A stretch of DNA of 64,000 nt from Tubulanus polymorphus (lineage: Eukaryota; Nemertea; Palaeonemertea; Tubulaniformes; Tubulanidae): positions 558,001-622,000 of the forward strand of contig NC_134025.1 of the NCBI RefSeq assembly GCF_964204645.1, given 5' to 3'. The position numbers were made by a program, and so were the translations under genes. Shown one piece after another: positions 1 through 64,000 of the stretch. A model generated the notes under the pieces. It saw only the letters and a program-made list of their open reading frames with translations, was not told the DNA's origin and searched no databases. Every line of letters starts with the position of its first letter. Positions within the stretch are counted from its first letter, which is position 1.

Positions 1-271
1 ACCTCCCCATAATCACTATCCACACAGTCAAAAGCAAAAACAAATAACAACTGAGGGTTCATGAGAACAATATATATATTTGTTTTACGCCACTGTACAA
101 AACCTTGACGACAGAAGAATAGAACCTCACAATGTACATCACCGCACAATGTCATTGAACTGTACATCATCGAGTTACATATCAAAATTACAACGAAAAA
201 AATAAATTTTTTCCACTTAATTTCACAATATTGCACATATACCTTACCGGTACTTAAACGGTTTAAAAGAT

Positions 272-680
272 TTACAGAGTTTCACCCCACGAGATGACTG
301 TCATTATCGTATTATAAGAGTGCAATAAACTGCCGATTTTACATTTTTTGCCGAGTTTCTTGTCTTTTTTAACGTTCTCCGAACTTTGATGAAAATGATC
401 GTGTCCTATTTCACCGTTGCCGAAGAATCCGTGTAGCGGAACGGTCGGAAAGTATTTTTTGAATAGATTAGCTTCGACATTTTGAGATCTGTAATGATGC
501 CAGCCCCGTCCAATACACGCGAACTGAAATCCTAAATTAAACGTACGCAGTTTATGAGAATCGTAAAGTTGTTTAATGCAGGTCTCCGCAGCTGCTGGTG
601 ATTTTATGGTCTCTGTTAATCTGCATGAAGACACTGACAAATGATCTCCACACAGAGCTAGACCAATACAGTAATCCTCT
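272..680 (-). CDS. FBXO22: FBXO22 coding exon 5 with stop
   Basis: Acceptor tttttcag at 681-683; TAA at 274-272. It encodes the most conserved block (FACIGRG..., FFGNGEIG, LLHSYNTIM). No canonical AATAAA on the minus strand is seen between here and the window edge, so the transcript probably ends outside the window. Confidence 0.9.
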
Positions 681-3298
681 CTGAAAAACACGAATAAAAC
701 TTCATATTATTAATGCCTGCAACCTTTAGTTAGAACCTGTAGTTCATTTTCAATTTTGAAATCTGAAGTTGTACAATCAGAAATTGGAAGAAATGAGATA
801 AAGTGTTGAATATCTGAAAGGGTGGAGAGTCCAAATTCATGAGGTGCAGGGTAGAGAGGCCGAGTTGAGGAGGAGCAGAGTAGAGAGGCCGAGTTGAAGA
901 GGTGCAGGGTAGAGAGGCCGAGTTGAGGAGGAGCAGAGTAGAGAGGCCGAGTTGAGGAGGAGCAGGGTAGAGAGGCCGAGTTGAGGAGGAGCAGGGTAGA
1001 GAGGCCGAGTTGAGGAGGAGCAGGGTAGAGAGTGCATCAACAATTAAATAATGAAATGAAAATCAATGTTCAATGTTGACTTACTCGAGACAACCGACCC
1101 ATGATAATTGATGCATCAATTCATATAACGGTTCATTCTGCAATAATATATTATCCACATAACCTCCGCTAATAACGATATCATCATAGATATTCATAAA
1201 CGTAATGATGAGATTATCAGTACGAGGATTCATTACGCCATCAACGACATAAAATATCAACAGAGCTTTAACGTTTTTATCTTTAGGAATGCCGAGATGT
1301 TCCTCGATATCGTCGCGTGTGTTTAAAACGACGTTATCTTGGTAAAGATGAATCGGATAAAATTCAACTGCGTCAGTTTTAGGAAGAAGTAGAATCGAAC
1401 CGGCGTCCGCTGACTCCATTTCAACACTTATAGAATTATCAGGAGTTGTTCCTGAAAATACATTAATAAATAAACTGAATTCATCTCTATTTTTAGTTCT
1501 ATTTTTATCTTCAATTTGATAAAGGAGTGATTTTCAATACGTGCACGCGTGTAAGTACACTTTGTGATTTTATACTATAGATTAAGGATTAAGGGATTAT
1601 AGATTTTCCAGTACTGGATGTTTCGCTCCATCATACGGTCTGTACTGGGTATAAAAACCTGTGTGAAGCTGTTCTGAGGTCAGTCTGCTGTAGGAGCAAA
1701 TTCAACATATTTGTGAGTAATATGTAGAGTTACTTGTAAATCGTTTTTTGCTATTCAATTATTTCGGTCGATTCTTTTCTTTATCAATTGAATAATTAGT
1801 ACATATTAAGAATTAATCAATATCTTCTAAGAATCATAGTAAGCGTTTTGTTTGTTTCTCTTGTAGAAACTGTTTTAAATAAATCCGAATCCTGGCGAAA
1901 TAAATAGTTCAATTAAATGGAAGACATCGGTCTGTTTCCACCATACAGCATTCACACAATAACGCTTCTCAGATTCAACTGCTGGTAAATCATATTCATA
2001 ATTTCTCACGTTTTATATGAACCCTTCTGGGCGAGTGCTACCCGCTAACCTTTGAAAATCTCAATACAAGTTATTGGCAAATGAACTTATGAACTTAATT
2101 TTGATCAAGTTGTCCTGATGATAGCGGGATTGCTTACAACTAGCGACACCTGGTGGATCCTTGCTTACCATAAGTGGAAACCTCAATTATAGCATTCATT
2201 GCCTATTCAGCTTATCTTTAATCTACTATAAGAGTAAATGTTGATAAACTCACCTATAATTCCCTCAGTTGTTAATCCCAGTAACATACACTCATCTGGT
2301 AACATAGTTTTAACGTAATCCATCACGTTCTGTTTGTATAATTTTGTCGCTCGTTGCGTCGAGTTACGACGATGATTCGGTTTAACGACACTCGACGGCA
2401 CGGCGACCGGTTTCTCGAACACCGGCGTACAACAGAAAAACATCGCTATATTAGGCTCACTCGACAGATTCTGAAAAATCATCGGAAAATTAGATCGAAT
2501 CAAACCAAGTGATCATCGATCTTCATCTGAAAACATTTAGAAATTCCCTGAAGAAAAGTAACTGTAAACAGTACCTGAGAATTACTGAGAAACTGAAGTC
2601 TTTGTATTTGTGACTATCATTTGTATATCTACGACTTACAAATTTCACTTTGTAAATTGAATAATTGGAAATCTCTGGGGAACTCACGGGTACACTCCTC
2701 TACTGACTGTGAATTAATCCTCACCTGAACGGCCTTCGAGAATTGTTCATGAAACAACTTTCCAAAATCCTCCAAATGATAAGGAATTGTCGACATAAAC
2801 CAAGATGGCTGCTTTCGATGTTTCTTGATTCTTTTTACTTGTTCATTCCAACTCTTACAAACCCTTAAATAAAAGAAGAAATGTTTAACTACACATGGAT
2901 ACCAGAATAGGTCATTGACGACGCTTGTTTTATTCACTATCAAATTGTGACGAGCTCCTTTGCTCTTCGTATTTAGGGGGCCTAATTGCACCACCCCCCT
3001 TGTGGGGTATCCCGTTATTTCCCAAAGGAGGGGACAGTAACAATGACTGGTATTCATTCAGACTAGCCCTCTACTATTTTACCCGTCCTGGCCCTCCGCT
3101 CCCCAACCCGCCCGGGACTTTAAGCGCATTTTCCTTTTCATTGAGAGTTTTACCCCCATTTTACCTAGCGCATGTATTCAAACTCTTCATCGGTAATTTT
3201 TTAAGAACATATTCGCTGATTTCGGGTAAATCGACGAGCAAATTGAACGAATAATTTCTCGATTCGGCTTCATCCGAATCATTCGCTACGTCCGCCAT
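272..3298 (-). CDS. FBXO22: FBXO22-like F-box/FIST-domain protein, five exons, complete
   Basis: Exons in reading order are 3298-3165, 2863-2725, 2470-2254, 1451-1085 and 680-272. All junctions are GT-AG and keep one frame, giving 421 codons and a TAA stop; human FBXO22 is about 403 aa. The F-box lies near residues 20-55 (LPEISEYVLKKLPMKSL, then VCKSW across the first junction). The C-terminal FIST-like region contains FACIGRG (about 339-345) and FFGNGEIG (about 371-378), both nearly identical to the vertebrate protein. From family knowledge, FBXO22 is the substrate receptor of an SCF (SKP1-CUL1-F-box) ubiquitin ligase; vertebrate targets include KDM4 demethylases and BACH1. The F-box would bind SKP1 and the FIST region the substrate. 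The start ATG precedes the F-box at the usual distance. The possible plus-strand gene lies upstream in divergent orientation. Identity is secure; substrates in this organism are not known. Confidence 0.92.
838..1035. repeat. 29-bp minisatellite in FBXO22 intron 4
   Basis: About seven copies of a 29-bp unit, core gagaggccgagttgaggagg, alternating cagagta and cagggta ends. It lies between exons 5 and 4. It is open in one minus frame only because of the repeat. Confidence 0.9.
1085..1451 (-). CDS. FBXO22: FBXO22 coding exon 4
   Basis: Runs from acceptor attttcag to donor gtaagt; 121 full codons plus split codons on both sides. It encodes the FIST core, including VEFYPIHLYQD and IVISGGYVDN (human: IKIQPFHFIKD and IILAGGQVDN). 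Confidence 0.88.
1452..2253. other. FBXO22 intron 3, no feature seen
   Basis: About 800 bp of AT-rich intron. I see no repeat, RNA gene or further coding block. Confidence 0.6.
2254..2470 (-). CDS. FBXO22: FBXO22 coding exon 3
   Basis: Runs from acceptor tttttcag to donor gtgagt, 72 codons plus one base. It encodes NLSSEPNIAMFF... through LLGLTTEGIIG, matching the FBXO22 stretch that ends QVLGIVTPGIV in human. Confidence 0.88.
2725..2863 (-). CDS. FBXO22: FBXO22 coding exon 2
   Basis: Begins after acceptor ...atttaag and encodes VCKSWNEQVKRI..., the end of the F-box. The donor gtgagg at 2724 gives phase 0 and joins in frame to exon 3. A GTAAGT at 2639 also looks like a donor, but using it brings an early stop in exon 3, so it was not chosen. 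Confidence 0.85.
3165..3298 (-). CDS. FBXO22: FBXO22 coding exon 1
   Basis: 44 codons plus two bases, from ATG (3298-3296) to the donor gtaaaa. It encodes an acidic leader (MADVANDSDEAE) and the first half of the F-box. The split AG codon is completed by the first base of exon 2, giving Arg. Confidence 0.88.
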
Positions 3299-3579
3299 TT
3301 TGTTTGATCACATGACCATCAATTTTATTTTCAAGTTCGAGTCCCATGATTTTCAGAAACCTAACTATTATTTGCAAATGATCTTTCCTTCGACGGCTAC
3401 GCAGGCAGCAGTTAGCGGCAAATTTCATAATTTTCTTTATAAGCTTTTGCAATATACTTATTGTTTCACTGTAAATCAATATGATTGTGAATATGAATGA
3501 ACATGATCCGAAAACTTTTACGTTAAAAAGAACTTATGAACTCGAGCATTACGGGATATATAGATGCAATAAGTCAATA

Positions 3580-3840
3580 CTACGTAAATATACTATCTAG
3601 TCGCGATCCCGACATAGGGACCACAAATTTCTCGTATTGAAATTCTGATATTTTTATTACCACTGGTATATGATCACTGTAGAAGTCATTATCGAAATGA
3701 AATGTCGATCGTGTTCCACGGTTTTGATTTCCCCCTTTCAAGTCATCATTTTTATTTTTAAGATGAATACCCTCCGCCATCATTCAACCGAGACCAAATC
3801 GAATGGTCCAGATGTTGAGTCTGGATCCGAATACAGATCC
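3580..3840 (-). pseudogene. Possible degraded retroelement endonuclease fragment
   Basis: On the minus strand a 67-codon open stretch contains SDHIPVVIKI. This resembles the last conserved motif (S-D-H-x-P) of the apurinic-like endonuclease of LINE retrotransposons. A GPFDLVS-like stretch lies just upstream in another frame, suggesting frameshifts. The assignment rests on one short motif and is weak. The rest of 3300-4620 shows nothing recognisable. Confidence 0.3.
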
Positions 3841-4678
3841 ATCAAAAACTAAATGTGATTCTCAAAAAAGTTTCTTTATTATTAAACAAGAAGCGAAATT
3901 CTAATATGGACTTTCGTAAATTTACACGATGATGAACCGTTTAATCCAGTATCAATATTAAAGGAAAAAAAAATTTTTTCAAATTATGAGTGGTAAAAAA
4001 TGATATTTTTTTGGCAGAATTTCAGAGGATCGGTGCTCCAAGTAATTAAAACAGCCTAACATGTCTCCCCTCAATTGAATCAAGGAGTTTTTAATGAAAA
4101 AAAAGCGAGATTCTATTGACGGGATTCTGCGGTAACAGCATGGATGATGGGCACGAATACATGGTAGTGGGTTTCCCCCCAATGACTCATATAGACCGCT
4201 TTCCTCGTGCATGATGTGAGTTAGTTATCTCGGGGTCCATGAACTTACGTAGTTGTGACTAAATAAACTAATTTCATTAGTAAATGTTTACGCGGATTCT
4301 ATGTTATCGAAGACCTGTGTTGGTGTGAATCTTTAACTGAAGAGCTATCGGTCGGTATAATTTATAAATTATTCTAGAATTTAAGAAAAAACAGGCGGCG
4401 GCTAATAAATACGGAGGTAGCTGTTAGTGTTGGGAATCAAGTAATTTATTTCATGGCCTTATTAAAGTTCCTCCACTATATTGTTCAGCTGACTACTGGC
4501 GCGTATTCAACCCGGCAGTGGAACCTTTCATAATGTTAACCCATTCAACAATAGAGACACAATTGCGGTCTTTCAGAGTTGTTCTTATCTTTCGCATGCG
4601 CTATTGAATACGTAACCGGCTGACCACGGTGTACACAAGCATAGACCATTCACCTCTGCACACTCACACTGTGAACAT

Positions 4679-4760
4679 GCTACCGTGGATTCTCCTCCTG
4701 GCGATTTTCGCTGCGCTCCCGCTCCTGCTCCTGTTCCTGCTTCCTGAGGAACGACGTCTT
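4679..4760 (+). CDS. Possible first exon: signal-peptide-like leader of an unknown protein
   Basis: ATG at 4679 opens a very hydrophobic leader, MLPWILLLAIFAALPLLLLF, ending LLPEE. This is typical of a signal peptide or signal anchor. The frame stays open to 5066, but from about 4890 it reads retroelement-like sequence, so the true exon should end earlier. I could not choose a donor with confidence; the end given is nominal. It could be the start of the gene that includes the exon-like blocks at 5.7-11.4 kb. I do not recognise the protein. Confidence 0.35.
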
Positions 4761-4892
4761 TATGTTTTATGTGTTACTGTTCGTCTCTGTGCTGTCCTGT
4801 ACTGTTCCGTGTTAATTAATCCGTTCTATTTTTCAGCAATTAACCAGTTTTATTTTTCAGGGCCGATTTCTCTGTCGAATTTCAACGTTTGC

Positions 4893-5046
4893 TGGAACAA
4901 AACTAATGTCCGAAAGCGTCGGCTCTCCTTCGCCGGTCACGTGTCGAGGATGTCAGACAAAGAGTCGGTCAGGAAATTCTGCCCTCTACACGCCCTCATA
5001 CGGAACACGAAAACCAGGATGACGATACCTCACTGCCCCCACCTAT
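4893..5046 (+). mobile_element. LINE reverse-transcriptase C-terminal fragment (copy 1)
   Basis: The plus-frame translation reads KRRLSFAGHVSRMSDKESVR followed by PLHALI. It matches the motif (R-L-x-x-A-G-H-x-x-R-M) found after the polymerase domain in many non-LTR retrotransposons. The same block occurs inverted at about 5515-5672, forming a foldback pair with short tandem repeats between. Confidence 0.6.
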
Positions 5047-5129
5047 CTACAAAGTGTGCTGAGTGATGTCAATGACGGGCATATCTGTGGGATTGCGCGG
5101 GATACAAATGGAGCGGTTATACTGGATTG

Positions 5130-5405
5130 TCACGCTACTAGCATTCATTGTGTCCTTGTGACCGCCCGGATGAGGGATGATTCTACTGTCACGCTCTTTG
5201 TTTCTGGTATTCTGAGTCGGCTGAGGGATGATTCTACTGTCACGCTCTTTGATTTCTAGTTTGAGTGCTAGTTTTCATTGTGTCCTTGTGACAACCTCGG
5301 TCAGTGGATGAAGTCTCTCGTCGGCTTGTGAGTGCTAGTTTCATTGTGTCCTTGTGACAACCTCGGTCAGTGGATGAAGTCTCTTGTCACGCTTTTGGGT
5401 GCTAG
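5130..5405. repeat. Short tandem duplications in the loop of the inverted LINE pair
   Basis: Two interleaved repeats: gatgattctactgtcacgctcttt (twice), and a ~70-bp block with cattgtgtccttgtgac and cctcggtcagtggatgaagt (two to three times). Confidence 0.75.
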
Positions 5406-5514
5406 TTGAGATCCTGAATCTCAACCCGGTCAAGCTGGTTGTACTGCGCTATTTGTGTTTCGTGCAATTTTACAGGTTTGTCAGTTACTGACGTCGCCCA
5501 GTACATCCTGCAGT

Positions 5515-5672
5515 TAGATGGGGAATGTGAGGCGTTGTCATTCTGGTTTTCGCGTTCTGTGTGAGGGCGTGTAGAGGGCAGTATATTCCTGGCTGGCTCA
5601 TTGTCTGGTGTTCTCGGCACGTGACCGGCGACGGAGAGCTGTAAAGCTTTCGGACATTAGTTTTGTTCCGTA
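5515..5672 (-). mobile_element. LINE fragment (copy 2, inverted)
   Basis: On the minus strand this repeats copy 1: aactaatgtccgaaagc, then gccggtcacgtg and gccctctacacgccctca. The translation keeps AGHVPRTPDNEPARN, with substitutions. It ends next to the exon-like block at 5711. Confidence 0.6.
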
Positions 5673-5710
5673 CCAGGTTTTCATCGCTCTTCTCTTTTTT
5701 TTCATTTCAG

Positions 5711-5792
5711 GACTCCCAAGATGAAGAAGAAGATGCTGAAGGCGACTACAGAAGATGGCGAAAAAGGAACACTGAACTCAGCAATATTGAAA
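5711..5792 (+). CDS. Exon-like block, 82 bp, unrecognised product
   Basis: It follows a good acceptor (tttttttcatttcag) and ends at a possible donor gttaagt. Two frames are open: an acidic one (DSQDEEEDAEGDYRRW...) and, one base later, TPKMKKKMLKATTEDGEKG ending LNSAILK in phase 0. The second resembles the end of the cassette at 10899-11009 (LNPAFFK), and the flanking donor sequence is also shared, so I favour it. No family is recognised. Confidence 0.35.
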
Positions 5793-5877
5793 GTTAAGTT
5801 GATACACATGTAAATTACGATGTATGATACAGAAAGGATTGTGTAACTACAGAATATCGTTCTTTTACTCATTTCAG

Positions 5878-6025
5878 GTTAATCCAGAACGGCCCATTTA
5901 AAATCTGCCCACCAGAAGTGCCCACAAAAGACTCCACGTTGAATGAACCAAACGTCGAAAGTCCTGCTGCAACCAAACCTGGCAGTCTCATCCTGCATGG
6001 CAACAGGAATGCATACATACATAAA
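5878..6025 (+). CDS. Exon-like block, 148 bp, unrecognised product
   Basis: The acceptor is tttactcatttcag. One frame is open for 49 codons after a single base (LIQNGPFKICPPEVPTKDST...). The presumed donor position reads GCTAAGTTGAT where sister blocks have GTAAGTTGAT, so it would need a GC-type donor or has decayed. Its entry phase does not fit the block at 5711 in either frame, so the chain is unresolved. Confidence 0.3.
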
Positions 6026-6951
6026 GCTAAGTTGATTTTTCATATCTGGGGTAGAATGCATAGACACTGGAGAGGATAGAGACGCTGGTCGAGCTCACCA
6101 TCTCCGCACTACTTTATTGAAGCTCTGTGGCCGGTAGTAAATTGAAATATAGCTAGGGCAATGATTGCTTGAATATTTACAATATTAGATGAAATGATTG
6201 AGTGAGGTCCCTTGAATATTCTTTGGTCTGATAATCAAAATGTAGATTGGTCAGTTATTGATTAAAAGATTTTTTAAGTATGTACAATTAAGGTAAATTC
6301 AATATCTTATAAAATTTTCCGAATGTACCGTAGATATTTCAGGCCTCATATGACTATTGTTTAACTGACAATCAAGATATAGATAGGACAATTTACTAAT
6401 TAACCAATCGCTTAGATATTAGCAATCATTCAATATCTTATAATGTTTGACGAGAAACTCTTCTAGTGTAGATATTTTTAGGGCCCCGTTTACATTAAGG
6501 CAGGCTTTACCTGTAAAGATATATATCAATCAAATTTATCGTCAGTTAATAGTTTTTTTTACAAATAGTATATTGATACATTTATAAACATTCAGGCACT
6601 TTACAGTATATATTATATGCTGCTTTACCCATTGCATTAATGAATTTCTGGGGGAAAGATGTATAAAATAGTGTCTAGGGCTCTATCGAGATCTGGTGTA
6701 ATATATATATGGGGAAATCTATGGACTGCGGGTTTTTCAGAAACCTTGATTAGGTCTCACCACTTTGATAAATATAGAATAAAACAAAGCTTTAATTGAT
6801 TCAAATCATTCCACAGAGCCATACTTGTGCCTTGTTTTGTGCTATGATAATTATTTAACTGAAAATTATCATGTATATATAGCTAGGACAAATTGCTCAT
6901 TAACCAATGGCTTAGATCCACAATTAAGTTGAATTCAATATTTCATGTAAG

Positions 6952-7920
6952 ATCAAAAACTATTTATATGTAATACAGGTCCATAATATAAATGTTGTTA
7001 AACTGAAAATTTAAATATAGCTGATATATGTATGAGCACATCTGAATCAGTCTCATCGACTGATCAGTATTTACATCTCCAACTGCCGTGCTTACGGCGA
7101 CTGGTCATGGTCTTCAATGTTGCCAAAATTTACCAAAACTTAACTGATTCATCTAAAAGCCATACTGTGTGTCAAGTTACGCATAATAGATATTGTTTAA
7201 CTGACAATTAGAATCAAAGGTGAATAACACATTAATATATTACTATAAGATATATACGATTAAGGTAACTTCAATATGTTATTTGAAATAGTTTTTAATT
7301 CAGGTCCATGGACATTTAAAGCACATTTATTTATCTGTATCTAAGTATTGTGTCTTCATACAGCTGTATTAGTTTTGATACATATTGCCAAAATCATTTC
7401 ACGCAGATTTACTTCCGATCGAAGGGAGATAAAACAAATCTGTACGTGCACAAATACATTCCTGAATTTGGAAGGGGGAATATTTCAATTTCACTGTGTA
7501 TGTCGGATTGAGAGCCTTATTCTGACAGGATATCCTTAACTTAGGTCTTATTCCTCTTGCTAATAGCTCTCTTTTACTAACCCCTCTCCTTCAAACTATT
7601 TTCTAGCATCATGTCTTGCACCGCACCAGGGAGGTCCGGTCATAACAAGGTCTTTCGATCCTTATACACAGTGTACTACTATAAAAGTGAAATAAAGATT
7701 ATATAGCAATTCGGCTATAAGGGAATTTCTAATTTACCACTAAAAATGTGCTTTTATCTTAATTTCTGATGAATTCAAATAGTGATGGATTCACCACATC
7801 TGAAATTCTACTCATGTAGATTTTCAGGCTCCATGTTCAACTGACTATCAAAATGTAGCTAGTATGATTACTAATTAACGGATTGCTTAGATATCTAGAA
7901 GATTTATTAAAATCATGATT
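6952..7920 (+). repeat. Direct duplication of ~1 kb, copy A
   Basis: Nearly identical to 12212-13225, from 'gatcaaaaactatttata' through 'gattttcaggctccat' and beyond. The two copies are 5.26 kb apart in the same orientation and flank the exon-cassette array. Both carry an open stretch of about 60 codons that is not obviously a gene. Confidence 0.85.
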
Positions 7921-8125
7921 ACAAGATCATTGTATATATTAGGAGCAATATTTAGAATCACTGAAATGGATTAGAATACCAATTACTGGATACAGATGTC
8001 ACCATCTGTGGTACTAGAAAACATCTCTTAAAGTTTATTAATTGACGATGAAGTTAATTTGATAATACGAATCTGGTTTAGCCGACAATCGAAATGTATA
8101 TAGGGCAATATTACTAACTGTATGA

Positions 8126-8226
8126 TGGGCCTGGGTTTCAATAAAAGTCTACTAGCGCCTGGGTTTGAATAAAAGCCTACTGGTGCCTGGGTTTCAATTA
8201 AAGCCTACTGGCGCCTGGGTTTCATA
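8126..8226. repeat. ~29-bp minisatellite, four copies
   Basis: Core tgcctgggtttcaat followed by aaagcctactggc. Confidence 0.85.
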
Positions 8227-9009
8227 GAGAAAGAGACACATCAAGAATTAACAAAGGTAGAAGAGAAAAACAGTAGAAAAACAATTTGATAAGATTTATT
8301 ATGCATTACTAAATATGTTGTAACTCTGGTATTCCTGAAGATGACTATAGATGCTTTAATCGAATTGCTGTTAAACTATAATAATCAACCATTGCTTAGA
8401 TATCTAGAATATAGATGAATAACAATATGAGTTGAATTTCATATAAATATCATTTAATAATTGACTATTATCAAAATCTACGTATCGGTCCACATTGACG
8501 ATCCTATATTTGAATTGACACGTTAATTATGATCAGTGATATTCGAAAGGATTTTCTGCTCACAAGATTCTGCTCTTTTTTCCAGCTAAACTACTAATCG
8601 TCTAGTCATAGAATGTACAAAATGATCTTCAACCTTGTAATATAGATATCAAAAATCTCGATGTATTAAAATAGGCAGAAAAAAAGTTAACCCAAATCAG
8701 TCGCTTTCTGACTGGTTAGAAGATTGTTTGAGTGAACTGGAACAAAATTTCGCAATTGCTTGGATTTAAAGAAAGAAAATTATGTAAACTTGATCACACA
8801 ACTATATCTGTACTTTGATTTGGAAAAAAAAATTAGACAAAATTATCTTCAACCTTGTAAACTTTCGGACTACTTATACGAAAAAAATGACCAAATATTA
8901 AAAAATTATCGAAAAAAAATTATGTAAAATCGACTGACGATCACACAACTATATCTGTACTTCGATTTCCGATTTTGAAAAAAAAAAACGCCTGTTTCGC
9001 TCCCGGCAG

Positions 9010-9200
9010 GTGTGGTGGGTTTGTAAGGGACACCAACTCAAATCAACCAAACGAAATCTACCAATCGCCCGCAGAAGAATCAAACCAATTCAGATGATCA
9101 TCACCAATACTCAACCAAACGAAATCTACCAATCGCCCGCAGAAAAATCCAACCAACTCAGAAGATTGTCACCGATACTCAACCAATCAATCTTGACATG
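9010..9200 (+). CDS. Exon-like block at the head of the cassette array
   Basis: Follows acceptor cgctcccggcag and ends at donor gtaagt. The frame is open for the whole length, starting in phase 0 and ending in phase 1. It contains a ~68-bp internal tandem duplication (core aaatctaccaatcgcccgca). Because 68 is not a multiple of three, the two copies are read in different frames, which argues against strong constraint on the protein. The intron after it is homologous to the short introns of the array. Confidence 0.35.
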
Positions 9201-9970
9201 TAAGTTTATTTTTATGGAAATTATTATGATTAATTCTAAATGAAATATTTTGTCATTACAGGATATCTTTTATTACAGCTGAATTTCAACTATAAGAAAA
9301 AACCCAGCTTGAGATCAACAACTCGTCCAAAATCGACCAACTGGAACAGTGCACAGATGAGGCCAACTAACTAACCAACTAATAGGATAATCGCCGATAA
9401 CCAAGCAATCATAAAAGGTAACATGATATACATGGAATTATTACGATTTATTCTTATTGAAATATTTTGTCATTACAGGATATCTTCTTTTAATCATTGC
9501 AGCTAAATTTCATTTATCAGAAAAACCCAGCTTGAGATCAACTACTCGTCATCAAAATCAACCAACTGGAACAGCGCACAGATGAGGCCAATTAGAATTC
9601 AACTCATTTACCAACCAACTTAGATGATTCACGCCGATTACGAACCAAGCAATCATAAAAGGTAACTTGATATACATGAAATTGCTACGATTTATTCTAA
9701 TTGAAATATTTTGTCATTACAGGATATCTTCTTTTAATCATTGCAGCTAAATTTCAACTATCAGAAAAAACCCAGCTTGAGATCAACTACTCATCCAAAA
9801 TCTACCAACTGGAACAGTGCACAGATGACGTCAACTAACTAACCAACTAGTAGGATAATCGCCGATGACCAAGCAATCATAAAAGGTAACTTGATATACA
9901 TGAAATTGCTACGATTTATTCTTATTGAAATATTTTGTCATTACAGGATATCTTCTTTTAGTCATTACAG

Positions 9971-10128
9971 CTAAATTTCAACTATCAGAAAAAACCCAGC
10001 TTGAGATCAACTACTCGTCCAAAATCAACCAACTGGAACAGTGCACAGATGAGGCCAATTAGAATTCAACTCATTTACCAACAAACTTGGATGATCCACG
10101 CCGATTACGAACCAAACAATTTTAAAAG
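9971..10128 (+). CDS. Open cassette exon (unit 4)
   Basis: 52 codons plus AG, phase 0 in and phase 2 out. It reads LNFNYQKKPSLRSTTRPKST and ends EPNNFK. It can splice in frame to the terminal exon at 11310. Confidence 0.35.
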
Positions 10129-10650
10129 GTAACTTGATATACATGAAATTATTATGATTAATTCTTATTGAAATATTTTGTCATTACAGGATATCTTCTT
10201 TTAATCATTGCAGCTAAATTTCAATTATGAGAAAAACCCAGCTTGAGATCAACTACTCGTCCAAAATCGACCAACTGGAACAACGCACAGATGAGGCCAA
10301 CTATCTAACCAACTCATAGGATAATCGCCGATAACCAAGCAATCATAAAAGGTAATTTGATATACATGAAATTATTTCGATAAATTCTAAATGAAATATT
10401 TTTTCATTACAGGATATCTTCTTTTAATCATTGCAGCTAAATTTCAACTAAGAGAAAAAACCCAGCTTGAGATCAACTACTCGTCCAAAATCGACCAAAT
10501 GGAACAGTGCACAGATGAGGCCAACTAATAAGATAATCGCCGATAATGACCCAAACATAAAAGGTAACTTGATATATGTGGAATTATTTCGATAAATTCT
10601 AAATGAAATATTTTGTGTCATTACAGGATATCTTTGTTTGCTCATTTCAG

Positions 10651-10811
10651 CTAAATCCTATCCATATGAAACTGCCCAGCTTTAAATCAACGACTCATCA
10701 AATATCTACAGATAAGCCCAGCCCACTGAACAATCCAAGCTTGAATCAAATACATCATCAATTGCATCAACCAATCGTTCTAACCGATACTGAACCCAGC
10801 AAACTTGAAAT
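10651..10811 (+). CDS. Open cassette exon (unit 7, diverged)
   Basis: 53 codons plus two bases after acceptor ctcatttcag; strong donor gtaagt. It reads LNPIHMKLPSFKSTTHQIST and ends TDTEPSKLE. It is the most diverged unit, yet fully open and with the best splice sites, so it is the likeliest real exon. Phase 2 out matches the terminal exon. Confidence 0.45.
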
Positions 10812-10898
10812 GTAAGTCGATTTTGTATGGAAATTATTATGATAAATTCTGAAAGAAATATTTTGTTATTACAGGATATCTTCTTTTAATCATTGCAG

Positions 10899-11009
10899 CT
10901 GAATTTCAACTATAAGAAAAAGCCCAGCTTGAGATCAACTACTCGTCCAAAATCTACAAACTGGAACGGTGCACAGAAAAGACCAGAACTGAACCCAGCA
11001 TTCTTTAAA
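10899..11009 (+). CDS. Open cassette exon (unit 8)
   Basis: 37 codons in phase 0 in and out, then donor gtaagt. It reads LNFNYKKKPSLRSTTRPKST and ends LNPAFFK. Spliced to 11310 in phase 0 it would end PNYISEKLA and stop, a different C-terminus from that produced by units 4 and 7. Confidence 0.4.
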
Positions 11010-11309
11010 GTAAGTTGATATACATGAAATTACCTGTATATAGAAATTTCAGTCCTCATATGAATATCATTTCATAAGTGGCTATCATCAAAATCTATTT
11101 ACCGGTCCACATGGCTGAACTTTTATCTTCACTAGTCTTAAACAGTGATGAACTAGTCCTACTACTGCAATTAATTTTTTGGGGTTTAAATCAGCAATTG
11201 ACTTCAATGAATTTTACTTTGTGAAAAACAGGGTGCCTTGTAATTTGAAATGACACGTAAATTATGATAAATCTGTCTAAATTGTTTTGCTTTCTTCACT
11301 TTGTTTCAG

Positions 11310-11358
11310 CCAAACTACATCTCGGAAAAATTGGCCTGAAGAAGACACTCACAAGTAG
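11310..11358 (+). CDS. Possible terminal coding exon
   Basis: Acceptor cactttgtttcag. After one base the frame reads QTTSRKNWPEEDTHK and stops at TAG (11356-11358). The one-base entry fits cassettes ending in phase 2. A poly(A) signal lies about 450 bp downstream, consistent with a last exon. Confidence 0.4.
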
Positions 11359-11519
11359 ATGAATACTGATCGACCCATTTGCTGATGAAAACTGCAGAAG
11401 CCCAGATGAAAAGTTGAGGAACCAGCAACGGATTAATCACCCAATGATGGATTCTTCTACAATCGGTGGTTGATTTCTATAAAACATTAAATATCAGGAG
11501 CAGCAGAGACAATAGTGAA

Positions 11520-11720
11520 TCTTATAAACACTGATTCAAGCGACAAAGCTAATGGATTATCTCATAAACACCGATTCACGTTAAACACTGTTTTAAAAGC
11601 AGCAAAGACAATAGTGTATCTTATTAGGAGCAGCATAGATAATAGTGCATGTTATAAACACTGAGATCCAGGAGCGGCGAAGACAATAGTGGATTTCTGT
11701 AGTAAAGTATTGATTTTTTT
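11520..11720. repeat. Diverged tandem repeats in presumed 3' UTR
   Basis: Imperfect ~55-60-bp units containing 'gcagcaaagacaatagtg', 'atcttataaacactgattca' and 'aggagc(a/g)gc'. About four copies. Confidence 0.6.
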
Positions 11721-11807
11721 GCTTATCACCTTTTTCAAACCAGTCTGATGGAAAATATAGTGTTTTCGAGGAAACTATTTGATAATGTTTATGCAATGTG
11801 AGAGTCT

Positions 11808-11813
11808 AATAAA
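11808..11813 (+). promoter_or_regulatory. Candidate poly(A) signal AATAAA
   Basis: AATAAA in 'gtctaataaaagc', downstream of the possible terminal exon. It would close a plus-strand transcript of about 7 kb. Confidence 0.4.
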
Positions 11814-12211
11814 AGCTAAGCTCCATTAATGCACGATTTTGGTCTTCGATCCTTGGTCGATAGATAAGACAAGTTAGGTTTGTCACTAGGGGTAAATGGT
11901 CGTGTTGAGTGCCTAGTTTGGACTCGTAGGTCTGTTGAGTTTAACTCCTAAACTGAGATATAGTTTCAACATGAATTGTGAGTTTAATCTTCCAACTTAC
12001 CATAGTTAAACATAGTCAACTGTGGCTATTTGTCCGTGTAGATATCACATAGTTAGGAAACATAGAACATAACGTTAGACCAGTGTTGATGTACAAATAT
12101 TAACTATTTGCTGAATTGTAGATGTACAAATTTGATGGCATTGATATTTCCGAAGGTAACAAATTTGAAAAATTTGAAACGAATCGTAGATGAATTCAAT
12201 ATTTCTAAGAT

Positions 12212-13225
12212 CAAAAACTATTTATACGGTATGTAATACAGGTCCATAATATAAATGTCGTTAAACTGAAAATTTAAATATAGCTGATATATGTATGAGC
12301 ACATCTGAATCAGTCTCATCGACTGATCAGTATTTACATCTCCAACTGCCGTGCTTACGGCGACTGGTCATGGTCTTCAATATTGCCAAAATTTACCAAA
12401 ACCTGATTCAAATAATATCTAAAGCCATACTGTGTGCCAAGTTACGCATAATAGATATTGTTTAACTAACAATTAGAATCTAAGATGAATAACTCATTAA
12501 TGTATTACTATAAGATATATACGATTAAGGTAAATTCAATATGTTATGTAAAACAATTTTTATTAGGGTCCATGGACATTTAAAATGTAGCTGATACATG
12601 TGTATCTGAGCACATTTATTTATCTGTATCTAGTGAACCTATTGTGTCTTCATACAGCTGTATTAGTTTTGATACATATTGCCAAAATCATTTCGCGCAG
12701 ATTTACTTCCGATCGAAGGGAGATAAAACAAATCTGTACGTGCACAAATACATTCCTGAATTTGGAAGGGGGAATATTTCAATTTCACTGTGTATGTCAG
12801 ATTGAGAGCCTTATTCTGACAGGATATCCTTAACTTAGGTCTTATTCCTCTTGCTAATAGCTCTCTTTTACTAACCCCTCTCCTTCAAACTATTTTCTAG
12901 CATCATGTCTTGCACCGCACCAGGGAGGTCCGGTCATAACAAGGTCTTTCGATCCTTATACACAGTGTACTGTAAAAGGGAAATAAAGATTATATAGCAA
13001 TTCGGCTATAAGGGAATTTCTAATTTACCACTAAAAATGTGCTTTTATCTTAATTTCTGATGAATTCAAATAGTGATGAATTCACCACATCTGAAATTCT
13101 ACTCATGTAGATTTTCAGGCTCCATATAGATATTTTTCAACTGACAATTAAAATATAGCTAGTATGATTACTAATTAATGGTTCGCTTAGATACCTAGAA
13201 TTTAATTAAAATCAATTCAATATAA
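12212..13225 (+). repeat. Direct duplication of ~1 kb, copy B
   Basis: Partner of 6952-7920, with small indels (a longer stretch near 'ctgatacatgtgtatctgagc', and 'ccatatagatatttt' near the end). It lies downstream of the cassette array. Confidence 0.85.
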
Positions 13226-14984
13226 TGAATATAAGTGAAACTTAATTCAAAATAGTGCAGTGGATGAGACTACTGTATCCCGCAATCTCATCTGCGTCTA
13301 ACTGGGCCACATGTGTGTGTGGGATCTGTTGAATCAGTTAGGTTTTGGGGAATTCTGGATTCGTCAAACCGGTATCAAAAGCTCTGATGCAAAATTAGCA
13401 GTTTGAATAATGCTTTTATGTTGAACTGTTTTTTTTTTTCAAATACAGTTCACCCATTGGTTAACGAAGAACTGATAACTCCTTGAATACAAAGCAAAGT
13501 TTGCAAAATTTCAGTTTTCTTGTAAAAATAATGTAATGAAATGAAATTAGAGATTGATTATTTGAATTAATTTGTGGTTTTATGTCAAGCTTTAATGTTT
13601 ATATGCTGCAGTTTTTTGTATAAACAGAATATCTTAAATCTCTTACATTGTCATTTGAATAGTTGATATGATTGAATGCTTCATATTTCATGAAATAATC
13701 AGGTGTCACTTATGCCCGGTGACATCTTGAAATGTCAAATTAATAGTCTTAGCCTTTCAGACTAGTCCTAATTGTCGGTGTTTTATGGATCAAAGTTTAC
13801 AATTCTTTGTGTAATTTTGTTATTTTCCTATTGATTCAAATTGTATGAATCAGTTGCAGTTGAAATTTGAATAAAAACCTTGAAATACTTTGCATGGTAT
13901 GTGATATTAAAAGCTAGTAATTTTATTATTGAATAATCTAAGTCATTATTATAAGGCTAAAAATGATACCTTGTTTTTCCTGATCGGCCGGGTCATTTCA
14001 TAAATCAATGAAATTTGTAATCAGTTAATTTCTATCTGCTGGGTCTGTTATGGTTAGCTTGATCATGATCTTAAAGTAATACCCTGGTAGATAGGCTGCT
14101 GGCCGGGTCAAATTTTAAAGAGTAAAAATGTAAATCAGATTGATTCATTAAATCTTACGCTTTCCAGAGTATTTGGCCAGGTTTATCTCTGGTTTTAGTG
14201 CGGGAAGCCATGGACTCGAAAGTTCATGGTTGTGGGCCATAGACATTTCTGATTTAGAGTCTATGGTTGGACCATGGATGTATAAACTCCAGTTTATAGT
14301 TTATACGTCCATGGTTGGACTGTTTTTGAAATACAGTCCATGTGTTTGAGGAGCTTACGTTATTATTCCTCGAGCACAAACCTGGCATTTTCTATAATTG
14401 TTACACTGTATGAGAATAAATATGATTGAAATTCTTTATCTGTTTAGCTACTCTGTCTGAACTTTGTTAGTTCACCAGTCAGTGGTTTTTTGTTATCTTG
14501 CAATCCACTTCTTTTTTCAACCCAATATTCCCACCAACATTGTGCGGAGACGAGGATGTCCGGAAAACATGATAATCGAATATTGGCAATACAGCTTACC
14601 ACTTCAACCCGGACACACTAACACTAGTTGATCGGTTATGAGCGAGTGTTGAGCTGCCGAAGAGTAATTACGAAATTAGCAATCTTTATGATTGTCACTA
14701 TAGCCATCAGGGGCGGATCCAGACCGTATTGCCCAATACATTGTACGGTATAATATTTAAGTAATTCGGCAATATTTTGTGACGGCATATATATTTCACC
14801 TCCCGCTAATTTGATATTTCCACTGATGATCGGTTTAATTTTTATATACAGAAGCAGAGTCCTGAATAGTAAACTTTGCCTTTAAAAGTGGCACCCAGTT
14901 TCCTTCTTTTAGTGTTAACATTACATGAGATATGTGTTTCTCTTGTAAAAATCATTGTTTTTATTTTCTTCATGCTTTCGGTAA
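13226..14984. other. Non-coding stretch
   Basis: AT-rich. AATAAA motifs near 13870 and 14415 are followed by no clear GT-rich element. A short inverted play on 'tccatggtt/accatgga' occurs at 14220-14330. No gene or convincing repeat seen. Confidence 0.5.
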
Positions 14985-15248
14985 ATGTAGCCGATGACCT
15001 CCTGATCGTCTCTAAGGTTCGAACCCAGTAATTACTGATACTGATTCAGAGTGGCCCTGATGCTGAATGGAGGATGTACCGGGATGTCCCGGGTTCGAAC
15101 CAAGTTATATTACTGATGCTGATTCAGAGTGGTCCTGATGCTGAATAGAGGATGTACAGGGTTGTCCCAAGTTCGAACCCAGTTATATTACTGATGCTGA
15201 TTCAGAGTGGTCCTGATGCTGAATAAAGGATGTACAGGGGTGTCCTGG

Positions 15249-15424
15249 CCGTACGGTGCTGCCGCTATGCTCATCGTTAGCGGGATTTTCATACACTAAC
15301 GTTAGTCAACTCTGGCAATCGACGTGCTGTCCAGTTATACTCCGTGACCTTAGCTTGCCAGAGTTGACTAACGTTAGTGTATAAAAATACCGCTAACGAT
15401 GAGCATAGAGGCAGCACCGTACGG
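15249..15424 (+). repeat. 176-bp palindromic module, copy 1
   Basis: Starts and ends with CCGTACGG. Long inverted ends run ccgtacggtgctgcc, ctatgctcatcgttagcgg, atacactaacgttag, caactctggcaa; the asymmetric centre contains 'cgtgctgtccagttatactc'. Confidence 0.85.
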
Positions 15425-15734
15425 TAAAATGTTGATATCTTAACAAAAGTAATTACTGATAACTGATTCAGAGCGGCCGTACTGATGCTGAATTGAGGGT
15501 GTACAGGGATGTCCCGGGTTAGAACCCAGTAATTACTGATACTGATTCAGAGTGGTCCTGAATACTGAATTGAGGATGTACAGGGGTGTCCTGGGTAGAA
15601 CCCAGTAATTACTGATACTGATTCAGAGTGGTCCTGATGCTGAATAGAGGATGTACAGGGGTGTCCCGGGTACAAACCCATGAGTGGTCCAAGTTGTCCT
15701 GATGCTGAATAAAGGATGTACAGGGGTGTCCTGA

Positions 15735-15910
15735 CCGTACGGTGCTGCCGCTATGCTCATCGTTAGCGGGATTTTCATACACTAACTAAAGTCAACCCTG
15801 GCAATCGACGTGCTGTCCAGTTATACTCCGTGACCTTAGCTTGCCAGAGTTGACTAACGTTAGTGTATAAAAATCCCGCTAACGATGAGCATAGAGGCAG
15901 CACCGTACGG
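15735..15910 (+). repeat. 176-bp palindromic module, copy 2
   Basis: Same length as copy 1, with 'taactaaagtcaaccctgg' in place of the perfect left stem. Confidence 0.85.
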
Positions 15911-16220
15911 TAAAATGTTGAAATCTTAACAAAAGTAATTACTGATAACTGATTCAGAGCGGCCGTACTGATGCTGAATAGACGATGTATGGGGATGTCC
16001 CGGGTTCGAACCCAGTAATTACTGATACTGATTCAGAGTGGTCCTGAATACTGAATTGAGGATGTACAGGGATGCCCTGGGTAGAACCCAGCAATTACTG
16101 ATACTGATTCAGAGTGGTCCTGATGCTGAATAGAGGATGTACAGGGGTGTCCCGGGTACAAACCCATGAGTGGTCCAAGTTGTCCTGATGCTGAATAAAG
16201 GATGATCAGGGGTGTCCTGG

Positions 16221-16386
16221 CCGTACGGTGCTGCCGCTATGTTCATCGTTAGCGGGATTTTCATACACTAACTCTGGCAATCGATGTGCTGTCCAGTTAT
16301 ACTCCGTGACCTTAGCTTGCCAGAGTTGACTAACGTTAGTGTATAAAAATCCCGCTAACGATGAGCATAGAGGCAGCACCGTACGG
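16221..16386 (+). repeat. Palindromic module, copy 3 (166 bp)
   Basis: As copy 1 but lacks about 10 bp in the left stem ('cactaactctggcaatcg'). Confidence 0.85.
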
Positions 16387-17012
16387 TAAAATGTTGATAT
16401 CTTAACAAAAGTAATTACTGATAACTGATTCAGAGCGGCCGTACTGATGCTGAATAGAGGATGTATGGGGATGTCCCGGGTTCGAACCCAGTAATTACTG
16501 ATACTGATTCAGAGTGGCCCTGATGCTGAATGGAGGATGTACAGGGGTGTCCCGGGTTCAAACCCAGAAATTACTGATACTGATTCAGAGTGGTACTGAT
16601 GCTGAATAGAGGATGTACAGGGGTATCCCGGGTTCAAACCCAGAAATTACTGATACTGATTCAGAGTGGTACTGATGCTGAATAGAGGATTTACGGGGTA
16701 TCCTGGGTTCAAACCCATCAATTGCTGTGATTCAGAGTGGTACTGATGGATAAAGGATGAACAGGGATGTCCTGGGTTAGAACCCAGTAATTACTGATAC
16801 TGATTCAGAGTGGTCCTGATGCTGTTTAGAGGATGTACAGGGATGTCCTGGGTTAGAACCCAGTAATTACTGATACTGATTCTGAGTGGTCCTGATACTG
16901 TATAGAAGATGTACAGAGGTGTCCGACGAGAACATCTTACGTGATCGCCATCTATTGGAATTTGGCTGAACTGACTAAATAGCTCTTACTGGTCTCACTG
17001 ACTCTTCTTTAA

Positions 17013-17107
17013 TCTGTTAAAATCACACTCGCCATCTGGTGGATATAACCATCATTAGACTGTAGTAGCGTAGAAGTCCATCAGATGGCGAGTGTGATTT
17101 TAACAGA
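17013..17107. repeat. Apex hairpin of the foldback element
   Basis: Perfect 25-bp arms (17013-17037 and 17083-17107; tctgttaaaatcacactcgc...) around a 45-bp loop. They continue the flanking arms. Confidence 0.85.
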
Positions 17108-18168
17108 TAAGCAAAAAAATTTCTCTATGATAAAGCTATGAAAGCTATGTATTCTATTATTCAAAAGGGCAGACGTTTGAAACTTCCAGTAGATGTAATG
17201 TTTAAACTATTTGACATGTGCGTCGCTCCTATCGCGTTGTACGGTTGCGAAATCTGGGGATATGAAAACCTTGACTTATTAGAAAACCTCCACTGTTTAT
17301 TTTGTAAAATTATCATGAAAGTTACAAAATATTCCCATAACCTTCAAGTATTAGCGGAGTTAGGACGTTATCCTATGTATATAAGCGTAAAGCGTAGAAT
17401 GATTAATTTTTGGGTCAAAACGATAGAGTGCAAACAAAGTAAACTTAGTTCAATTCTCTATAAGATATCTTATAATTTATATCTGAATGATAGGTTTAAG
17501 AGCCCCTGGCTGTTATTTATTAAGAAGACTTTTGATGACTGTGGCCTTTCGTATATATGGACACAACAATCTATGGTAAACTCTAGGACTTCTCCAAAAC
17601 AATTACACCGTTTACTCCGTGATCAGCATGTGCAAGAGACAGAATTTAGGCTAAATAATAACCCGTTATACATTAATTTTAGACAATATAAGAAGGATAT
17701 CAAATTTGAAAACTATATAAATCGGCTTGATGATGACTTAGTGACCAGCTTATTCCAGTTCAGGATTGGGTCTTATCTCCTACCTGTAAATAAATTGTCA
17801 AATCTCCATCTACCGAGAACCGATAGATTATGCCCCACCTGTAACGTTTTAGGCGACGAACTACATTTCATTTTTGACTGTAAATTACTTACCGTATTCC
17901 GTGAAAGCTACCTAAATTCAAATACCTTTCGGAATCTTGATGTTTTAAAAAATCCAACTTTTAAACTTGCTAAATTTATCAAATTAGGTCTGGATGTATA
18001 TAGATCCCTCCGGTAGTGTGTGTAAATAGTATGTTGTATATAACGTTTGTTATGTTTCAAAGTGCTTTTATCTACTGTTTTTGTAAATAATTGTAAATAC
18101 TGTTTCTTTTCCTCCATATACCATGGAAATGGTTGGAGTGTAATAAATATTCGTATTCGTATTCGATA
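17108..18168 (+). mobile_element. 5'-truncated LINE inserted at the foldback apex
   Basis: Contains the C-terminal reverse-transcriptase reading frame below, then ~150 bp of 3' UTR ending taataaatattcgtattcgt, a short tandem tail typical of some non-LTR elements. The left boundary abuts the hairpin (cagataagc); the right boundary abuts the inverted arm (aaaagaagag). It therefore seems to have inserted into a once-continuous palindrome. Confidence 0.7.
17138..18016 (+). pseudogene. LINE reverse transcriptase, C-terminal part only
   Basis: 292 intact codons, with the frame open slightly upstream to about 17111. It starts after the catalytic palm, so no YxDD motif is present. The thumb region reads APIALYGCEIWGYE and ELGRYPMYI, followed by a C-terminal zinc-knuckle-like motif (CPTC...GDELHFIFDC). 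Family knowledge places this C-terminal of the polymerase in endonuclease/RT-encoding non-LTR elements. The polymerase core is missing, so the copy cannot move by itself. The intact frame suggests a fairly recent insertion. Confidence 0.8.
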
Positions 18169-18572
18169 AAAGAAGAGTTAGTGAGACAAGTAAGAGCTAT
18201 TTAATCAGTTCAGCCAAATTCCAATAGATGGCGATCACGTTAGATGTTCTCGTCGGATACCCCTGTACATCCTCTATTCAGGATCAGTACCACTCTGAAT
18301 CAGTATCAGTAATTTCTGGGTTTGAACCCGGGACACCCCTGTACATCCTCTATTCAGCATCAGGACCACTCTGAATCAGTATCAGTAATTACTTGATTCG
18401 AACCCGGGACACCCCGGTACATCCTCCATTCAGCATCAGGGCCACTCTGAATCAGTATCAGTAATTACTGGGTTCGAACCCGGGACATCCCCATACATCC
18501 TCTATTCAGCATCAGTACGGCCGCTCTGAATCAGTTATCAGTAATTACTTTTGTTAAGATTTCAACATTTTA

Positions 18573-18748
18573 CCGTACGGTGCTGCCTCTATGCTCATCG
18601 TTAGCGGGATTTTTATACACTAACGTTAGTCAACTCTGGCAAGCTAAGGTCACGGAGTATAACTGGACAGCACGTTGATTGCCAGGGTTGACTTTAGTTA
18701 GTGTATGAAAATCCCGCTAACGATGAGCATAGCGGCAGCACCGTACGG
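18573..18748 (-). repeat. 176-bp palindromic module, copy 4
   Basis: In the right arm, inverted relative to copies 1-3. Bounded by CCGTACGG at both ends. Confidence 0.85.
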
Positions 18749-19209
18749 TCAGGACACCCCTGTACATCCTTTATTCAGCATCAGGACAACTTGGACCACT
18801 CATGGGTTTGTACCCGGGACACCCCTGTACATCCTCTATTCAGCATCAGGACCACTCTGAATCAGTATCAGTAATTGCTGGGTTCTACCCAGGGCATCCC
18901 TGTACATCCTCGATTCAGTATTCAGGACCACTCTGAATCAGTATCAGTAATTACTGGGTTCTAACCCGGGACATCCCCGTACATCGTCTATTCAGCATCA
19001 GGACCTCTCTGAATCAGTGTCAGTAATTACTGGATTCTACCCATGACATCCCTGTACATCCTCAATTCAGCATCAGGACCTCTCTGAATCAGTATCAGTA
19101 ATTACTGGGTTCTAACACGGGACATCCCCGTACATCCTCTATTCAGCATCAGTACGGCCGCTCTGAATCAGTTATCAGTAATTACTTTTGTTAAGATATC
19201 AACATTTTA

Positions 19210-19385
19210 CCGTACGGTGCTGCCTCTATGCTCATCGTTAGCGGTATTTTTATACACTAACGTTAGTCAACTCTGGCAAGCTAAGGTCACACAGTATAAC
19301 TGGACAGCACGTCGATTGCCAGGGTTGACTTTAGTTAGTGTATGAAAATACCGCTAACGATGAGCATAGCGGCAGCACCGTACGG
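19210..19385 (-). repeat. 176-bp palindromic module, copy 5
   Basis: In the right arm, with paired T/A changes in both stems (agcggtatttt and aaaataccgct) that keep the pairing. Confidence 0.85.
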
Positions 19386-19604
19386 TCAGGACACCCCTGT
19401 ACATCCTTTATTCAGCATCAGGACAACTTGAACCACTCATGGGTTTGTACCCGGGACACCCCTGTACATCCTCTATTCAGCATCAGGCCCACTCTCAAAC
19501 ATTGTCAGTAATTACTAGATTCGAAACCAGGACACCTGTGTTTAGGGTCAAACTCACATCTATAGGTCATTAATCAAACAATGAAAACATGTGAATATGT
19601 GATT

Positions 19605-21890
19605 ATACAACACAGACAGGTTTATTTTTAATAAAGGTTCTTGTTTATCTATACAGCAGCCATTTACAACGAGGACATATCTCTATCAATCCTGATCACT
19701 TGAAAAAATCAAAATGGTAAAACATTTACTCAGATTTCAAAGTAATTAATACTTATCCATATTTAAGTAAAATAACACAAGATCTGGTTTCAGTTTGATT
19801 GAATACATGAAAAGTGTAAAAATACTATAAAAATAAAGGCTCCCAGACTCTGTCTAAGTAATGTCTTCAACCATGAATACATTGAGAATGGGTGAGGGAC
19901 AAATACAGTATCATTGTATGGATGAGGGGGAGTTGGGGACAGTAAACAAGGCTTTCAAACTAAATACATTGTGCTTGAACTAAATAACAATTCAGTGAAT
20001 TGTTACATAATAGAAAAACTTGCATAAATATCTGAAACCAGTTCCACAGTAAGTAACTTTACAGTGAAATGAGTTCATCAGTGAAAATCTTTACTTACAA
20101 GTGTGGAACTGATTCCTGATGACTACATCACCACAGAACACAAATACATTTTCTTGATATCGAATCTTTGCAAACATTTATCTGACCTTTTTGACCTCTG
20201 TGTATATAGATATTTATGTTTATATGGCACTTAGACTTTGAAATAAAAAACTTTTTTTATCTGGATTTACACAAATAACTTCTTGTTTTGTCATCATTTT
20301 ATATTAAACATGTACTTTTTTACATTTTAGATATCTATATATTTATGTAGAGACTAGTTGTGTAGCTATTTACAGTAAGCATGAATACCAAATATTGGTT
20401 ATTATCGATGATAAGCAGTAGAAGTAAAAATCAATAGAGTAGAGACTGATGCTGCCCTTCTTCATATTAGCATCAAATTATATATCTCAATATAGGTTTA
20501 GATAGATTACGACATTAGGGTTAAACTGTAGGGGAAGCAAGGATACGGACAATAATCCTCAATTTCATTTTTGGATCAAATCAAAATCTATCCTTAATTT
20601 CTCAAATTCTACAAATGATGAGTAAAAATTGCACTATATACGAACCCTATAGATTAATCCGAGTTTATCAACAGATAATTTGCCTAATTGACAAAAAATC
20701 TACATGAAAGTTGATGGAAAATGAATTAAACTTCGATTGAATTGTCCCATTGATACACACGCACAGTTTTAACCATTTTACAAAGGAAGAAGTGGCCAAT
20801 CTGTAGGTTGTATACTGTTATGACCTCTTAAGTCTCCATAAGAAATCTACGATTTTGCTCCACATAAATCCGAACAAGCCATCTCAACAGAATTGAGGTT
20901 TAGGATGCTCCAGCAGTCATGTGACCAGTAGATGAGTACAATAGGAGACCATCATCTGATAGGAGACTATACCACATGGATGACCCCAGCCCCACTACCC
21001 ATCGAAGGGTATATACTTAATGAATGACCCCTTACAGAGAATTTTGGCAAATACAATACGATATACAAATTTATCAGACTTGAGGAAAAAACAAATTAAT
21101 AAATTGATGAACCTATAATAAACAGTTATTTGAATCTATGTATATGCGACATCAGAAAAAAATGCATAAAAATCCTGGAAGACAAAATACTATAAAAAAT
21201 TATTCTATATAAGATAAAATAATCGCAATGAAAATGAAGGAAGAATTCACCATCAAATAAAATATTGGCTGGAAGAATGTTCTGAATAGTCTGTCAAAAA
21301 CACCTTATACACACACACACATACACATATATATATGTGTATTGTAATTCTAACAACTTGTGATCCTTAAACATTTTATACAATTTACACATAAGAATCT
21401 TTGGAGATTTCGCACACATTTGAAATACCTAAAACCTTTTGTTAAAATTCCCCAGACCAGGTTGAAACCCTAGATTATCAATGTTAGAATGAAAAGCCAT
21501 GGAAAATAATTGTCAAATATAAAATAAATTGTAGGAAGATGGATTAAAACTTTCAGTGTCATAAAACTTCTTCCCAGACACCACTATGAGTTATCTCGTA
21601 GTTCGAAATAGAGCCAGTACAGCCGTTGCAAATACGTAACCATGGATAAGAGGTATTAACTATGAGATAACTTGTAACAATGGCAGAACTGGAACTACGA
21701 ATACACTCCTGTAGTGGAAGCAAACATGAATGGGCCCAGTCTCACAGTCAAGACTTAAGTCCAAAACCAGTTTATTCCGCTACAAACTCTAAATACTTTC
21801 CAACTGTTCAAAAAAGTGTGGGTAACAGTTTGCACATGATCAGTGAGTACGTTAGTCTATTGAAATGCTTGCTGTAACGAGATTGAAATA
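19605..21890 (-). other. SASH1: Probable 3' UTR of the SASH1-family gene
   Basis: About 2.3 kb of AT-rich DNA with no gene signal and almost no repeats, unlike its surroundings, ending just before the foldback element. A minus-strand AATAAA lies at 19621-19626. A small (AC)n/(TA)n run is at about 21308-21338. The extent is inferred. Confidence 0.5.
19621..19626 (-). promoter_or_regulatory. Candidate poly(A) signal of the SASH1-family gene
   Basis: AATAAA on the minus strand, the one nearest the end of the unique sequence downstream of the stop. Other AATAAA-like sites could also be used. Confidence 0.4.
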
Positions 21891-22166
21891 TCATACTTTA
21901 TCTCGGATATCTGATATATCATAGTGAAATCTCAATAATTCACAAACACTCATCAATTTACGAATATGACTCAAATCTTTGATTCCGCATTGTTTGAAAT
22001 CGGTGTCTTGAAGGATTCTGAATTCGTCGACCGTTAAACATCCGACAGTCTCTAAATTACTACCATACATCGGTAGTCCAATATGCGTTAATAGATCCTT
22101 AATACCGCTGAACTTTCCTTCCATTATAGACTTATTTGCATAGAGTGTCAAACTTTCATTCGGAAC
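21891..22166 (-). CDS. SASH1: Exon 15: C-terminal SAM domain and stop
   Basis: 91 codons and stop. [13 protein letters not shown] then [20 protein letters not shown] and [15 protein letters not shown]; human has [20 protein letters not shown] and RHIRKLLSAARLF. The C-terminus is [11 protein letters not shown]. Confidence 0.93.
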   Translation of the reverse strand, partial: VPNESLTLYANKSIMEGKFSGIKDLLTHIGLPMYGSNLETVGCLTVDEFRILQDTDFKQCGIKDLSHIRKLMSVCELLRFHYDISDIRDKV

Positions 22167-25100
22167 CTAAAATTAGAAACACAGAAATTCAGAACGACCG
22201 TTAATGATAACAGTTCTAATAGTTATAGTATTATACAGCGCCCCCTATCCACTGCGGTACAATGTTCAAAGGCGCTCCACTAAATCACTATCATTATTAT
22301 AACTCTAACCATGAATCAGTCTTCTCTAACTGAGGAGATGTAACATCTTATCAGCTGCTAGGGAGTTATGTCTAAGATCAGGTACCCATTTACTCCTGGA
22401 TGGAGAGAGGTATTGAGGATGAGGACACTAGGTTAATATTTGGGGTTTGAACCCATGACCCATACAGCTTCACAGTTCTACGTGTAATCATTCTATAGTG
22501 AATTCTGGACTGTGTTCTACAGTTAGAATTAGTTTACTTCTGGTGATTTGACATCTAGACTCAAATTCTAATCAAGAACCGTAGAACCCAGTCACATATG
22601 GTCAGATCATCATTAGTTACTAATGACTTCTTTCCTCATTTGCGATAAAATCAACATTAAGAATCTAAATATACCGGGGTTATCAGCTTTGTGAAACAGT
22701 CCTAGTAAAATCTTACTCCAAAACTGTAAAACTGACAGTCGAGTCTCTGAACTAGAAAACACAAGTGTTCAGGTACAACATTTTCACCATCACTTTTTTC
22801 ACTTAACAAAACATTACAAAATAAATCATCGGAATCGCTACAATCACCAACACAAATAACACAGTTTAACAAGCATTGTGTGTGTAAAAATACCTACATT
22901 AGTGCAACATTACTGTTTTATATAAAATATCTATATTTACTATAAATCTAGTGAGTTAGATTTATAGTTAAGAAGCGCAACCCTTCCCCAGTCACAGGCT
23001 ATGGACGGGATGATTCTACAAATAGTTATATTTACTTACTTTAAAAGTATATCAAATCATTTGACCACTGGAAAATTAGGTATACAAAAAAAATAAAAAT
23101 CGCATTTATCACACGTCATACAAAAAAAAAAGAAAATAGAAAAATGGTTTTCATGAATAAATCTAAAACTAATCTCTATGATTACCGGTACTGGATTTCA
23201 TTTTTAAACTTACAGCAATTTTTCCAGCTGCTCGCAGTTGATTTACGCGGATAGTTTCAATACTGTTTAAAACATCCTCTAAACAATATTGTAATTCTTC
23301 AGAATATCTTTCAACAAGTGGAGGAGGGATACCACATACTCCATGCTGGAAATACAACAACAGTTTTATCGTGATAAACTACAGAAAGAAACTCTGTTAC
23401 TGTCAGGATTCAAACTATCAATTGTTGGGGGGGGGGGTGGAGAGCTCAGAGAGGAACTATAGAAAGGAACTCTGTCACTGTCAGGATTCAAACTATCAAT
23501 TGTCGGGGGTGGAGAGCTCAGAGAAGAATCTCTGTTACTGTCAGAATTCGGGATTATTGAGGGAACAGTTTATAACAGTAACTCACCTCGTTAGTGTATG
23601 GTTTCATAGTGAGATCAATTCCTTCCAGTTGTAGTTTCGATGCAATAAGACTATTCAATGAACTCGTCACATTCCTCTGTTGAATATTCGGACTTCCTTT
23701 CGTTGAATTATTAGTTTTTTTCGGAGTGAGAAGCGTAGGTAAACTGCCCTGTCGTGTGTGTTCACTATGTAACAGTTTAGGGGAACACGTTTGATTATTT
23801 CTCTGTCTGTTTATGATTAAATCTTTACCGGTGCGATGAAACGGTGATCCGGATCTCGTTTCTAAAGTTAAATAATCTTTAGCGTTTCGATGTTGAGTTT
23901 GAGGTGAATAATATTGTCTGTGACTAGAACTACGAGGAACCTCGAACGATTGCGATTTAACCGGTCGGTTGTCGAGGGTAACGCTATTACAGCGTCCCGA
24001 GTGACCGCCGACGATCGATGAAACTCGTGACGGTTTCGGGAGGATTTTAGGCGGAACTCGAGACGTCGAACTCGACCGGATTTTGACGCCGTTTAAAAAC
24101 GAAGTGGCATCGAAATTATCAGCAGCAAAAAACGACGGAGATCGCGACGTATCGCGTACAACGACGCCACCTGGTAGCAGATTATTAGTATCACACAGAG
24201 ACGTCGGCGTAGGGCTGATGATCGGAGTGAAATTATGTAATTCGGCTTCGACTACGAGTTTATGATCCATCGTTAATAAATCGACGCAGTTTCCTTCTCC
24301 TCCCCCCTCGTCCAAACAACCATTCGTCGGATTAAACACATGATCCACTAATTCCACATTTTTATGGACATTGTCGTCGTCCTCATTGTTATACGAAGGT
24401 GAAGGTGACGGAGAATTTGACGACGTCTGCTCAGAATTCAACAAGTCTCTGTTACCTAGCAACGGCAAATAACATACATTCATACCGATATTTCAGGTTT
24501 CTGGGGCTGCAGTTGCTGAAAGCTTGATTACAGATAAACTGATAGATAAATACAATAGTTACAATGAAGTTTTAATTGTCACTACGTTAACTATCCACTT
24601 TGAGTAACTGCAGCCCCTGATTCTCGAGAGACTAATATTGATGCTGGTTATTTTCTACTAGTTTTTAGATAGTTTGAAACTAATATTTACCATCACTATC
24701 TCTGAGTAGTTGTGCAGCAGTTAATAGTTTAGTAGTTTGTTCAGGAGTTATATCCACTAGTGCTAAAGTTTCTGCTGTCAATTCACTGAACGTATCCATA
24801 TCTTCATAACCATGAGAAACTAAAACTTCTTTTAAATCCTGAAAAACGAACGAACAGTTACACAACCTCATTATTCTGTTCTCTGTCGAGTTAATCGTTT
24901 AACCCTTTCAGTGCGTCTACACCGCAGTGCAGTGTATGAATCAGTGATGGATTTTGCTAGTACACCGCACTGCAGTGTATTGATGTAATTAGTAATTAGT
25001 TTTATCTCTATTGAATGATGGCAACACCTGTCAAACATAGTGAAATACTAGTAACTAACAATACACCGCACCACTGTGCAGACGCACTATAGTGGTATTC

Positions 25101-28100
25101 CCTTTTCAACACACTAGGGTGAAATTTTTTAAAAATTTCAAATTATCTCCAGCACTATAGGGTATTAATTAGTCAGCACTGAAAGGGTTAAAACTGAATA
25201 ATGATTGAATACATACAGCAAGACCAATTTTACGAAGCACCTCTTCAAGTGTGAGAGATTGACTGAGACGGAACTTTGATAATGTACTCATTAAACTCTG
25301 TGATATTGGACGTTGTTTAATTGTCTGATCGTTTTCATTATTCAAATCTTCCGTTATTTCAGTGACACAAACGAATTTAAAATCACCATGACGACCGTTA
25401 ACGTCGTAACCTCGCCACATGCCAGACGGATCTTTGTTTGTTATTTTTACGATGTCACCTTTCTAAAAATATAGAAAAACATTTTCAGTTTTCATCACAT
25501 AACTGATAGAAAATACTACACTTCGGAAACGTTTCCTAAAAGATGTCTATCAAAATATAGTTGAAACATTGAATGAACTGTTTAAGCTCAAGAAAACATT
25601 TCGGACTTGATATATATCATCTTCAGTCCAATAGAGTACAAAATGTTTCCTCTAGCTAATAATAATAACACTAGTATTCCTGAACGCGACTTTATCAGGA
25701 TAAAGTCAAAACATCGAATAAACTACGAGCTCGAGGAGACATTTCAAACATTTTACTGTATTTACCTTTAAAGTTAAAGCTTTAGTGTTGTATGGACTAG
25801 GAATATAATCAGCTTTAACTATGGCCGTTCCAATCACTGATTTCACTGAATATTCACCATCTGTAAACAAAACATATACAGTACATAAAACATTGATTAA
25901 TTCGTGTTCACTTAGTCTCAGTTCCAAAGTTCCGCTGAAAACATACCCTCCGCTTTAAGAGTTGAAAATTGCTGATCAGTTGGACTATATTCATCCTGAC
26001 TAGAATGTCCACCTTGTAAACTTTCCTCTCCGCTGCTAGTGTGACCGGTACTAGTCCAACGACCGCCGGTATTAGAAGTATTTGTAGTAGTAAGAAATGA
26101 TTGTAAAGGTGGTGTTGAGGCGTATGATTCGTTATCGGTTGTATATGGTGTGTACAACGTCTCGTCGATATTACCGGTGAAATTTAACAGTGATAAAACA
26201 CTAGACGTATCTCCTATATCTGTATCTGAATAAATATACCAAATACATATAGAATTAGTTGTCGAATAAACACTATAATCCGTGTAAACTGTAGATAAAT
26301 GAAGAAATCCCACACTTCGAATTTGAAATTAAGTTTTTCTGGTCATTCCACCTGATGATGGCTGTTAGTCAACAGCCGAAACGTTGTGGTTTCGTAATAA
26401 TAAATTTGATCATATAATTTCAAATTCGAAGTGTGGGATTTCTTCATTTATTTACATATAGAATATAAACTATACATATATATATATATATATCACACGT
26501 GTTTGTGAAGTTGTGTTTAATTGAATGTAGATCTGAGGAGTCAAATATAACTCAAATATTGTAAACTATGAGTTAGTAAATTATTTCACATAGGTAATAG
26601 TAAGCTCAGGTCCAGGGACTAGCGACGGGTCCCTAGGTCCGGGGACTAACTACGCATCCCTAGGTCCGGGGACTAATGAAGGGTCCCTAGGTCCGGGGAC
26701 TAACTACGGATCCCTAAGTCTGGGGACTAACTAGGATCCATATGTCCGGGGACTAGAGCTCGAGGGCAACACATACCTGTAGACGAACATGTCGATGCTT
26801 TACTGAATTTACGTTGAGCTTTTGGGGCGTCCGGTTGAAACTAAAATACAAACATTACGTGTGAAATGCGGACTCATCAATATTTATACGAGTAACTGAT
26901 TAATGAGACAGACGCTGCTGCCATCTACAGACCACTAATAGAAACATTATTCACCTCTGCTGAACTTATACTTGCTTTCTTGCTGCGACGAGCTTCAAAA
27001 TTTTTAACCTGTAACAAATAAATATCATTGATAATAACATTAATTCAGTTGAGTTAAATAAACATCACCCATAGATTGAGATCCCTTGACCTCAGACCCG
27101 CGCCCCAGGTCCACAGTTGATTCTACACCCGAGCCCAGGTCCAGTTGATTCTAAACCCGGGCTCAGGGCCCAGTTTCATGAAAAAGTTTTAACTAAAATT
27201 TTTGGTTTGATTGCTATTGGTTGCTTCATGTTTTTAATGAGGACGACAATTCAAACTTCACCGTTGATTAAGATTCAATTTACTATAGGGGGAGGGAGAG
27301 CGGGAGTGGGAGGGAGAGAGGGAGTGAGAGAGAGAGAGGGAGGAAGAGGGGAGAGGGGGAGGGAGAGGGAGAAAGGAGAGAGGGAGAGGGGGAGGGAGAG
27401 GGAGAGAGAGGAGGGGAGAGAGAAGGGGAGTGAGAGGGAGAGGGGGAGAGGGGAGAGGGAGGGGAGGAAGAGAGAGTGCTGATGATAAGTGATTGTTTGA
27501 GAACTCACGAGTGGCCATTATTGTAACAGATATAATTCTATTTATTTCAAATGACGTCATTTTCCCTGAAGGCAAATTCTACACCACATTTTAATAATAA
27601 CGGTTTAATTGAGCAGAGACCGCAGCTCAAATCAACCTCAACAATCAAATCTAGTGTCATGACTACCAGAGATTAGAGAATCGTGTCCTTCAGTTTAACA
27701 GTTGAAGTACGTGAATATCTGAGTGGATTAGCAGCATGTGTGACCGCGGTATATATACCGCAGTCCAAAGGTAACAATAGAACTTGAAAAGGCTGGATAT
27801 AGTATCTTTCGAAGCGACTAGATAGAACATGTATTGCCCAATACCGGTTGTAGCCGATAGACACAGTAGAATGAGACATCTGTCTGTAAAACAGGTTTCA
27901 TTGAATCATGAGAACAAATAACTGATCGAAGTAAATACAGAGATGACCATCAGATATTCAGTTCAGTATTGTGTCCTGTTTACAACAGATGTTTTTAAAT
28001 ACATTATTCATGCACACTTTCAAAACTGACCGAAGCAAATAAAACGTGAAACGCACTATAGTTCAACCGTTATAAAACGGATTAAAATGGATTAAAATTC

Positions 28101-31100
28101 TCACCTCCGTTAATGCTTGATCTTGAGACAGTTTTCCTTCTTTTACGGCTAACATTAATTCAGTCAATCCCTCTTTACTCATTGTTATATCGTGCGCCAC
28201 TAAATCTATAAATATATCATAACCATATCAATAGATGATTCACTTATTCAATATTCACAGAAATTCATCGTTGAAATTTTGAAATTCGATGTTTACAATG
28301 AAATATAGTGGTTAGAAAACTTGAGTTATGAAGAAAATTCTACGATGAACCGAAAGTTGTAGTTTCAATAAAACTTGATAAAATTCAGGACCCAGCACCA
28401 AGCAAACCATCCTATCTCTCAAATATAAAATCAAACTTATGAGGGAAGATGATCTCAATCCCCACAGAACAACAAGATGATTTGAATCCCTGCAGAGGGA
28501 GGATGGTTCGAATCCCTGCTGAGGGAGGATGGTTTGAATCCCTGCTGAGGGAGGATGATCTCAATCCCTGCTGTAGGAGAATGGTTTAGAATCTTGTAGA
28601 ATAATTCTAATGAAGTGATATGAATAAATTACCATCGGGCGGTTTATAAACTGACGGTCGTTGTTTTTTCTTTCTGCCGAGAGTTTTAAAGAATTGCGAA
28701 ACTGCGTTCGGTTTCCTCTTTCCGTCGCTGTCTTCTAAAAAATATCATTCAAACATTTATCATTAAATTAACATCCTGTTCAACAGTAAAACCCGCGACA
28801 ATGCACATCATTTAATACATATATAGACAGATATAAAAACATTTTTACATAGATATAAAAACATTTCAATAGTTTATTTCAAATATTGATCAACACAAAT
28901 AATATTTCTATTTATTTTATTCTATCTCCGCAAATAGATTATCAATTATTATCAATTATCTATTTTTGTATATTCTATTTCCAAAACATAATTAACTTTT
29001 ATAGAAAATGTACAAACATCCTGAATCTATAAGACTTTATTTCAGTTGAGAGGGGGTAGTTTCAAACTCAGTGAGTTGGAGGGGGTGAGAAGGGGGTATT
29101 ACAATGACTGTTCTCCAGTCAGTAAGTAGTGCCATAACTGAGTGAAAGCCAGCGAAAGTTCAACATAACTCAACATTTACAAGTCAAGGTTCAGAGACTT
29201 AATGCTCTATTTGTAAATAACAATCCATATTGAAACTACTGACACTAAACATTCAACAGTTTGTTTATTACGACTAGTCTTAAAAATGCTGTAATCTGAT
29301 TTTTGATAAATGTATTTCCTCTTTTCAACTGGAAGGTTTTCTACAGGCCTCAATTTTTACTGTGAATCACATGTAAAAATTCCGATCCACTATAAATCTT
29401 GTAGGAAATGACAAGACACGGTCAGTTCTAATCCTATTTCTACAAATAAAATACAAGTTCTATCAGTAAACCAGACCTGAAGCAATCCCCCCTCCCCCAA
29501 ACACCCCCCTCCCCTCCCCCAAACTACCCCCCTACCAGAATGCTGATTACAGGAAATCTACTTTCTATGAAGTGTTATCTGAGCGTGAAGTGAAATTAAC
29601 ATCACAAAATAACAATTTATTCAAACAGGAATAAAAACAGTGCAGGAGCCTTGAGGAGGATTCTGTTCTCATCAATATTCCTTCCTGTGCCTGAATCCAC
29701 TGCTTCACGTGGAGACCACTGTATCCACAGTACTCCACGTGGAGACCACTGTATCCACACTACTCCACGTGGAGACCACTGTATCCACGCTACTCCACGT
29801 AGAGACCACTGTATCCACACTACTCCACGTGGAAGCTGCACCACTCCACGTGGAATGTGAGTAGTTATTGTAATTGATACCGGATGTATTGAATGATGAT
29901 GTCATATCCGACACAGAGGAAGTTGTTAATGGATTACGAACGTTTTTAATGAGTGAATTTGTATCTGTCACAGTTTGATTTATGAGTGACTATTGTTTCA
30001 GAGAATGATTAATCAGTTGTGGTCATGAGTTGAGTATCAGTGGACACACATACCGCTCAAACCAGGCCTCGATAAAGTAAAGGTTTCTGATGAAATCGAT
30101 ACATTAGTAACTTGAAACTTACACTGGCAAGTGTAGTTATACATCATTAATGAACTAATGCGAATGTGTATCATTTAAAATGGAATCTATGATCGGATAT
30201 TAGAGTTACACCCATCATTAATAATAACTCAGACAGACAAGAGAGAGGTTGGGAGAGAGGAAGAGAGTGAGGTTGAGTGAGAGGAGAGAGAGAGATGAGG
30301 GTGGACAGAGGGAGAGGTGGGAGAGAGGGAGAGAGGGAGATGAGGGTGGACAGAGGGAGAGGTGGGAGAGAGGGAGAGAGGGAGATGAGGGTGGACAGAG
30401 GGAGAGGTGGGAGAGAGGAGAGAGAGATGAGGGTGGACAGAGGGAGAGGTGGGAGAGAGGAGAGAGAGATGAGGGTGGACAGAGGGAGAGGTGGGAGAGA
30501 GGGAGAGAGGGAGATGAGGGTGGACAGAGGGAGAGGTGGGAGAGAGGAGAGATGAGGGTGGACAGAGGGAGAGGTGGGAGAGAGGGAGAGAGGGAGATGA
30601 GGGTGGACAGAGGGAGAGGTGGGAGAGAGGAGAGAGAGAGATGAGGGTGGACAGAGGGAGAGGTGGGAGAGAGGGAGAGAGGGAGATGAGGGTGGACAGA
30701 GGGAGAGGTGGGAGAGAGGGAGAGAGGGAGATGAGGGTGGACAGAGGGAGAGGTGGGAGAGAGGAGAGATGAGGGTGGACAGAGGGAGAGGTGGGAGAGA
30801 GGGAGAGAGGGAGATGAGGGTGGACAGAGGGAGAGGTGGGAGAGAGGAGAGAGAGAGATGAGGGTGGACAGAGGGAGAGGTGGGAGAGAGGAGAGAGAGA
30901 GATGAGGGTGGACAGAGGGAGAGGTGGGAGAGAGGGAGAGAGGGAGATGAGGGTGGACAGAGGGAGAGGTGGGAGAGAGGGAGAGAGGGAGATGAGGGTG
31001 GACAGAGGGAGAGGTGGGAGAGAGGGAGAGAGGGAGATGAGGGTGGACAGAGGGAGAGGTGGGAGAGAGGGAGAGAGGGAGATGAGGGTGGACAGAGGGA

Positions 31101-34100
31101 GAGGTGGGAGAGAGGGAGAGAGGGAGATGAGGGTGGACAGAGGGAGAGGTGGGAGAGAGGAGAGAGGGAGATGAGGGTGGACAGAGGGAGAGGTGGGAGA
31201 GAGAGAGAGAGGGAGATGAGGGTGGACAGAGGGAGAGGTGGGAGAGAGAGAGAGAGATGAGGGTGGACAGAGGGAGAGGTGGGAGAGAGAGAGAGAGGGA
31301 GATGAGGGTGGACAGAGGGAGAGGTGGGAGAGAGAGAGAGAGGGAGATGAGGGTGGACAGAGGGAGAGGTGGGAGAGAGAGAGAGAGGGAGATGAGGGTG
31401 GACAGAGGGAGAGGTGGGAGAGAGGAGAGAGAGATGAGGGTGGACAGAGGGAGAGGTGGGAGAGAGAGAGAGAGAGATGAGGGTGGACAGAGGGAGAGGT
31501 GGGAGAGAGAGAGGGGAGATGAGGGTGGACAGAGGGAGAGGTGGGAGAGAGAGAGAGGAGATGAGGGTGGACAGAGGGAGAGGTGGGAGAGAGAGAGAGA
31601 GAGATGAGGGTGGACAGAGGGAGAGGTGGGAGAGAGGAGAGACTCGCACTGATGAGGGTGGACAGAGGGAGAGGTGGGAGAGAGGAGACTGATGAGGGTG
31701 GACAGAGGGAGAGGTGGGAGAGAGGAGAGAGAGATGAGGGTGGACAGAGGGAGAGGTGGGAGAGAGGAGAGAGAGATGAGGGTGGACAGAGGGAGAGGTG
31801 GGAGAGAGGGAGAGAGGGAGATGAGGGTGGACAGAGGGGAGAGGTGGGAGAGAGGAGAGATGAGGGTGGACAGAGGGAGAGGTGGGAGAGAGGGAGAGAG
31901 GGAGATGAGGGTGGACAGAGGGAGAGGTGGGAGAGAGGAGAGAGAGAGATGAGGGTGGACAGAGGGAGAGGTGGGAGAGAGGGAGAGAGGGAGATGAGGG
32001 TGGACAGAGGGAGAGGTGGGAGAGAGGGAGAGAGGGAGATGAGGGTGGACAGAGGGAGAGGTGGGAGAGAGGGAGAGAGGGAGATGAGGGTGGACAGAGG
32101 GAGAGGTGGGAGAGAGGGAGAGAGGGAGATGAGGGTGGACAGAGGGAGAGGTGGGAGAGAGGAGAGAGAGAGATGAGGGTGGACAGAGGGAGAGGTGGGA
32201 GAGAGGGAGAGAGGGAGATGAGGGTGGACAGAGGGAGAGGTGGGAGAGAGGGAGAGAGGGAGATGAGGGTGGACAGAGGGAGAGGTGGGAGAGAGAGAGA
32301 GAGGGAGATGAGGGTGGACAGAGGGAGAGGTGGGAGAGAGAGAGGGAGATGAGGGTGGACAGAGGGAGAGGTGGGAGAGAGAGAGAGAGGGAGATGAGGG
32401 TGGACAGAGGGAGAGGTGGGAGAGAGGAGAGAGAGATGAGGGTGGACAGAGGGAGAGGTGGGAGAGAGAGAGAGAGGGAGATGAGGGTGGACAGAGGGAG
32501 AGGTGGGAGAGAGAGAGAGAGGGAGATGAGGGTGGACAGAGGGAGAGGTGGGAGAGAGAGAGAGAGGGAGATGAGGGTGGACAGAGGGAGAGGTGGGAGA
32601 GAGGAGAGAGAGATGAGGGTGGACAGAGGGAGAGGTGGGAGAGAGAGAGGGAGATGAGGGTGGACAGAGGGAGAGGTGGGAGAGAGAGAGGAGATGAGGT
32701 GGACAGAGGGAGAGGTGGGAGAGAGGAGAGAGAGATGAGGGTGGACAGAGGGAGAGGTGGGAGAGAGAGAGAGAGGGAGATGAGGGTGGACAGAGGGAGA
32801 GGTGGGAGAGAGGAGAGAGAGATGAGGGTGGACAGAGGGAGAGGTGGGAGAGAGAGAGAGAGGGAGATGAGGGTGGGCAGAGGAGAGGTGGGAGAGAGGA
32901 GAGAGAGATGAGGGTGGACAGAGGGAGAGGTGGGAGAGAGAGAGAGAGGGAGATGAGGGTGGACAGAGGGAGAGGTGGGAGAGAGGGAGAGAGGGAGATG
33001 AGGGTGGACAGGGAGAGGTGGGACAGAGGGGAGAGGGAGATGAGGGTGGACAGAGGGAGACAGTAAATGTTGATTGAGGTAAAACTGGAAGATTAACTTG
33101 AGAAATATCTGTTTTAATATCTCTCCCTCCCTCAGTCCTTCCTATCGGTGTATTCACAGTGTATTCACAGTGTATTCACGGTGTATTCACAGTGTATTTA
33201 CAGTGTATTTACAGTGTATTTACAGTGTATTTAGTTGATTAAGTATCAATGAATGTCGACATCAATAAATGATTTCTAGTAAATAAATGGGTTGGCGATG
33301 ATTGGAGCTGACCTCACCTCATCCCGACTGTAATCAACAGCCATAGAGAGAACGCCTGTCAGAGAGTTAGAGGAACCCTCAGCACTGTCAAGAAGAACCA
33401 CAGCGGTAAAGAGGCAAAGAACCCAGTAATGAGGTGGGAATAGTAAAGGTGAAGATAGAATCCCCTCCCCCCATAGTTACAGCCGTTAAACACTGTTGAA
33501 ATATGTGGATAATGAAATTACAGAAGAGTTAGGATAAGAGAAGGAAGTATTTGTAGATATAACCAGTGAAATTTCCATATTTGATCAATGGTATATTAGT
33601 TTATATGCAGGACACAGACAGCGCCGTTGCACCAGTAGTCGCACCAGTAGTCGCACCAATCAGTACAGGTCGCACCAGCAGCGTACTGTCATAGATCATC
33701 ACTGAATCATTACAAATACAATGTGACAAGCAACGAGTTGATAGTCCACCTCTAAAAATAATGATTCAGTCTCCTGAATAACATTCCTTTATCTACAGCA
33801 GCTACTACTTACTACGTCGTCGTTACATTTCATCTTTAGACATAAATCTATTTCGACAATTTGTAATTAAAACCAATAAAAAACTACAGAGATGTTTGAA
33901 GAAAGTGGTGTAGGGAGAAATATTCCCGTAAAAACCAGCACTTGCCTTCTACGACTGCTAGAATCTAATTAAACTATCGATCAAATCAAATCAAACTACA
34001 TCACGACATGTGGCATTTATTTTGTAGAAATGTCTATTTTCATCAGTGAAGCAGTGAAGCTTATCGGTTCACGTCATGAAATCTATCAACAGTTACAGTA

Positions 34101-37046
34101 GTAATGTTTGATTTATTCTATTCTATACTGACCACTTGAAACAAACTAGACCTATATGTGTCTGGTAATACAGTAACTGGTAATACAGAGTCTGTAACTG
34201 GTAATACAGAGCCTGTAACTGGTAATACAGTAACTGGTAATACAGAGCCTGTTACTGGTAATACAGAGTCTATAACTGGTAATACGGAGGTGGAAACTGG
34301 TAATACAGAGTCTGTAACTGGTAATACGGAGGTGGAAATTGGTAATACAGAGCCTGCTCTGTGTGGAGGTATCGAGTCATGTATGACATTATAAAACCCC
34401 TGACAAATTTAACATTATAAAAAGCCTGAGGTGATATTCATTAAACAGTCATTTACACGACAATTCTGACATAGCAGTTTATTATGTGAGCAATGAAGTA
34501 ATGTCCCGGGCGATTCAATGAATCTACCGATGTTTCAGTGAATCACTCTCAAGAGATTCTCTTTTTCATATCTCTTTCTCCACGAGATGCCTATAAAATG
34601 TCTCTTAATCTTCAATAATGAGATAAAACTACGAGTAGACAATTCTCTGATATTTCATTCTCGATAAAGTTCTATTTCTTATCATCACAGATTCAGCTTG
34701 AATGAACACTTAACAATAGTTGAAATATCAACTAATCTAGATCAATGATTCTTGAAAACTTTCCATATTTTAGCATTATTCACTGTTTTGTAACCTCTGT
34801 ACACCTCTCCCCCTCCACACACCTCTCCCCTCTGTACACCTCTCCCCCTCTGTACACCTCTCCCCCTCTGTACACACCTCCCCCTCTGTATACCTCTTCC
34901 CTTCTGTACACCTCTCCCCCTCTGTACACCTCTCCCCCTCTGTACACCTCTCCCCCTCTGTACACCTCTCCCCCTCTGTACACCTCTCCCCCTCCGTACA
35001 CCTCTCCCCCTCCACACACCTCTCCCCCTCCACACACCTCTCCCCTCTGTACACCCCCCCTCCACACACCTCTCCCCCTCCACACACCTCTCCCCCTCCA
35101 CACACCTCTCCCCCTCCACACACCTCTCCCCCTCTGTACACCTCTCCCCCTCTGTACACCTCTCCCCCTCTGTACACCTCTCCCCCTCCGTACACCTCTC
35201 CCCCTCCACACACCTCTCCCCCTCCACACACCTCTCCCCCTCCACACACCTCTCCCCTCTGTACACCCCCCCCCCCCTCCACACACCTCTCCCCCTCTGT
35301 ACACCTCTCCCCCTCCACACACCTCTCCCCCTCCACACACCTCTCCCCCTCCACACACCTCTCCCCCTCCACACACCTCTCCCCCTCCACACACCTCTCC
35401 CCCTCCACACACCTCTCCCCCTCCACATACCTCTCCCCCTCCACACACCTCTCCCCCTCCACACACCTCTCCCCCTCTGTACACCTCTCCCCCTCTGTAC
35501 ACCTCTCCCCCTCTGTACACCTCTCCCCCTCCACACACCTCTCCCCCTCCACACACCTCTCCCCCTCCACACACCTCTCCCCCTCCACACACCTCTCCCC
35601 CTCTGTACACCTCTCCCCCTCTGTACACCTCTCCCCCTCCACACACCTCTCCCCCTCCACACACCTCTCCCCCTCCACACACCTCTCCCCCTCTGTACAC
35701 CTCTCCCCCTCCACACACCTCTCCCCCTCTGTACACACCTCCCCCTCTGTATACCTCTTCCCTTCTGTACACCTCTCCCCCTCTGTACACCTCTCCCCCT
35801 CTGTACACCTCTCCCCCTCTGTACACCTCTCCCCCTCTGTACACCTCTCCCCCTCCACACACCTCTCCCCCTCTGTACACCTCTCCCCCTCTGTACACCT
35901 CCCCCCTCTGTACACCTCTCCCCCTGTACACACCTCTCCCCCTCTGTACACCTCCCCCCTCTGTACACCTCTCCCCCTCCACACACCTCTCCCCCCCTCC
36001 ACACACCTCTCCCCCTCCACAAACCTCTCCCCCTCCACACACCTCTCCCCCTCCACACACCTCTCCCCCTCCACACACCTCTCCCCCTCCACACACCTCT
36101 CCCCCTCCACACACCTCTCCCCCTCTGTACACCTCTCCCCCTCTGTACACCTCTCCCCCTCCACACACCTCTCCCCCTCTGTACACCTCTCCCCCTCTGT
36201 ACACCTCCCCCCTCTGTACACCTCTCCCCCTGTACACACCTCTCCCCCTCTGTACACCTCCCCCCTCTGTACACCTCTCCCCCTCCACACACCTCTCCCC
36301 CTCTGTACACCTCTCCCCCTCTGTACACCCCTCCCCCTCTGTACACCTCTCCCCCTCTGTACACCTCCCCCTGTACACACCTCTCCCCCTCTGTACACCT
36401 CTCCCCCTCTGTACACCTCTCCCCCTCTGTACACCTCTCCCCCTCTGTACACCTCCCCCCCTCCACACACCTCTCTATTGGTATTGAAGTAATTAGAAAT
36501 GAACATAGATGTATAAAAGTAAAGTATCAGTAATATCTGCATTGATAATTGATATGATATCTCGATATACTGTAAGTCAATGTGAGAGATAGATGAGAAT
36601 GAAGCGACCGCGACACACGACACACGAGACTAGCGTCTGATGTGCTTTAAAAAAAACTACAGTTTTCAAGTCACGTAAAATAGTGGCTTCGATAATAAGA
36701 CACTGAGAGGGAGCAATGATAGCGATGATACAGAACAGTGGTGATGATGAGAGTGATGATGATAGCGGTGGTGATGATGATACTCGGAAATAGTGAAATA
36801 AAGAGGAACTGAATTCAGCTGATTAATATGCTGTACGATGAAATGAGGGTTCTGTGTATGTGACAATAAACAGGGAATCATCATACAACTAGACTTCAGA
36901 TCTTCAATAAAATACTCAATATTCAATAGTCTGATTGTTCGTCTAAACTACTAAACTACGATACTTCTGTAATTTGGTTCTGATCCGACCCATCCCGATA
37001 TTTCATCAAATATTCACCAACACAAATATCAACCTATCAGATATAC

Positions 37047-37130
<84 letters not shown>

Positions 37131-40100
37131 GAACCATAATAACTAATTCAGGACCTGTTTATAAAACGTTTAACAAACGGTTTTTAAATCGGTTCTAATC
37201 AAATATTCATAAATTCAGCGACAAGCCCTGGCAGTGGAGGATTTCTGAGATATAAAACATTCCACCTTCAATCAATAACAAATCAAACCTATAAACACCG
37301 TATATATACAATACTGTACTGTAAGTTTTTTAGCATTACTTTTATCAAATATTTCCTGCCGTTTCAAAGTAACAATATTTGCCTAGACTTTAATCTTTAC
37401 AAATTCATATTCTTACATTTAATCATCATTTATTCTGCGATGATTATAAAATATGATAATAAAATTGATTAAGACTCACTTTTATTTCTATCGTCTTCCA
37501 TATTGATGAATGTTACACTTTCTCCGAGTCAATCTGAATTGTTCCTGTTTGTTACAAACAGAATTTATACGCGAGAAATCAACGTCTTATTCTAATGACG
37601 AAAGATGGAATTTCCCGACGCTATTTATACACTATTAACAATAACAAACATCTAGGAATCTAGTTTAAGATGTTCTCGATGTGCCTAAATGATTTAACAT
37701 CATTAACTGCACATTTCAAACATACATTAAACCCGACTGATGACTGTTAAAGACTCTATCACTGATATGATCACAGATCACGCGAGATTATCGTTTATAC
37801 TATATTTCTATTTGAAACCAGGAAGTAAAATTCCGTCGACATATACCTATATATAAATATATATATATACAGTAATAAATTCAAATAATGATAAAAACTG
37901 GTTCCGATTAAAAATGAAATTCAATGACTTGAAGTACTGTTGGGTTTTTTCAAATTAACCTACATTTGATTCAATACATAAACAGTTCAGCCTCTGGGCT
38001 GAAAATAAACATGTTCATTTTACTTGAAATATATGTTTCTAATTCGATGAAGAATTATTATGAATTATGTATTGAAATATCAGATAAAAAAAGTCTGAGG
38101 AGGTTATTTCTAACTATGTACCTCACCCAACTAAACTACACTAAACTACACTGAACCACACTGAACCAAACTAAACTACACTGAACCCAACTAAACTACA
38201 CTGAACCCAACTAAACTACACTAAACCCAACTAAACAAACCACACTAAACCCAACTAAACACAGATATCATTAATACGATGAATTCAATTTCTATGAGAT
38301 TAAAATTAATAGATTTCACTCAGTGATAAATTGTTAGATTATTGATTAGTTTAGACCACCCACAGAGCTGTATGAGAAGTTATTACATGCATGCAATAGA
38401 ATGGTATACTGATATTAACCAATCAATCAAACATTGGATTCAATTCCGCTGCCTCTCCTGATGGTGTTCGGTAGATTGAGGTGAAAAAGATACCTCAAAT
38501 TCGTTCCCTCTCCCTCCTCTTTAACCCTATCTATACCTCCCCTCTCTGTGTCCTGTATCAGTATAGATGTGGGCTGTATTGATCTGTGATGTTTTATTGG
38601 CGCACTGAGACAGGCTACGATACATTCACGTTTTTAATTCACCTTCATTTGGATATTTTATCTGCTTTGCCAGAATAATCACTTGATCATGATCATGAAT
38701 AAATTTCCTGGCTATGTTTCATCTCAGTTAATGCAAGTATTTGATCGTTTTAATGATGCAGAATATTGCAACCAAACACTGAATACATTTCAATCGGGGA
38801 GATATAGTTCACTGCAGGACTCTGTGCCCTACCCTGCATGACTGGGCCCTGGGCGCCAATCTCTGTGCCCTACGCTGCATGACTGGGCCCTGGGCGCAGA
38901 TCTCTGGGCCCTACACTGCATGACTGGGCCCTGGGCGCAGATCTCTGGGCCCTACACTGCATGACTTTGGGCCCTGGGCGCTGATCTCTGGGCCCTACAC
39001 TGCATGACTTTGGGCCCTGGGCACCGATCTCTGGGCCCTACACTGCAGGACTATGTGTGCCCTACCCTGCATGACTGGGTGCTGATCTCTGGGCCCTAGA
39101 CTGCAGGACTCAGTGTGCCCTTCATTGCAGAGCGATCCTTACTGTAGGACAGCAGTATTTTACTAATGAATCTGTCTGTTCTCTCTGAATGAATGAATGA
39201 ATGAATGAATGAATGAATGAATGATACATGAGAAGGAAATTAATTCAGTTTATTCTAATTTCCTGTTCTACATCACGGAAAGTCAATCTCCTCTACATGA
39301 CTTTGATACTTTTACAATTGTTTTTCAAAGTCATTTCATATCTTACTACTTTGAACTAACTAAAGGCATATAGGTGGTTCTGACACTCTGATTGGTCAAG
39401 AGCTGGTCACCTGATGTAAACACACAGGCCAAACCTAGGATTAGATTTGTTTACTAACCCTAGTTTGTGATTGGTCAAGAGCTGGTCACATGGTGTAAAC
39501 ACACAGGCCAAACCTAGGGTTACCATAGCTACTAACCGTAGGTTCTGATTGGTCAAGAGCTGGTCACCTGATATAAACACACAGGCCAAACCTAGGGTTA
39601 GATTTGTTTACTAACCCTAGTTTGTGATTGGTCAAGAGCTGGTCACATGGTGTAAACAAACAGGCCAGACCTAGGGTTAGGGTTTCCATAGGGACTAACC
39701 CTAGGGCTCTGATTGGCTTAGAGCAGGTCACCTGATGTAAACATTCAGGATTCAGGCCAAACTAGGACGTGACTAGCTAAGTTACCTGATAAAAGCTACT
39801 GAATGAATATCTTATTAAAGATGAATAATGAATAATGATAAATATCAACTGTTACAACGATAGTTCAGAGTTAGGAACCATTCATATCGACACTGAGGAA
39901 CTGCAGCAGATGTTACTGTGGCAATCAAGGATTCCACTTCCATCGTTAGACTATAACTGAGACATCTCTACATCATATATAAAGTGATTTAAATATTTAT
40001 ATAGTTGAAAGCTGAATAACTGACTGAGTGCAGGTAATAGTCTCGTTTGAAGTCAAGAGAGGAGAAAAATGTCCTGAACGAGAGGGAGAGGGAAAGAGAG

Positions 40101-43100
40101 AGAGAGGGAGGGGTGGACAATAGATCCATTCTCGAGACTATTCTACTCTACAAGTGTTTGACATTCATTTCACCAAATGGCAAATCAAATAATGAAAGTG
40201 GTCCGACCCAAAGTAGCACATTAAATAACTGTTCATCACAAGTTGACAGCGTGTTTCACAGACAACAAAAACTGTTCTTCAGAATCCGGGTACGTGTAAA
40301 TACGATCCCAGTATTCGAGATTTCGATCATCAATGATTTGATATAAATCTTACCTGAACCGGATCCGGTATCATCTTGTGAGGTACACGGGGAATGTAAC
40401 AAAGGTCTGAAAAAAATAAAACGTTTTCATCGTCACAAAATTAGCACGTTTCACGTTAAGTTCATGTTTTACGGAACCACGGTGAAACTGGACGTCAGTT
40501 TTCAAACAACATTTTCTATCTCGGGATTGTTTTAATTTTTTCCGATGATTAGTTGCGAGTTGTGTAAAATGACTCATGACAAATTTACACGGATCTAAAA
40601 CAGTTTTGTAGCTGTTCGCAGTTTTTCTTTTCTTGTTCGCGGTAATTTTTGAAATAAACAGCAGCTGAAACGTGGTTTAGTCAGAGAAGGGAGTTCTCCA
40701 TATAAAAATATCATAATACGCACATCTGACATTGTCAATTCATTGCTCCTTTTTAGAACATGTTAAAAATTAATAAACATATTTCGTTACCAGTGAATAC
40801 TGAAGGGATGTGTAATACATGTTATAAATGGGATGTTTAAAACATCGATGAAATATCCTGAGTCCGCGTTATAGATATAATGAAAGTCTCTAATGATACT
40901 TACTTGTGAGGTCCTGGAGATCCGTCAGATATTAAAACTATCGACTTATTATATACCTATAATAGAAATAAAAAATATACATTCAATATTCAGATTCTTT
41001 GAAAGTAGGATCCGGAATATTTAACCACATATTCCGATAGTCGAGAGGATGTTGGTCCCCTTCAGGTCTAGAAATTACCCCGGGAAAGTATTACATTTTT
41101 AATAGTGTGATAGGTTTAGTTGTAAAGTTGTGAGAGTCCCAGGAGACGTAATTAATGAAAAACATGAAATACGATGACAATAGATGAGCAGCTATTCGCA
41201 CAGAGGGCGGCAGAGAAAGAAAGACCATCTGTTATACAAATAGAATTCACACCTAATTGTTAAATTCTAACACTTTACATGAATTATGAATAGCATATAG
41301 AACAGTATGGAAACTGACTGGGAGAACTTTGGTTTTCAAGTTAGTCTCCAAGTGGTCGGAACTAATAATCAATCAAACACGCCATAGTTCGGTCGTAACG
41401 TATTTCACAGTGTCGGCCATATTGGAAGTAGGTCCGAACTACAGCGACTGTGCTCAATCCCGTGGTCGACTATTTTCGCACTATAGTTCGAACTGATATT
41501 CGGTTTCACTAACTTGCAATCGTTGACTAACTCTGACTACCGAGATTCACTGATTGACTGACTGACTGACTGACTGACATGTGTCTACAGTCTACAGTCT
41601 ACAGTTTACAGTCTACAGACTCAAGTCTAGATGAACATTCTTTAATATTTCAATAATTCACCAAATGATAAAAACAGCAGCGAAAAATAAAAACGATCTA
41701 GTCATATGGAAATGAGGATTGAGTCAACCAAACTCTCGTAAGAAGACACCAAACTGACGAGGATAATAACGCTGAATTCTGATGGATATTTCTAAATGAA
41801 ATTGCTTCCTAAGTGTAACCGAAAACCATATGAATCATAGGAATTATTCTTTAAGATGAAACACACAGAAATTCCCAGTGGGAATATCTGATAACAGGAG
41901 AGAGACCAGCAGTAGTCAACAGGCTACTACACTCAACACATCACTACACCGCAGACCGCCGCAGCCCACAGCCCACTGTCACCATCCACTGCAGCCCACA
42001 GTGGAGACACTGCCACCAGTTAATTTCAGCCCCCCTTCCTCTCACTTCAGTAACACTTGATTCTGTGTATACTGCTGAGCTGGCTCAGTAGAACCCCCTC
42101 CTTGTACACTGCTGGAGGCCGCGTTGACTAGTGTCAGCTGTGGTGATGATCCAGGTCACAGAAATAATCATAGCTCTGAGCGTAGAGAGAGATGAATCAA
42201 AGATATAACATTCAACTCTACAGGCTGATACACAATTCAGTGAGGAGCACCGGGATTCAGTGAGGGGTGCCAGGATTCAGTGAGGAGCACCGGGATTCAG
42301 TGAGGGGTGCCAGGATTCAGTGAGGGGGTGCCAGGATTCAGTGAGGGGGTGCCAGGATTCAGTGAGGGGTGCCAGGATTCAGTGAGGGGGCTCCAGGATT
42401 CAGTGAGGGGTGCCAGGATTCAGTGAGGGGTGCCAGGATTCAGTGAGGGGGTGCCAGGATTCAGTGAGGGGGTGCCAGGATTCAGTGAGGGGGTGCCAGG
42501 ATTCAGTGAGGGGTGCCAGGATTCAGTGAGGGGTGCCAGGATTCAGTGATGGATTGGAAAGTGCTGGAGTAGGAGTAGAAGATGGAGTAATAATCTCTGA
42601 TTTTGATTTGAGAAAATTTCTATCATTTTCTTACTTTTTTGCAGAAAAATAGTAGTTTTCGATTGTGCTAGTGATTACTACAAACCCGTATCTCAGTTTG
42701 AATAAATCAATTTGAACGTAAGCAAAACTGTTTTTGCATATTTTAAAATCGTATAAATCAAGGATCAATAGAGGTTGATTAGAAAGTCAAGTGTTCGTCG
42801 AGATCCAGGCTGAAGCAATCTATCAACACAGGAAACAACGACAACGAACGACGCAGTTTATTTCAATTCTAATCACACACTGTGTTTTTCAGATAAAAGC
42901 TCGCAACATTTGTTACCAGAATGAAAAAGACATCAACACCTGAATGAAGATAAAGCTCAGAATGCTAATGCAGTCTAATTTGTCATGCACAACTCTGTTC
43001 TATCTTTACATGCAAATATTCAGCTTGCACAGATAAGACTAAACTGTCTACATCTGAGACAGGCAACTGTCTACATCTGAGACAGGCAACTGTCTACATC

Positions 43101-46061
43101 TGAGACAGGCAACTGTCTACATCTGGGACAGGCAACTGTCTACATCTGAGACAGGCAACTGTCTACATCTGAGACAGGCAACTGTCTACATCTGAGACAG
43201 GCAACTGTCTACATCTGGGACAGGCAACTGTCTACATCTGAGACAGGCAACTGTCTACATCTGAGACAGGCAACTGTCTACATCTGAGACAGGCAACTGT
43301 CTACATCTGAGACAGGCAACTGTCTACATCTGAGACAGGCAACTGTCTACATCTGAGACAGGCAACTGTCTACATCTGAGACAGGCAACTGTCTACATCT
43401 GAGACAGGCAACTGTCTACATCTGAGACAGGCAACTGTCTACATCTGAGACAGGCAACTGTCTACATCTGAGACAGGCAACTGTCTACATCTGAGACAGG
43501 CAACTGTCTACATCTGAGACAGGCAACTGTCTACATCTGAGACAGGCAACTGTCTACATCTGAGACAGGCAACTGTCTACATCTGAGACAGGCAACTGTC
43601 TACATCTGAGACAGGCAACTGTCTACATCTGAGACAGGCAACTGTCTACATCTGAGACAGGCAACTGTCTACATCTGAGACAGGCAACTGTCTACATCTG
43701 AGACAGGCAACTGTCTACATCTGAGACAGGCAACTGTCTACATCTGAGACAGGCAACTGTCTACATCTGAGACAGGCAACTGTCTACATCTGAGACAGGC
43801 AACTGTCTACATCTGAGACAGGCAACTGTCTACATCTGAGACAGGCAACTGTCTACATCTGAGACAGGCAACTGTCTACATCTGAGACAGGCAACTGTCT
43901 ACATCTGAGACAGACAACCAACTCACAATGAAACTCAACATCTACAACCTCCATGACTGTTCTGGATCCAGTTTCACAGGTCTCAACTATGACGACATTT
44001 GAAATGAACTAACTTTGACTACCCTGAGAACTGTGGAACTGAGTCTCGAGGACTGTGGAACTGAGTCTCGAGGACTGTGGAACTGAGTCTCGAGGACTGT
44101 GGAACTGAGTCTCGAGGACTGTGGAACTGAGTCTCGAGGACTGTGGAACTGAGTCTCGAGGACTGTGGAACTGAGTCTCGAGGACTGTGGGACTGAGTCT
44201 CGAGGACTGTGGAACTGAGTCTCGAGGACTGTGGAACTGAGTCTCGAGGACTGTGGAACTGAGTCTCGAGGACTGTGGGACTGAGTCTCGAGGACTGTGG
44301 AACTGAATCTCGAGGACTGTGGAACTGAGTCTCGAGGACTGTGGAACTGAGTCTTGAGGACTGTGGGACTGAGTCTCGAGGACTGTGGAACTGAATCTCG
44401 AGGACTGTGGAACTGAGTCTCGGGGACTGTGGAACTGAGTGGTGATGGGTTTGAACTGTGTAGTGTGATGGGTTTGAACTGTGTAGTGTGAGCCAGTGGG
44501 ATGTAAGGTAAGCTGAGAGTGTTTTAAAGTGGTTGATTTAAATCCCTGCAGAAACAACGTAATCTTCAACCGAGTCACGTTCTGTATTTCAAATTACATT
44601 AAACAAATTATGTTTATTTGCACAACAAGTTTCAAACTAAAGTTTCATTTGACAAAACGAATTAAACATGATTTTCACGTATTGATTTTAATTAAGAAGA
44701 AAATGAAATCATCAGAACAGGTGAATTATTTACTGTCAGATCGGCAGCAGGAGCGGCAGCAGGAGCGGCAGCAGCAGCAGCGGGCGACTGTCTACGTCTG
44801 GTGAAGTTGCTTGGATACTAGAAGCCCGGAAATAATGACAGGTAATCACGGAATTGCATGATATAAAATAACAACATGCCACGAGATAAACATTCATCAA
44901 CAACAGATGAATATATAGCTAAATATATCATATCATATCATATCATATCATATCATATCATATGAGGACAGACCTAGGGTTACCATAGCTACAAACCCTA
45001 ACATATGATTGGTCCAGAGCTTGTCACGTGATGTAAACAAACAGGCCATGTCTAGGGTTAGCATGGTTTCTAACCCTAGGTTGTGATTGGTCTAGAGGAC
45101 CCGACCATGACCATGGTCAGTGTAGAGGTATGAGGTGAATGAACTAATGGAGTAATTAGAAATTCAATTGAATATTTGCCATCAGATACTATACAAGAAG
45201 ATAAATGAAGAAATCCCACACTTCGAATTTAAAATTGTAAGATAGAATTTATTATTTTGAAACCACAACGTTTCGGCTGTTGACTGACAGCCATCATCAG
45301 GTGGTATGATGATGGCTGTTGACTGACAGCCATCATCAGGTGGAATGATGATGGCTGTTGACCAGCAGCCATCATCAGGTGGAATGATGATGGCTGTTGA
45401 CCAGCAGCCATCATCAGGAGGGAATTCTTCATTTATCTACAGTATACACGGATTATTTGACGACTAACTATACAAGTAGTTATAACGATGTTTAATTTTT
45501 ATCGTTTCAGTAAACTATAAGCTGGTGAACAAATCCCTCAACTCTCTTCTCTCCCTCCACCGCTCTCAGTCAGAAACAGATCAATCTTTGAGAGCTGTTT
45601 TTCTGGTTCAGTTTTTTTTTCTTGTTCTCAATCAGTGAAACAAAATAAACCACTCAAACTACACCGAACTATAGTACGCCTACAGTTTTACACGAGCAGT
45701 TTTTACTTGAAAAAAAGCAATCGTTTTCCTCGAGAAGATGTGAAGGCTTTATTCAACAACTGATTTCAAATAAATAGATAATAAATAAATAACAACACCT
45801 CATCCCTATTGACCTTGACCACATGATCGTTCTACCCTGATCTCTCCCTCGTCTCTGTTCCTATAATCAAGACTAATAGATCAGTTCTCTCTCATCATTC
45901 GTCCGCGAGGATTTTGGAAACCGATGTGGTATGAGATATAGGTAGACATTAGTAGATGATTAATAGTGAACCTGTGTGAATATATTTACTAAGCAATAAC
46001 TATAAATCATAGCGCAGAAAGTCAACGACAGCCGCGGTGGCTGCGGCTGCGGCGGCCAGCA

Positions 46062-46106
<45 letters not shown>

Positions 46107-49100
46107 GCTAGTATCAGAGTAATAGTCATATCCTGTCTCCAGACGCTATATCACTTCCTCTCCCTCTTTCTCTTTCTCTCTCTCCTTTCACCAGCGAGAA
46201 AAACTCATAAAATAAACACACGTTGAAAGAACTTCTTTATTAGAAAGTCAAATGTAAATGTAAGAAGTATAACAACGCAGGAGATTGGAGTTAGTGTGAC
46301 TCAAACAGTTCAATAATCATTAACGACTCAACGACTCAACGACTGGTTTTTAAAGAGTCTGGTGTCTGAAGATAATTACCACCTAACACTTAATCATATT
46401 ATAGGCCTACACTGCAGTAACGGATAATACCCTCAACCCACGTAATTACTCATTCTATCACTAAACAAATGCATTTCAGACACAAAACTGCATCAATAAC
46501 AGAATCAATTCAGTGTTTTATAGCAATTTTTCCCATATTTACTGATAATCTTTCGAATAAATACTGTGGTTATAATGCAGTGTTAGAAATACAGTTGTTT
46601 TCCATAAGATAACTTGCCTCGACATTTGAGATGCAACAGGTCGGGGTTGTAGCCGGTGTGTAGGCCCCAACCGGTGTGTAGGCCCCAACCGGTCCTACAC
46701 ATTTTTGCCCATTGTGACATAAATGTATTTCGTATTTCTGTGTCTACATCTTTTATTTTTTTAAATCCTCTCCACGTCCCTGCTGTCCCAGGTTTATGCT
46801 AATATTTCTCTTTAGAAAATATCTACAATGTTCATCGTTTAGCGAAAGAAATTATAGCCCCAATTTGTTAAATCCTCTCCACGTCCCTGCTGTCCCAGGT
46901 TTATATCAATATTTCTCTTTTGAAAATATCTATAATATCTATCTTTTAGCAAAATAGATTATAGCCCTAATTTCTAGAAGCCTGAATTAATGAATAAAGT
47001 TATAGTAGTACAATTCTAAAGTTACAGCGTTGATAATGAATGTTAATGAAGGCAAGTCAGTTTTCTAATGTAAGACATATGTTTAATATGTGAACTCTAT
47101 GAGATATCACGTGATGATATTGAGAAGTATTTTATCAATCTCACAGGTACGAGTGGTAAGTTTATCAGTCAACCATCATAAGTGATAAGTCAGGGGTAAG
47201 AAGATTGTCAGCTGCCAATAACTGTAGTGTGGAAATAAATCAATGCAGCAACAGCAGTTACTGCTGACCAGTGAAACCAGTGAACAAAAAAATATATAAG
47301 ACAGCAGTTCACATCACCTCCTCATCTCCACATACACATCACCTCCTCATCTCCACATACACATCACCTCCTCATCTCCACATACATATCACCTCCTCAT
47401 CTCCACATACACATCACCTCCTCATCTCCACATACACATCACCTCCTCACCTCCACATACACATCACCTCCTCATCTCCACATACACATCACCTCCTCAT
47501 CTCCACATACACATCACCTCCTCATCTCCACATACACATCACCTCCTCATCTCCACATACACATCACCTCCTCATCTCCACATACACATCACCTCCTCAT
47601 CTCCACATACACATCACCTCCTCATCTCCACATACACATCACCTCCTCATCTCCACATACACATCACCTCCTCATCTCCACATACACATCACCTCCTCAT
47701 CTCCACATACACATCACCTCCTCATCTCCACATACACATCACCTCCTCATCTCCACATACACATCACCTCCTCATCTCCACATACACATCACCTCCTCAT
47801 CTCCACATACACATCACCTCCTCATCTCCACATACACATCACCTCCTCATCTCCACATACACATCACCTCCTCACCTCCACATACACATCACCTCCTCAT
47901 CTCCACATACACATCACCTCCTCATCTCCACATACACATCACCTCCTCATCTCCACATACACATCACCTCCTCATCTCCACATACACATCACCTCCTCAT
48001 CTCCACATACACATCACCTCCTCACCTCCACATACACATCACCTCCTCATCTCCACATACACATCACCTCCTCATCTCCACATACATACCAGTCTTACAG
48101 ATCACTGATCTATTCTTATGAGTCCGGTTACTGTCTAAACTGCAGTCCAGTTACTGTCTAAACTGCAGTCTAGTTACTGTCTAAACTGCAGTCGTGTTTC
48201 TGACTAAACTGCAGTCCAGTTACTGACTAAACTGCAGTCCAGTTACTGTCTAAACTGCAGTCTAGTTACTGTCTAAACTGCAGTCGTGTTTCTGACTAAA
48301 CTGCAGTCCAGTTACTGACTAAACTGCAGTCCAGTTACTGTCTAAACTGCAGTCTAGTTACTGTCTAAACTGCAGTCTAGTTACTGTTTAAACTGCAGTC
48401 GTGTTTCTGACTAAACTGCAGTCCAGTTACTGTCTAAACTGCAGTCTAGTTACTGTCTAAACTGCAGTCCAGTTACTGACTAAACTGCAGTCCAGTTACT
48501 GTCTAAACTGCAGTCTAGTTACTGTCTAAACTGCAGTCCAGTTACTGACTAAACTGCAGTCCAGTTACTGTCTAAACTGCAGTCTAGTTACTGACTAAAC
48601 TGCAGTCCAGTTACTGACTAAACTGCAGTCCAGTTACTGACTAAACTGCAGTCCAGTTACTGACTAAACTGCAGTCCAGTTACTGACTAAACTGCAGTCC
48701 AGTTACTGACTAAACTGCAGTCTAGTTACTGTCTAAACTGCAGTCCAGTTACTGACTAAACTGCAGTCCAGTTACTGTCTAAACTGCAGTCCAGTTACTG
48801 ACTAAACTGCAGTCCAGTTACTGACTAAACTGCAGTCCAGTTACTGACTAAACTGCAGTCCAGTTACTGTCTAAACTGCAGTCCAGTTACTGTCTAAACT
48901 GCAGTCCAGTTACTGTCTAAACTGCAGTCCGGTTACTGTCTAAACTGCAGTCCAGTTACTGACTAAACTGCAGTCCAGTTACTGTCTAAACTGCAGTCCA
49001 GTTACTGTCTAAACTGCAGTCCGGTTACTGTCTAAACTGCAGTCCGGTTACTGTCTAAACCTGCCTAAACCGCGGTCCAGATTAACTACAAATCTCTTTG

Positions 49101-52100
49101 ATATACCTTCACAATTGAAATGTTTATCATGTCCCACTTTCACATATTTTTCATCGACTGAAGCCTGAACCTGAATCATTACACTAAGATGAGTTTATAG
49201 GGTTCAGTAATTGTTGAGTAGATGTACTCATTCTGCTGTTCAGTAATTGTTGAGTAGATGTACTCATTCTGCTGTTCAGTAATTGTTGAGTAGATGTACT
49301 CATTCTGCTGTTAACACATTACTAAATAATTCCCTATCATTGATACCACATTCAATAATGAAAAGAAAACAGAATTAGAAATTTAAAAAGTCAAACGGAT
49401 GTTATTTCTGTTTTTTTGGCTCGTAGCGCGTGACACTAGTCAGTCAGTCAGTCAGTTAGTCTGTCAGTCAGTCAGTCAGTCAGTTAGTCTGTCAGTCAGT
49501 CAGTCAGTCAGTCAGTTAGTACTGAAATACAGGAATAACCACAAGCGACATTCTCAACAAACACGGTCTTCTTTCAGATATCAGAATTATACTAGTCAAT
49601 AATTCAAACAGAGAGGTCGGAAACCTGACTAACAGTTTTATCATCAATAGAGGCTCACAAAAACAAGTTTCATACTGAGGACAGCACTTGTAGTGAGGGG
49701 CTGTCACACCTCTCTGGTATTAGTGAGGGGCTGTAACACTTCCCCGGTGTCAGTGAGGGGCTGCCACACCTCTCCGGTGTCAGTGAGGGGCTGTCACACT
49801 TCCCCGGTGTCAGTGAGGGGCTGTCACACTTCCCCGGTGTCAGTGAGGGGCTGTCACACCTCTCTGGTATTAGTGAGGGGCTGTCACACTTCCCCGGTGT
49901 CAGTGAGGGGCTGTCACACCTCTCCGGTATTAGTGAGGGGCTGTCACACTTCCCCGGTGTCAGTGAGGGGCTGTTACATCTCTCTGGTATTAGTGAGGGG
50001 CTGTCACACTTCCCCGGTGTCAGTGAGGGGGTGTCACACTTCCCCGGTGTCAGTGAGGGGCTGTCACACACTTCCCCGGTGTCAGTGAGGGGCTGTCACA
50101 CTTCCCTGGTGTCAGTGAGGGGCTGTCACTCCTCTCTGGTATTAGTGAGGGGCTGCCACACTTCCCCGGTGTCAGTGAGGGGCAGTCACACTTCCCCGGT
50201 GTCAGTGAGGGGCTGTCACACTTCCCCGGTATCAATGAGGGGCTGCCACACCTCTCCGGTGTCAGTGAGGGGCTGTCACACTTCCCCGGTGTCAGTGAGG
50301 GGCTGTCACACTTTCCCGGTGTCAGTGAGGGGCTGTCACTCCTCTCTGGTATCAGTGAGGGGCTGTCACACTTCCCCGGTGTCAGTGAGGGGCTGTCACT
50401 CCTCTCTGGTATCAGTGAGGGGCTGTCACACTTCCCCGGTGTCAGTGAGGGGCTGTCACACTTTCCCGGTGTCAGTGAGGGGCTGTCACTCCTCTCTGGT
50501 ATCAGTGAGGGGCTGTCACACTTCCCCGGTATCAGTGAGGGGCTGCCACACTTCCCCGGTGTCAGTGAGGGGCTGTTACATCTCTCCGGTGTCAGTGAGG
50601 GGCTGTCACTCCTCTCTGGTATCAGTGAGGGGCTGTCACACTTTCCCGGTGTCAGTGAGGGGCTGTCACTCCTCTCTGGTATCAGTGAGGGGCTGTCACA
50701 CTTCCCCGGTGTCAGTGAGGGGCTGTCACACTTTCCCGGTGTCAGTGAGGGGCTGTCACTCCTCTCTGGTATCAGTGAGGGGCTGTCACACTTCCCCGGT
50801 ATCAGTGAGGGGCTGCCACACTTCCCCGGTGTCAGTGAGGGGCTGTTACATCTCTCCGGTGTCAGTGAGGGGCTGTCACACTTCCCCGGTATCAGTGAGG
50901 GGCTGCCACACCTCTCCGGTGTCAGTGAGGGGCTGTCACACTTCCCCGGTATCAGTGAGGGGCTGTCACACTTCCCCGGTGTCAGTGAGGGGCTGTCACT
51001 CCTCTCTGGTATCAGTGAACTGGATTGTGAATACAAAGCAGGAAATTACAGGAAATAGACAAACACAATTACTGACAATACAATATCAGATAGGAATACT
51101 AATAGAGTGAGGAGGGGAGGAGAGGGAGAAGGGGAGGAGGGGAGGAGAGGGAGAAGGGGAGGAGGGGAGGAGAGTGGGGGGTAGTTTCATACCTCAATTG
51201 AATCTCGAGTTGTCCATTTGTGAATCCTCATATCTTCCAGTATATCGAGGACATGGTGGAAATGCGTGCGGAATTCTTCAGCGTAACGTTGAGCTACGAT
51301 ATCAACATTACCTCTTGAACCATCCTGTAAAATATAACAAATTTCTCACTATCAGTGACAGTCTCAGTGACAGGCCGAGTGACTGTCTGGGTCTGGCCGG
51401 CTGGATGACAGGCTGGATGGCAGGCTGGATAACAGGCTGAATAAAGCAGGTTGTAAAACAAGTTTTCTTGTTTTACCATTCGAGCGAATTCATCAAAATA
51501 ATCAGAACTCTAAAATCTGAAAATCATGTAAACATTGAATAATATATCGGAGACATGTTGTAAGTGTTTGAATATTAGACGAGGAGTGTCTCGAGATGGA
51601 GTGTTAACCTCGTGAGGTGTTCAGACTACTGCTTCATACACACGGTCACTAGAGATTTCTACGCATAGACTTTGGTAAAAACGGCTAAACTGTTGTCATT
51701 GGCAGCAATAGGGTAATCAGATTTTACAAATTACCATCGCAAATCTAATCACGAGACTCCTTCGAGCAGAAAGAACTTGTAAGAATATTCTACAGATCCC
51801 AAACGTACAGTGAATATGTACAGACAACAACTGAAAAATTCTATTCCCATCTGAGACTGTGATACCGGTTCCCAGATCCAGCCAGCCATCATTCTGACAT
51901 CGAAATGTGTCTAAAGTTTAAAAAGATAAGTCGTAAAAATGATGCGCGACAACAATCCATTTAGAAATATTTCCCTCGAGGCGTTCGTTTCTAGCCGCAA
52001 TCTTTTAAACAGATTATAAAACCTTGAATTTATATCAGATATTTATGATTGAGATACGAGTTCATTCTTGTGTTCGAGCAATAGACGTGAAATGTAGATA

Positions 52101-55100
52101 ATAACATTCAGTCTAGAGACCGACCGATGATTGTTTACCCAACATTTCCAATTTCATCTACGGAAGTCAAACGAAGTCATCACTATTTTTAAGTCCTAAT
52201 TAACATATTATTTATAATCTAATTTACTAAGTGAAAGTCATTAAACGGATGATGAACGTAATGATCACAACAATGATGATGACAATGAGGAGGACTTAAG
52301 CTCAAGTTTCACTTTATAGTTTCGAATAAAAAATCAAAATCTCGGGGTAGATAAATGAGAGGCCGGTATGAGTCGTGATTGTGGCCGTTTTAATTATTTA
52401 TTCATAGCTAGCGTTGTATAAATCAATAGTGAACTCTCGGTTAACGTAAGAAACAAGATCCACAAGTGACACTTCACTGAACAATTTTATTGAAATACAA
52501 CATTCACTCAATACACGTCGTTCAAGTAGAAATAAATGATTGCTAGAATTAAGTGGCTAGCAATGACTTGATTATTATTACAGCACCAGCAGCAGCAGCA
52601 GTAGCAGCAGCAGCAGCACTAGCACCAGCACTAGCACCAGGGCACCACCAGCACCAGGACACCACCAAAACAAATCTCTATATGATATTTATAAAATAGT
52701 TAATACTGATATTCAGATCTAAGTAGTTATAAATTTTGTACTATCTGAAAATAGTTGATATGAATGGTATTTGATTTGTCTGGGTGTCTCATGAGGCATG
52801 CTGTACATTCATTAACTTGATATGTTATTTAACAGTTTCAATGTGCAATTGTGATTGTGTTTATTTTTGCAAATTACTATTATGTAAATTATAATCCGAA
52901 CTCGAACAAATACAAAATGGTTGGATGGTCACAACTGATGTGTAAACAAACAAGTTTGCGAGCGTAGCTAACAGGGCTGACAACCTCAGTAAACTGCTAT
53001 CAGTAATAAATGGAATATTTTTCAGTAACATTTCATTGAAATATGAAAGAAAATGTTCAAATTAACCAGTAATCAACAGTAAGACCCTCAGTAAAATCTT
53101 TCATATTACATCAAACAACATTATAAAATAGTAACAAATACTGAAAATCAGGGACAGTTTGGGCAGCTCTGAGTAAACCAATACACGACTATCGGGATAA
53201 AGCTGAACTAGGAAATGAATATGTCTGTAGCTCAAGGAAACATTTCAGATTTTTTCATTCTCAGTTGTTTATCTTTCAAAATGGACCGAGTTTTTTATCA
53301 ACAGTAACCATTAAAAGCGTAGGTTTGGCCCGTTTATCCTAGTTTTTCAATCGGTCTGTTCAATTCTAAACCTTAAGTGAAAAGTATTCTTTTTTGAGCA
53401 ACAGAATTTTGAGCCGAATCGAAGCTAATTAATTCACTATTCATTTTTCCCAATGTTCAAAGTCCGGTTTTGATAATTGATAAGAAGGAACTGATGCTAG
53501 CAGCAGCAGCAGCAGCTGTCCAGCCTCCCACACACATACTGGTCACCCCCCATCACTTCTTACACAGATTTAATAATCTACTATCAATCAGTATCGTGTA
53601 ACAAATGAATGAATGTGAGCCCCGCTTTACTCGCCCGCTCCTCAGCAGCTCCTCAGCTGCCCCTCGGGGACCGAGCTCTAAACAAATTGTGTTGTCAGTA
53701 TTTTACGTACAGTGGCAATAACCCGAACAGAGCACCGGCTATTCACATCTTACTCTCTGACGCGCGCGGTATTTTCAATACCGATTCCGGAATCAATGAT
53801 CGCTAAAACGAATCAAACAATGATTGATCGAAGAGGATTCTTTTACCAGTGAGAGATAAATAACACTTTATCAATGACCGCAGTAAATACTACAGAATCT
53901 CTGCTACTAAACGACCATCTATTTACATCTATCACTTAAATCAACATGGCTGCTTGGTAGTTAGAAATAAGCTTAGAATTCAGCACAATAATAATGTAAT
54001 AAACTTTAGTGTCATTTGTGTAGTTTAATTGTGTAGTTTGATATTTCATCTGATGAGGTGTGATATCTCCCTCACAAGATGGCCGCTCATCTTTTATCCT
54101 GTATTTGAATAACTAACTTGTAATTAAACATTTGTTAGAAATGAACTTAGAATTCAGCACTAGTTGTAATAAACTTTAGTGTAATTTGTGTAGTTTAATC
54201 CATTTGATATTTCATCAGATGAAGTGATATCTCCCTCAGCAGATGAGGGGATATCACCTCACCTGATGAGGGGATGTGATCCTCATATTTCACCCGATGA
54301 GGTGATATCATTCCGAAAACATTTGTATCAATGAACTCTTTATACTTATTAGAAAAAAAAAATTTATAAAGTAAAGCGCTTCTATGGATTTTTAGGTTAC
54401 CTTAAGAAATTCAATTTCTAACCACGTGAGATGAGATGAGATGAGATGAGATGAGGTAGGTATAACCTGTCATATTAGGCTACAATTTATAGAATAAATA
54501 TAACTGTGGTTTATGTACAGAGACTGTTTGAATATTTGCTGAGACTAGATCTCTCTGAATTATGATTTATAGAACAGAGGAATGGAGGAGAGGGGAGAAG
54601 GGGAGAGGGGAGGGAGAGGGGAGGGAGAGGGGGGTAAATTCTACCGTTACTGCATTAATTATCTTATTATCTGTTATCTATATGATCAGTGAGTAGAATA
54701 GATCATACGATCTCACGTGATCAATGTTAATAAAACACTTTTTATTACCAATTTACAAATGGTTTGTCGAGGGGGGAGGGGAGGGGGAGGGGGAGGGAGG
54801 GTCAGTTAGAGGGGAGAATATTTTATCACCTTTGAGAGAATGGAACAGTATTTTATGTTGTTTATACAAAAACATGAGCTACATGAGAAACAATGATGTG
54901 AGACCTGAACCCAAATTCACACATCGGTTTTACAACTACCGCTCTACAACTACCGCTCTACAACTACCGCTCTACAACTACCGCTCTACAACTACCGCTC
55001 TACAACTACCGCTCTACAACCACCGCTCTACAACCACCGCTCTACAACCACCGCTCCACAACTACCGCTCCACAACTACCGCTCTACAACTACCGCTCTA

Positions 55101-56889
55101 CAACTACCGCTCTACAACTACCGCTCTACAACTACCGCTCTACAACTACCGCTCTACAACCACCGCTCTACAACCACCGCTCTACAACTACCGCTCTACA
55201 ACTACCGCTCTACAACTACCGCTCTACCACCACCGCTCTACAACTACCGCCCTACAATCTACCGCCCTACAATCTACCGCCCTACAACTACCGCTCTACA
55301 ACTACCGCTCTACAACTACCGATCTACAACTACCGCCCTACAATCTACCGCCCTACAATCTACCGCCCTACAATCTACCGCCCTACAACTACCGCTCTAC
55401 AACTACCGCTCTACAACTACCGCCCTACAATCTACCGCTCTACAATCTACCGCCCTTCAATCTACCGCCCTACAATCTACCGCCCTACAATCTACCGCTC
55501 TACAATCTACCAAACCTTTGGATACTAGGGTTATTAGTGAACAGTCAACCGGGCTTATGTTTCATGACCACTTTTGGACAGCAATGCTGTGTACATGAGC
55601 CCTAGTTTTTACAAGTTTTGACTGTCGACGCAATTTTTAATAAAAAAAGACCTGCGGCTCCTCAACGCGTCTGGCTGTAGTCACACAAAAACACATTCAC
55701 TTTTACTCTATATAACTTTTCTTTAGATATAAAGAATAAATACTGAGGGATGGGACCCGACCCGACCGACCGACCGACCTATACCTAACACTACTGCCGT
55801 AATATTGCCTCATTCATACGTAACAATAGAATGTGAGTTTTAACCTCATTTTCATAAAGAATTCTATTCATATTTCATCCCTCACTCTCTCTCCGCTCTC
55901 TCCGCTCAACACAATGACAATCTAAATTTACTTTCTTTAGCACTTGTGTAAATTTGCACAGATGTGCTCATTTTTATCACAATCACCTCCGTCATCAAAC
56001 TCTGCTCATCCTAGTTCACAAATTAAACACATTCAACTTCATACTACACGTTTTATACAAACATTTTCGCAATCAGATCAGAATCAAAAAGAATTTTTCA
56101 TTTATGAATATGAAGATGTTTTATAGTGTTTTTCAGGTTTAATGATTTTTGCTACACAACATTTTGAATTTATCAATAATAATCAGTGATTTCAATCATC
56201 GCAGATAATGCAGTTAACTAGCATGCTTACTCGAACAACTTCGCGACCAATTTCTCGATCTTTTAAACTCAAGACTCAAAGCGGTCGCAGTGGAGTAAAG
56301 TGAGGTTTACTGTAATTTTTAATGAAGAAATAAAGCGTGATATAAATTTGTGAGCACGAGACATAAGAGATGTGTGAGGAGACACGACCAGTGAGGGGAG
56401 TGCACAAGATTCTTATTATTCCTTTGTTCACTTGTCAGTTTCCGGAACAGGTTTTTGATAAATTACCAGCATTTATCATTTTACACGCCAGCAGAGCAAC
56501 CAGCAGAGATACCTCTCTCCTCTCTCTCTCTCCTCTCTCTCTCTCAACCTGTCTCACTGTCTGTGTCAACTGTCTCACTGCGCACAGAAAATAATCACCA
56601 TTTTACTGTTTATTGTATGACAAAGGACAAAATAACTGAAAAACCAAAAAGAGACAAACAAAGTCTTCACGAGCAGTTACACCAACTAGTCATTGAGACA
56701 TTTTATCAGCACACTTTCAAAAACTGATCGTTCCACATTTCATACTACACACTAGTAATAGTGAAGTGGATGAAAGGGCTGTAGGTAAGGACAGCCGGTG
56801 TATTCCAGTAAGTGCTACGTTAGAAGTGGCTTCTGAGAAAGTGTTCACTGAACACATCAATCAGGTGTAATGACTTACTGGACTTAATC

Positions 56890-56922
<33 letters not shown>

Positions 56923-59900
56923 AGGGTCAGGTCTGTCATCTCAAACTCAGTGTTTGATACAATATGAAAGTCTATCAGACTTTCCTGCCACCTCCCAGAG
57001 AGATGTATTACCTGCCTGAGATGTATTACCTCCCAGAGATGTATTACCTGCCAGAGATGTAAAACCTCTTTTATAAAACTGCATCTGAGAGGTCAAACCT
57101 CCCCGATGCTGAACACTATTTCATAAAGGTCTCAGCCCCTAACACAGATTGAACCTATACAAGCTCTGTCGCTATATCTGGAATTTGACTATCAATATCA
57201 TGTATTCACTAAGGTGATAGAGAAATAATGTGTTTATTCTAAATATGACTGACTGATTGCAACCTTTAAATGATTATTACTCCTCCAAAACTGCGACTAA
57301 ATAGAGATTAACAGTGAATCACAGTCAGACTCAATGTCATCTGATCTGATATATACTACTGCTGCTGCTGTATTTAATAATTATAACTATGACACTACAT
57401 AAATCAACTGATAACCACTAACAGCCCCCATCCATAACAATTACTGACTGAAAATTACACACAGCAGTAAAACCTGTTTCTATCGCACACGCCTGATTGA
57501 AATAAATATCATACCAGTTTCACCTCATTTCTATTTGATAAAACCCACGCGCCACTGCCTGCCACTGCCTGTCGCCCGTAAATTGGTTCAGTTTTCACTC
57601 AGTTATTTGTCATCATTATTATTACACTTAGAAATCAAACTATCATCAATTACAGAATACATTATGAGAACCGCCCGATATTTCATTGGGAGATAACTGT
57701 GAACCTGGTATAGGCATAAATAGTGATTGATTCAGACCAGGTATTTGCCCTGTATTGGGCCTCCTAGCTATAAGGCCCTTTACATTCCTCTAGCAACCAA
57801 GACCCTGCTCCAACCACTAACTGGCCCTAGCTAGACCAAAATCCAACCAATGACTGGGGGTAGCTAGACCCAGGTCTTACAACTGACTGGTCCTAGCTAG
57901 ACCCAGGTCGCACTACTGACTGGTCCTAGCTAGACCCAGGTCTAACAACTGACTGGTCCTAGTTAGACCCAGGTCTAACAACTGACTGGTCCTAGCTAGA
58001 CCCAAGTCGCACTACTGACTGGTCCTAGCTAGACTCAGGTCAAACTACTGACTGGTCCTAGCTAGACTCAGGTCAAACTACTGACTGGTCCCAGCTAACC
58101 GAGGTCCAACCACTGACTGGTCCCAGCTAACCGAGGTCCAACCACTGATTGGGCGTAGTCAGACCCAGGTCCAACCACTGACTGGTCCCAGCTAACCGAG
58201 GTCCAACCACTGACTGGTCCTAGCTAGACCGAGGTCAAACTACTGACTGGTCCTAGCTAACCGAAGTCCAACCACTGACTGGGCGTAGTCAGACCGAGGT
58301 CAGTCGTAATTGTGGCTCTGATTCATAGTTCAATCCTAACCACACTCTATACACACACAATACATTGTATACAGCATGCTCTGTGTCTGTCACATATAAA
58401 TTGCTCGGCTATTCACAATAAATGCATCTCAATATTCAGACTTTCAAGCACCAATTAAGAAAATCATTGATGTGCCGCTAGATCTCTTCCCGTCTCTCTC
58501 TCTCTCCCTCTCTCTCTAAGAGGGCGCGGAGATGGAGAATTTAAATATTTGTGATGGTTGTCAGATGGTTACCCGGGAGATTCAATTCAATCATCAAACA
58601 TCTTACATTAAATACTTGATTATTTCCATTAAAATCAACATTAATTCAATTTTTATCCGATTATTATTCGCGATTCTTTAAAAACCAACCGTCTTTATTG
58701 TTAGATTGTTTAAATAAAGGTTTTCTGCACGATTGAATTCGACGACAGCTTTTTACACAGAGATTAAAAGTCTTATACGAGAGAGCAAGAGGGAAGAGAG
58801 GGTGAGGGGGAGAGGGGGGAAGAGGGGGTGTTACTGGTGTTAGAGAGATCAGCGAATCATAGGCGTCCCAAGGAATTTTCATAGGGGGTTCGAATAAGCA
58901 TCAATCCAGCATCCAAGCACAATGTCTGGTGTTTGGTGGGCCTCCCCCAAAAAACTTTTTGAAAATTGGAGGCTTTACAGACGTTTTCCAGGCTTTAAAT
59001 GAATCATTTAGAGGTAAAAGATTAGTCAAATTGGCAAGAAAAATCTTGAACATTTATTTCATAGTAACTTGAGAAGTTAGCTATCTCGAAAAGGGGGTGC
59101 GTCCGCTACCCCCCGCACCCCCTTGGGGAACCCTATGAGAATATAATTCTTAAACACTCTCTAGGACCAGGTATCAGTAATGATAATACAGAAAGCTGCG
59201 CTCACTGAAATATCACCAGCAGTACCAAACACTATACCGAGTAAGAAGCAATCTACAGTATCAGCGAGGAAACGTTATTAAAATGATTACCATAACAAAG
59301 TAATAATGGATTAAACATCACAATCATCACGGTAGACAATAAATAGACGTCTTATTCCCGTCATCTATAGCAGCAGCAGCAGCAGCAGCGGTAGCAGCGC
59401 TCGGAGAGACTTAATTAAAAATGACATGTTATCAATAATATCTTAGAAGATTCGATATTAAATTATATTCGATGTAGCGAGACACCTGGGACATAGAAAA
59501 CTCTCCACTCATACAAACTGCTGCTCTAGTCTTAGAGGTGAATTTACGCAACATTCTCAACTCAGATATTCAGTCCTAACTAAAGTGATTCAAGTGTAGA
59601 GACACATGAAGGACCTTGAAGTTAATTTTGGCTTTTCTCTCTGTCCGTCTACAAATGTATAGCTTTATGTGACAAACTTTTCTAACAATAATTCATTTCC
59701 TATCCCGCTATCTTCAATATTAAAATGCCTCTCTTTTAGCAGTTTGTCCCAGCAGTAGCGAGAGAGCCAGGTCGCTGTAGGGTACATGGTGAAGTGTTGT
59801 GTAGGTGATGAAGGAAGCTGTGAATTAAAAATTCAGCTCATCATTTTATGGTTAGATGAGAATGCATGATAGTAGCCAGCATCTCCAGCAGCATTAATAC

Positions 59901-62900
59901 CAGCTACCAACGCTCTTTCTATCGTTCATTATTACTTTAGAGGAAAGAAAATGAATGCATAATGAACCAGGCAAATCAGTATTCTACATGTGAGAGACTG
60001 GAGGGAACCAGGCGAGGGGACTGGGGGATCAGCAGGCTGGAGGAGAGGGGCAGGAGGAGAGGGGACTGGGGGATCAGTAGGCTGGAGGAGAGGGGCAGGA
60101 GGAGAGGGGAATGGGGGGGAGATCAGCGGGTAGGAGGAGAGGGGCAGGAGGAGAGGGGACTGGGGGATCAGCAGGCTGGAGGAGAGGGGCAGGAGGAGAG
60201 GGGAATGGGGGGGGGATCAGCGGGTAGGAGGAGAGGGGCAGGAGGAGAGGGGACTGGGGGATCAGCAGGCTGGAGGAGAGGGGCAGGAGGAGAGGGGACA
60301 GGGGGATCAGTAGGCTGGAGGAGAGGGGCAGGAAGAGAGGGGAATGGGGGGGGGATCAGCGGGTAGGAGGAGAGGGGCAGGAGGAGAGGGGACTGGGGGA
60401 TCAGCAGGCTGGAGGAGAGGGGCAGGAGGAGAGGGGACTGGGGGATCAGCGGGTAGGAGGAGAGGGGCAGGAGGAGAGGGGACTGGGGGATCAGCGGGCT
60501 GGAGGAGAAGAGCAGGAGGAGAGGGGCCTGGGGGAGAGCGGGCTGGAGGAGAGGGGCAGGAGGAGAGGGGACTGGGGGATCGGTATGAAATTATTAGCGA
60601 ATAGGCAATGATTTGACAACCAGTCGCCACACCTGACTGGTCGCATTGCACTGAATGGTCACCTCACACCCATTGCCCTCATACAAAACCAACTTCCAAA
60701 CCATGTCAGTTACCTTGGCTCAGTTGTCCAGTGGTTAGGACGCTGGGTTTGGAAATTAGAGACCCAGGTTCAAATCCTGACAGGATCAACTAGGGTTAGG
60801 GTTATTACTGAGAGCTAGGGTTCACAGTTGGGTTTAGACCAAATGAATGTTCTTTTTTGTTTTTTGCAGGTCAATCTATTCGATATTGTTCATATACTGG
60901 AGGTACGAGGTTCATTCTTAAAGGATTAAAGAGCTTTTTTTGAAGACTGCATATATTTTGAACCAGTTATCATCAGCAACTTGTACTCAAGATTCTTTTT
61001 AGAATATTTTCGTAATATTTTTAGGTGGATTAAGAAGTGCCGATAGCAGCAGCAGGTATAGAGAGCTGCAAGCTTCCTCTCACAGTGTCAACTGTATAGC
61101 TCACAGTATGGGTACATGTGTGTGCCGAGTACTGAAACAGATTCCTGTGAACACATGGAAAAAATTAACCAACAACTCTCTTCAAATGAAAAACATCAGT
61201 TGTTTCTAAAAACAGTATCTACTCACACACAGGAATAGAGCAGTAACTATGTTTTATATATAGTATGAATAAAAAGGTTTCTAGTGATTATATAATAACA
61301 AAACATCAGTACCATCAGCAGCAGCAGCAGTAGCAGCAGCTGTATAATTGAAAACAATATCATATTCTGTTTATGAGTAAAAAATAAACAAAAAATGTGA
61401 AATGATTCATTCAACACTAATGGAAAGTCAAGCTGTGAAGTCCCTTCAACAACTGAAGGACGAAGATTCCAGCAACTGCAGTCTATTCCAGGTTTTATCA
61501 CGCAGGAGGTGTTAGGCTTAATGACCCAGACTGTGGTTTTAGTCTCGCTGCTGGATATTGAGCTCGCTGAGGTTCCATGTCCCAGATTTTTGCTGGTTCA
61601 GTTCCAGATTTTGGCTTGTTTATTCCCAGGTTTTTGCTGGTTCAGTTCCAGATTTTGGCTGGTTTATTCCCAGATTTTTGCTGGTTCAGTTCCAGATTTT
61701 GGCTGGTTTATTCCCAGGTTTTTGCTGGTTCAGTTCCAGATTTTGGCTGGTTTATTCCCAGGTTTTTGCTGGTTCAGTTCCAGATTTTGACTGGTTTATT
61801 CCCAGATTTTTGCTGGTTCAGTTCCAGATTTTGGCTGGTTTATTTCCAGGTTTTTGGCTGGTTCAGTTCCAGATTTTGGCTGGTTTATTTCCAGGGTTTT
61901 GCTGGTTCAGTTCCAGATTTTGACTGGTTTATTCCCAGATTTTTGCTGGTTCAGTTCCAGATTTTGGCTGGTTTATTCCCAGATTTTTGCTGGTTCAGTT
62001 CCAGATTTTGGCTGGTTTATTCCCAGATTTTTGCTGGTTCAGTTCCAGATTTTGGCTGGTTTATTCCCAGGTTTTTGCTGGTTCAGTTCCAGATTTTGGC
62101 TGGTTTATTCCCAGATTTTTGCTGGTTCAGTTCCAGATTTTGGCTGGTTTATTCCCAGATTTTTGCTGGTTCAGTTCCAGATTTTTGCTGGTTCAGTTCC
62201 AGATTTTGGCTGGTTCAGTTCCAGATTTTGGCTGGTTCAGTCCTTGGTTTTTTGCTGGTTTAGTCCCAGGTTTTTGCCAGTTTTATTATAAGGGCTTTTG
62301 CCGATTCCTTCATCAGAGGTCGATAATATTTTCCTGTTCTTAAATGATTAACTCGTTTCATTTGCTGAGGAGTTTATCTAGAATCAATCCATCCATGTTT
62401 GTATGGATTTATTTGTATCAAAGAGTTTCTGTTTATTTTCATTAACCTCAATACTACTCGAAGGGTAAGTATTTGTACTTATCACTTATCAGCAAGGTAA
62501 GTTACATAGCTGAATAGTTGGCATAGATAAAACATACTCCGTTGTTGTGTGAATAAACAGCTATAGTAATTAGTATCAATACCCAGATCTAATTACATCA
62601 ATGATGCACTGAGTAAAACACATCAAACATCTTAAAAACAATGACAGTAAAACTTGCTTTTATTAAGAGGATCATTTTAAAAGTACGAATTGGAATGGAA
62701 ATAAATATTGGGACAATAAAAATAGAGATGACTTCAGTAATGTGACGAATTATCTAAATGATGACTTCACTTAGTTTTAACTGAATTATACAAATACAAA
62801 TTGGAACTCAAAACTAAGAGACTTAATGAGTGTTGACCTACAACAAATTTGCTTTTGATTACAATGAAACAATTTGTGTGAAAATGTCCACACAAATTGT

Positions 62901-63482
62901 TACAATGTAAATCAAAAGCTTATATATTTTGTGTTAAATTCACTGATTTCTCCTGGAGCGCGTGTCGCCTGTGTTTTATATTACTTACAGGGTTAGTATA
63001 AGGTAGTGTAGCCAGATCAACAAACTCCGAATTCAACTTATCACGAATCATTGTCAATAACTGAACCTTTGGATACAAAACTAACGCCTTTTTCCCTTCT
63101 TCGTATTCGTCTAATTTCTTCTTAGCGAAAGCTCCAGCCGAGAATGTAGCTATCCTTTCATGAACGGGAGTTTGAAAATAAGACGTCGTTTGAGAAGTGA
63201 CTTCGTCGTAATCGTCGTAATTTTTCGGTTCTTCCAAAGTAAAATAAACAGCAGTTCCTCCTAATTCTCTGAGATTTTTAACGGCTTGTAAAATATCCTT
63301 TCTATGTTTCGGAATAACCACACCGATCGCGTCCAGATCCGGCTGTCCGATCTGTTTACAAATCTCCAGGTCATCGTAACCGTTATCCAAGAAAGCTTGC
63401 GTATATTTGGCTAAAGTAAGAGAGCGTAGCCACTCTTCCACGATATTATCAGCCATGTCTAAAAGACACGGACTCATCCGAT
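21891..63482 (-). CDS. SASH1: SASH1-family SAM/SH3 adaptor with SAMD5-like N-terminus, 15 coding exons
   Basis: Exons are listed separately. Their phases agree at every junction (six split codons) and give 1030 codons; human SASH1 has 1247. Predicted order: SAM domain about 11-75, almost identical in pattern to vertebrate SAMD5 ([20 protein letters not shown]); a helical 44-aa exon; a basic SLY-like region about 244-330; a Ser/Thr-rich segment; SH3 about 449-510 ([35 protein letters not shown]); SAM about 543-603 (HGYEDMDTF); a long Ser-rich linker; the [16 protein letters not shown] motif; [18 protein letters not shown]; and a C-terminal SAM about 959-1018 ([13 protein letters not shown]). 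Family members are cytoplasmic scaffolds in Toll-like receptor/NF-kB and cell-adhesion signalling; no enzymatic site is expected. Whether exon 1 is joined to exon 2 is inferred from phase and homology. The rest is strongly supported. Confidence 0.88.
22167..23213. other. Intron 14, no clear feature
   Basis: A stretch near 22370-22500 ('ggggtttgaacccatgaccc') has a tRNA B-box-like word and may be an old SINE. Nothing else seen. Confidence 0.4.
23214..23345 (-). CDS. SASH1: Exon 14: helical block before C-terminal SAM
   Basis: 132 bp, phase 0 in and out. [20 protein letters not shown] through [14 protein letters not shown]. Human SASH1 has HGRCGIPEALVQRYAEDL and IRVKQLRKQ. Confidence 0.92.
23385..23545. 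repeat. ~85-bp imperfect tandem repeat in intron 13
   Basis: Two and a half copies of 'aactctgt(t/c)actgtcagga' 'ttcaaactatcaattg' with a G-run (11 G in one copy) and 'gtggagagctcagaga'. Confidence 0.8.
23587..24455 (-). CDS. SASH1: Exon 13: long Ser-rich linker and KL..GIDL..PYTN motif
   Basis: 869 bp, the largest exon, entered at acceptor ttgctag and left at donor gtgagt. Mostly predicted disordered, rich in S, P, N and T, with basic patches. It ends [18 protein letters not shown], closely matching human NKLHAEGIDLTEEPYSDK. Confidence 0.9.
24691..24838 (-). CDS. SASH1: Exon 12: rest of central SAM domain
   Basis: 148 bp. [20 protein letters not shown] through [14 protein letters not shown]. 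Human SASH1 has [20 protein letters not shown] here. Confidence 0.92.
24899..25191. mobile_element. piggyBac-type MITE in intron 11
   Basis: TTAA at both ends (24899-24902 and 25188-25191), with terminal inverted repeats CCCTTTCAGTGC and GCACTGAAAGGG immediately inside. The interior has three copies of a near-palindromic 'acaccgcactgcagtgta'. 285 bp between the TTAAs and no coding capacity. The TTAA duplication and CCCTTT start fit piggyBac-mobilised non-autonomous elements. Confidence 0.82.
25217..25462 (-). CDS. SASH1: Exon 11: second half of SH3 and start of SAM
   Basis: 246 bp in phase 0. [20 protein letters not shown] and [11 protein letters not shown] complete the SH3 domain. [13 protein letters not shown] opens the central SAM domain. 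Confidence 0.92.
25766..25860 (-). CDS. SASH1: Exon 10: first half of SH3
   Basis: 95 bp. Encodes [20 protein letters not shown] then [11 protein letters not shown]; human [23 protein letters not shown] aligns residue for residue. Contains the ALYDY-equivalent 'ADYIPSPYN'. Confidence 0.92.
25947..26225 (-). CDS. SASH1: Exon 9: Ser/Thr-rich linker before SH3
   Basis: 279 bp. Begins [20 protein letters not shown] and ends [12 protein letters not shown]. Low complexity in T, S and G, presumably disordered. The hammerhead-like foldback element starts within 40-70 bp upstream of its acceptor. Confidence 0.85.
26262..26452. mobile_element. Foldback element with hammerhead-like core, copy 1 (intron 8)
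   Basis: Inverted arms 'ataaatgaagaaatcccaca' + 'cttcgaatttgaaatta' (left, 26295-26332) and their complement (right, 26414-26451). Between them lies ACCTGATGATGGCTGTTAG, then TCAACAGCCGAAACG. CTGATGA, a 7-bp stem (GGCTGTT/AACAGCC) and GAAAC are arranged as in a hammerhead ribozyme core. A further block, 'atccgtgtaaactgtag', precedes the left arm and is shared with copy 2. Confidence 0.75.
26605..26757. repeat. 27-bp minisatellite in intron 8
   Basis: About six copies of 'ctaggtccggggactaacta' + 'cgcatcc'. Confidence 0.9.
26777..26840 (-). CDS. SASH1: Exon 8 (64 bp)
   Basis: Encodes [20 protein letters not shown] then T and a split Asp codon. Acceptor tattttag, donor gtatgt. Basic and Ser-rich. 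Confidence 0.78.
26955..27008 (-). CDS. SASH1: Exon 7 (54 bp)
   Basis: Encodes [18 protein letters not shown] in phase 0. Acceptor gttacag, donor gtgaat. Confidence 0.8.
27286..27476. repeat. Purine (GA/GGA) tract in intron 6
   Basis: About 190 bp almost purely G and A on the plus strand. Overlapping open frames here are compositional. Confidence 0.9.
28105..28205 (-). CDS. SASH1: Exon 6
   Basis: 101 bp. Encodes [20 protein letters not shown] then [14 protein letters not shown]; human SASH1 has [20 protein letters not shown] in the same place. Confidence 0.9.
28438..28592. repeat. ~26-bp minisatellite in intron 5
   Basis: About six imperfect copies of 'tttgaatccctgctgaggga' + 'ggatgg'. Confidence 0.85.
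28633..28734 (-). CDS. SASH1: Exon 5: basic SLY-like region
   Basis: 102 bp between acceptor ttttttag and donor gtaatt. Encodes [20 protein letters not shown] then [13 protein letters not shown], the counterpart of the lysine-rich block in human SASH1. Confidence 0.85.
28735..30239. other. Intron upstream of exon 5, non-coding
   Basis: AT-rich, with a C-rich run at 29488-29536. Apart from the 30-bp array listed next, nothing is seen. Confidence 0.5.
29703..29855. repeat. 30-bp minisatellite containing CCACGTGG palindromes
   Basis: Five copies of 'ccacgtggagaccactgtat' + 'ccacactact', the last shortened. Each full copy has the 8-bp palindrome CCACGTGG (an E-box core). One copy reads ccacgtag. 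Confidence 0.9.
30240..33062. repeat. 2.8-kb purine-rich minisatellite (~45-bp unit)
   Basis: About 63 copies of 'gatgagggtggacagaggga' + 'gaggtgggag' + a variable (GA)n/GGGA tail. Units run about 40-46 bp depending on the tail. The plus strand is nearly all purine with a few T and C. Long open frames on both strands follow from the lack of stop words. Confidence 0.97.
33061..34155. other. Intron segment with small repeats
   Basis: 'cagtgtattcacagtgtatt' repeats at about 33148-33235 and 'cgcaccagtagt' repeats at about 33627-33680. Otherwise nothing. Confidence 0.6.
34160..34350. repeat. 21-bp minisatellite
   Basis: About nine copies of 'ctggtaatacagagtctgta' + 'a'. Confidence 0.9.
34796..36475. 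repeat. 1.7-kb pyrimidine-rich minisatellite (18-bp unit)
   Basis: About 93 copies of 'ccccctctgtacacctct' or 'ccccctccacacacctct'. Blocks of variants are themselves repeated: the run containing 'tgtatacctcttcccttctg' occurs at about 34888 and 35747, and the 'cccctgtacacacctctccc' block at about 35933 and 36228. This shows unequal exchange of multi-unit segments. Four reading frames of about 560-615 codons are open because 18 is a multiple of three. Confidence 0.97.
36476..37479. other. Intron segment with a (TA)n run
   Basis: A GAT-rich run at 36714-36785 and (TA)n at about 37048-37127. No gene seen. Confidence 0.7.
37048..37127. repeat. (TA)n microsatellite
   Basis: About 40 perfect TA dinucleotides. 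Confidence 0.95.
37480..37501 (-). CDS. SASH1: Alternative first coding exon of the short isoform
   Basis: ATG GAA GAC GAT AGA AAT AAA A, then donor gtgagt. It encodes MEDDRNK and ends in phase 1, exactly what exon 5 needs. An in-frame TGA 30 bases upstream supports the start. Using it would omit the N-terminal SAM domain and give about 795 aa, still with SH3 and two SAM domains. The promoter would lie near 37.5-37.8 kb. Confidence 0.6.
37502..38099. other. Presumed promoter side of the alternative first exon
   Basis: AT-rich, with no strong TATA box that I can assign. A (TA)n run lies near 37850-37870. Confidence 0.35.
38120..38265. repeat. ~19-bp minisatellite
   Basis: Copies of 'cccaactaaactacactgaa' and variants. 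Confidence 0.85.
38812..39125. repeat. ~41-bp GC-rich minisatellite
   Basis: About seven copies of 'ctctgggccctacactgcat' + 'gactgggccctgggcgcaga'. Confidence 0.9.
39188..39224. repeat. (GAAT)n microsatellite
   Basis: About nine copies of gaat. Confidence 0.95.
39365..39765. repeat. ~78-bp tandem repeat, also found at 44.97 kb
   Basis: Five copies of a unit with 'tgattggtcaagagctggtc', 'acctgatgtaaacacacagg' and 'ccaaacctagggtta'. One and a half diverged copies occur at 44970-45100, so it is also dispersed. Confidence 0.9.
40354..40406 (-). CDS. SASH1: Exon 4 (53 bp)
   Basis: Acceptor tttttttcag, donor gtaaga. Encodes [17 protein letters not shown]. This resembles the Ser-rich NPLHKSNSEDS stretch of human SASH1. 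Confidence 0.75.
40904..40956 (-). CDS. SASH1: Exon 3 (53 bp)
   Basis: Acceptor tctattatag, donor gtaagt. Encodes [17 protein letters not shown] plus a split Lys codon shared with exon 4. Found because it closes the frame between exons 2 and 4. Confidence 0.75.
41555..41635. repeat. (GACT)n and 'tctacag' short repeats
   Basis: Six GACT copies followed by 'agtctacagtctacagttta'-type repeats. Confidence 0.85.
42240..42548. repeat. 20-21-bp minisatellite
   Basis: About fifteen copies of 'tgaggggtgccaggattcag', some with an extra G; the first units alternate with 'tgaggagcaccgggattcag'. Confidence 0.95.
43040..43918. repeat. 23-bp minisatellite, ~38 highly uniform hairpin-forming units
   Basis: Unit 'aactgtctacatctgagaca' + 'ggc'. 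Only two units differ visibly ('gggaca' at about 43120 and 43217). Each unit contains CTGTCT-ACATCTG-AGACAG, able to form a 6-bp stem with a 7-base loop. Confidence 0.97.
44028..44440. repeat. 22-bp minisatellite
   Basis: About nineteen copies of 'aggactgtggaactgagtct' + 'cg'. Most contain CTCGAG. Confidence 0.95.
44742..44792. repeat. CAG/GCAGGA-rich repeat
   Basis: 'cggcagcaggagcggcagca' followed by CAG triplets. Confidence 0.85.
44931..44964. repeat. (ATATC)n microsatellite
   Basis: About seven copies of catat. Confidence 0.9.
44970..45100. repeat. Diverged copies of the 78-bp repeat
   Basis: 'tgattggtccagagcttgtc', 'acgtgatgtaaacaaacagg' and 'tctagggttagcatgg' match the array at 39.4-39.8 kb. 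Confidence 0.8.
45201..45450 (-). mobile_element. Foldback element with hammerhead-like core, copy 2, internally amplified
   Basis: Inverted relative to copy 1. It keeps 'ataaatgaagaaatcccaca' on one side and 'atccgtgtatactgtagata' (read on the minus strand) on the other. On the minus strand the core CCTGATGATGGCTG...CAACAGCCGAAACG is present once complete. The segment with CCTGATGATGGCTG and its stem is repeated about four more times (~39-bp period), each repeat forming a GATGATGGCTG/CAGCCATCATC hairpin but lacking GAAAC. The outer arm on the right is truncated. Confidence 0.75.
45440..47300. other. Intron 2 segment, no gene
   Basis: (GA)n at about 46068-46104. A ~105-bp direct duplication ('cctctccacgtccctgctgt', 'cccaggtttat') lies at about 46768-46975, and a doubled 'ccggtgtgtaggccccaa' at about 46650-46690. 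Confidence 0.7.
47310..48088. repeat. 25-bp minisatellite, ~31 copies
   Basis: Unit 'acctcctcatctccacatac' + 'acatc', very uniform. The 296-codon open frame through it reads the unit in three successive frames (25 is not a multiple of 3) and is an artefact. Confidence 0.97.
48118..49070. repeat. 23-bp minisatellite with ACTGCAGT palindrome, ~41 copies
   Basis: Unit 'ccagttactg(t/a)ctaaactg' + 'cagt'. Variants (ccag, ctag, cgtgtttctg, ccgg) are interspersed and some recur in blocks. Confidence 0.97.
49203..49312. repeat. 36-bp tandem repeat, three copies
   Basis: 'gttcagtaattgttgagtag' + 'atgtactcattctgct'. Confidence 0.93.
49436..49520. repeat. (CAGT)n microsatellite
   Basis: CAGT copies with 'tagtctgt' interruptions repeated in register. 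Confidence 0.93.
49690..51018. repeat. 30-bp minisatellite, ~44 copies
   Basis: Unit 'gtgaggggctgtcacacttc' + 'cccggtgtca'. Alternating variants (cctctctggtatta, cctctccggtgtca) recur in multi-unit blocks, for example 'tttcccggtgtcagtgaggg' blocks about 240-260 bp apart. Open frames on both strands are due to the 3n period. It ends about 170 bp from exon 2. Confidence 0.97.
51105..51178. repeat. GGA-rich repeat beside exon 2
   Basis: 'gaggaggggaggagagggag' units, ending 15 bp from the exon 2 donor side. Confidence 0.9.
51193..51324 (-). CDS. SASH1: Exon 2: SASH1 N-terminal helical block
   Basis: 132 bp, phase 0 in and out. It encodes [20 protein letters not shown] and ends TTRDSIE. It matches human SASH1 DGSLGNIDDLAQQYADYYN, a region absent from SAMD5. 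It sits between minisatellites. It is the same length and phase as exon 14, to which it is homologous. Confidence 0.85.
51325..54935. other. Intron 1 segment, no gene
   Basis: (GGCTG)-rich repeats at about 51393-51440. CAG runs are at 52585-52625 and 53503-53520. A ~150-bp duplicated block ('aacttagaattcagcac', 'ttgatatttcatc') lies at about 53965-54300, with (GAGAT)n at 54428-54452 and GGGA tracts at 54585-54635 and 54768-54800. No coding exon recognised. Confidence 0.6.
54940..55512. repeat. 14-bp minisatellite, ~41 copies
   Basis: Units 'tacaactaccgctc' and 'tacaatctaccgcc'. The open frame through it reflects absence of stop words. Confidence 0.97.
55513..57830. other. Intron 1 segment, no gene
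   Basis: CCGA repeats at 55767-55783, (TC)n at 56515-56545, CAG at 56892-56920 and 'gagatgtattacct' repeats at 57000-57062. Nothing coding seen. Confidence 0.6.
57840..58312. repeat. 33-bp minisatellite
   Basis: About fifteen copies of 'tagctagacccaggtctaac' + 'aactgactggtcc', with an 'agctaaccgaggtccaacca' subfamily in the right half. Confidence 0.93.
58313..59994. other. Intron 1 segment, no gene
   Basis: (TC)n at 58493-58515, a purine tract at 58783-58830 and CAG at 59369-59392. Nothing else seen. Confidence 0.6.
60000..60590. repeat. ~45-bp G-rich minisatellite
   Basis: About thirteen copies of 'ggggactgggggatcagcag' + 'gctggaggagaggggcagga'. The many GGG runs could form G-quadruplexes on the plus strand. 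Confidence 0.95.
60715..60790 (+). repeat. tRNA-like SINE head
   Basis: An A-box-like 'tccagtggttaggacgc' followed about 30 bases later by a B-box-like 'ggttcaaatcc' inside a CAGG/CCTG stem. The spacing is close to a tRNA, but no proper seven-base anticodon loop can be folded, so a tRNA-derived SINE is likelier than a functional tRNA. The 3' body (to about 60888, with a T-rich run) is not recognised. Confidence 0.5.
61315..61342. repeat. CAG microsatellite
   Basis: 'cagcagcagcagcag' with a TAG interruption. Confidence 0.9.
61590..62275. repeat. 44-bp minisatellite built from two 22-bp halves
   Basis: About fifteen copies of 'tttttgctggttcagttcca' + 'ga' joined to 'ttttggctggtttattccca' + 'ga'. 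Near the right end (62160-62240) the array falls back to 22-bp monomers of the first type. The open frames are periodic artefacts. Confidence 0.97.
62276..62988. other. Intron 1 segment next to exon 1
   Basis: AT-rich. A short inverted repeat lies at about 62840-62930 ('caaatttgcttttgattaca' and 'aaatcaaaagc', with 'acaaattgt' twice). No gene seen. Confidence 0.55.
62989..63482 (-). CDS. SASH1: Exon 1: SAMD5-like SAM domain
   Basis: Coding from ATG 63477 ([20 protein letters not shown]) or the second ATG eight codons in; 163 codons ending ...LPYTNP at donor gtaagt, phase 0. An acceptor-like ttttacag lies five bases before the ATG, so a 5' exon lies further right or outside the window. After the SAM domain come FTLEEP and [14 protein letters not shown], both diagnostic of SAMD5 (human: FTLEP, YPKLKLKIMIRDKL). 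The part alone would be a SAMD5 orthologue. Confidence 0.88.
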
Positions 63483-64000
63483 CTGTAAAATTAACACTTT
63501 ACATCGTAGATATTATACAAATAAACTATCGGCGAAAGTTAGAAACTTGTACGCCGCGGAAAAACGATGATATGAAGGTTTATTTGACAGCAACATGACA
63601 ATCGCGACTGTCTAAAACATCCATGATGTTTAGACTGAATTAGTGCTGCGCCCTATCGGCGTTTATCAGAACACAAATACAAACCTGTGTAGAGGGCGAC
63701 ACCTCCTGGTGGTAAAATACAAATCTCATTCATTGCGGGCTAGCAATCATCCGACGATAGAACCATCAGCTCGTGATGCCAAATGAATCATGCTCGTCTA
63801 TTCACAATACCGATATACTGATTTAAGACCCACCCATGAATCAACACAGCTGTCGTCGGGATCCTCAATTTGCTGTGGTCAATCAACGCTTTGTAACAGA
63901 TGGGATGTTAGTAACACTTTCACCTCCTCCTTCCACAAAGAAAATACTGACTCATTTTTCCATCCATCAATTTTTAATAAAAATATCAATATAATGCTAT
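63483..64000. other. Region 5' of exon 1, unresolved
   Basis: Holds either the promoter/5' UTR of the long SASH1-family transcript or part of an intron; the acceptor-like ttttacag at 63490-63483 favours an intron. No TATA box or further exon identified. Confidence 0.4.

Follow-up and report, generated by a model that had tools for sequence, protein, structure and literature searches.

The question raised by this locus of the palaeonemertean worm Tubulanus polymorphus is whether two exons of equal length, lying towards opposite ends of one predicted gene, descend from an internal duplication, and what kind of gene contains them. The window analysed is a stretch of 64,000 nucleotides (contig NC_134025.1, positions 558,001 to 622,000 of the forward strand), and all coordinates below refer to it. 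We consider, with a probability of about 0.75, that exons 2 and 14 each encode the core of a helical domain that is present twice through an old duplication within a single gene, and that this gene carries the counterparts of SAMD5 (exon 1) and SASH1 (from exon 2 on) in one chain.

Gene structure

The predicted gene lies on the minus strand and has 15 coding exons that encode 1023 residues in a single open frame, with GT and AG ends at all 14 introns. The exon borders were picked by hand from the sequence alone in this one species. The features are the following (a slash marks an exon border):

62989..63456, minus strand: coding part of exon 1 (156 codons), which encodes a SAMD5-type SAM domain (SAM1) and closes with helix 1 and the PYTN loop of domain copy 1 (splice site, frame, SAM match)
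63268..63447, minus strand: SAM1; best solved match the SAM of SAMD5 (5zrz_B, E 4e-24, 66% identity), Tyr27 and Asp40 kept
62989..63060, minus strand: exon 1 portion of domain copy 1, residues 133-156 (half-versus-half alignment)
51193..51324, minus strand: exon 2 (132 bp, phase 0-0), which encodes most of domain copy 1 (cag/GAT...GAG/gtatga)
40904..40956, minus strand: exon 3, in which codons 1-13 (40956-40918) pair with the beginning of exon 15 (alignment, splice sites)
40354..40406, minus strand: exon 4 (splice sites and frame only)
28633..28734, minus strand: exon 5 (splice sites and frame only)
28105..28205, minus strand: exon 6 (splice sites and frame only)
26955..27008, minus strand: exon 7 (splice sites and frame only)
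26777..26840, minus strand: exon 8 (splice sites and frame only)
25947..26225, minus strand: exon 9 (splice sites and frame only)
25766..25860, minus strand: exon 10, first part of the SH3 domain (splice sites, domain match)
25217..25462, minus strand: exon 11, remainder of SH3 and start of SAM2 (splice sites, domain match)
24691..24838, minus strand: exon 12, remainder of SAM2, by position SAM1 of SASH1 (splice sites, domain match)
23587..24455, minus strand: exon 13, long linker, whose last 24 codons (23658-23587) begin domain copy 2 (splice sites, alignment)
23214..23345, minus strand: exon 14 (132 bp, phase 0-0), which encodes most of domain copy 2 (cag/CAT...GCT/gtaagt)
21891..22166, minus strand: exon 15, with the end of domain copy 2, SAM3 and the stop codon; best solved match of SAM3 is SASH1 SAM2 (2dl0, E 4e-10)

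The splice sites and the frame bear out the original prediction that exons 2 and 14 are both 132 bp long and phase 0-0. The homologous motif that it placed at the end of each preceding exon was found there at the same phase, since exon 1 closes with a PYTN-motif followed by /gtaagt (62989) and exon 13 with one followed by /gtgagt (23587), both in phase 0. Intron 1, between exons 1 and 2, spans 11.7 kb.

A helical domain present in two copies

In a fixed register without gaps the two copies are identical at 9 of the 18 positions of the motif and at 11 of the 44 of the exon. None of 1,000,000 shuffles reached the BLOSUM62 score of the exon, of the motif or of both jointly in this register; by identity count alone the exon value was reached 16 times in 1,000,000, the motif value once and the joint value never. 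Across the whole protein, the observed score was reached by 17 out of 405,450 pairs of 62-residue windows, every one of them on the copy 1-copy 2 diagonal, and by 56 out of 438,516 pairs of 44-residue windows, with 47 on this same diagonal and 9 on the diagonal of SAM1 and SAM2.

Because the complete protein, compared with itself by blastp, gave the self match alone, residues 1-511 were compared with residues 512-1023. The top match joined 133-213 with 865-945 over 81 columns, with 27 identities (33%) and no gap (47.4 bits, E 6e-10), and the second joined SAM1 with SAM2 (30.4 bits, E 1e-4). When the C-terminal half was shuffled 1000 times, the best score was 29.6 bits and a match of any kind appeared in 400 of the 1000. 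The alignment extends past the ends of exons 2 and 14 to take in the start of exons 3 and 15, so that the two flanking introns occupy identical columns, each in phase 0, a coincidence that is in our judgement, rather than by calculation, hard to obtain by chance. This blind match and the two shared introns indicate that a domain of some 70-80 residues was duplicated.

No further copy of the module was detected near SAM exons in 40 loci of the genome (about 3 kb each) and in the window; of the SAM places in this genome, which number at least 36, the scan covered all but 5, SAM3 being included through the window. Searches of the worm's own genome with exons 1, 2 and 14 brought up no close duplicate of any of them. 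Since the search with copy 2 also missed copy 1 and the worm's own NUB1, this result applies to close copies, and distant ones could escape it. An orthologue search in contaminated genome contigs and viral contigs found no relative. The Hox genes on contig C6 of this genome include a Post-type gene and others whose C-terminal peptides resemble those of Lox5, Lox2 and Lox4, a set that would point to a lophotrochozoan.

Relationship to the N-terminal domain of NUB1

By sequence profile the duplicated domain matches the N-terminal domain of NUB1, in both directions of the search. A profile built from two NUB1 proteins alone, with SASH1 data left out, picked just two places in the spliced protein, which were copy 1 and copy 2; exon 2 alone matched the NUB1-type profile weakly (E 0.15). 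Like both copies, the NUB1 domain has a helix 1, a PY(T/S) loop, a G and helices ending in E.(I/L/M)R, but in NUB1 it precedes UBL and UBA domains and not SAMs. The string PY(T/S)N.DGS.G is common to copy 1 and the worm's own NUB1 and is missing in copy 2. The intron of this NUB1 is also in phase 0, yet it lies about 9 codons further downstream than the intron of the domain copies, which rules out a common intron position. A SAM identity for the module was discarded as well, because it gave no Pfam SAM_1 or SAM_2 match and no pairwise similarity to SAMs, and searches of a Pfam copy and of NCBIfam with it returned no useful match. A "SASH1/NUB1 homeodomain-like" domain has an entry in InterPro, and the accession sought for it is absent from the Pfam copy searched.

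In single-sequence AlphaFold models of the exons alone both exon 2 and exon 14 are helix-rich, the exons being too short to judge a fold, and Foldseek with the model of exon 14 (the exon and not the spliced domain) returned nothing. The N-terminal domain of NUB1 has been delimited as construct 1-72, and NUB1 deprived of it leaves FAT10 degradation unaffected (PMC12285911). Structures of NUB1 have been solved (8usb, 8usc, 8usd). In the literature SASH1 and NUB1 are named together in what appears to be a gene-network study.

In SASH1 a helical bundle is predicted just ahead of SAM2, and a 2023 review asks whether it is real or a computational artefact (PMC10252437). Copy 2 likewise stands directly before SAM3, the alignment with the solved SASH1 SAM2 beginning at the sixth residue of exon 15. 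On the assumption that 1177 is the first residue of the ISSVSDWL helix and that the alignment is ungapped, copy 2 (865-945) would correspond to about 1091-1171 of SASH1, and with this assignment its position is that of the predicted bundle.

The SAM domains

The original prediction saw an internal duplication of a whole SAM-motif-helix unit. The copying of the helical part is upheld by the blastp match and the shared introns, while the SAM domains were probably not copied along with it. It is unlikely that one larger unit, from the SAM through linker and motif to the helix exon, was duplicated. The same order of elements ahead of each copy, the blastp match of SAM1 to SAM2 and the 9 high-scoring 44-residue pairs, out of 56, that fall on their diagonal would fit such an event, but SAM1 is nearer to the SAMs of Eph receptors and SHIP2 than to SAM2, the two not being each other's nearest, and SAM2 is interrupted by an intron inside the domain whereas SAM1 is not. 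The spacing is also unequal. The statement that a SAM precedes each copy holds in a loose sense only, with SAM1 ending some 66-70 residues ahead of copy 1 (about 66 in the spacing compared) and SAM2 about 265 residues ahead of copy 2. A third SAM, SAM3 in exon 15, had been overlooked and follows copy 2 directly. In the worm's own genome the SAM closest to SAM1 is 31% identical and is part of an Eph-like receptor in which a tyrosine-kinase end lies upstream.

SAMD5 and SASH1 apparently in one gene

SAM1 is SAMD5-like, the SH3, SAM2 and the last SAM are SASH1-like and exons 1, 2 and 14 have no close second copies, so that, judging from the sequence, T. polymorphus appears to have SAMD5 and SASH1 as a single gene. 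SAM1 shares with SAMD5 the residue numbering besides the 66% identity and the conserved Tyr27 and Asp40. Human SAMD5 is a short, separate protein, unlike the situation here, where its SAM is encoded by the first exon of a gene for 1023 residues. The arrangement of the SASH1/SLy scaffolds, an SH3 followed by a SAM and a SASH1-type C-terminal SAM, is present. SASH1 differs in having two SAMs instead of three, the worm gene having in addition a SAMD5-type SAM and the first part of a second such helical domain in front. The C-terminus of human SAMD5 presumably carries the helix-1 motif as IRDKL..PPYS, and exon 2 of human SASH1 the remainder of domain copy 1. In the literature that names both SASH1 and SAMD5, judged by titles and the beginnings of abstracts, a common ancestral gene goes unmentioned.

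Alternative origins

The likeness of the two copies could be fortuitous, both exons being helix-rich in single-sequence models, but the shuffles, the window-pair counts, the half-versus-half blastp and the NUB1 profile matches speak against chance and make it hardly credible. Instead of a duplication within the gene, there might have been two separate acquisitions, through exon shuffling or through two insertions derived from a donor of NUB1 type. The string that copy 1 shares with the worm's NUB1 and copy 2 does not would agree with this, which we nevertheless think improbable.

Other alternatives concern the joining of the two parts. There could be two neighbouring genes here too, exon 1 forming a SAMD5-like gene and the rest a SASH1-like gene whose own first exon is unseen, the joining of exons 1 and 2 existing on paper only. 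This joining was read from the sequence across an intron of 11.7 kb, and there is a candidate separate first exon for the downstream part at 37501-37480, though it would join exon 5 and not exon 2. Nevertheless, exons 1 and 2 hold complementary parts of one NUB1-type domain and their phase-0 sites match and are placed exactly at the intron of copy 2. None of the 7 scanned open frames of intron 1 (64 are listed for 51400-64000) gave a Pfam match. Searches with the tail of human SAMD5 and the end of SASH1 exon 1 gave nothing credible in the window or in intron 1 among the best 12 matches for each, nor was there in intron 1 any SAMD5-like tail among them. We give two separate genes a slim chance. 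The joined state might also be derived, two adjacent ancestral genes having fused in this lineage, and the comparison does rest on one species. The domain shared with NUB1 would, however, be whole solely in the joined state, so that the split state is hard to take as the older one and a fusion in this lineage is unlikely. An internal duplication within one SAMD5-SASH1 gene is the reading that we prefer.

A possible mode of action

The SAM of SAMD5 binds Eph SAMs, and changing its Tyr27 to Phe abolishes binding to EphA5 (PMC5993539), while SAM1 of mouse SASH1 binds the SAM of EphA8, an interaction blocked by Y652A (PMC11820823). SAM1 of the worm keeps Tyr27 and Asp40 of the Eph-binding face, and SAM2 contains the sequence HGYED, whose tyrosine may be the counterpart of mouse Y652. 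The genome also encodes an Eph-like receptor, and in its SAM, aligned by eye, the Gly of helix 5 is preceded by Val, the residue found in EphA5, where EphA2 has Pro. With these residues one chain would offer two Eph-docking SAMs, and SAM1 and SAM2 might dock onto the SAM domains of Eph receptors through the mid-loop tyrosine while the SH3 and the linker would bring in partners. The helical domains may pack beside the SAMs, copy 2 on SAM3 and copy 1 after SAM1, and either stabilise them or bind a partner common with NUB1; our best guess is packing on the neighbouring SAM.

The human SAMD5-SASH1 transcript and the meaning of the joined gene

In the human genome 772 kb separate SAMD5 from SASH1, and tumours have been found to contain a recurrent RNA that joins SAMD5 exon 1 in frame to SASH1 exon 2 (PMC5352057). 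We read this junction as the apparent counterpart of the one between exons 1 and 2 here, although the passages seen of that report present it as a tumour fusion of two human genes and do not call it normal or ancestral. As the junction of exons 1 and 2 falls inside copy 1, we infer that a single ancestral gene was broken within this domain at a later time and that the "fusion" RNA restores it. The vertebrate line would have broken the gene in intron 1 and halved copy 1, leaving helix 1 with SAMD5 and the later helices with SASH1, and the human RNA would be the old transcript, produced by read-through splicing that rebuilds the domain. We regard it as an even bet that SAMD5 and SASH1 are pieces of one ancestral bilaterian gene with a vertebrate break in the middle of a NUB1-type domain, that the tumour RNA is the ancestral read-through transcript and that the separate proteins may rebuild the domain in trans.

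For SASH1, the conservation in an invertebrate, the phase-0 exon borders, the second copy and the kinship with NUB1 argue that the bundle before SAM2 is real and provide borders for its expression. If the human genes do derive from a split, a marker regarded as a tumour "fusion" would be an ancient and possibly normal transcript, the RNA-seq calls in chordoma, neuroblastoma and meningioma would need rereading and an interaction between SAMD5 and SASH1 would be predicted.

Domains elsewhere in the genome

The NUB1 gene of the same genome (G000) has an N-terminal domain that reads MDGAHQALRALLNRDKIKLWLMPYSNTDGSKGEEPK, followed by an intron border and then DLIENYAKEL..., and shares with exon 2 of the SAMD5-SASH1 gene the string DGS.G, which is absent from exon 14. 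When the genome was searched with an Eph SAM query, only the SAM of an Eph-like receptor and SAM1, the SAMD5-type domain of exon 1, were matched at E 0.01 or better. Ten homeobox matches were also located, and we take the peptides of some of them to resemble Lox5, Lox2/Lox4 and Post genes, a pattern that hints at a lophotrochozoan origin of the genome.

Loci in the genome
L047 2080-2540 (contig C1 near 8.107 Mb), minus strand, NUB1
L008 1447-1761 and 2808-2996 (C7 near 5.612 Mb), minus strand, Eph-like receptor, tyrosine-kinase end and SAM
L048-L056 and L059 (C6 5.32-5.63 Mb), all plus strand, homeobox matches

Repeats in the window

Many long minisatellites (score 300 or more) occupy introns 1, 2 and 4 of the SAMD5-SASH1 gene, with units of 14-45 bp and more than 60 copies in some arrays; one has 38 copies of a 23-bp unit with 99% matches. 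Tandem arrays with units of 466 bp and 76 bp were found as well, the 76-bp unit lying to both sides of the region near positions 17-18 kb of the window, in opposite orientations. The two 76-bp arrays enclose an open frame that may encode the terminal part of a reverse transcriptase from a retroelement.

Repeat features
30241-33060, 34794-36475, 42235-42549, 43042-43918, 44026-44440, 47310-48086, 48121-49060, 49692-51018, 54931-55511, 57800-58301, 60010-60581, 61580-62274, intronic minisatellite regions
9217-10656 and 15015-19186, tandem arrays (466-bp and 76-bp units)
17111-18016, plus strand, open frame of 301 codons

An alternative start of the gene

37501-37480, minus strand, candidate alternative first exon, ATGGAAGACGATAGAAATAAAA then gtgagt, encoding MEDDRNK, phase 1

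This candidate would make an in-frame junction with exon 5, and transcripts starting here could possibly encode a short form of the protein lacking both SAM1 and the first NUB1-N-terminal-type domain copy (end of exon 1 and exon 2).
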